Positions 1 to 32,327 of a stretch of DNA of 32,327 bases are shown here, one piece after another. Both the position numbers and the translations under genes were made by a program. The notes beneath the pieces were generated by a model, which did not search any database, was not told where the DNA came from, and worked only from the letters and a program-made list of their open reading frames with translations. Positions within the stretch are counted from its first letter, which is position 1; every line of letters starts with the position of its first letter. The DNA comes from Gemmatimonadaceae bacterium (lineage in GTDB: Bacteria; Gemmatimonadota; Gemmatimonadetes; Gemmatimonadales; Gemmatimonadaceae). The stretch lies in the NCBI GenBank assembly GCA_017881585.1, contig JADGQS010000021.1, positions 1 to 32,327 on the forward strand, written 5' to 3'.

Positions 1-1
1 C

Positions 2-103
2 ATCTTCGAGGCGAAGGAGAGCGATTACCAGGCGCAGACACACCGCATCTGGCGCGTTCCCGCGAGCGCATCACGCGTGGAGATCGCGACGGTGAATCCC
101 TAA
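2..103 (+). CDS. C-terminal end of an unidentified protein (5' truncated by window)
   Basis: The frame beginning at base 2 is open to a TAA at 101-103 and gives 33 residues ending in HRIWRVP...EIATVNP. The codon choice (many G/C third positions) fits coding sequence, and the start lies outside the window. The tail alternates hydrophobic and polar residues like the last strands of a beta-propeller or beta-sandwich, but this is too little to name a family. The overlapping frame 1 is also open here, and the CapA-like remnant that follows is in that frame. The two signals therefore abut rather than belonging to one protein. I do not recognise the gene. Confidence 0.45.
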   Translation: MFEAKESDYQAQTHRIWRVPASASRVEIATVNP

Positions 104-105
104 TT

Positions 106-351
106 GCGGGCGATCGTCGTATCGACGCCTGGCTAAACGAGGACTACGTCAAGCGAGCCACCGACTACGTCGCCTTCGCCGCCCGCGTGCACGGGCCGAT
201 TCACGCCCCGGTGGGGCCCGCATACATCTGGGGTGATGCCCTGTCCGTTCTCCAGCAGGTGAAGCCCACGGCCTCGCTCGTGAACCTCGAAACGAGCGTC
301 ACCGTCTTGAGGAATATCCTGCGCGCGCGAATGGACACAACGCGTGAGTGA
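106..351 (+). pseudogene. Broken CapA/PgsA-type (poly-gamma-glutamate synthesis family) fragment
   Basis: Frame 1 translates to a recognisable internal piece of the CapA metallophosphatase-like family. A GDRRID stretch stands where GDVMxGRGID is expected. It is followed by DYVxFAxRVHGPI, then AYIWGDAL (positions about 226-249), then LVNLETSVT (about 280-306). YIWGDAL and NLETS/A-V/I-T are hallmarks of this family, whose members are usually 300-450 residues. Here the similarity spans only about 65 residues. After NLETSVT the sequence loses family character and stops at 349-351. No start codon with a ribosome site precedes the fragment; the frame runs back to base 1 without family-like sequence. 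The metal-binding GDV motif is damaged and the whole C-terminal two thirds (including the NNH/LANNH region) is absent. I read it as a decayed remnant, possibly cut off when the neighbouring toxin-antitoxin-like pair arrived. The family match is by eye. Confidence 0.7.
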
Positions 352-382
352 AGACGCTCGGCGATCGCGGACCACGCTCAGG

Positions 383-958
383 TCACTCGCGGCCTTCGAA
401 CGCGCAGGCCTTCGCCCACTCGTCGCCGAGGTCAAGGTGCGTGACCCAGCGGTCGAGCGTCGGCCGGCTCACTGCCGGCCCGCTGATCTGCATCATTCTC
501 GCAACGTCGCGCAGATGCCGCTCCGATCCGCCCATCCTGAAATAGCGGAGCTTGCTCACGATCACATACTCGATCGGCGCGAACTGCACGGCTTCGCCTT
601 CGACTTGGCGCAGCGTGCGATTCTGCAGAGCCCACGCGTTGAGCTCGTCCGTCCCGGCGAAATACACGTCGGCGCGCATCGCCGATTCCGCGTGGATCAC
701 GTTGAAGTGGCCGTGGGCAGGCCGTTCGCGCTCTTCCGCGATCACCTCGATCGGCGGACAATAGAATTCATCGGGCGGCCAGAGCGCGGCGAAAACGAGC
801 GCGCCCGGCGGCGTGAGCCGGATGACCAAGTCCACGTCGAGCGTAAGCCGGGGATGGCCATAGACCACCGCGGCGAGGCCGCCGGTGACCATGTACTCGA
901 TGCCGGCGCGGTTGAGCGGGGCGACGAAGAGGCCGATGAGGCTAGGCGCCCGCGTCAC
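383..958 (-). CDS. Nucleotidyltransferase of the AbiEii/Rv0078A-like class, putative toxin
   Basis: This 191-residue protein begins with GTG at 958. Near its N-terminus is the minimal nucleotidyltransferase signature: TGGLAAVVYG followed by LDVDLVI, that is G-G-L/S then about a dozen residues then D-x-D (residues about 26-45). A third acidic residue fits in MRADVYF further on. Proteins of this size and motif pattern are stand-alone nucleotidyltransferases, commonly encoded after a small antitoxin-like gene. The Rv0078A/Rv0078B pair and AbiEii are known examples that transfer nucleotides onto tRNA or related targets. The start overlaps the upstream 64-residue gene by 17 bases, so the two are translationally linked. 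It ends 31 bases from the end of the CapA remnant, convergently. The toxin role is inferred from motif and context. A housekeeping nucleotidyltransferase is less likely at this size and in this setting. Confidence 0.72.
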   Translation of the reverse strand: MTRAPSLIGLFVAPLNRAGIEYMVTGGLAAVVYGHPRLTLDVDLVIRLTPPGALVFAALWPPDEFYCPPIEVIAEERERPAHGHFNVIHAESAMRADVYFAGTDELNAWALQNRTLRQVEGEAVQFAPIEYVIVSKLRYFRMGGSERHLRDVARMMQISGPAVSRPTLDRWVTHLDLGDEWAKACAFEGRE

Positions 959-1136
959 GCATCAACTCCCGCACGCGCGTGGCCACCCGTTCGTCGGACC
1001 AATCGGGATGCGTTCCGCGCACGCCGGCGGTTGTCACGTTCCGCGCCTCGATCCAGAGGGCGTGTGACAGGCGCACCTTCTCGTCGGCCGTCATGGCGCG
1101 GAGTCGTTCGGCTTGGCGCGCGAAGGGGGTATCCAT
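942..1136 (-). CDS. Small helical protein, putative Rv0078B-type antitoxin
   Basis: This 64-residue product contains MTADEKVRLSHALWIEA, then an aliphatic linker, HPDWSDERVATRVREL and a short tail. The layout (an 'x-T-x-x-E-K-x-R-x-x-x-x-L-W' helix, then 'x-H-P-x-W-S-x-x-x-V') matches the small proteins annotated as Rv0078B-related antitoxins, which precede nucleotidyltransferase toxins. Its stop codon lies inside the downstream nucleotidyltransferase gene (17-base overlap), typical of such pairs. I chose ATG 1136: AAGG touches it directly, a poor Shine-Dalgarno spacing, but a TATTAT box lies 6 bases upstream, so a leaderless transcript would fit. The in-frame ATG at 1094 is an alternative that would start right at the conserved helix. 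Family assignment is from pattern memory, not a search. Confidence 0.65.
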   Translation of the reverse strand: MDTPFARQAERLRAMTADEKVRLSHALWIEARNVTTAGVRGTHPDWSDERVATRVRELMRDAGA

Positions 1137-1142
1137 CCTTCA

Positions 1143-1173
1143 ATAATATCGGGCGCAGCGGTGCGCGAAGTAA
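1143..1173 (-). promoter_or_regulatory. Possible promoter of the antitoxin/nucleotidyltransferase pair
   Basis: On the minus strand TATTAT (1148-1143) is a good -10 hexamer. A weak -35 candidate TTACTT (1173-1168) lies 19 bases upstream. Transcription would start about 7 bases beyond the -10, essentially at the ATG at 1136, predicting a leaderless or nearly leaderless mRNA. The AT-rich patch stands out against its GC-rich surroundings. The -35 match and spacing are poor. Confidence 0.35.
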
Positions 1174-1258
1174 GCACGATCCGGCGCATTCCAGCACACG
1201 CCCAACCTATGGAAAATCGGCCCTTCGTGGAACATGAAGCGCACCAACATCTTGCAAA

Positions 1259-1332
<74 letters not shown>

Positions 1333-1358
1333 TATCTAACAGTCTCGAAATAAAGCGG

Positions 1359-1375
1359 GACTGGGCCGCCCAGTC
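1359..1375 (-). terminator. Small hairpin between the acidic-protein gene and tRNA-Ile
   Basis: GACTGG-GCCGC-CCAGTC forms a 6-bp stem with a 5-nt loop. On the minus strand it is followed, after four bases, by TTTATTT. It lies 22 bases past the stop of the acidic-protein gene and upstream of the tRNA. It could end the typA/acidic-protein transcript, but the stem is short and the T-run is displaced, so this is tentative. Confidence 0.35.
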
Positions 1376-1396
1376 AACGCGAAAGCACCTGAAGGG

Positions 1397-1642
1397 TCAG
1401 TCGTCGTACCGGTGCCCCGGATGCGGCTTGTCCCCCTCGTCCGCATCGTCATACTCATCGTCCAAATCGATCAGCTCGTCTGCGTCGAGCAGACCATCTT
1501 CGTCCTCGTCGTCCTCCAAGTCCGCGTCGTCGAGATCCTCATCGTCCGCATCGAGATCGCCGACCTCGGCGTCATCAGCCGCGAGGTCAAATCCGAACTC
1601 GTCACGTCCTTTGGACGCCGACGAACCACCACTGCCCGACAT
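1397..1642 (-). CDS. Extremely acidic small protein of unknown function
   Basis: The 81-residue protein has 27 Asp and 9 Glu (36 acidic) against two Lys and two Arg, a net charge near -32. After a short Ser/Gly-rich N-terminus (MSGSGG) the rest is mostly D/E runs broken by Leu and Ala, ending HPGHRYDD. No domain, membrane segment or signal peptide is visible, and it is probably disordered. A GGAG motif lies about 10 bases before the ATG at 1642. It sits 65 bases after typA on the same strand, with a heptad repeat between them, and ahead of tRNA-Ile. Such tails resemble RNA-polymerase delta-type or nucleic-acid-mimic segments, but nothing here shows a function. A low-complexity reading frame arising by chance is possible. 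The ribosome site and clean intergenic placement favour a real gene. Confidence 0.55.
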   Translation of the reverse strand: MSGSGGSSASKGRDEFGFDLAADDAEVGDLDADDEDLDDADLEDDEDEDGLLDADELIDLDDEYDDADEGDKPHPGHRYDD

Positions 1643-1671
1643 AGTAACTGCGCTCCGATTGGAGAAAAAAC

Positions 1672-1709
1672 GATGGAAGATCGAAGATGGAGGACCGAAG
1701 ACCGAAACT
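1672..1709 (+). repeat. Heptad intergenic repeat, family A copy 1
   Basis: Five consecutive 7-base units fill 1672-1706 without interruption: one GATGGAA, one GATCGAA, one GATGGAG and two GACCGAA. ACT follows. The block starts right at the end of typA (its stop codon occupies 1710-1708 on the minus strand). The unit order closely matches the copy at 28652-28693, and the same units form an inverted array at 19839-19927. Confidence 0.8.
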
Positions 1710-3543
1710 ACACTTCCAAGCGCTCCTTCTTTGCTTCGCGCGAAATCTTCTTGCGATCGCTCACCGCCAGCTTCCGCTTGCGGAGCCGGATCGACTGCGG
1801 CGTGATCTCGATCAACTCGTCATCCTCGATATACTCCAGCGCCACCTCCAGCGTCAACACCCGAGGCGGCTCCAGGCTCACGTTATCATCGGTCGCCTTC
1901 GACCGCATGTTCGACAGCTTCTTTTCCTTCGTAGGATTGACGTCCATATCGCCCGGACGTGAATTCTCGCCGACGATCATTCCCTCGTAGACCACCTCGC
2001 CCGGCGAAACGAACAGCGTCGAACGCTCCTGAAGATTCCCGAGCGCGAACGCGATGATCGTCCCCGCTTCCATCGACACGAGCACGCCGCGCCCGCGACC
2101 CTCGAGGTTACCCGCCCACGGCCCGTACTCCAGGAACCGGTGGTGGATGATTCCCGTGCCGCGCGTGTCCGTCATGAACTGCGACCGATATCCGAACAGG
2201 CCACGAGCGGGAATCTTGTAAAGCAACCGTATCAATCCCTGCCCGGGGTTCTTCATCTCGATCATCTGCGCCTTGCGAGGTCCCAGCTCTTCCATCACGA
2301 CGCCCATGAATTCCTCGGGCACGTCGATCGCCAACTCCTCGTACGGCTCCAGCTTCTCACCGTTCGGCCCGCGGTGCGTGATCACACGCGGCCGCGAAAC
2401 CTGAAACTCATATCCTTCGCGGCGCATCGTCTCCATGAGGATCGACAGATGCAGTTCGCCGCGCCCGCTCACGGTCCAGGTATCGGTCGATTCCGTCTCT
2501 TCCACACGCAGCGCGACGTTCTTCTCAAGCTCCTTGTGCAGGCGCTCGAGAATCTGGCGCGAGGTGACGAACTTCCCTTCCTTGCCGGCAAAGGGCGAGT
2601 TGTTCACCAGGAAGTCCACCGAAATCGTCGGCTCCTCGACGGCGATGCCTTCGAGACGCTCGGGTGTCGCGGGATCGGTGAGCGTGAGTCCAATTTCCAC
2701 ACCCTCGAGACCCGCGAGTGCGACGATCTCACCGGCCGACGCGCTCGCGATCTCCGTGCGCTCGAGCCCCTCGAACGCGTACAGCTTCGTCACCTTGCTC
2801 GTCGCCGCCTTCGCCTCGTGATCGAGCGGCAACAGAGAAACGACATCACCGACATGCACCGTGCCGCGCTCGATCCTGCCAATCGCGAGACGGCCGAGGT
2901 ACGGCGAATAATCGATGGTCGAGACGAGCATCTGGAACGGCCCCACCGCGTCGTGCGGCGGCGCGGGCACGTGATCCATGATCGTCTGGAAGAGAGGCGT
3001 CAGGTCCTTCGCCTCGTCCTCCATATCGAGCGTCGACGTGCCAAGGCGGCCCGACGCGTACACGTACGGCGCGTTCAGCTGCGCCTCGTTGGCCTCGAGC
3101 TCGATGAACAGGTCGAGGACTTCCTCGTGCACGCGCATGGGGTCCGCGCCCGGACGATCGATCTTGTTGATGACGATGATCGGGGTGCGACCGAGCGCGA
3201 GCGCCTTGCGAAGCACGAAGCGCGTCTGCGGCATCGGACCGTCGAAGGCATCGACCACCAGCAGCACACCATCGACCATGCGCAGGATGCGCTCCACTTC
3301 ACCGCCGAAATCGGAGTGACCGGGAGTGTCGACGATGTTGAGCTTGGCGCCGTGCCAGCGGACCGAGGTGTTCTTCGCGAGGATCGTGATACCGCGCTCG
3401 CGCTCGAGCGGATTTGAATCCATCACACGCTCGGCGACGACCTGATTCTCACGAAAGGCACCGGCCTGACGGAGCATCTGGTCGACGAGCGTTGTTTTGC
3501 CGTGATCGACGTGGGCGATAATTGCGATGTTGCGGAGTTCCAT
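1708..3543 (-). CDS. typA: Translational GTPase TypA/BipA
   Basis: The 611-residue protein is full length for TypA (about 605-615). It is a ribosome-associated GTPase of the EF-G/LepA class, linked to ribosome assembly and stress or low-temperature adaptation. Visible GTPase motifs are G1 AHVDHGKTT (residues 10-18), G2 in ERERGITI, G3 DTPGH, and G4 NKID. They are followed by the beta-barrel domain, the EF-G-like domains and the TypA-specific C-terminal domain (SREAKKER at the end). I start it at ATG 3543, giving [18 protein letters not shown] as in orthologues; an upstream in-frame start at 3612 would add 23 unrelated residues. There is no clear Shine-Dalgarno. A TATACT box ends 10 bases before the ATG, so the leader would be only a few bases. 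Its stop codon is in direct contact with heptad repeat A1. Confidence 0.97.
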
Positions 3544-3552
3544 AGCCTGTGT

Positions 3553-3558
3553 AGTATA
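3553..3558 (-). promoter_or_regulatory. Possible -10 element of typA
   Basis: TATACT on the minus strand (3558-3553), the same hexamer as in front of lepA, ends 10 bases before the typA ATG. The transcript would begin about 3-4 bases before the start codon. No convincing -35 hexamer lies at 16-18 bases. The evidence is the hexamer and its position only. Confidence 0.4.
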
Positions 3559-3643
3559 ACGGATCGGGGCGCTCAAATGTGGACCCGACCGTTCTGCCGA
3601 AGACGGGATCATTGCGCGGGGCGATCGCGAAAAACGAGTAGAA

Positions 3644-3710
3644 GGTCATTGGTCGTTGGTCGTTGGTAATTGGCGACGCGCCAATGACCAAGAACCAACG
3701 ACCAACGACC
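3644..3710. repeat. Heptad palindrome, family B
   Basis: Two 32-base arms, 3644-3675 and 3679-3710, are inverted copies of each other at 28 of 32 positions and are separated by only ACG. Each arm is made of 7-base units of the TTGGTCG/TTGGTAA kind, seen as CCAATGA and CCAACGA on the other side. As RNA it would be a very long hairpin. It lies between the pilT-like stop (3741) and the typA start (3543) on the minus strand. It could therefore end or attenuate typA upstream read-in, or protect the pilT-like mRNA 3' end. No function is shown. Confidence 0.85.
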
Positions 3711-3740
3711 GATTACTCGCCTGCAAATCTTCCCGCTGCC

Positions 3741-5345
3741 TTACCGGCGAACTGGCGCCCCACCCGGCTTGCCACCAGCAGCCCCACCCTGCCCCGGCGC
3801 ACTGGCGTTCGCCGGCGCATTCAGCGGATCAGTGTCTGCGTACGACGTATCGAACCCCTTCTCCCTCAGCTTGTTGAGGAACGACCCCTTGTCGACCGAT
3901 CGCATGTACGCCTCTTTCGGCTCGATGATCTTCCGCTCGACCAGGTCGTACAGCGTGTCGTTCATCGTAATCATGCCGATCCGCTTGGACGTCTGCATGA
4001 TGCTGGGGATCTGATACGTCTTTCCCTCGCGAATCAGGTTCGAGATCGCGGGCGTGACGAGGAGAATTTCATGCGCGGCCACGCGGCCGCCGCCGATCTT
4101 CTTGCAGAGGACCTGCGACACCACGCCCTTGAGCGATTCGGAGAGCATGGTGCGCACCTGTTCCTGACGGTCGGCGGGGAACTGGTCGATCAGGCGGTCG
4201 ATGGTGCTCGCGGCCGTCGTCGTGTGCAGGGTGCCGAACACGAGGTGACCGGTCTCAGCCGTTTCGATCGCGATGGCGACCGTCTCGAGATCGCGAAGCT
4301 CGCCGACGAGAATGATGTCGGGGTCCTCGCGCAGTGCCGCGCGCAGCGCGCTCTTGAACGAATCCGTGTGCACCCCCACCTGACGCTGCGTGAGGATGCA
4401 GCTCTTGTTCTCGTGCACGAACTCGATCGGGTCCTCGATCGTGATCACGTGGTCGGAGCGCGAGCGATTCACGAGATCGACGAGCGCGCACAGCGTCGTC
4501 GACTTTCCGGAGCCGGTCGGCCCGGTGACGAGCACGAGTCCCTTCGTGAGGAAACAGAGGTTCTGCACTTCCTTCGAGATGCCGAGCTGGTCCGCCGTGA
4601 TGATCGTATTCGGGATCACGCGGAAGACGGCCGCCATTCCCTTGCGATCCTTCAGCGCGTTCGCGCGGAAGCGCGCGATGCCCTCGATCTCGTACGCGAA
4701 GTCGGTATCCGCATGTTCCGCGAATTCCTTCTTGTTCCGCTCGGGCATGATGGAGAACAGGAGCGACTCCACGTCTTCGTTGTTCAGCTTTCCTTCGTGC
4801 TCGAGCCGCCCCATCTCGCCGTGCTTGCGGAGGATCGGCGGTTCGCCCACGCGCATGTGCAGGTCGGATGCGCCTGCGCTCACCAGAGTGCGGAGCAGCG
4901 TTTCCATCGCCTGCTTGGCCTTCTCCGGCTTTTGCGCGTCCATCTTCACGCTCTTGCGGGAGGCGCGCGGCGCCGGTGCGGCATCTTCCGGCGGCAGCTG
5001 GATCGAAGCCGCGTTGATCATGCCGGTGCGGCGCACGAAGTCGCCTTTATCATCGACGACGATCGACACGTTCCACTTTCCGTTCTGCAGCATCGCGCGC
5101 ACCGAGAACACGCCCTCGGCACAATCGTAGCGGAACTTCGACGGCGTCTTCGCGTCGATCTGCTGCGCGGCGGCCGGAGTGGCGACCTCTTTGAGGAGCG
5201 AGACCACCTGCGCACCGGTCAGCGCCTTGGTGACGGGCTTCTCGACGTTGTCGACTTTCAGGATCGTGCCTTCGTCCTCGCGGAGGAGCAGCTCGTCGGC
5301 GCGGCTGCTGATCATCACGTTCAACAGGCGATCGAGTTGGGGCAT
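3741..5345 (-). CDS. pilT: PilT-family type IV pilus retraction ATPase with extra N-terminal domain
   Basis: This 534-residue protein carries a complete PilT core. The PAS-like N-domain lies at about 145-245 (SAGASDLHMRVGEPPILR). Walker A is GPTGSGKST at 275-283, the Asp box is ITIEDPIEFVHE at 301-312, Walker B is DPDIILVGELRD near 341-352, and the His box is ETGHLVFGTLHTTTA at 364-378. ISNLIREGKTYQI at 434-446 matches the PilT-specific AIRNLIREGK motif. PilT hexamers power pilus retraction and twitching. PilT is normally 340-380 residues. Here about 140 residues precede the core and look like a second, degenerate PilT N-domain (LDRLLNVMISSRADELLLRE...), joined by an Ala/Pro/Lys linker. The tail is Gly/Ala/Pro-rich. 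No other pilus gene is nearby. Start ATG 5345 is the only good candidate. A PilU-like or gliding paralogue role is possible. Confidence 0.88.
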   Translation of the reverse strand: MPQLDRLLNVMISSRADELLLREDEGTILKVDNVEKPVTKALTGAQVVSLLKEVATPAAAQQIDAKTPSKFRYDCAEGVFSVRAMLQNGKWNVSIVVDDKGDFVRRTGMINAASIQLPPEDAAPAPRASRKSVKMDAQKPEKAKQAMETLLRTLVSAGASDLHMRVGEPPILRKHGEMGRLEHEGKLNNEDVESLLFSIMPERNKKEFAEHADTDFAYEIEGIARFRANALKDRKGMAAVFRVIPNTIITADQLGISKEVQNLCFLTKGLVLVTGPTGSGKSTTLCALVDLVNRSRSDHVITIEDPIEFVHENKSCILTQRQVGVHTDSFKSALRAALREDPDIILVGELRDLETVAIAIETAETGHLVFGTLHTTTAASTIDRLIDQFPADRQEQVRTMLSESLKGVVSQVLCKKIGGGRVAAHEILLVTPAISNLIREGKTYQIPSIMQTSKRIGMITMNDTLYDLVERKIIEPKEAYMRSVDKGSFLNKLREKGFDTSYADTDPLNAPANASAPGQGGAAGGKPGGAPVRR

Positions 5346-5350
5346 AAGAC

Positions 5351-5424
5351 GATGCGGGATGCGGGGTGGGATGCGGGATTCGGAATTTCGACCCGAGGCA
5401 GAGTGCAGAAGAGGAATGCGGGTG
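5351..5424 (+). repeat. Heptad intergenic repeat, family C copy 1
   Basis: GATGCGG units occur at 5351-5357, 5358-5364 and 5370-5376. GATTCGG follows, then a core that starts CGGAATTTCGA at 5381 and runs to GGAATGCGGG at about 5422. The core includes GCAGAGT and GCAGAAG heptads. It fills the gap between the pilT-like start codon (5345) and the end of the cation-efflux gene (5432). A core 39/42 identical lies at 29581. Confidence 0.8.
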
Positions 5425-5431
5425 ACGGTAC

Positions 5432-6361
5432 TCAGTGAGAGTGGGAGTGTTCCGGCTCACACTCTTCCAGGGTCTTTCCTTCCAGCTGGATCGTCACGTG
5501 CTGGATGCCCTGCGCCGCCACCACACGCGTCATTTCTTCGAGCGACGATTGATGCGTGGCGGCGTCGGGAACCAGCGCGTGCGCGCTCATGGCGACCACG
5601 CCGGACGTCAGCGTCCAGACGTGCAGGTCGTGCACCGACTCGACGCCGCTCACCGCCTGCAGCGAATCGTGAACCTGCTTCAGGTCGATGTGCGACGGCG
5701 TCGCCTCGAGCAGGACGTCCACGCTCTCCCGCACCAGGCCCCAGCTGCTGCGGACGATCAGCAGCGTCATCACGATCGATGCGATGGGATCGGCGACGAA
5801 CCAGCCCTTGTACCGGATGAACAACGCGGCAACTATCGCGGCGGCGGAGCCCAGGAGGTCGCTCAGCACGTGCAGATACGCGGCGCGAACGTTGAGCGAG
5901 TGGGACGATCCCGGGTGCAGCAGGCGAGCGGAAAGCGCGTTCACGACGAGGCCGGCCACGCCGATCACGAACATCAGCCCCGTTTGCACCGGCTCCGGCG
6001 AACGCAGCCGCTGGATCGCCTCCCACACGATGCCGGCCGACACCGCGAGCAGCACCGCGCCGTTGAGCAGGGCAGCGAGTATTTCCCAGCGCAGATAGCC
6101 GTACGTCTTGCTCGACGTCGCCGGCTGGCGCGCGAGCCAGACCACGAACAGCGAGAACGCGAGCGCGCCGACGTCGGTGAACATGTGGCCCGCGTCGGCG
6201 AGCAGGGTGAGCGAGTTCGAGACGAGGCCGCCGACCACCTCGGCGATCAGGAAGATCGTCGTGAGAATCAGCGCGCCCTTCAGCCCGCGCGACCCGGCGT
6301 GCCCGGCATGATCGTGACCGTGGTCGTCCCCGTCGCCGTGCGAGTGACCGGCGCCAGCCAA
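5432..6361 (-). CDS. Cation diffusion facilitator (Zn2+/Co2+/Cd2+ efflux, CzcD/ZitB type)
   Basis: This inner-membrane proton-coupled exporter moves divalent metal ions out of the cytoplasm. The chain has a His-rich N-terminus (GHSHGD, HGHDHAGH) and six predicted membrane spans. The family's metal site is seen as LLADAGHMFTD in TM2 and HVLSDLLGS in TM5 (HxxxD in each). A C-terminal cytoplasmic dimerisation domain contains VHDLHVWTL, and the chain ends in EPEHSHSH. With the TTG start at 6361 it is 309 residues (MAGAGHSHGD), the usual family size. In-frame ATGs at 6418 and 6448 would add an unlike-family stretch and would overlap the divergent gene starting at 6405, so I prefer 6361. No ribosome site decides it. 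Metal specificity cannot be read from sequence. Confidence 0.9.
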   Translation of the reverse strand: MAGAGHSHGDGDDHGHDHAGHAGSRGLKGALILTTIFLIAEVVGGLVSNSLTLLADAGHMFTDVGALAFSLFVVWLARQPATSSKTYGYLRWEILAALLNGAVLLAVSAGIVWEAIQRLRSPEPVQTGLMFVIGVAGLVVNALSARLLHPGSSHSLNVRAAYLHVLSDLLGSAAAIVAALFIRYKGWFVADPIASIVMTLLIVRSSWGLVRESVDVLLEATPSHIDLKQVHDSLQAVSGVESVHDLHVWTLTSGVVAMSAHALVPDAATHQSSLEEMTRVVAAQGIQHVTIQLEGKTLEECEPEHSHSH

Positions 6362-6404
6362 GCCGCGCTGGCGAGGCGCCGAACAGTCTGCGTAACTTGG
6401 ATTC

Positions 6405-7715
6405 GTGCTGGCACGCATCGCGGTCATCGTCGTATTGCTGGTCCTCAACGGCTATTTCGTCGCGGTGGAGTTCGCCCTCGTGCGCTCGCGGCGCACCCGG
6501 CTGCAGGCGATGGTGCGCGCCGGCGATCCCCTCGCCCGCTTCGCCTATTCCGCTTCGGGAAATCTCGCCCGCGTGCTCTCCGCGAGCCAGCTTGGCATCA
6601 CCCTCGCCTCGCTCGGACTCGGCTGGACCGCCGAGAGCGCCCTCGGCCACTCGTTCGGGGAATTCTTCACGTCGCTCCCCTTCCCGATTGAAGAATCGCT
6701 CCGCGTCAGCATCGGCGCCATAGTCGCGCTGCTGCTGGCGACCTACCTGCAAGTGGTTTTCGGGGAGCTGGCGCCGAGGGCGGTGGCACTGAATCACCCG
6801 GAGCAGATCGCCAAGTGGCTCGCGCCGCCGCTGCTCGCGTTCGCGTGGGTCGCGTCGCCGTTCATCGCGGTGCTCAACGTGTCGGCGGGCGGGGCGCTCA
6901 GGCTCTTCGGGCAGAGCTCGAAGATCCAGCGCGAAGTGGTGCACTCGCCCGACGAGCTGCGCATGCTCGTGGAGCAGAGCGAGGAACAGGGCGCGCTCGA
7001 GACGACGGACGCCACGATGCTCGGGAAGGTGTTCGAATTCTCGGAGAAGAAGGCACGCGACGTCATGACCCCGCGCACGGATATCGTGGCGATGACGGCG
7101 GATGCGTCGCTCGACGACGCGCTCGAGGTGGTGGAGGAGGCGGGGTTCTCGCGCTATCCGGTGTTCGACGAGTCGATCGACAACATCATCGGGATGCTCC
7201 ACGTGAAGGACCTTCTCGGGGTGCTGCGCGAGAAGATCGACGAGTTCACGGTGCGGGACGTGATACGGGAAGTGCACGTGGTGCCGGGGTCACGCGAGGT
7301 TGAGGAGGTGCTCGCGGACTTCAAGAAGCGGAAGGAGCACATGGCGATCGTGCTGGACGAGTACGGGGGGACGGCCGGGCTCGTCACGATGGAGGATCTG
7401 CTCGAGGAGATCGTGGGGGAGATCCTGGACGAGTACGACGAGACGGTCGAGGTGCGGACGCCTTCGGCGCCTGGTGGAGAGACTTTGGTTGCGGGGGCCA
7501 CGAACGTGCGGGAGGTGAACGAGTCGTTCGCGTTGTCGGTGCCGGAGGAAGCTTACACGACGCTCGGGGGGTACGTGTTCGGCGTGCTCGGGCGGCTGCC
7601 TCTCGTTGGAGATCGGGTGACTGGGGGCGGGGCCACATTCATCGTGAGGGCCATGGATGGGAGACGGATCGAGACTTTGGCGCTCGAAAAAGCAAAGGGG
7701 ACGAGCGACGGGTGA
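6405..7715 (+). CDS. DUF21-CBS-CorC domain membrane protein (CorB/CNNM-like, 'hemolysin family')
   Basis: This 436-residue integral membrane protein is related to CorB/CorC and eukaryotic CNNM proteins, which act in Mg2+ or Co2+ export or homeostasis. The DUF21 transmembrane domain covers about residues 1-165 (NGYFVAVEFALVRSRRTRL; ASQLGITLASLGLGW). A CBS pair covers about 215-345 (DVMTPRTDIVAM at 219-230, DEYGGTAGLVTMEDLLEE at 318-335). The CorC_HlyC domain runs from about 355 to the end. The start is GTG 6405, giving MLARIAVIVVLLVLNG; no better site exists. It is divergent from the cation-efflux gene, so the two metal-transport genes share a 43-base gap. The last codons (GTSDG, stop) lie inside heptad repeat D, so the repeat supplies its C-terminus. 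Confidence 0.92.
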   Translation: MLARIAVIVVLLVLNGYFVAVEFALVRSRRTRLQAMVRAGDPLARFAYSASGNLARVLSASQLGITLASLGLGWTAESALGHSFGEFFTSLPFPIEESLRVSIGAIVALLLATYLQVVFGELAPRAVALNHPEQIAKWLAPPLLAFAWVASPFIAVLNVSAGGALRLFGQSSKIQREVVHSPDELRMLVEQSEEQGALETTDATMLGKVFEFSEKKARDVMTPRTDIVAMTADASLDDALEVVEEAGFSRYPVFDESIDNIIGMLHVKDLLGVLREKIDEFTVRDVIREVHVVPGSREVEEVLADFKKRKEHMAIVLDEYGGTAGLVTMEDLLEEIVGEILDEYDETVEVRTPSAPGGETLVAGATNVREVNESFALSVPEEAYTTLGGYVFGVLGRLPLVGDRVTGGGATFIVRAMDGRRIETLALEKAKGTSDG

Positions 7716-7767
7716 GGGGCTGGGCGAACGGCGCTCATCGCCGTTGGTCACCCGTCGCCCGTCGCCG
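7703..7767. terminator. Nested inverted repeat built of heptads (family D), probable bidirectional terminator
   Basis: CGACGGGTGA at 7706-7715 pairs exactly with TCACCCGTCG at 7748-7757. Inside it AACGGCG (7727-7733) pairs with CGCCGTT (7739-7745) around CTCAT. The right side is three 7-base units (GTCACCC, GTCGCCC, GTCGCCG, 7747-7767), and the left arm repeats them in inverse (CTCACCC, GTCGCTC). It is followed on the plus strand by GTTTTAG. It lies between two converging genes, which fits a two-way terminator. The structure is certain; the function is inferred. Confidence 0.65.
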
Positions 7768-7769
7768 TT

Positions 7770-8666
7770 TTAGAACCCCTCACTCTTCCTTTCAGCGAAC
7801 CGCGCGCACTGAAGGATCGCCTCGATCATGGATCCCGCATCCGCGCGATCCTGCCCCGCAATATCGATCGCCGTCCCATGATCCGGCGACGTGCGCGGGA
7901 ACGGCAGCCCCAGCGTCACGTTCACCGCATGGCCGAAGCTCGCCACCTTGATGGCGGTCATCCCGACGTCGTGATACGGGGCGATCACGGCGTCGAACTC
8001 GCCGCGCATGGCGCGTACGAAGACGGTGTCTGCGGGAAACGGGCCGGACATGCCTTCATCCCGCGCCACCGGACGCAGAATCCGGTCATCCTCGTCGCCG
8101 AAGCGGCCATGGTCGCCCGCGTGCGGATTCAGCGCGCAGAGCGCCAGCCGGGGCTCCGCAATTCCGTACCAGCGTCGCAGTCCCTCCCGCGTGAGCCGGG
8201 CCGCCCAGGCGAGGGCATCCGGCGTCACCGCGGCGGGAACGTCACGCAGCGCGATGTGCGTCGTGGCCAGCACCACGCGTAGGCGATCCGACGCGAGCAT
8301 CATCGCGGTGCGCGAGCCCGTGAGCGCGGCGAGCATCTCGGTATGCCCGGGAAAGTCGTATCCGCCCGCGAGCAACGCAGCCTTGTCGATGGGTGCGGTG
8401 ACGATGCCGTCGACTTCGCCGGCCGACGCCATCGCCACGACACGTTCGATGGCGGCGCCGGCGATGCGGCCCGCATCGGCGATCTCGCCGGGCGAGCGCC
8501 AGGAACCCACGGAAATGTCGGGACGCACTTCGAGGCCGGAGGGACCGACGATCACGGCCTCGCACGCCGCGGCGACGCGCGAATCGCCCAGCGCCTTGCG
8601 AACTATCTCCGCGCCAATGCCGCGGGGGTCGCCCAGCGTGATGGCGAGCCGCACGTGCGAGCCCAT
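7770..8666 (-). CDS. pdxA: 4-hydroxythreonine-4-phosphate dehydrogenase
   Basis: PdxA oxidises 4-phosphohydroxy-L-threonine in the DXP-dependent pathway to pyridoxal phosphate and uses a divalent metal. The 298-residue protein starts MGSHVRLAITLGDPRGIGAE. It keeps the expected metal-site histidines in TTHIAL (H137), NPHAG (H182) and PYHDVGM (H232), the substrate-region FPGHTEML (H108), and TSPDHGTAIDIAG near the end. It is somewhat shorter than the usual 320-330 residues, mainly in the N-terminal half. The ATG at 8666 overlaps the surA-like stop as TGATG, so translation is coupled; a GTG one codon upstream is equally possible. It is the last gene of the mfd-prsA-surA-pdxA run. A pdxA next to surA is also seen in proteobacteria (surA-pdxA-ksgA), which supports both assignments. 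Confidence 0.95.
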   Translation of the reverse strand: MGSHVRLAITLGDPRGIGAEIVRKALGDSRVAAACEAVIVGPSGLEVRPDISVGSWRSPGEIADAGRIAGAAIERVVAMASAGEVDGIVTAPIDKAALLAGGYDFPGHTEMLAALTGSRTAMMLASDRLRVVLATTHIALRDVPAAVTPDALAWAARLTREGLRRWYGIAEPRLALCALNPHAGDHGRFGDEDDRILRPVARDEGMSGPFPADTVFVRAMRGEFDAVIAPYHDVGMTAIKVASFGHAVNVTLGLPFPRTSPDHGTAIDIAGQDRADAGSMIEAILQCARFAERKSEGF

Positions 8667-10051
8667 CACATCATGATCTTGACGAACTGTTCCCGTCGCA
8701 GCTGGTCGATCATGCGGTGAAACTGGCCTTCTTCGACGAGTTGCTGGCGGATCTTGTCGCGAACATCCGCCACGGTGAGGTCGCCGGCGTCGACGCGGTC
8801 GGTGATGAGCACGATGACGAACTTCGGAAAGCCCGTCTGCGGATTCGGAATCTGAAACGGCTGCGTGAGCTGTCCCTTCTTTACGCCCTCGAAGGCATTC
8901 CGATATTCCACCGGAATCGTGGTGTCGTTGGGACTCAGCGGCACCGTCTTCAGCTCGGCGGGGTCGTGATAATACTTCACGAGCGAGTCATACGGCGTAC
9001 CGGAGCGCCACTTGGTGACGACGGTGTCGGCAACGAGCTGGGCGCGCGCAACGTCCGCCGAGTCCAGGTGCGGGATGATCAGGATGTGGCTCGACTTCAC
9101 CTGCGCCGGCTGCACCCGATCGATGCGGATGATATGGAACCCGAACGTCGTCTCGATCACGACTGGAAAGACCGTGCCGGGCGGCGCCCCCGAGAAGATC
9201 GCCCGGTCGAACGGCTCCACCATCAGTCCGCGCCGGGTGAACGGCATCGAGCCGCCCTGATCCCGCGAGCCCGGGTCCATCGATTCCTTCTTCGCGATCG
9301 TCTCGAAGTCGCCTCCCTTCTGGATCACCACGAGCAGCGACTCGGCCTTCGCCTTCGCGGCTGCGCGCGCAACGGGATTTGCTCTTGGCGCGACGATGAC
9401 CTGCTTGAATGCGATCAGCGCCGGACGCTTGCCGATCCTGCCCTTCGCCCTCTCGAACGCGGCCGTGACGTCGGCCTCCGTGACATTCACCGGCGCCGAG
9501 AGCTTTCCATGCGCGGCCAGCGAGTCCTTCGCCATCACCTGCAGCAGGTCGCGGCGGCGGCGTTCGAGCAGCGAGGTTCGAAGCTCGGTCTCGGAGCCGA
9601 ATCCTTCGGCTTTCAACTGGGCACGAAATTCGGCGTCCGACTTGAACCGGCCGTGCAGTTCCTTGAGACGCTTGTCGACGTCGGGCGCGATTTCCTTGTC
9701 GTCGACCTCCGACTTGTACTGCTTCGCGACGGCGATCAACACTTCCTGGTTGATCATGTCGCTGAGGACAGAATCGCGGGCGTACGCCATCAGGCCCGCG
9801 CTGTCCTCCGGGATCTGCGCGCCTGCCCCCTTGAGGTAGAAGATCGCGTCCATGATCTCGCTCCAGAGGATCGGCTTCTGCCCGACGATCGCGACGACGC
9901 GGTCGATCGGAATGCCGATCGGCGCGAGACCCGTGGACGTCGCCGGCTTCGGCGCAACGGGCGCGGTGACAGATCCGGGCTGCTGCGCCGCGAGTGGAGC
10001 TGCGACGCAGATGCAGAGAACTGTTCGAACGAGCGCCCGCGTGCCTGTCAT
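8666..10051 (-). CDS. surA: SurA-like periplasmic peptidyl-prolyl isomerase/chaperone
   Basis: This 461-residue exported chaperone is predicted to help outer-membrane beta-barrel proteins fold in the periplasm. A signal peptide ends around AAPLAAQQ (residues 16-24). A SurA N-domain follows (IDRVVAIVGQKPILWSEI at about 49-66, a classic start of mature SurA) with its helical bundle to about 175. The first parvulin domain (about 205-310) has the GGSMPF...FDRAIFSGAPPG...FGFHIIRI pattern. The second domain (about 315-425, KSSHILI...) is more divergent. GGGAGG stands before the ATG at 10051 with good spacing. The gene follows the lipoprotein foldase by 9 bases and overlaps pdxA, so all are co-transcribed. 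The two-parvulin layout and the pdxA neighbour distinguish it from PpiD or PrsA. Confidence 0.92.
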   Translation of the reverse strand: MTGTRALVRTVLCICVAAPLAAQQPGSVTAPVAPKPATSTGLAPIGIPIDRVVAIVGQKPILWSEIMDAIFYLKGAGAQIPEDSAGLMAYARDSVLSDMINQEVLIAVAKQYKSEVDDKEIAPDVDKRLKELHGRFKSDAEFRAQLKAEGFGSETELRTSLLERRRRDLLQVMAKDSLAAHGKLSAPVNVTEADVTAAFERAKGRIGKRPALIAFKQVIVAPRANPVARAAAKAKAESLLVVIQKGGDFETIAKKESMDPGSRDQGGSMPFTRRGLMVEPFDRAIFSGAPPGTVFPVVIETTFGFHIIRIDRVQPAQVKSSHILIIPHLDSADVARAQLVADTVVTKWRSGTPYDSLVKYYHDPAELKTVPLSPNDTTIPVEYRNAFEGVKKGQLTQPFQIPNPQTGFPKFVIVLITDRVDAGDLTVADVRDKIRQQLVEEGQFHRMIDQLRREQFVKIMM

Positions 10052-10060
10052 GCGACCTCC

Positions 10061-11542
10061 CTACGGTTTCTTGGCTGGTGCCGGGGCGGGACTCGCCGGG
10101 GCCGACGGAGCGGGTGCAGGCGCGCCGGGAGCCGGGACCGCCGACTGTGGCATGTTCTTCGCCTTGGCCGAGTCGGCCTTGGCGACCGCCTTCTGGGCCT
10201 CGGTGACCGCGCGGTCGATTCCCGCCGGCACCACACGAGCCTCGAACTTCGAGCGCAGGACCCTCGACACCGGCTCCGACACATCGACGAACTGCGCCGT
10301 GTTGCTGAGCAGCGCGTTCATGAACCTCTCGATTCGCGCGGCAGCGATCTTCTCGCGCGCCGACACGCTCTTGCCGCTGTCCGCGAGGGAGGCCGGCGCG
10401 ATGCCAAGGCCGTTGAACGAATTCGACACCGAGGAGGTGAACACCTGGCGAAGGTTCGCCTTTTCGCTGGAGTCGAGCTCGATCTTCGCGCTGTCGGCCG
10501 CCTTCAGCATCAGTTCGTTGACGACGAGCTGCTTGGCGAAGAGTCCCATCACCGAATCGGGGAGCTGCTGGAGCTTTTCGCGGATCTGCGTCTGCGGCGG
10601 ATACGCGGCCATCCACTTCGCGACCTTGGCGGCCGTCATGTCGACGCCCTTCGCGCTCGCGACTTCGGTGCGGTCATCGCGGAACGCGTCGAGATCCGCG
10701 GCAACCGCGCGGATGGTCTTGGCGGCGGCCGGCTTCACCTCGACCTTCGCGGCCTTCTCGAGGTTGGCGCCATAGGTGCTCTCGGCCGACTGCTGCGCGA
10801 CCTGCGCGTACGCCTTTATGAACTTGTCCTTCGCGTCTGCCCAGGTCTCGCGCATGATGATGTGGTACCCGAAATCCGACTGTATGGGTCCCGAGATCTC
10901 ACCAGGCTTGAGCGCGAGGATACCGGCCTGGAACTCCGGCACCATCTGGCCCTTCGCGAAAACACCCAGCTCGCCGCCGGTTTCCTTCGAGCCGGGATCG
11001 GAGCTGTATTTCTTGGCCATCGCGGCGAAGTTGCCGGCGTTCAACTGCCTCGCGACGGATTCCGCCTGCTTCCGCGCGGCTTCGATCTCGGCCGGTTTCG
11101 CGACGTTCTTTTTCGCGGTGAACAGGATGTGGCGCGCGGCCAGCATGTCGCCGTCGTTGTAGTGCTTCTCGTAGCTCGCAGCGTCGGGCGCGGGCGCGGC
11201 CTTGGAGACCGCGGCGAAGAGCTTCTTGAGCCTGATCTGGGCCACCTGCGCCCACATGCCGTCGTCGATGAGCTTCTGGTCGGTCAGCGAGTCGCCGCGC
11301 GCGGCCGCCTCGCCGAGCAGCTGGTAGTTCACCCAGATGTTGGTGATCGCGAGCGCGACGTCCTTGCGGGCGGGCGCGTGCGCGGCGGCCATCATCTGCG
11401 AGAGCCGCTGGACCGTCAGCTCCTGTCCGCCGGCGCGCGCGACGGTGTCCGTGTGCCCGGTCAGCGCGTCCTTGAGCCCGGCGCAGGCGGTGAGGGCGAA
11501 CATGGCGGCGAGCGCGGCTGCGCGGAAACGAATGCGAGTCAT
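10061..11542 (-). CDS. Parvulin-domain lipoprotein foldase (PrsA/PpiC-like)
   Basis: This 493-residue predicted lipoprotein has a signal peptide ending in the lipobox ALTAC (Cys20). An N-terminal helical region is followed by one parvulin domain at about 133-235. It opens with AARHILF and has GGELGVFAKGQMVPEFQ, LKPGEISGPI and FGYHIIMRE, the conserved active-site face of PpiC rotamases. A second helical region follows, then a Pro/Ala-rich tail (PAPGAPAPAPSAP). It would assist folding of exported proteins while tethered to a membrane. It lies 43 bases after mfd and just before surA on the same strand, giving two different foldases in one operon. No Shine-Dalgarno is seen; TATAAATG runs into the start. 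An alternative name would be PpiD-like, but PpiD has a membrane anchor rather than a lipobox. Confidence 0.88.
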   Translation of the reverse strand: MTRIRFRAAALAAMFALTACAGLKDALTGHTDTVARAGGQELTVQRLSQMMAAAHAPARKDVALAITNIWVNYQLLGEAAARGDSLTDQKLIDDGMWAQVAQIRLKKLFAAVSKAAPAPDAASYEKHYNDGDMLAARHILFTAKKNVAKPAEIEAARKQAESVARQLNAGNFAAMAKKYSSDPGSKETGGELGVFAKGQMVPEFQAGILALKPGEISGPIQSDFGYHIIMRETWADAKDKFIKAYAQVAQQSAESTYGANLEKAAKVEVKPAAAKTIRAVAADLDAFRDDRTEVASAKGVDMTAAKVAKWMAAYPPQTQIREKLQQLPDSVMGLFAKQLVVNELMLKAADSAKIELDSSEKANLRQVFTSSVSNSFNGLGIAPASLADSGKSVSAREKIAAARIERFMNALLSNTAQFVDVSEPVSRVLRSKFEARVVPAGIDRAVTEAQKAVAKADSAKAKNMPQSAVPAPGAPAPAPSAPASPAPAPAKKP

Positions 11543-11585
11543 TTATACAGATGGCAGAGGACAGGGGCGGACGGCAGTACTACCG

Positions 11586-14500
11586 TCATGGGAGGACAAT
11601 TGTTCGGAGCGCGCGGACCAAGCCCTCGAGAATGGGCGATCCGCCGAGTCGCGTGAGCTTCAGCGACAGAGGCTGCACGCGCCGCACGTCGACCTGGAAT
11701 TGCACGTCCTTGAAGGAGGCCGCGAGTGGCTTCATGCGCGGCAACGCATCGTCTCGAAAGGTAACACGGGCTTCGTCTCCGCGCACCAGGATTCCCTCTA
11801 CGCCCAGGGAGGCGCCGAGCACGCGCAGCTGGGCCACGTGGAAGAAGGCCTCGGCAGGGGCCGGGAGCGGGCCGAAGCGGTCGCGGATCTCGAGGCGGAC
11901 GTCTTCGATCGCCGCCGATTCGGCGATGGCGGAGAGGCGGCGGTAGACGTCGAGCTTCGCGTCCTGGCTGGGGATGTAGTCGTCGGGCAGGAACGCGGGC
12001 TGGTCGAGCGACACGTCGGCCGGCGGAGGCGGGGGCGCGTTGTCGCCGCGCATGACGCGGCGCACCGTCTCGTCGAGCATGCGCAGGTACAGGTCGAAAC
12101 CGACGGCCTGCACGAAGCCGGACTGCTCCGGACCGAGCAGGTTCCCCGCCCCGCGAAGCTCCATGTCCTTCAGGGCGACGCGGTAGCCGGCGCCGAGTTC
12201 GGTGTGATGTTCGAGCACTTTGAGGCGGCGTTCCGCGTCCTCGTCCACGGCGTCGGGCACCATCAGGTAGCAGTACGCGCGGCGATGCGAGCGGCCCACG
12301 CGCCCGCGAAGCTGGTAGAGCTGCGCGAGTCCGAGATGGTCGGCGCGGTTCACGAACATGGTGTTGGCGTTCGGCACGTCGAGGCCGCTCTCGACGATGA
12401 GCGTGGAGACGAGCACGTCCACTTCACCGCTCACGAACTGTTCCATCACTTTCTCGAGTGCACGCGCGTGCATCTGGCCGTGGCCCACGCCGACTCGTGC
12501 GCGCGGCACGACACGGCGCACGTGATCGGCGATCGCCTCGATCGTCTCGATGCGATTGTGCACGAAGAACACTTGTCCGCCGCGGTCGAGTTCGCGCGAG
12601 ATGCCCTCGTCGATGAGTCCGTCGTCCCACGGCTCCACGAAGGTGAGCACGGGTGAGCGGTCGCGCGGCGGCGTCTGCATCAGCGTCATGTCGCGCAGGC
12701 CGGCGAGCGCGAGATGCAGGGTGCGCGGGATCGGTGTGGCCGTGAGTGTCAGCACGTCGGTCTCGAGCTTGAGCTGCTTGAGGCGCTCCTTGTGCTTCAC
12801 GCCGAAGCGGTGTTCCTCGTCGACGATGATCAGCCCGAGCGTCGCGAAGACAACGTCTTTCGAGAGCAACCGGTGCGTCCCGATGACGATGTCCACCTTG
12901 CCGGTCTTCAGCGCCGCGATGATCTCCTGCTGCGCCTTCGGCCCCTGAAAGCGGCTCATTACCTCGATGCGCACCGGGAAATCGGCGAAGCGCTCACCGA
13001 ACACGCGGGCATGCTGCTCGGCGAGCACGGTGGTCGGCACGAGCACGGCCACCTGCCTCCCGCTCTGGACCGCCTTGAACGCGGCGCGCACGGCGATCTC
13101 GGTCTTGCCGTAGCCGACATCGCCGACGAGCAGGCGGTCCATGGGGCGCGTGCTCTCCATGTCCTTCTTGACGTCGTCGGTGGCCTTGCGCTGGTCGGGC
13201 GTGTCCTCGAACAGGAAACTCGACTCGAGCTGCCGCTGCCAGGCGGTGTCGGCGAAGTGCGGCGGCCGGCTGGCGACCTTGCGGCGCGCGTAGAGGTCGA
13301 GGAGCTCGACCGTCATCTCCTGGATCGCGCCGCGCGTACGATCGCGCTGGCGCGTCCATCTCGAACCGCCGAGCTGATGGAGGTGCGGCGGGGGCGCGTC
13401 CTCCGACACGTCGCCTACGGCGCGGAACCGCTCGACCTGGTCTATCCGGTACAACGGCACGTTCAGGCGATCGCCGCCCTCGTATTCGATGACGATCACC
13501 TCGATCGTCGATTCGCCGGCGAAGATCGTGCTCATGCCGCGGTAGATCCCGACGCCGTGTTCGAGGTGGACCACATAATCGCCGACCTTGAGCGCCGTGA
13601 CCGCCTCGAGCGCGACGCCGGTGGCGTAGCGGCGCGAACGGCGAATGCGACGTTCGCGGCGGAAGATCTCGTGATCCGTGAGGACACGCAGTCCCGCCGT
13701 CGATCCACTCGATGGAATGACGAAGCCCCCGCCGAGCACGCCGATCGCGAGCGCGGCCGGGCTGGGCTCGCCGGGACGCGCCGCGAGCAGTTCATCGAGG
13801 CGCTCGGCCTGCCCCGCGTTGTCGCAGAGGATGATCGTCGGTATGCTCCCGCGCACGAGCGCGGCGAGCCGCTTCATGTCGCGGTCGATCGTCTCCGGCT
13901 CGCGCAGCGGGAAAGCGACGACGTCGTCGTCGCCGGCGGACCCGACGATCTCGAGAGACGGGAACGCGGACAACGACGCTATCGCGTCCTGCGGCGGCTG
14001 ATAGAGCTCGTCGCGCGAGGCCGCATCCTCGCCGCGGCGGCGCGCGAGGTCGATGTGGTGCGCCGCCTCTTCCCACGTGCGCCGCATCTCGGGGTCGAGG
14101 TGCACGCCGCGCGGCACGATCACGAGCGTCTCGGGGGGAAAGAGCGCCGCGAGCGTGGTGCGCTCGAATCGCTCCTCGGCTTCCGCGTCGCCGCTCACGT
14201 CCACGGGGAGGACGAGCGCGACTTCCGCCGGTTTCGATGCGCGCTGCGACATGAGGTCGAAGTGGCGCAGCTCGACGATTTCGTCGCCCCAGAATTCGAG
14301 GCGCACGGGCTCGGTCATCCCGAATCCGTACACGTCGACGATGCCGCCGCGCACCGAGAACTGCGCGACGTCCTCGACCATCTCCACGCGCTCGAAGCCG
14401 ACCGATTCGAGATGTGCCGCCAGCGCGTCGAGCCGCCAGACGTCGCCGCGCCTGAGCTCGAGACGGGCCGACGCGAGGGCCTTGGGCAGCCGCGTGCGCT

Positions 14501-14882
14501 CCAGCACGGCGCGCGCGGTCGTGAGCAGGATGCGGACCTCGCCGCGCGTCATGCGCTCGAGGGTCTCGACGCGCTCGCCCGCGACCTCGGCGTGCGGCTC
14601 CACTTCGCCGAATCCTTCGCGCGGCGGATAGAGCGCGACGAACTCCTCGCCGAGCACCGATTGCAGGTCGGCCAGCCAGCGTTCGGCTTCCGGCAGCTGA
14701 TCGGCGACGACGGTCAGCATCCTGTTCGGCGCATGTTCGGCGAGCGCAGCCACGAGCACGGCGTCGCTGGAGCCCGCGAGCCCCGCGACGCGCTGAGACC
14801 CACGCCCGGCGGGGAGCGTGCTGAGCAGCCGCTTGAACGCCGGAAGTTCCGAGAGCCGTTCGACCAGCGACGGAAGCGCCAC
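11586..14882 (-). CDS. mfd: Transcription-repair coupling factor Mfd
   Basis: Mfd is the ATP-driven translocase that removes RNA polymerase stalled at DNA lesions and recruits UvrA. The 1098-residue chain shows the UvrB-homology N-domain, the RNA polymerase interaction domain with LKVGDYVVHLEHGVGIYRG near residue 430, then the RecG-like motor. Walker A is GDVGYGKTE near 585 and the DEEHRFG box near 686. LTATPIPRTLHLAL, STLIVESGLDVPNANTM and QLRGRVGRS follow, with the C-terminal UvrA-binding TRCF domain last. It is a little short of the 1150 residues of E. coli. I start at GTG 14882, six bases after GGTGGG; TTG 14888 would add two residues. It begins within about 15 bases of the BatA-like stop and is followed by the foldase genes, so it appears co-transcribed. 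Confidence 0.97.
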   Translation of the reverse strand: MALPSLVERLSELPAFKRLLSTLPAGRGSQRVAGLAGSSDAVLVAALAEHAPNRMLTVVADQLPEAERWLADLQSVLGEEFVALYPPREGFGEVEPHAEVAGERVETLERMTRGEVRILLTTARAVLERTRLPKALASARLELRRGDVWRLDALAAHLESVGFERVEMVEDVAQFSVRGGIVDVYGFGMTEPVRLEFWGDEIVELRHFDLMSQRASKPAEVALVLPVDVSGDAEAEERFERTTLAALFPPETLVIVPRGVHLDPEMRRTWEEAAHHIDLARRRGEDAASRDELYQPPQDAIASLSAFPSLEIVGSAGDDDVVAFPLREPETIDRDMKRLAALVRGSIPTIILCDNAGQAERLDELLAARPGEPSPAALAIGVLGGGFVIPSSGSTAGLRVLTDHEIFRRERRIRRSRRYATGVALEAVTALKVGDYVVHLEHGVGIYRGMSTIFAGESTIEVIVIEYEGGDRLNVPLYRIDQVERFRAVGDVSEDAPPPHLHQLGGSRWTRQRDRTRGAIQEMTVELLDLYARRKVASRPPHFADTAWQRQLESSFLFEDTPDQRKATDDVKKDMESTRPMDRLLVGDVGYGKTEIAVRAAFKAVQSGRQVAVLVPTTVLAEQHARVFGERFADFPVRIEVMSRFQGPKAQQEIIAALKTGKVDIVIGTHRLLSKDVVFATLGLIIVDEEHRFGVKHKERLKQLKLETDVLTLTATPIPRTLHLALAGLRDMTLMQTPPRDRSPVLTFVEPWDDGLIDEGISRELDRGGQVFFVHNRIETIEAIADHVRRVVPRARVGVGHGQMHARALEKVMEQFVSGEVDVLVSTLIVESGLDVPNANTMFVNRADHLGLAQLYQLRGRVGRSHRRAYCYLMVPDAVDEDAERRLKVLEHHTELGAGYRVALKDMELRGAGNLLGPEQSGFVQAVGFDLYLRMLDETVRRVMRGDNAPPPPPADVSLDQPAFLPDDYIPSQDAKLDVYRRLSAIAESAAIEDVRLEIRDRFGPLPAPAEAFFHVAQLRVLGASLGVEGILVRGDEARVTFRDDALPRMKPLAASFKDVQFQVDVRRVQPLSLKLTRLGGSPILEGLVRALRTIVLP

Positions 14883-14895
14883 GGTCAACCCACCA

Positions 14896-16707
14896 TCAGT
14901 CGGCCTTCGGTGCGATCGCGCGCGTCACGACGGCTTCCGCGGCGAGCAGCAGCAAGACGAGCGCGATGAACGCGCCGTCGAGCGCGCGCCGCCCGGAGAG
15001 CGAGAAGGCCGATGCCGTCCAGCGGCCCGCGTCGTCGGTCGCGGCGACCTCCGCGCCGGAAAAGCGCGCGCGCAGCTGCGCAATCGGCAACCGGGTGAGA
15101 TCCGACTCGTTGACCTCGGGATTCACGACGAGCGCACCCGCGCGCTGAGTGCCGCGAAGCCAGAAATAGACGCCCGCTCGCGACGGCGCCTCGAGGCGTG
15201 ACTCCAGCACCGGCCGGCGCGTGCCGTCCGGCTCCTCGAGGTCACGCGCCCACGCAGGCCGCGCGATGCTCGCACCCGGCGCGGCTTCGGTTATCGCACC
15301 GGCGTCGCCCGCGAGATGATCGGCAATTGCGGATCCCAGCCACGGAACCCAGCTCGCACGGAGCGGGAGGTCCGTGCCCTCCGTCGTGAGCGGCGAGGCG
15401 ACCAGCACGTAGCCGTCGCCCGCGACGGCCCACGGATCGCTGCCGACTTTCGCGACGGTATCGATGCTTCCCTGCTCCTGCGCGCCGCGCGGTTCGATCG
15501 CGTACCAGCGCAACGCGCTCACGCCCGAGAGTCCCGTTCCGGTGACCGGCGCCGGCCCGCTTCGCGACGGGCCGAACTTCCACGGAATTCCCGCGCGTTC
15601 GAGCGCGCGATTCGCGGCGCCGAGCTGAACCGGGTCCGACGGCGCGAAGAACACTCCCGGCCGCCTGGCCGACTCGGCGCCCGCGATCGCGATATCGTTG
15701 CCGCGCGAGACGCGGCCTTCCTGCGCGAGCGCATCGACGGCGGTGCGCGCGAACGCGCCGGCTCCGGGTTCGGCGACGACGCCGGGCGCCGATCCGACGT
15801 GAACGGCGAACCAGCGCACGTCGTCGCCGCGGAGTTCATCGGGCTCGAGTTCCACCGCGCCGGAAATCCAGCCGCGTTCGGACGGAGCGAGCCGCACGAC
15901 GATGTCCTCGCCCGGCGCGACGATGCCGCGAGCGGCCGCGCGCGCGCCGAGCGCCACACGGAACGTGACGGAATCGGTCGCGGTGGTCGTCGCGCGCACC
16001 GCGCCGCGCGGCGTCCAGTGCGGCGGCTCGGCGAGTGCGCTCACGACCGATCGGTTTCGCGGCGGCGCGAGCGCCGGCGCGAATACCGTCGCCGCGACAC
16101 CGTCGAGCGGTACGGCCGAAGACCAGCTCGTGGCCTGTCCGTCGGTGAGGACGGCGATCTGTCGCGACGGCAGTCCGCCACCGCGCACGAGTTGCGCGGC
16201 GCGCGCGACGGCGGCGCGCAGGTCGCCGGCTCCCGCGAGCGGCTCGGTGCGATCGAGCGCGGCGCGCACGGCGCCCGCGCCTCCGCCCACGACGCGGGAA
16301 TCCGCGGTCACGAGCCAGAGCCGGTCACTCGCGTTCGCGCGGCCGATCGCGCCGCGCGCCGCGTCCTTCAGCCGGGCGAGCACCGGCGCGCCGTTGATGA
16401 CGACCGACGTGCTGAGCGAGTTGTCGAGGACGATCGCGATTGCCGTGGGCGCGTGGGAAGTGCCGGCGAGCCGCCCGATCGGACGCGCGGCGGCGAGCGC
16501 CAGCGCGAGCACGGCGCATACGCGCAGCATCATGAGAGCCAGGTTGCGCAGCTTGAGCTGTCGCGAGTGCTCGCGCTCGGCGCGAAGCAGATAGCGCATC
16601 GCCGGAAAATCCACCTTTTCGCCGGTGCGCCGGCGCAGCAGATGGAGCACCAGCGGCACGGCCGCCGCACCGGCCAGTACCAACGCGAATGGCGCGAGAA
16701 AGTTCAT
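14896..16707 (-). CDS. BatA-like membrane protein with von Willebrand factor A domain
   Basis: The 603-residue protein opens with the BatA N-terminal domain: a membrane span (MNFLAPFALVLAGAAAVP), the characteristic PLVLHLLRRRTGEKVDFPA, and a second span near residues 55-78 (LALMMLRVCAVLALALA). A VWA domain follows with an intact MIDAS start LDNSLSTS (DxSxS). After a long extracytoplasmic beta-rich region there is a C-terminal span (FIALVLLLLAAEAVVT). This matches 'aerotolerance' BatA/DUF4159-associated proteins thought to act with MoxR ATPases in envelope stress. ATG 16707 is chosen because it gives the conserved start, seven bases after the DUF58 stop; longer readings overlap DUF58. No MoxR or BatB/D gene is adjacent here. 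The molecular role is unknown. Confidence 0.85.
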   Translation of the reverse strand: MNFLAPFALVLAGAAAVPLVLHLLRRRTGEKVDFPAMRYLLRAEREHSRQLKLRNLALMMLRVCAVLALALAAARPIGRLAGTSHAPTAIAIVLDNSLSTSVVINGAPVLARLKDAARGAIGRANASDRLWLVTADSRVVGGGAGAVRAALDRTEPLAGAGDLRAAVARAAQLVRGGGLPSRQIAVLTDGQATSWSSAVPLDGVAATVFAPALAPPRNRSVVSALAEPPHWTPRGAVRATTTATDSVTFRVALGARAAARGIVAPGEDIVVRLAPSERGWISGAVELEPDELRGDDVRWFAVHVGSAPGVVAEPGAGAFARTAVDALAQEGRVSRGNDIAIAGAESARRPGVFFAPSDPVQLGAANRALERAGIPWKFGPSRSGPAPVTGTGLSGVSALRWYAIEPRGAQEQGSIDTVAKVGSDPWAVAGDGYVLVASPLTTEGTDLPLRASWVPWLGSAIADHLAGDAGAITEAAPGASIARPAWARDLEEPDGTRRPVLESRLEAPSRAGVYFWLRGTQRAGALVVNPEVNESDLTRLPIAQLRARFSGAEVAATDDAGRWTASAFSLSGRRALDGAFIALVLLLLAAEAVVTRAIAPKAD

Positions 16708-16714
16708 TCTGTGC

Positions 16715-17626
16715 TTAGGGCAGGTGCTGGCGGGCGGCGAACGCGCGGCGCAGCGCCACGCCGAACGGCTGGTCGGTATAGACGGCTTCGTACGCAGCGC
16801 CGGTGGCCGACAGCCGGTCGCGCCACTCGCCGATCGCCACCTGCACCGTGTCGCGATAGGCGTCGCGCACTTCACTCAGCATCACGTTCACCGAGGCGGC
16901 CGTCTCGGTGTCGATGAGCTCGGTCTCCGTCTTCGCAATCGCGAGGTCGCGCTCCGCGGGATCGAGGATGTGCAGCACCGTCACGTCGTGTCCGACGGCG
17001 CGCAGTACGGAGACGGCCTTGGCCATCTCCTCTTCGTCGACGAGAAGGTCCGAGATCACCACCACCATGCCGGGGCGCGTCACGAGCTGCGCGGCCTTCA
17101 TCAGCGCGCCGGGGGCGTCGGAGCCCTTGCCCGAGCCCGGGTCCTCGAGCGCCGTGATGATCCGGCGCCATTGCACCGAGCGGCCGCGCGGCGGGATCAC
17201 GGTGCGCACTTCGTCGTCGAATCGAACGAGTCCGACGCCGTCGCGCTGCCGGAGCAGGAGCCACGCAACGGCCGCGGCAACCTGCTCGGCGTAGGCGAGC
17301 TTCGTCAACCGCCCCGGCGCGCCGCTCCACGCCATCGACTTGCTGACGTCGAGGACGATGGTGGCCTTGAGGTTGGTCTCCTCCTCGAACTGCTTGATCA
17401 GCCACTTGTCGGCCCGGGCGACCACCTTCCAGTCGAGGAATCGGAGATCGTCGCCGGGCTGGTAAGCGCGATGCTCGGCGAACTCGACCGAGAATCCCTT
17501 GCGTGGCGAGCGGTGCAGTCCGGTGAGGAATCCTTCCACCACCCAACGCGCAATAATTTCGATGCGGCCGAGGGCCGCCAGCGAAGCAGGGTCGATCAGG
17601 TCGGCGCGCGAGCGTGTGTCGGCCAT
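16715..17626 (-). CDS. DUF58 family protein with VWA-like fold
   Basis: The 303-residue cytoplasmic protein carries the DUF58 signature [19 protein letters not shown] (about residues 54-72), then [13 protein letters not shown] with a MIDAS-like DxSxS. The [14 protein letters not shown] stretch before the signature is also typical. DUF58 proteins occur with MoxR AAA ATPases and BatA-like VWA proteins, where they are thought to form a metal-binding chaperone or assembly system. Here the BatA-like gene follows by 7 bases, but no MoxR gene is visible in the window. It is the first gene of the minus-strand run. Its ATG at 17626 has no clear ribosome site, and the upstream region is the palindrome-rich gap shared with lepA. 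Confidence 0.9.
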
Positions 17627-17692
17627 TATTGCGATGCGGAATGTAACTGCATCTACGCGTCAACTGCGGTTTGCGCTCAGCTGTCGTCGGTC

Positions 17693-17784
17693 GCGCGCGG
17701 GCATGTCCCACGGGCTCCGCCTTCCGCATCGCGGCGCTGTCGCGCCGCTCGCCCGGGCGGACCCTTTGGGACACGCCCGCGCGC
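17693..17784. repeat. Long nested GC-rich inverted repeat
   Basis: The outer arms 17693-17721 and 17756-17784 match inversely at 25 of 29 positions. Between them GCGGCGC and GCGCCGC form an inner 7-bp stem around TGTC (17731-17748 region). As RNA of either strand this would be a stable branched hairpin of about 92 nt. It is nearer the DUF58 start and could affect its leader. There is no recognised riboswitch class. Confidence 0.75.
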
Positions 17785-17898
17785 GCCCTCACTGGGGGAG
17801 AGATCCCCCGCCTTGGCGAGATGGGTGCGGGCACACCCGTATCGGAGCGCGCCGACACACGCTCGCGATCCGACCTTCACTTGGCGCAAACAGCGAGG

Positions 17899-17941
17899 CG
17901 CGCGGGACGGTGTTCGCCCTGGGCGAATACCATCCCGCGCG
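17899..17941. repeat. 43-base near-perfect palindrome upstream of lepA
   Basis: Arms 17899-17919 and 17921-17941 (beginning CGCGCGGGA, ending TCCCGCGCG) are inverse copies with two differences, around a single central T. It lies about 55 bases before the lepA -10 box. A dimeric regulator site or a cruciform/hairpin are both possible; no known operator is recognised. Confidence 0.75.
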
Positions 17942-17970
17942 CCGGGAGCACCGCGCGCAGCTCAAGAACG

Positions 17971-18000
17971 TTAGGGGAGAAGCTCGCGCGCGACTATACT
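17971..18000 (+). promoter_or_regulatory. Probable lepA promoter
   Basis: TATACT at 17995-18000 is a good -10. TTAGGG at 17971-17976 is a weak -35 with an 18-base spacer. Transcription would start about 18007, giving a leader of roughly 30 bases that includes the AAGGA site before GTG 18039. This argues against the in-frame ATG at 18003 as the start of lepA. Confidence 0.5.
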
Positions 18001-18038
18001 TAATGATTGGAAGAAAGCACACCCGAACAAGGACCGAC

Positions 18039-19835
<1,797 letters not shown>

Positions 19836-19837
19836 AA

Positions 19838-19928
19838 CGATGGAAGATGTAAGATCGAAGATGGAAGTTGTGCGCGATCTTCGGTGAGCATCTTCTATCT
19901 TCCATCTTACATCTTCGATCTTCCATCG
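19838..19928. repeat. Inverted heptad repeat, family A copy 2
   Basis: The left arm 19839-19866 contains four 7-base units (GATGGAA, GATGTAA, GATCGAA, GATGGAA). The right arm 19900-19927 is their inverse with the two middle units exchanged, so 24 of 28 positions pair. An additional TTCTATC unit precedes the right arm. The arms are 33 bases apart. The element fills the gap from the lepA stop to two bases before the next ATG. It could terminate the lepA transcript, and it leaves no room for a ribosome site in front of the glycosyltransferase. Confidence 0.88.
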
Positions 19929-19929
19929 C

Positions 19930-20958
19930 ATGTCGTCACTCGTAATCCAGACGAGCTATCTCGGTGATGTCGTCCTGACGACGCCGCTCCTCGCGGAGCT
20001 GGCATCGCGGGGGCCCGTGGATGTCGTGGTGACGCCGGCGGCGGCGGCGCTGCTCGCGAATCATCCCGCGGTGCGTGACCTGCTCGTGTTCGACAAGCGC
20101 GGCGCCGACGACGGCATGGCCGGGCTGTGGCGTTTCGCGCGCGGACTGCGCAAGCGGTCCGACGGGACGACGCGAGAGATCGCCGCGGCGTATCTCGCGC
20201 AGGGATCGATGCGCAGCGCTTCGCTCGCGCTGTTCGCGGGGATCCGCGAGCGGGTCGGATTCGATTCGTCGGCGGGCCGTATGCTGTACACGCGACGCTC
20301 GCGCTATCGCGGCAGCCGTCATCACGCCGAACGGCTGTGGCGGCTGGCGGCGGGCGATGAGGCACCCGATCCCCCGCCCGAGGTGATCCGGCCGAGGCTT
20401 TATCCGGGCGAACGGGAACGCGCGGCGGTCGATGCCCTGCTCAAGGACGTGCCGCGCGACGGCGCACAGCTCCTCGCGCTCGCGCCCGGGAGCATCTGGG
20501 GCACGAAGCGGTGGCCGCATTTCCCGGCGCTCGCCGCACGCCTTGCGCCGCTCTATCGGCTCGTCGTCGTTGGTGGGGCCGACGACAACGCGCTCGCCGC
20601 GGAGATCGCGCGCGCGTCGGGACCCGAACGCGTGATCAACGCGACCGGGAAGCTCTCGCTGCTCGCATCGACGGAGCTGCTCTCGCGGTGCGCAGCCCTG
20701 GTGACCAACGACTCGGCGCCGCAGCATCTCGCGTCGGCGGCCGGCACACCCACGCTCTCGATCTTCGGTCCGACCGCTCCGGAATTCGGATTCGGCCCGC
20801 TGGCACCCCGCCACGCGACCGTCGGCAATCAGTTGCTGACGTGCCGGCCGTGCCATCCTCACGGACCCGAGGTATGCCCGCTCGGACACTGGAAGTGCAT
20901 GCGGGAGCTCGAGGTCGAGCAGGTCTCACGCGCGTTGAATAGCTTATTGCTCCCATGA
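19930..20958 (+). CDS. Glycosyltransferase family 9 (heptosyltransferase-like)
   Basis: The 342-residue protein has the two-Rossmann layout of GT9 enzymes such as WaaF/WaaC, which transfer heptose from ADP-heptose onto lipid A-core. The N-terminus SLVIQTSYLGDVVLTTPLLAEL matches the family start (xxLGDxVxTxPxxxxL). The C-terminal half has LALAPGSIWGTKRWP, the donor-site region, and LVTNDSAPQHLASAAGTPTL with FGPTAPE, the most conserved GT9 block. This fits an organism that makes lipopolysaccharide, with the enzyme at the inner membrane's cytoplasmic face. The ATG at 19930 directly follows heptad repeat A2, and no Shine-Dalgarno is present. The gene overlaps the ROK kinase by 4 bases (ATGA) and heads the long plus-strand operon. 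Acceptor and sugar are not deducible. Confidence 0.9.
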   Translation: MSSLVIQTSYLGDVVLTTPLLAELASRGPVDVVVTPAAAALLANHPAVRDLLVFDKRGADDGMAGLWRFARGLRKRSDGTTREIAAAYLAQGSMRSASLALFAGIRERVGFDSSAGRMLYTRRSRYRGSRHHAERLWRLAAGDEAPDPPPEVIRPRLYPGERERAAVDALLKDVPRDGAQLLALAPGSIWGTKRWPHFPALAARLAPLYRLVVVGGADDNALAAEIARASGPERVINATGKLSLLASTELLSRCAALVTNDSAPQHLASAAGTPTLSIFGPTAPEFGFGPLAPRHATVGNQLLTCRPCHPHGPEVCPLGHWKCMRELEVEQVSRALNSLLLP

Positions 20959-21947
20959 CGCGCACACGATTCGTCCTCGGCGTCGACCTCGGCGGCACGA
21001 AGATCTCCGTTGGCGCGATGGCGGCGGACGGCAGCCGCCAGCATGCGCTGCACTCCCTGCCGACGCTCGCGGCAGAGGGCGCGGACGCGGTCGTCGAGCG
21101 CATCGCGTCGATGATCGAGGCCGCGATCGCGCAGACCATGACGGAAACGGGCGCGGCGCGCGATGACTTTCTCGGCGTCGGCATCGGCAGTCCGGGCCCG
21201 CTCGACCGCGAGGCGGGTCTCGTGATCACCACGCCGAACCTCGGCTGGCACAACTTCCCGCTGCGCGACAGGGTCTCGAACGATGTCGGGCTTCGCGCGA
21301 CGCTCGACAACGACGCGAATTGCGCGACGCTCGGCGAGTGGTGGATCGGCGCCGCCCGGGGAACGCAGAACGTCGTCGGCATCACGATCGGCACGGGGAT
21401 CGGCGGCGGCCTGATTCTCGACGGCAAGCTCTACCACGGCGCGAGCGACGCCGCGGGCGAGATCGGTCACACCACCATCGATTCGACCGGTCGCCGCTGC
21501 AAGTGCGGCAACTACGGATGCCTCGAGGCGTATGCGTCGGGTCCGGCCATCGCCGATCGCGCCCGCGAGGCGCTGGCCGGCGGAGAGGACTCGCTGCTCA
21601 CCACGATGGTCGAGGGCCGGCTCGAGCATCTCATGGCGCAGCACGTCTACGAAGCGTCGAAGAAGGGAGACGACGTGGCGCGCGAAGTCGTGCGCGAGAC
21701 TGCGCGCTTCATCGGCACCGGAGTCGCGAACCTGCTCAACATCTTCAATCCGAACGTCGTAGTGCTCGCGGGCGGAGTCGCGCAGGCCGGCGAAGACCTG
21801 TTCGGCCCGCTTCGCGCCGAAGTTCGACGGCGCGCGTTCAAGCCCGCGGTGGAGGCGTGCCGCATCGTGCCCGGCGAGCTCGGGGTTGCGGCGGGCGTGG
21901 TCGGTGCGGTGGCGACCTATCTCGCGCAGTACCCGGCGGAGGCGTGA
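20955..21947 (+). CDS. ROK family sugar kinase, probable glucokinase
   Basis: The 330-residue protein has all ROK landmarks. The ATP-binding DLGGTK is at 11-16. LDNDANCATLGE at 117-128 has the catalytic Asp (D120). GTGIGGGLI lies at about 147-155. AGEIGH is at 167-172 and the zinc motif CKCGNYGCLE at 182-191. ROK glucokinases phosphorylate glucose at C6; relatives act on N-acetylmannosamine or fructose. The His in EIGH is the usual sugar and zinc ligand and is present. The start ATG lies inside the glycosyltransferase stop (ATGA) and the end overlaps the PfkB gene (GTGA), so the three are translated as a coupled group. Glucose is the default substrate, but this is not proven by the sequence. 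Confidence 0.92.
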   Translation: MTRTRFVLGVDLGGTKISVGAMAADGSRQHALHSLPTLAAEGADAVVERIASMIEAAIAQTMTETGAARDDFLGVGIGSPGPLDREAGLVITTPNLGWHNFPLRDRVSNDVGLRATLDNDANCATLGEWWIGAARGTQNVVGITIGTGIGGGLILDGKLYHGASDAAGEIGHTTIDSTGRRCKCGNYGCLEAYASGPAIADRAREALAGGEDSLLTTMVEGRLEHLMAQHVYEASKKGDDVAREVVRETARFIGTGVANLLNIFNPNVVVLAGGVAQAGEDLFGPLRAEVRRRAFKPAVEACRIVPGELGVAAGVVGAVATYLAQYPAEA

Positions 21948-22942
21948 GCCGCCGCAAACGCCTCGGTGTGATCGGCACGTTCGTGTGGGACGTGATCCAC
22001 GGACGCGATCCGCTGAGCGCACCGGTGCAGGAGTGGGGCGGCATCACGTACGCGCTGAGCGCGTTCGACGCCGCGCTGCCGCCCGACTGGGAGCTCGTTC
22101 CCCTGGTGAAGGTCGGCGAGGACCTCGCTCCGCAGGCCCGCGAGTTCCTGCGCAGCCTCCGGCGCGTCGCACCCGACGCACGTCCCATTGTCGTGCCCTA
22201 CCGCAATAATCGCGTCGAACTGTTCTACACCGATGCCGAACGGCGCAGCGAGGTGCTTTCCGGCGGCGTCCCGGGCTGGAGCTGGCTCGGCCTCGCGCCG
22301 CTCGTGCGCGACCTCGACGCGCTGTACGTGAACCTCATCAGCGGGTTCGAGCTCGACCTCCCGACGGCACAGTTGCTGCGCCAGAATTTCACGGGGCCGA
22401 TCTACTGCGACCTCCACTCGATCGTGCTCGCGGTGCAGCCGGACGGACTCCGCACGCCGCGTCCGCTTCCGGATATCGCCGAGTGGTGCCGCTGCTTCGA
22501 CCTGCTCCAGGTGAACGAGGACGAGCTCGCGATGATCGCGCCGGACGGGCTGGCGCTCGCCGCGACGGCGCTCGCAAACGGCGTGCGCTCGCTCGTCGTC
22601 ACGCTCGGCGCGCGCGGGATCGTGTACTTCGCGGCGCCCGAGTTCGAGAAACTGAGCGATGTTCGCCGCGATGCGGCGAGTGCGCCGCGCACGGCACGCG
22701 CGGGATCTCTCGGGGCAATCAGAACACAGTTGGTGCCTTCGCGCATTGCGCAAGTGGCTGGCGGCGGCGATCCCACTGGATGCGGCGACGTATGGGGCGC
22801 AACATATTTCTCTCGTCTCGCAGCCGGAGATATTTTTCCGGACGCGATGAGGGCGGCGCTCGAAGCCGCCGCACGAAACGTCGAACATCGCGGAGCCAGC
22901 GGGCTCGCCCACTACCTGCGCAGAGAATTGAGTCCCACGTGA
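21944..22942 (+). CDS. PfkB family carbohydrate kinase
   Basis: The 332-residue protein resembles the PfkB/ribokinase fold. VIGTFVWDVIHG is at the N-terminus where family members have a first strand and Asp. GGITYALSAFDAAL stands for the GG sugar-site helix. VNEDEL is the N-x-x-E-like motif, and TLGARGIVYF precedes the nucleotide site. The anion-hole and catalytic motif reads GGGDPTGCGDVWGATYF (D276-D282), a variant of D-T-x-G-A-G-D in which Cys replaces Ala and an extra Pro follows Asp. The catalytic Asp (D282) is kept. GTG 21944 overlaps the ROK stop by 4 bases. Likely substrates are ribose, fructose-type or nucleoside compounds; none can be chosen. A region around residues 235-260 (Arg/Ala-rich) looks unlike the family and may be an insertion. 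Confidence 0.85.
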   Translation: MSRRKRLGVIGTFVWDVIHGRDPLSAPVQEWGGITYALSAFDAALPPDWELVPLVKVGEDLAPQAREFLRSLRRVAPDARPIVVPYRNNRVELFYTDAERRSEVLSGGVPGWSWLGLAPLVRDLDALYVNLISGFELDLPTAQLLRQNFTGPIYCDLHSIVLAVQPDGLRTPRPLPDIAEWCRCFDLLQVNEDELAMIAPDGLALAATALANGVRSLVVTLGARGIVYFAAPEFEKLSDVRRDAASAPRTARAGSLGAIRTQLVPSRIAQVAGGGDPTGCGDVWGATYFSRLAAGDIFPDAMRAALEAAARNVEHRGASGLAHYLRRELSPT

Positions 22943-23832
22943 CCGTTGTCATTGCCGTTCCCTCATCGCTGGACGACCTCACGTTCGAGAGCGTGCTCGA
23001 CCAACTGGCGCAACACCCCGCCGACGCGAAGGTCATCGTCGACGCCCGCCATGCCACGTTCGCGACGCCGTACGGGCTCACCGCGCTGCTGACGCTCGCG
23101 CAGACACGCGCCGAGAAGGCCGAGTTCCTGCCGCCGGAGAATCCCGACACGGTTTCGTACTGGGCGCGCGCGGGCTTCTTCCGCTACGCCGAGGAGTTGT
23201 TCGACGTGCGCGGGCATGTGCCGCGTCCGCGGTCTGCCGGCGAGAGCGACGTGCTGCTCGAGGTGACACCCGTCACCAAGAGCGACGACGTCCACGGGGT
23301 GGTGGAGCGCATCCAGGAGCGCGCCGCGAGCATACTATTGAACAAGCTGCATCTCGAATCGCGCGCGACGATGGGCTTCGCGATGACGCTGTCGGAGGCG
23401 TGCCAGAACATCGTGGAGCATGCCGGGCGCGGCGGATGGGTGATGGTGCAGGCCTACAATTATCGCCGGCGCCTCGGCGGACGGTTCGTGGTGGTGATCG
23501 CGGTGTGCGATGCCGGCGTGGGGTTTCGCTCGTCACTTGAGAGTGGGCAGCGTCGCCCGCTGTCCGATCGGTGGGACGACGCCGTCGCGCTGGAAGCCGC
23601 GGTGGTGAACGGCGTGAGCCGCTACGGCGATCCGGGCCGCGGCCAGGGCCTCAAGGGAATTCGCGGATATGTGCATCGGTGGGAAGGAAAGCTTTCGGTG
23701 CGAAGCGGTACGGCACGGATCGCGCTCATCCCGAGCTGGGACGACGACGTGCCGCGCCGCGAGGGTCTCGCATTCTTTCCGGGCGCGCAGTTACAAATCA
23801 CCATTCCAGAAAAAGTGAGCGCTGTAGCGTGA
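22939..23832 (+). CDS. STAS-like domain fused to a histidine-kinase-type ATPase (RsbW/anti-sigma-like)
   Basis: The 297-residue protein joins two domains. Residues about 1-90 resemble a STAS domain (KVIVDARHATFATPYGLTALL) with PENPDTVSYWARAGFF after it; the site where antagonists carry a phosphorylatable Ser has none. Residues about 145-290 are a GHKL ATPase. The N box has E153 and Q156-N157 (LSEACQNIVEH), G1 is CDAGVGF at 190-196, and G2 is GRGQGLKG at 233-240. No histidine phospho-acceptor or dimerisation domain is present, so it is more like an RsbW/SpoIIAB switch kinase than a sensor kinase. GTG 22939 overlaps the PfkB stop (GTGA), and its own stop overlaps the next STAS gene (GTGA). I infer that the two form a partner-switching pair; the target is unknown. 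Confidence 0.78.
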   Translation: MTVVIAVPSSLDDLTFESVLDQLAQHPADAKVIVDARHATFATPYGLTALLTLAQTRAEKAEFLPPENPDTVSYWARAGFFRYAEELFDVRGHVPRPRSAGESDVLLEVTPVTKSDDVHGVVERIQERAASILLNKLHLESRATMGFAMTLSEACQNIVEHAGRGGWVMVQAYNYRRRLGGRFVVVIAVCDAGVGFRSSLESGQRRPLSDRWDDAVALEAAVVNGVSRYGDPGRGQGLKGIRGYVHRWEGKLSVRSGTARIALIPSWDDDVPRREGLAFFPGAQLQITIPEKVSAVA

Positions 23833-24377
23833 CGCGAATCGATGTCGGTTCGGTCCTCAGGCATTCGGCGAACCTTCCGTTCTCCGATCTTGTCACGCGC
23901 CCGACGGGCGCGGCCGTGAGGCGGTGCATCCAGACGGAGCTCGCCGCGCTCAGCGAAGGCGACGTGGCTCTCCTCGACTTCTCGCATATCGGCATGATGG
24001 ACTATTCGTGTGCCGACGAGGTGGTCGCGAAACTCCTGATTGCGCTGGCGGGCCAGGACGCGCACGCGGGGTACATCGTCTTCCACGGCATCACCGACGC
24101 GCACCTCGAAGCGATCGAAGTCGTGCTCGACCACCACGGCCTCGCCCTCGTCGTGCAGTTCGCCGACGGCGGCGCGCGCCTCGTCGGCTCGGTGAGCGAC
24201 GAAGAACGCGCGATCTGGGAGATGGTGTATGCGCGCGGATCCGCGGCGGCGGCCGACGTCGCCGACGTCGCCGGCCGCGAGCCCGCCGAGATGGCGCGCA
24301 TCCTCGAGTCGCTGCTGCGCCGCCGGCTGCTCCGGCACGACGGCGTCACGTACGCTCCGCTCGGCCCGGTGCAGTAA
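23829..24377 (+). CDS. STAS-like protein with C-terminal winged helix
   Basis: The 182-residue protein has a STAS or DUF4325-like core at about residues 25-115. ALLDFSHIGMMDYSCADEVV contains an Asp-Tyr-Ser (D58-S60) at the place where SpoIIAA-type antagonists have their phosphorylated Ser. Residues 124-177 (ERAIWEMVYARG...AEMARILESLLRRRLLRHDGVTY) look like a winged helix-turn-helix whose last strands read out as HDGVTYAPL. A STAS domain joined to a winged helix suggests a regulator whose DNA or protein binding is switched by the ATPase encoded just before it (4-base GTGA overlap). It overlaps the following small gene by one base (TAATG). The STAS and winged-helix calls are by eye; the phosphorylation is inference. 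Confidence 0.68.
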   Translation: MTRIDVGSVLRHSANLPFSDLVTRPTGAAVRRCIQTELAALSEGDVALLDFSHIGMMDYSCADEVVAKLLIALAGQDAHAGYIVFHGITDAHLEAIEVVLDHHGLALVVQFADGGARLVGSVSDEERAIWEMVYARGSAAAADVADVAGREPAEMARILESLLRRRLLRHDGVTYAPLGPVQ

Positions 24378-24682
24378 TGGCGCACACCCCGCCGCTGCAA
24401 GTCGTCGGGTTCATCGGTACTCGCGTCTCCGACGCCGAACGCGGCCCGCTGGTCATGCTCAACGCCGACGAAGCACGCCAACGGCTGGTCAACGACGGCG
24501 AACTGGTGTGGGTGTACGGACCGCGGCGCCACGACCTGGCGCCCGTAATGATCGATGACAGTGTTCCACGAGGCGGCGTCGTCGTGCGCGACATCGCAGG
24601 CCTCGCACCGACCGAGATCGTCCGGCTGATCAAGGTGGACACGGACCGTCCGGTGCTCGCCACGCCGCCGCGCGCGAAATAG
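24377..24682 (+). CDS. 101-residue conserved-looking protein, possible double-psi beta-barrel
   Basis: The protein begins MAHTPPLQVVGFIGTRVSDAERGPLV and then has LNADEARQRLVNDGELVWVYGPRRHDLAPVMIDDSVPRGGVVVRDIAGLAPTEIV across residues about 29-83. The order 'x-L-x-x-x-x-A-x-x-x-x-x-x-x-G-x-x-V-x-V' followed by 'x-A-x-V-x-I-D-D-x-V-P-x-G-x-V' resembles the aspartate-decarboxylase-like barrel found in molybdopterin-binding C-terminal domains and Cdc48 N-domains. No catalytic residues, signal peptide or membrane segment are seen. It overlaps the STAS protein gene by one base and is followed 21 bases later by the trans-sulfuration gene, so it is in the operon. The fold idea is tentative; I do not know the function. 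Confidence 0.6.
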   Translation: MAHTPPLQVVGFIGTRVSDAERGPLVMLNADEARQRLVNDGELVWVYGPRRHDLAPVMIDDSVPRGGVVVRDIAGLAPTEIVRLIKVDTDRPVLATPPRAK

Positions 24683-24703
24683 AGCCCTGAGGAGACCGTT
24701 CCG

Positions 24704-25861
24704 ATGAGCAAGAAGAAGGGGTCGCAGTCCCTGTCCACGATCGCGATCCACGGCGGAGCCGAGACGCGCCACGCGGGCGATCCGGTGGTCGCGCCGCTCG
24801 TCCAGTCGGTGAACTACGTGCAGGAAGTCGGCACGGGCGCCGGCCTCAAATACACGCGGTACGGCAACACCCCGAACGCCGAGCGCATCCAGAAGCGGAT
24901 CGCCATGCTCGAGGGCGCCGAAGCGTCGCTCGTGCTGAGCAGCGGCATGGGCGCCACGGCGTGCGCGATGCTCGCACTGCTCCGCCCGGGGGACCACCTG
25001 CTGGCGAGCGCGTACATCTATGGAGGGACTCACCGGCTGCTCACCGAAGAGTTCAACCGCCACGGCATCGACGTGACGCTGGTGGATCCGCTCGAGCCGC
25101 GTGCGTGGCGCAAGCGGCTGCGCAAGGAAACACGCGCGATTTTCGTGGAGTCGCCGGTGAACCCGACGTGCCGCGTGCTCGACCTGCGGCCCATCTCCTA
25201 TCTCACGAAGGAAGTGGGTCTCGCGCTCGTCGTGGACTCCACGTTCGCGAGTCCTGTCAATTTTCGTCCAATCGAGCACGGCGCCGACGTCGTGATCCAC
25301 TCGGCCACCAAGTATCTCAACGGCCACCACGACGTGCTCTCCGGAGTCGTCGCGGGCACCGAGAGCTACATCCAGGAAGTGCTGCAGAAGGAGATGGTCT
25401 GGGGACAGACGCCCGACCCCTTCGCCCTCTGGCTGCTGGAGCGCGGCCTCAAGACGATCGACGTCCGCGTGCGCCGCCAGAACGACAACGCGATGCGGAT
25501 CGCGCACTGGTGCTCGGACCGGAAGGAGATCAAGCGCGTCCACTACCCCGGACTCTCCGACCACCCGGATCACGAGATCGCGCGGGCCATGCTGGACGGC
25601 TTCGGCGGCATGCTCGCGCTCGAGCTCGCGGGCGGCGGCAAGGCCACGGACAAGTTCCTGCGCCGCCTGAAGCTGATCACGCACGCGGCGAGCCTCGGCG
25701 GCGTCGACTCGCTCATCTGTGAGCCGCGGTACACGTCGCACGCCGCGATGTCGAGCGAGGAACGCGCGCGCATCGGCATTCCTGACGGCTTCCTGCGCCT
25801 CAGCATCGGGATCGAGGATGCCGACGACATCATCGCCGACATCGAACAGGCGTTGAAGTAG
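24704..25861 (+). CDS. Trans-sulfuration PLP enzyme (cystathionine gamma-synthase/beta-lyase family)
   Basis: This 385-residue Cys/Met-metabolism PLP enzyme has KYTRYGNTPNAERIQKRIA at the N-terminus with the phosphate-binding Tyr-x-Arg (Y50, R52). It also has SSGMGATACAM and YIYGGTHRLL, the cofactor Asp in LALVVDSTFASP (D178), and the PLP-binding lysine in HSATKYLNGHHDVLSG (K203). The C-terminal domain has SLGGVDSLICEPRYTSHAAM. Members make cystathionine, break it, or act as O-acetylhomoserine sulfhydrylase or methionine gamma-lyase; sequence by eye cannot separate these. The SLGG...P...SH block fits gamma-synthase/gamma-lyase. GAGGAGA eight bases before the ATG is the strongest ribosome site in this operon. 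It is followed by ftsE after 3 bases, an unexpected neighbour for amino-acid metabolism. Confidence 0.92.
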   Translation: MSKKKGSQSLSTIAIHGGAETRHAGDPVVAPLVQSVNYVQEVGTGAGLKYTRYGNTPNAERIQKRIAMLEGAEASLVLSSGMGATACAMLALLRPGDHLLASAYIYGGTHRLLTEEFNRHGIDVTLVDPLEPRAWRKRLRKETRAIFVESPVNPTCRVLDLRPISYLTKEVGLALVVDSTFASPVNFRPIEHGADVVIHSATKYLNGHHDVLSGVVAGTESYIQEVLQKEMVWGQTPDPFALWLLERGLKTIDVRVRRQNDNAMRIAHWCSDRKEIKRVHYPGLSDHPDHEIARAMLDGFGGMLALELAGGGKATDKFLRRLKLITHAASLGGVDSLICEPRYTSHAAMSSEERARIGIPDGFLRLSIGIEDADDIIADIEQALK

Positions 25862-25864
25862 GGA

Positions 25865-26569
25865 ATGATCCGTTTCACGCACGTCTTCAAGGAATTCCCC
25901 CGCACCGGGCTGGCGCTGCAGGATGTGTCGTTCCACGTGGCCAAGGGCGAGTTCGTCTTTCTCACGGGCCCGAGCGGTGCCGGCAAGAGCACGATCCTCA
26001 AGCTGGTCTTCCTCGAGGAACGGCCGACCAAGGGCGAGGTGAAGGTCAGCGGCGTGAGCTCGGTCACCATCCGCGGCCGCGACGTGCCCCGCCTGCGCAG
26101 GAAGATGGGCGTGATCTTCCAGGATTTCCGCCTGCTCGAGGACCGCAGCGTCGAGGCGAACATCGCGTTCGCGCTCGAGGTCACCGGCGCGCCGCCGTCC
26201 GCCATCGGCCCCAAGGTGAGCCGGCTGCTGGGACAGGTCGGGCTCGCGTCGAAGGCGACGTCGCTGCCCCGCGAGCTCTCCGGCGGCGAACAGCAGCGCG
26301 TGGCGATCGCGCGCGCGCTCGCGAACGATCCCGTCGTGCTGATCGCGGACGAGCCCACGGGCAACCTCGACGAGCGCGCCACGCGCGGTATCTTCCAGCT
26401 CCTGCGCGACATCAACGCGAACGGCACGGCGGTGATCTTGGCGACGCACGATCTCGAGCTGATCCGCCGCGCCGAATGCCGGACGATCGAGATGAACCAC
26501 GGCGCGATCGTGTTCGATTCCGCCGACCAAGCCTCCACACACCCTGCCCCGGGAGCGAACTCGCCATGA
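25865..26569 (+). CDS. ftsE: Cell division ATP-binding protein FtsE
   Basis: FtsE is the ATPase of the FtsEX ABC-like complex at the division site, which couples ATP use to activation of cell-wall amidases. The 234-residue protein begins MIRFTHVFKEFPRTGLALQDV. Walker A is GPSGAGKST (35-43). The Q-loop is in GVIFQDFRLLED, the ABC signature is LSGGEQQRVAIARAL, Walker B is VLIADEPTGNLD, and the switch His is in ATHDLELI. The tail after NHGAIVFDS is short and low in complexity. It starts 3 bases after the trans-sulfuration stop and overlaps ftsX by 4 bases (ATGA). The ftsX neighbour and the DEPTGNLD motif separate it from LolD. Confidence 0.96.
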   Translation: MIRFTHVFKEFPRTGLALQDVSFHVAKGEFVFLTGPSGAGKSTILKLVFLEERPTKGEVKVSGVSSVTIRGRDVPRLRRKMGVIFQDFRLLEDRSVEANIAFALEVTGAPPSAIGPKVSRLLGQVGLASKATSLPRELSGGEQQRVAIARALANDPVVLIADEPTGNLDERATRGIFQLLRDINANGTAVILATHDLELIRRAECRTIEMNHGAIVFDSADQASTHPAPGANSP

Positions 26570-27414
26570 GGCTCGCCTGGCGTGAGGCCTTCCTCGCCTT
26601 CAAGCGCGCCCCGGTGCTCAGCATCCTCAGCATCACGACCATCGCGTTCTCGCTCTTCGCGTTCGGCCTGTTCGGCCTCGTGGCACTGAACATCCGGCGC
26701 CAACTCAGCCAGCTCGAAGAACGCGTCGAGATCCGCGCCTTCGTGGTGGACGGCACGAACGCCGAGGCCACCAGCGCCGCGCTCGGCGACATCGCCTCGT
26801 TCCCGGAAGTCCTGTCCGTGAAGCTCGTGTCGCCCGAGGAGGCGCTGGTGCGCGCCCGCCGCGAGCTCGGCGAGTTCAGCGACGTGTTCGAGGCCGGAAT
26901 CCTTCCCGCGTCGATCGACGTGAGGCTCAAGGAAGGGTACCGCGATCCCGCCACGGTGTCGGCCGTCGCCGGCCGCATCAAGAACTACGACTTCATCGAC
27001 GACGTGCGATTCGGCGAGGAGTGGGTGCAGAAGCTCTATCGCATTCGCAACATCGCGACGATCGCCGGCGCGGTGCTCGGCCTGGCTTTCGCCGGCGTGG
27101 CGGTGATCATCATCGGATCGACGATCCGCATGGCCGTGCTCGCGCGATCACGCGAGATCTCGATCATGCGCGTCGTCGGCGCGACGGACGGGTTCATTCG
27201 CAGCCCGTTCCTGATCGAGGGCCTGCTCAAGGGCACGCTCGGCGGGCTGCTCGCGCTGCTGCTCACATGGCTCGCCAATTCACTGATCGGGAAATTCGTG
27301 TTCAGCGCGGAATTCTTCGACACGAAGTTCGCCGTGGCCGGAGTGGCCGCGGGCGCACTGATCGGCCTGCTCGGCAGCGCGTTCTCGGTCGGGCGGCACT
27401 TGCGGGAGGTGTAG
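26566..27414 (+). CDS. ftsX: Cell division membrane protein FtsX
   Basis: FtsX is the four-span membrane partner of FtsE. The 282-residue protein has TM1 near residues 18-40 (VLSILSITTIAFSLFAFGLFGLV). A periplasmic domain at about 45-155 (VEIRAFVVDG, then DVFEAGILPASIDVRL, the FtsX N-PG-like region) is followed by three spans (around 162-185, 215-235 and 253-275). REISIMRVVGATDGFIRSPFLIEGLLKG is the typical FtsX loop. ATG 26566 overlaps the ftsE stop, giving MRLAWREAFLAFKRAP, as in orthologues. The stop TAG shares its last base with the GTG of the coiled-coil peptidase-like gene, so ftsE, ftsX and the latter form one unit. The periplasmic loop is where EnvC/PcsB-type partners dock. Confidence 0.95.
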   Translation: MRLAWREAFLAFKRAPVLSILSITTIAFSLFAFGLFGLVALNIRRQLSQLEERVEIRAFVVDGTNAEATSAALGDIASFPEVLSVKLVSPEEALVRARRELGEFSDVFEAGILPASIDVRLKEGYRDPATVSAVAGRIKNYDFIDDVRFGEEWVQKLYRIRNIATIAGAVLGLAFAGVAVIIIGSTIRMAVLARSREISIMRVVGATDGFIRSPFLIEGLLKGTLGGLLALLLTWLANSLIGKFVFSAEFFDTKFAVAGVAAGALIGLLGSAFSVGRHLREV

Positions 27415-28640
27415 TGAAGTACGGCCGCACGGCACTGCTCGCCATCGCGCTCCCGGTCGCGCTGCTCAATCCGCAGCGCATTCGCGCCCAGCAGGCCGCC
27501 CCTCCCCAGGCCCCGCAGCAGAACGCCGCCGAACGCCTCAAGGCACAGAAAGACGAGCTCGAAAAGATCCGTCTCGAGCGCGCCGACCTGCAGCGCCGCA
27601 TGCGCGACCTGCAGTCCACCGTGCACGACCTCTCCGAGGAGCGCACGAACATCGCGCGCCAGGCCGACGCGACGGCGCGCGCGGTGCACACGCTCGACAA
27701 ACAGCTCAACGTCCTCGCCGACGAGGAGAACGACGCCACCGCGAACCTGATCCGCGCGCAGGACGAACTCGCGATCAAGCGCGCGGTGCTGCGCAACCGC
27801 GTGCGCGAGATCTACAAGCGCGGAGCGCTGTATTCGGTCGAAGCCATGCTCTCGGCGCAGTCGTTCGGCGAGCTGGTGTCGCGCTACAAGTACCTGCACC
27901 TCGCCGCGCAGCGCGACCGCGCGCTGGTGCACCGCGTGGAGGCGCTCGGCCAGCAGATCGGCAACCAGCGCCAGATGCTGGTGACGCTGCGAGGCGACGT
28001 CGAGATCTCGAGGCAGCAGAAGGCGGACGAGGAGACGCAGCTGCGCGCTCTGGACGAAAAGCGCGCGCGGAGCCTGGCGCAGGCGCAGGCGAAGGAGAAG
28101 CAGACTGAGAGCCGCCTCGCGCAGATCGCGAGGGACGAGGCCCGCCTCGGCAACGTCATCGCCCTGCTCGAGGTCGAGCGCAAGCGCGCCGAGGGACGCA
28201 GCGGCAGCAACTTCCCCTCGAACAGCACGCTGAAGACCGCCGATTTCGGCCGGCTCGACTGGCCGGTCGAGGGCAACATCATCTACCAGTTCGGCCGTCT
28301 CGTGAACCCCAACAACACGACCACGCGGTGGAACGGGATCGGCATCGCCGCGGCGGAGGGGACGCCGGTGAAGGCCGTCGCGGCGGGCGTCGTCGCGCTC
28401 GTCGACGAAAGTTTCGGCACATACGGCAGGACGGTCGTGATCCAGCACGGCGGCAACGACTACTCGATCTACAGCTCGCTCGGCAGGATCTCCGTCACGA
28501 AAGGGACGAAGATCGTGAAGGGCCAGGCGATCGGCACGGTCGGAAAATCGGATCCCGAAATGGAACCGCACCTCCATTTCGAGATGCGCCCCGGCCAGCG
28601 CGCCGTGGATCCGCTCGAGTGGCTGCGCTCGAGAAGGTGA
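27414..28640 (+). CDS. envC: EnvC-like murein hydrolase activator (coiled coil plus degenerate LytM/M23 domain)
   Basis: The 408-residue exported protein has a signal peptide (ALLAIALPVALLNPQRIRAQQ). A long coiled coil covers about residues 35-260 (LKAQKDELEKIRLERADLQ, many heptads), and the LytM/M23-type domain is at about 285-405. Active M23 enzymes have HxxxD then HxH. Here the first motif reads RWNGIGI (305-311), with Asn and Gly in place of His and Asp, much as E. coli EnvC reads RWKGMVI. The second motif HLHFEMR (386-392) is kept. It is therefore probably a non-catalytic activator of amidases that FtsEX controls. GTG 27414 overlaps the ftsX stop by one base. In gram-positives the equivalent partner is PcsB. 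A gene for the amidase itself is not in this window. Confidence 0.9.
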   Translation: MKYGRTALLAIALPVALLNPQRIRAQQAAPPQAPQQNAAERLKAQKDELEKIRLERADLQRRMRDLQSTVHDLSEERTNIARQADATARAVHTLDKQLNVLADEENDATANLIRAQDELAIKRAVLRNRVREIYKRGALYSVEAMLSAQSFGELVSRYKYLHLAAQRDRALVHRVEALGQQIGNQRQMLVTLRGDVEISRQQKADEETQLRALDEKRARSLAQAQAKEKQTESRLAQIARDEARLGNVIALLEVERKRAEGRSGSNFPSNSTLKTADFGRLDWPVEGNIIYQFGRLVNPNNTTTRWNGIGIAAAEGTPVKAVAAGVVALVDESFGTYGRTVVIQHGGNDYSIYSSLGRISVTKGTKIVKGQAIGTVGKSDPEMEPHLHFEMRPGQRAVDPLEWLRSRR

Positions 28641-28651
28641 AAAAGAAAGGC

Positions 28652-28693
28652 GATGGAAGATCGAAGATGGAAGATCGAAAACCGAAGTCCGAA
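28652..28693 (+). repeat. Heptad intergenic repeat, family A copy 3, running into nfo
   Basis: Six units fill 28652-28693: GATGGAA and GATCGAA alternate twice, then AACCGAA and GTCCGAA. The unit order parallels copy 1 at 1672, including the two trailing NNCCGAA units and the AC that follows. The ATG at 28667-28669 used for nfo is part of the third unit, so the repeat encodes the protein's first nine residues (MEDRKPKSE). GGAAG in the first unit lies about 7 bases before that ATG and may serve as the ribosome site. Confidence 0.85.
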
Positions 28694-29572
28694 ACGGCGG
28701 GCGGTCTGCTCGGCGCGCACATCTCGACGGCGGGCGGAGTGGTCAACGCTCCCCCGCGCGCCGACGACATCGGCGCGACGGCGATGCAGATCTTCACGAA
28801 GCAGCCGAATCGCTGGGCCGAGCACGAGATTGCGCCGGAGGACGCCGCGGCGTTTCGTGACGCGCTCGCGAAAAGCGGCGTGCGCTTCACGAACGCGCAC
28901 GACAGCTACCTGATCAATCTCGCCTCGCCCGACCCGGCGCTCCGCGACAAGTCAATCGGGAGTTTTCGCGCGGAACTGAGGCGGTGCCACGCGCTCGGGC
29001 TCGACGCGCTCGTGTCGCATCCCGGAAATTTCATGGACGACCGCGCCGACGGAATCGCGCGAAACGCGGACGCGATCACGCAGTCGCTCGAACAGGAACC
29101 GGGGGCCACGCGCCTGCTCATGGAGCTCACCGCCGGCCAGGGCACGGTGATCGGCTCGACGTTCGAGGAGATGGCGCTGCTGCTGACGAAGATTCCCGCA
29201 AGGCTTCGAAAACGCATGGGCGTGTGCCTCGACACGGCACACGTGTTCGCCGCCGGCTACGACCTGATCAAGGACTACGACGGCGTCTGGGCACGATGCG
29301 AAGACGTCCTTGGCATCGAACGGCTCGGGCTGCTGCATCTGAACGATTCCAAGACGCCGCTTGGTTCGAGGAAAGACCGGCACGAACTGCTCGGCGCCGG
29401 GGAGATCGGCGCGGGCCCGTTCGAAAGGATCATGCGGGACCAACGCCTCGCGAACATCCCCAAGGTGCTCGAAACGCCGAAGGGGGACGATATGGTCACG
29501 AACGATCGGCGGATGCTGAAGATGCTGCGGGCGTTCGCTGAAAAGGGCGCGGGAGAGAGTGGGGAGAGATGA
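28667..29572 (+). CDS. nfo: Deoxyribonuclease IV (endonuclease IV), AP endonuclease
   Basis: Nfo cleaves DNA 5' of abasic sites in base-excision repair using three zinc ions. The 301-residue protein has LGAHISTAGG (15-24) as in all members and every expected metal ligand: H78 (NAHDSYL), H118 (SHPG), E153 (LLMELTAGQG), D189 and H192 (VCLDTAHVFAAGYD), H224 (LLHLNDSK), D237 and H239 (SRKDRHELLGAGEIG) and E269 (VLETPKGD). Residues 1-10 are unlike the family because they derive from heptad repeat A3. The usual start would be close to LLGAHIS, but no ATG or GTG exists there, so ATG 28667 is the nearest start. It follows envC by 26 bases, is the last gene of the operon, and ends before repeat C2. 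Confidence 0.95.
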   Translation: MEDRKPKSETAGGLLGAHISTAGGVVNAPPRADDIGATAMQIFTKQPNRWAEHEIAPEDAAAFRDALAKSGVRFTNAHDSYLINLASPDPALRDKSIGSFRAELRRCHALGLDALVSHPGNFMDDRADGIARNADAITQSLEQEPGATRLLMELTAGQGTVIGSTFEEMALLLTKIPARLRKRMGVCLDTAHVFAAGYDLIKDYDGVWARCEDVLGIERLGLLHLNDSKTPLGSRKDRHELLGAGEIGAGPFERIMRDQRLANIPKVLETPKGDDMVTNDRRMLKMLRAFAEKGAGESGER

Positions 29573-29580
29573 GACGAATA

Positions 29581-29628
29581 CGGAATTTCGAGCCGATGCA
29601 GAATGCAGAAGAGGAATGCGGGATGCGG
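29581..29628 (+). repeat. Heptad intergenic repeat, family C copy 2
   Basis: The core beginning CGGAATTTCGA at 29581 and reaching GGAATGCGGG at about 29622 matches the copy at 5381-5422 at 39 of 42 positions in the same orientation. GCAGAAT, GCAGAAG and GCGGGAT heptads are visible, followed by GCGGTACC. It lies between the nfo stop and the convergent lipoprotein gene. Confidence 0.82.
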
Positions 29629-29653
29629 TACCAAGAGGGGAGACATGAGAAAG

Positions 29654-29680
29654 GGCGCGGACTCGCGTGAGTCGCGCGCC
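29654..29680 (-). terminator. Probable terminator of the M30-like lipoprotein gene
   Basis: GGCGCGGACTC (29654-29664) pairs with GAGTCGCGCGCC (29669-29680) around GCGT with one bulged base. On the minus strand the stem is followed by CTTTCTC. It lies 9 bases after the stop codon of the minus-strand lipoprotein gene. The stem is strong and the T-run is imperfect. Confidence 0.55.
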
Positions 29681-29689
29681 AGCGGAAAC

Positions 29690-31714
29690 TCAGAACGTCC
29701 GCACCAGCGCATAGGTGACGAGCGTGGATGCCGCGATCCCGTTGGCCGGAATGATCTGCGCCGTGAGACCGGCGTTCACGCGGAAGCGGATGAACGAGGC
29801 GGCTCCGCCGCGCAGCGCAACCGAAACAGGCACGGCCGGCGTCAGCGGCCTGATCCGCAGCGGATAGCTCGTGAGACTGAGCGCGTTGGGGAGAACGCTG
29901 CGGTAATTCCAGCTCGGATTCGCGTAAGCCGGGTTCGACGAGACGCCGGTTCCGTCCACGTACTGCGCGATCGCCCACGACTGGTAGGTGCTGGCCAGCG
30001 CCGGAAGGGAGGTCGAAAAAACGTTGGAGAGGTTCGCGAATCCGGTAACGGCGCCGTTGTCGATCGCGCGGGAGAAGGTCGCCTGCGTACCCGTCGTGTT
30101 GTCGAGCAGGTATCGCATGAACTGCCACCCGGCCCCGAGCGTCTGGAGATTCTCCGTGTTGGAGTAGGGCGTGCTCGTCTCCGGGGACGAGAGATACGAG
30201 TTGAGCAGCTCGAGTCCCTGGACGAGATACGCCTTGACGAGGTCGAGCTGCGCGCCGTTCGCGTTGGCGCCCGTGCTGATCGTGACCCATGTGAGTTTCT
30301 GCTTCGGCGCGAAGCCGGAGACCCTGTAGTACAGGAGTTCCTGCGCCAGCATGGCCTGCGATTCGTCGAGCCACGATTCCTCGAGGCGTGTCGCCGCGGT
30401 GTTCACGTACAGGTGCCGTCCCGCATTGATCAGGTGCTGGAACTCGTGCACGACGGTCGTGAGGACTTGGCTCGTGACGATCGGCTTGTTATTGAAGTAG
30501 GCGTTGTATTGAGAGGTCGCGTCCACCACGGGGAGGTAGAACATCTCCCCGACGTTGCTCCCCGCGCACGCGGCGAGCGTGGCCGTGGACGTGAGAGGAA
30601 ACAGGTCCCGGCCGAAGAAGAACCCTCCCACGTACGAACCCTGGCCCGGGAGCGAGAGCTGGTTCACGAGCTGCGAAAAGAACAGCAGCACGCGGCCGTT
30701 GCCGTCGATGTCAGTCGGCGCGCCGAAGTTCAGCGTGTCGAGCGGGTAGATCAGCGTGTCGAACGCCGCGGCAAAGTTCTGGTAGTCCGCGTTCGTGAAA
30801 CCGTTCGGCGGCACGAGGGTGTCCACGGCGATGATCGCGCGAGTCGACACCGCAACGATCGTCGCGCCGTGCGGCTGCGGCGTGCCGCAGGCACTCGTCG
30901 CGTTGCCGTTCAGCGAGAGGGGCGAACCGACTACCGGAGTCGGCGGCAGATTGGTGATGGCCGAGATGCCTCGCGGCGCGGCGAAGGACCGCGAGCGGCC
31001 GGCGTACCATGCGCGCGCCGCCGCGAACCTCGGATTGAGCTCGCGGCGCTCCATTTCGCGCATGCGCATCTCGAAATCGACGTTGCGCGGCACACGCCGG
31101 GCCGAGACGCGCGGACCGCCGCCGATCAGCTGCGGAGTCGGCCCGTTCACGACCGGAACCGTGCTGGTCGCGAGCAGTGAGACCGTTTGCACCGTGGTGC
31201 CGGTGTCGAGGCTCGAGTTGAAGGCGACGAGCGCGTACTCCGAGCCCGCTCCGCCGTTGATGCAGAGCGACGAGCGCTCGAGGCCGGTGAACTGGTGGAC
31301 GTCGCCGACGTTCAGCGCCAGCGGCGTCACGTTCGCGCAGGAGAGCTGGGCGGCGGAGGCCGAGACCGCGATCGTATTCTGCCCGACGATGGATCCGATC
31401 GACGCGGAGATGGACGCGACGCCGGCCGCGACGCCAGTGACGACGCCGGCCGATGACACCGTGGCCACGAGAGGGTTCGAGGAGCTCCAGGTGAACGTCT
31501 GGCCGGCGATCGTCGCGCCGCTCGAGTTGTGCGCCGAGGCGACCAGCGAGATGGTGGATCCGATGAAGACGGAGGTCGTGGTCGCGGCATCTACGGCGAT
31601 CGACGCCACCGGGCCGGTAACGTCGCCCGGACCGGTGCCGCCGCCGGAACAGGCGCAGCACAGGGTGAGCAGCACCATCCCGACGATCGAACGACGGTTC
31701 CTCATGGGGCGCAT
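29690..31714 (-). CDS. Secreted lipoprotein with BIG2 domain and HEFQH metallopeptidase domain (M30-like)
   Basis: The 674-residue protein has a lipoprotein signal (MVLLTLCCAC, Cys22) followed by SGGGTGPGDVTGP. A bacterial Ig-like BIG2 domain at about 33-118 has the typical TFTWSSSNPLVATVSSAGVVTGVAAG pattern (here 73-98). A catalytic-looking domain has TDIDGNGR (334-341), a calcium-type DxDGNG loop, then VVHEFQHLIN with the zinc motif HEFQH at 423-427 and EESWLDESQAML (445-456) with a downstream acidic residue that could be the third ligand. This order resembles peptidase family M30 (hyicolysin). A C-terminal beta domain follows. The start is ATG 31714; ATG 31705 is also possible. It is probably anchored in the outer membrane or on the surface. 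Peptidase activity is inferred. Confidence 0.8.
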   Translation of the reverse strand: MRPMRNRRSIVGMVLLTLCCACSGGGTGPGDVTGPVASIAVDAATTTSVFIGSTISLVASAHNSSGATIAGQTFTWSSSNPLVATVSSAGVVTGVAAGVASISASIGSIVGQNTIAVSASAAQLSCANVTPLALNVGDVHQFTGLERSSLCINGGAGSEYALVAFNSSLDTGTTVQTVSLLATSTVPVVNGPTPQLIGGGPRVSARRVPRNVDFEMRMREMERRELNPRFAAARAWYAGRSRSFAAPRGISAITNLPPTPVVGSPLSLNGNATSACGTPQPHGATIVAVSTRAIIAVDTLVPPNGFTNADYQNFAAAFDTLIYPLDTLNFGAPTDIDGNGRVLLFFSQLVNQLSLPGQGSYVGGFFFGRDLFPLTSTATLAACAGSNVGEMFYLPVVDATSQYNAYFNNKPIVTSQVLTTVVHEFQHLINAGRHLYVNTAATRLEESWLDESQAMLAQELLYYRVSGFAPKQKLTWVTISTGANANGAQLDLVKAYLVQGLELLNSYLSSPETSTPYSNTENLQTLGAGWQFMRYLLDNTTGTQATFSRAIDNGAVTGFANLSNVFSTSLPALASTYQSWAIAQYVDGTGVSSNPAYANPSWNYRSVLPNALSLTSYPLRIRPLTPAVPVSVALRGGAASFIRFRVNAGLTAQIIPANGIAASTLVTYALVRTF

Positions 31715-31774
31715 GACCCCAATGATAGTCCGTGTCTAGCGTTTCCGGCCCTCCCTGCGTAGCCTCAGTACTCG

Positions 31775-32128
31775 ATGTCCCGCCGATCCAGCCCCCTCCG
31801 CCGCCTGACCGGGTGGCGCCACCAGTTCGTGCTCGCGGCGCTCTTTGCGCTGCAGGGTGCGATCACGCTCTCCCCGTTGCTGGAACCGAACGAGAAGGGC
31901 CGGATGCCCGTGCACGTCGAGCAGCAAGGCGCCACGCACAGATACCAGCACAACGAGGCGACCTGCGCCATCTGCGCGGTGCGATCGCTGCATTCCTCGC
32001 CGGCGCAGACGTGTCCGGCAATCGCGTGCGATCGCCAGCAGACGGTCGCGGCTCTCGATGCTCCCGTGACTCCTGCCTTCCGCGTCGATCCCACCGCCCT
32101 TCCCCGCGCCCCGCCGCAGCCGACCTGA
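31775..32128 (+). CDS. Small membrane-anchored Cys/His-containing protein, unknown function
   Basis: The 117-residue protein has a basic N-terminus (MSRRSSPLRRLTGWRH), one membrane span at about 17-35 (FVLAALFALQGAITLSPLL), then a non-cytoplasmic part with HVEQQGATHRYQHNEATCAIC, SLHSSPAQTCPAIAC and a Pro-rich tail. Four cysteines (two as CAIC) and several histidines close together suggest metal or disulfide chemistry. Such short proteins often sit before outer-membrane receptors or metal-transport genes. Here an exported protein of unknown kind starts 100 bases later. The ATG at 31775 has no clear Shine-Dalgarno. A different frame starting 31732 overlaps it but gives Arg/Pro-rich nonsense. 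I do not recognise a named family; a DUF2946-like role is only a suggestion. Confidence 0.65.
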   Translation: MSRRSSPLRRLTGWRHQFVLAALFALQGAITLSPLLEPNEKGRMPVHVEQQGATHRYQHNEATCAICAVRSLHSSPAQTCPAIACDRQQTVAALDAPVTPAFRVDPTALPRAPPQPT

Positions 32129-32228
32129 GGTTCCTTCGGCCCGGGGACCGGCGCGCCAGCGGCGCGCTACGGGCGCGTGGCTGACGGAATCGCGGCGCGG
32201 TACGACAAACAAACTCTTCAGGGAACGA

Positions 32229-32327
32229 ATGCGAACATCCATCTGGATGGCCGCGCTGGCGCTCGTCGCCGGCCCGGCATCCGCACAACAGCGTGCGCAG
32301 GCAGTCGGCGGCGATGCCGCGGCCGAC
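32229..32327 (+). CDS. Start of an exported protein (3' truncated by window)
   Basis: From ATG 32229 the frame is open to the window end (33 codons). MRTSIWMAALALVAGPASAQQ is a textbook signal peptide with cleavage after ASA, followed by an Ala/Gly/Asp-rich start of the mature chain. AGGGA lies 5 bases before the ATG. Its position after the Cys/His membrane protein suggests a TonB-dependent receptor or other outer-membrane protein, but no domain is reached, so the function is open. Confidence 0.75.
   Translation, partial: MRTSIWMAALALVAGPASAQQRAQAVGGDAAAD

Follow-up and report, generated by a model that had tools for sequence, protein, structure and literature searches.

The intergenic DNA of this Gemmatimonadaceae genome holds arrays of tandem seven-base units, which are dispersed in families, often paired as inverted arms, and lodged at slots that persist in close relatives while the family often differs and some palindrome centres are flipped. 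In a close relative, the gap, its mirror symmetry and the heptamer rhythm are frequently retained with other words in them, which points to unusually active DNA copying or repair. The elements were studied in a window of 32,327 nucleotides (the whole stretch analysed, on contig JADGQS010000021.1), in its host genome (G000), in the sister species G001 (~94% identical) and in further Gemmatimonadota genomes.

Heptamer arrays, palindromes and unit families

All seven places that the sequence-only reading had described as blocks of 7-base units were covered by TRF arrays of period 7 (or 14), namely 1672-1706, 3644-3673, 3681-3710, 5351-5383, 7747-7766, 19839-19867, 19889-19927, 28652-28687 and 29596-29610 (Table 1). 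A stricter segment scorer passed only 1672, 3644/3681 and 19839/19890 in the called intergenic DNA of the window. The elements at 5351, 7703 and 29581 were sub-threshold alone under this scorer; those at 5351 and 29581 are backed by their matches to a dispersed core found 28 times in the host genome, and that at 7703 by its strong palindrome fold (-59.2 kcal/mol, 7680-7790). The same reading put each block a few bases from a start or stop codon, which holds only in part: 3644-3710 is 100 bp away from the start of typA and 30 bp away from the PilT-like stop codon, and 7703-7715 overlaps a gene end. Its four unit families were an undercount.

Table 1. Heptamer elements of the window and the state of the same slots in relatives
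Position	Strand	Element	Support and setting	Same slot in relatives
1672..1709	.	One-arm array, GGAAGAT family (GATGGAA/GATCGAA/GACCGAA)	TRF and segment scorer; gap between small gene and typA	G001: length differs by 21 bp (three units)
3644..3710	.	Palindrome, GGTCRTT family, CGAGT...ACTCG at or near the ends	TRF, fold, segments; gap between PilT-like gene and typA	G001 and G016: GTTAACC-type palindrome
5351..5424	.	One-arm member, dispersed GGATGCG / GGAATTTCGACCCGATGCAG family	TRF; core match 5382-5401	G001: same GGATGCG family
7703..7767	.	Palindrome, GGCGACG/GGTGACG family	Fold; between convergent CorC-like and pdxA genes, left end overlapping the end of the CorC-like gene	G001: longer nested palindrome; G016: a different one (GGCGACT units)
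19838..19928	.	Palindrome, GGAAGAT family	TRF, fold, segments; gap between lepA and glycosyltransferase family 9 gene	G001 and G016: GGAAGCC palindromes; other species: other heptamers
28652..28693	.	One-arm array, GGAAGAT family	TRF; pattern match 28656-28675; gap between M23 peptidase and TIM-barrel genes, within a gene call that is probably too long (28619-29572)	G001: same units, unchanged
29581..29628	.	One-arm member, GGATGCG / GGAATTTCGASCCGATGCAG family	Core match 29582-29601; convergent gap	G001: partial inverted partner ~200 bp further on

A blind sample of 20 contig stretches of the host genome, picked by number, comprised 207 kb with 20.3 kb of intergenic DNA. The intergenic part contained 13 period-7 segments, where dinucleotide shuffles (20 each) gave 0.0; the coding part (187 kb) contained 2, and other periods from 2 to 21 gave 0-2 segments each, except for period 14 with 7. 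Period-7 arrays therefore exceed shuffled controls, as the sequence-only reading had expected, and their origin by chance is excluded beyond the window; tandem 7-bp units above chance in intergenic DNA place them among heptanucleotide SSR/STRR. The 13 segments corresponded to 10 places, or ~150 per genome by extrapolation. The signal averaged over all intergenic DNA was small (lag 7, +0.024; lag 14, +0.023, relative to the median lag).

Many of the blocks were palindromes in which an array faces an inverted partner, a feature that the earlier reading had missed; some were one-armed. Among gaps picked by position, 25 of 207 had an inverted-repeat score of at least 14, compared with none of 621 shuffled gaps. 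Palindromes by score occupied 8 of 24 convergent gaps versus 12 of 152 co-directional ones. They were also found in 8 of 42 divergent gaps, so the early impression from the window of a strict location at gene 3' ends was abandoned. Strict arrays were found in 1 of 45 divergent gaps. The window's own convergent gaps scored 0/2 because the gap 7715-7770 is shortened by gene overlap.

Several unit families occurred together in the one genome. The GGAAGAT family was found in at least 40 places, its three-unit arrays giving 159 hits (reversed control, 0), and the GGTCRTT family in 17 places, with 23 hits for three-unit arrays. The GGATGCG-type core GGAATTTCGASCCGAKGCRG had 69 hits in G001, 28 in the host genome, 7 in G016, 5 in G008, 1 in G015 (where the reversed control also gave 1) and 0 in 13 other genomes. 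The genus data show high-copy intergenic palindromes and are in this respect REP-like. The palindrome ends were defined and inverted (GCGAGTAA...TTACTCGC), and of 298 Gemmatimonadota genomes two, G000 and G001, contained GCGAGTAA-N40-70-TTACTCGC. GGAAGAT, GGCAGAC and GGAAGCC units match pairwise at 5/7 positions, so a stepwise change of unit with homogenisation is possible among them; a common ancestry of all units was rejected, as the similarity among the 13 families compared was not above that of shuffled units (574/2000 as high).

Family differences at the same slots

We compared 38 slots between G000 and G001, each included because one of the two genomes has an element there: 17 held the same family, 19 a different family and 2 were empty, both in G000. 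Ordinary descent without unit-number variation, which the sequence-only reading had named as the contrary case, does not describe these slots, since they differ in unit number and in family; some were unchanged, as in L195 and 28652, where G001 has the same units. Unit-number variation between relatives was present at 1672 (21 bp), L163 and L170. In the seven two-armed GGAAGAT slots differing from G001 (L167, L169, L171, L172, L173, L177 and 19838 of the window), both arms differed in all, and at L169 and L173 this was so around a retained central terminator-like hairpin. L167 in the host genome showed an apparent remnant of the inner end of a GGCRGAC right arm beside its GGAAGAT units; this right arm was seen in G001 and in G016, the latter having the right arm only. 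L152 and L154 have their outer layers in common and different interiors. Dialects of units were also observed, the same slots having GGTCRTT units in G000, GTTAACC-type units in G016 and a mixture in G001. Since a ~94% identical pair carries different palindromes at the same slots, together with an apparent remnant and flipped centres, the process that makes or rewrites them becomes testable from sequence.

Centre orientation was scorable in three of the five family-C slots tried. The centre was flipped at L197 (inverted 114 vs direct 31) and L153 (96 vs 33), while L201 had no clear orientation (24 vs 23). The arms of GGATGCG-family elements were more alike within an element (0.876) than between elements (0.839; 21 elements, 0/5000 permutations), and also in G001 alone (11/5000); family-C arm likeness in G000 alone, with 6 elements, was not significant (838/5000). 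Own-element and other-element values showed no excess for GGAAGAT (0.781 vs 0.787, n=15) or GGTCRTT (0.713 vs 0.714, n=14). Own arms being no closer than foreign ones, local arm-to-arm copying is not visible in these two families and was rejected for them on this arm-likeness test.

Distribution in the genus and the phylum

In 13 palindromes that were selected in six other species by position, without regard to repeats, the arm self-match was 0.42 at lag 7 and 0.46 at lag 14; the lag-7 null for these palindromes was 0.268 (sd 0.021, maximum 0.33 of 200 shuffles). The earlier suggestion of one copying mechanism that tolerates any unit gained from this in part: period 7 is common to different units across the genus and units differ at orthologous slots, with which a DNA-level copying process is compatible. 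However, the shared period has its limits. Across all intergenic sequence from 12 relatives, lag 7 (+0.015) was unremarkable and not distinct from lags 3, 12, 14 and 15 (+0.012 to +0.016), and strict arrays were few (3 segments, two in G001 and one in G012). In the syntenic stretch, no palindrome reached the score in 5 of the 12 (G002, G004, G005, G009 and G015).

Outside the genus, 28 stretches from 28 other Gemmatimonadota genomes (58.7 kb intergenic) gave six segments of period 8, four of period 7, three each of periods 9 and 6, two of period 10 and one each of periods 12-15, against 0.25 at period 7 and 0 elsewhere in shuffles. Palindromes were found in 17 of 205 gaps, with no single clear arm lag (7: 0.351, 8: 0.345, 6: 0.338). 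Period 7 as a universal unit was rejected, as periods 8 and 9 also occur in other genera of the phylum.

Relation to known repeats

Cyanobacteria carry tandem heptamers, the STRR, and very small mobile repeats dispersed through intergenic DNA; Elhai 2008 reportedly deals with repeats of this kind. The elements described here are like them in their tandem or dispersed intergenic units and belong to another phylum, and we know of no paired inverted arms with exchanging families in the cyanobacterial case. The sequence-only reading took STRR as its precedent, but heptanucleotide repeats are better known than it allowed (PMC4679880, PMC4692102). In Xanthomonas, GGGAATC heptamers are dispersed and mostly intergenic (89% and 93%), and neighbouring sites in convergent orientation number 70 pairs in Xcc and 75 in Xac (Rehm and colleagues 2015, PMC4692102). 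Our elements are similar in being dispersed intergenic heptamers that include inverted pairs. They differ from the one G-rich unit type per genus described there (PMC4692102) in that many units occur and orthologous slots keep the palindrome while the family differs. The TAACTGA repeats of Beggiatoaceae, with 169 direct sets in one genome, are likewise abundant, mostly intergenic heptamers; they have a single unit, stand mostly just upstream of start codons and include one inverted case only (PMC4679880). REP/BIME-type palindromes are also intergenic, with many copies whose numbers vary between strains (PMC3733652, PMC2884548). They resemble the present elements as many-copy intergenic palindromes, whereas here the arms are long with a 7-bp period and the genus has no Y1 transposase match.

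A report of 2007 described an excess of heptamers in the intergenic DNA of bacteria, and a polymerase contact of 7 nt that favours slippage was proposed for long simple sequence repeats in prokaryotes (Mrazek 2007), both as told in PMC4679880, whose consulted account of those repeats does not mention palindromes or slot exchange. In the literature consulted, PMC4679880 among it, proposals have been made for the cause of heptamer arrays in bacteria and none is settled. Heptamer repeats, even inverted ones, were thus already known; the exchange of heptamer palindromes at slots is the part not found described in titles or abstract openings, and nothing was found on intergenic tandem repeats in Gemmatimonas. 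The exchange would bear on the turnover of small intergenic palindromes without a known transposase.

Origin of the elements

Tentatively, and with doubt slightly outweighing belief, we consider that heptamer palindromes are grown by slippage and rewritten through templated repair or recombination at the DNA level. Strand slippage would create and lengthen the arrays; the palindromes would form hairpins or cruciforms that may break or stall replication; and repair would then copy from other palindromes of the same cell and recombine an element's own arms. As an outcome, families would be homogenised genome-wide and interiors flipped or replaced, the slot, the mirror symmetry and the period staying while the unit changes. 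What maintains the elements would be processes acting on the DNA, with an RNA function not the main cause. In favour of this reading are the excess of palindromes over shuffled gaps, the slots at which both arms differ, the apparent remnant at L167, the flipped centres at L197 and L153, the within-element likeness of GGATGCG-family arms, the shared outer layers of L152 and L154 and the near-equal G-U and A-C mismatches. An SbcD-like protein had matches in all 18 genus genomes, above the curated cut-off in only one. Against it, arm-to-arm copying is not visible in the GGAAGAT and GGTCRTT families, nor is the family-C test significant in G000 alone, and units of different families are no more similar than shuffled ones. 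The change of both arms around a retained centre (L169, L173) is not what simple gap repair from the centre outward would predict, slippage and repair give no reason for the period being 7, and the defined ends and lineage-limited bursts also suit transposition. Slippage acting independently at each site, in the manner of STRR, is supported as one likely component by unit-number changes (e.g., 21 bp at 1672 and L163) and by the one-arm arrays. As a complete account it is very improbable and largely refuted, because the same units stand at 40 places or more with 0 hits in the reversed control, and paired inverted arms with shared non-repeat cores need dispersal.

The main rival, which we regard as possible but rather unlikely, is that MITE-like non-autonomous palindromes are moved by a candidate transposase that favours convergent gaps or existing palindrome centres, newer copies replacing older ones. 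The defined ends confined to G000 and G001 of 298 genomes, the lineage-skewed copy numbers of the core (69 in G001, 28 in G000, 0 in 13 others), the nested layers and the two slots empty in G000 all agree with it. But a search limited to Y1 (Y1_Tnp, RAYT-type) transposases matched 0 of 18 genus genomes and 5 of 14 control genomes, and Y1/RAYT mobilisation was rejected on this result; the inverted ends come with no target-site duplication established at the empty slots; and movement explains neither the arms differing around a retained centre (L169, L173) nor 7-bp units in family after family. Species-specific binding-site arrays, in which a putative DNA-binding or uptake protein would select units and each lineage rewrite its slots to its own dialect (cf. 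DNA uptake sequences), appear improbable. The slot dialects are consistent with them, as are GGAAGAT and GGTCRTT arms that behave like draws from a genome-wide pool, yet different families occur side by side in a single genome, and strict arrays are rare outside intergenic DNA (2 segments in 187 kb of coding sequence). Uptake sequences number thousands per genome (PMC3630211); the count here, which took in arrays of three units, gave 159 and 23 hits. More improbable still are terminators or transcript-end stabilisers under selection on folded RNA. The enrichment in convergent gaps, the rarity of strict arrays in divergent ones and several centres resembling intrinsic terminators by eye speak for such hairpins; the palindromes in divergent gaps and the heptamer arms outside terminator-like centres speak against them. 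Sense-strand mismatches in 45 co-directional elements (G-U 70, A-C 65; G-U outnumbered A-C in 18 elements, A-C outnumbered G-U in 15, and 12 were ties) showed no G-U excess, and selection on RNA hairpins was rejected on this comparison, whose power is low if the arms are young. A known RNA family was likewise rejected, Rfam at gathering score matching one tRNA only in the window. An intrinsic-terminator scan of 17000-32000 was uninformative (6 sites vs 7.6 expected).

Beside repair-driven rewriting of palindromes grown by slippage, we hold it unlikely that the slots are lasting palindrome sites at which a sequence-indifferent DNA process rewrites both arms wholesale, keeping slot, symmetry and unit length and yielding lineage dialects. 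If true, this would amount to genome-wide concerted evolution at the DNA level with a unit length set per lineage (7 here; 7, 8 or 9 elsewhere). Copying by a reverse transcriptase or in a telomerase-like manner was rejected: RVT_1 matched none of 14 near-complete genomes, including G000 and G001, and 1 of 18 in all (G014, half of the model, in a genome 78% complete). An SbcD-like protein had matches in all 18 genus genomes, above the curated cut-off in only one.

Heptamer arrays and palindromes

The sequence-only reading had described seven intergenic blocks of the window (starting at 1672, 3644, 5351, 7703, 19838, 28652 and 29581) as runs of 7-base units, and this periodicity was borne out by TRF, which detected arrays with a period of 7 or 14 at each of these places. 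For the chance test in the window's own genome (G000; 3.09 Mb in 240 contigs, about 90% complete, the window being contig C167), 20 contig stretches (207 kb) were chosen by contig number alone, genes were called with a codon-usage script and self-matches were scored at every shift. The 20.3 kb of intergenic DNA held 13 period-7 segments, spread over 10 places, along with 7 of period 14; the remaining periods from 2 to 21 had 0 to 2 each, dinucleotide shuffles gave 0.0 segments at period 7, and 187 kb of coding DNA contained 2 period-7 segments. Averaged across all intergenic DNA, the lag-7 excess was only 0.024, since just a small share of that DNA belongs to the elements. Blocks 5351, 7703 and 29581 were too degenerate for the scorer alone and were admitted via family membership or palindromy. 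Strict arrays occupied 2/28 convergent, 10/167 co-directional and 1/45 divergent gaps.

Several window blocks are palindromes, a left array standing opposite an inverted right array, a feature absent from the sequence-only reading. At 60 fetched loci of three families, named by their units GGTCRTT, GGAAGAT and GGATGCG (family C), the inverted-repeat score was at least 14 in 43 of the 54 analysed gaps. By eye, the GGTCRTT family has conserved ends GCGAGTAATCGG...CCGATTACTCGC, the GGAAGAT family (G)CGATGGAAGAT...ATCTTCCATCG(C) and family C a long mirror unit about GGAATTTCGACCCGATGCAGAGTGCGGAAGAGGAAT, with a terminator-like hairpin often at the element centre. Score 14 was reached by 25 of the 207 gaps chosen by position, which came from the 20 stretches of G000 and from 12 syntenic relatives, vs 0 of 621 shuffled gaps; with the window added, palindromes lay in 8/24 convergent, 12/152 co-directional and 8/42 divergent gaps.

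The families are dispersed. In G000, three GGTCRTT units gave 23 matches (17 places by hand count) and three GAAGATS units with at most one mismatch gave 159, at no fewer than 40 places as counted from the exact matches; reversed controls of both patterns gave 0. The family-C core (at most two mismatches) matched 28 times in G000, 69 in the sister species G001, 7 in G016, 5 in G008 and once in G015, equalling the single match of the reversed control there, and had 0 matches in the other 13 of the 18 genus genomes. Among 298 Gemmatimonadota genomes, the GCGAGTAA palindrome occurred in two, G000 and G001. G000 itself belongs to an uncultured bacterium of this phylum, to which 24 LepA relatives at 75-98% identity are assigned by name.

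Exchange of families between close relatives

Window positions 1257-31711 have syntenic counterparts in G001, where three blocks share about 94% identity and the last 88.5%, and in G016, at 73-87% depending on the block; the alignments are interrupted at several repeat blocks. In the orthologous intergenic gap (slot) at lepA, the arms are GGAAGAT in G000 and GGAAGCC in G001 and G016; G003, G010, G012 and G017 have other units, and in G015, G011, G002 and G005 the gap is just 31-50 bp. A script with a loose threshold found a period-7 stretch at 8 of 23 Gemmatimonadota lepA loci, a count that omits the G016 palindrome owing to a wrong gene start. The eight include GCTATCA (locus L090), GGTGCTA (L087) and the CAGCAGA array of L083.

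Our G000-G001 comparison covered 38 slots: 7 in the window, 20 from G000 elements (40 loci fetched, 23 in the flank query, 20 with a usable ortholog) and 11 from G001 elements (20 fetched, 16 used, 11 with a usable ortholog). The family was the same in 17 (5 window, 10 G000-picked, 2 G001-picked) and different in 19 (2, 10 and 7), "different" including units identical at 5 of 7 positions (GGAAGAT, GGCAGAC, GGAAGCC), and 2 slots were empty in G000; the slots were chosen for an element in one genome, and this split is not a genome-wide rate. Identities were available on both sides for 27 slots; in 21 of these each flank was at least 87% identical, and in the other six one flank was at 79-87%. 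The family reading agreed with a script count for 16 slots and was made by eye for the other 22; at L187 in G001, none of the listed families matched by script count. At L152 and L154 an outer GAGTGGC-type layer is common to both genomes and the interiors differ, and GAGTGGC-type sequence is also readable in family-C outer ends. The L168 slot is possibly in a mixed or transitional state.

Cyanobacterial STRR serve as a comparison system. The elements fit a known kind, intergenic heptamer repeats that are sometimes inverted. Heptamers are reported as the commonest category of long repeats (Mrazek 2007, via PMC4679880), and GGGAATC arrays including convergent inverted pairs in Xanthomonas (PMC4692102), TAACTGA arrays (PMC4679880), REP superfamilies (PMC3733652) and uptake-sequence dialects (PMC3630211) are described. 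What is new here is that families are exchanged at slots between close relatives, of which no description was found in the literature searched.

Possible origin of the elements

In family C, an element's own arms were more alike (0.876) than arms of different elements (0.839; 0 of 5000 permutations; G001 alone 11 of 5000, the six G000 elements alone 838 of 5000). The GGAAGAT and GGTCRTT families had no such own-arm excess, and at L169 and L173 both arms differ between G000 and G001 around a retained centre, which argues against a purely local process. Together with signs of recombination, namely family-C centres inverted between G000 and G001 at L197 and L153 (five slots tried, three scorable, L201 ambiguous), the shared outer layers, and L167, where G000 appears to keep part of a right arm common to G001 and G016, this led us to a tentative proposal, to which we give slightly less than an even chance: slippage would act on the heptamer arrays, and break- or stall-induced repair would copy from other palindromes in the same cell. 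A match to an SbcD-like protein was present in all 18 genus genomes, above the curated cut-off in one. The main rival is that a putative transposase moved the elements; Y1_Tnp was absent from all 18 genomes, and RVT_1 matched in just one (G014), partially. As for selection on RNA, sense-strand mismatches in 45 co-directional elements, many pattern-fetched, were 70 G-U vs 65 A-C, a balance that gives no sign of it, the test being weakened if the arms are young.

Period across species and genera

Thirteen position-picked palindromes from six other species had a self-match of 0.42 at lag 7 and 0.46 at lag 14 (null 0.268, sd 0.021, maximum 0.33 among 200 shuffles). Lag 7 reached 0.564 for 18 G001 palindromes and 0.392 for 11 of G016, both above their own null maximum; some palindromes, e.g., those of G011, are without the period, and lag 7 was not singled out in pooled intergenic DNA of relatives. 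Outside the genus (28 stretches, 28 genomes), 6 segments were at period 8, 4 at period 7 and 3 at period 9, and no single lag stood out in the arms of 17 palindromes. Further features are listed in the table.

Coordinates of additional features in the window and at fetched loci (L)
Location	Position	Strand	Feature
Window	29690-31678	minus	662-aa reading frame; no Pfam match at E 1e-8
Window	17627-18038		Divergent 412-bp gap upstream of lepA with another GC-rich inverted repeat (GGGCATGTCCCACGGG...), mostly retained in G001, partly in G016; no period-7 segment by scorer
L083	4798-4878		Near-perfect CAGCAGA array, >11 units, directly 3' of lepA; no inverted partner within its gap
L154 (G001, contig C98)	~560-640		Separate ~17-bp tandem repeat (GGAGCAGTCATGAGAGC-like) within family-C palindrome
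L168 (G000, contig C38)	~540-620		GGAAGAT array, then apparent half GGTCRTT palindrome
L256 (other Gemmatimonadota genera)	15037-15130; 5217-5246		Period-8 and period-9 arrays (L256 and L260 taken together), some inverted pairs
L260 (other Gemmatimonadota genera)	14453-14767; 18581-18813		As for L256
L256/L260 set			TTCGTACC arrays of ~96 and ~123 bp
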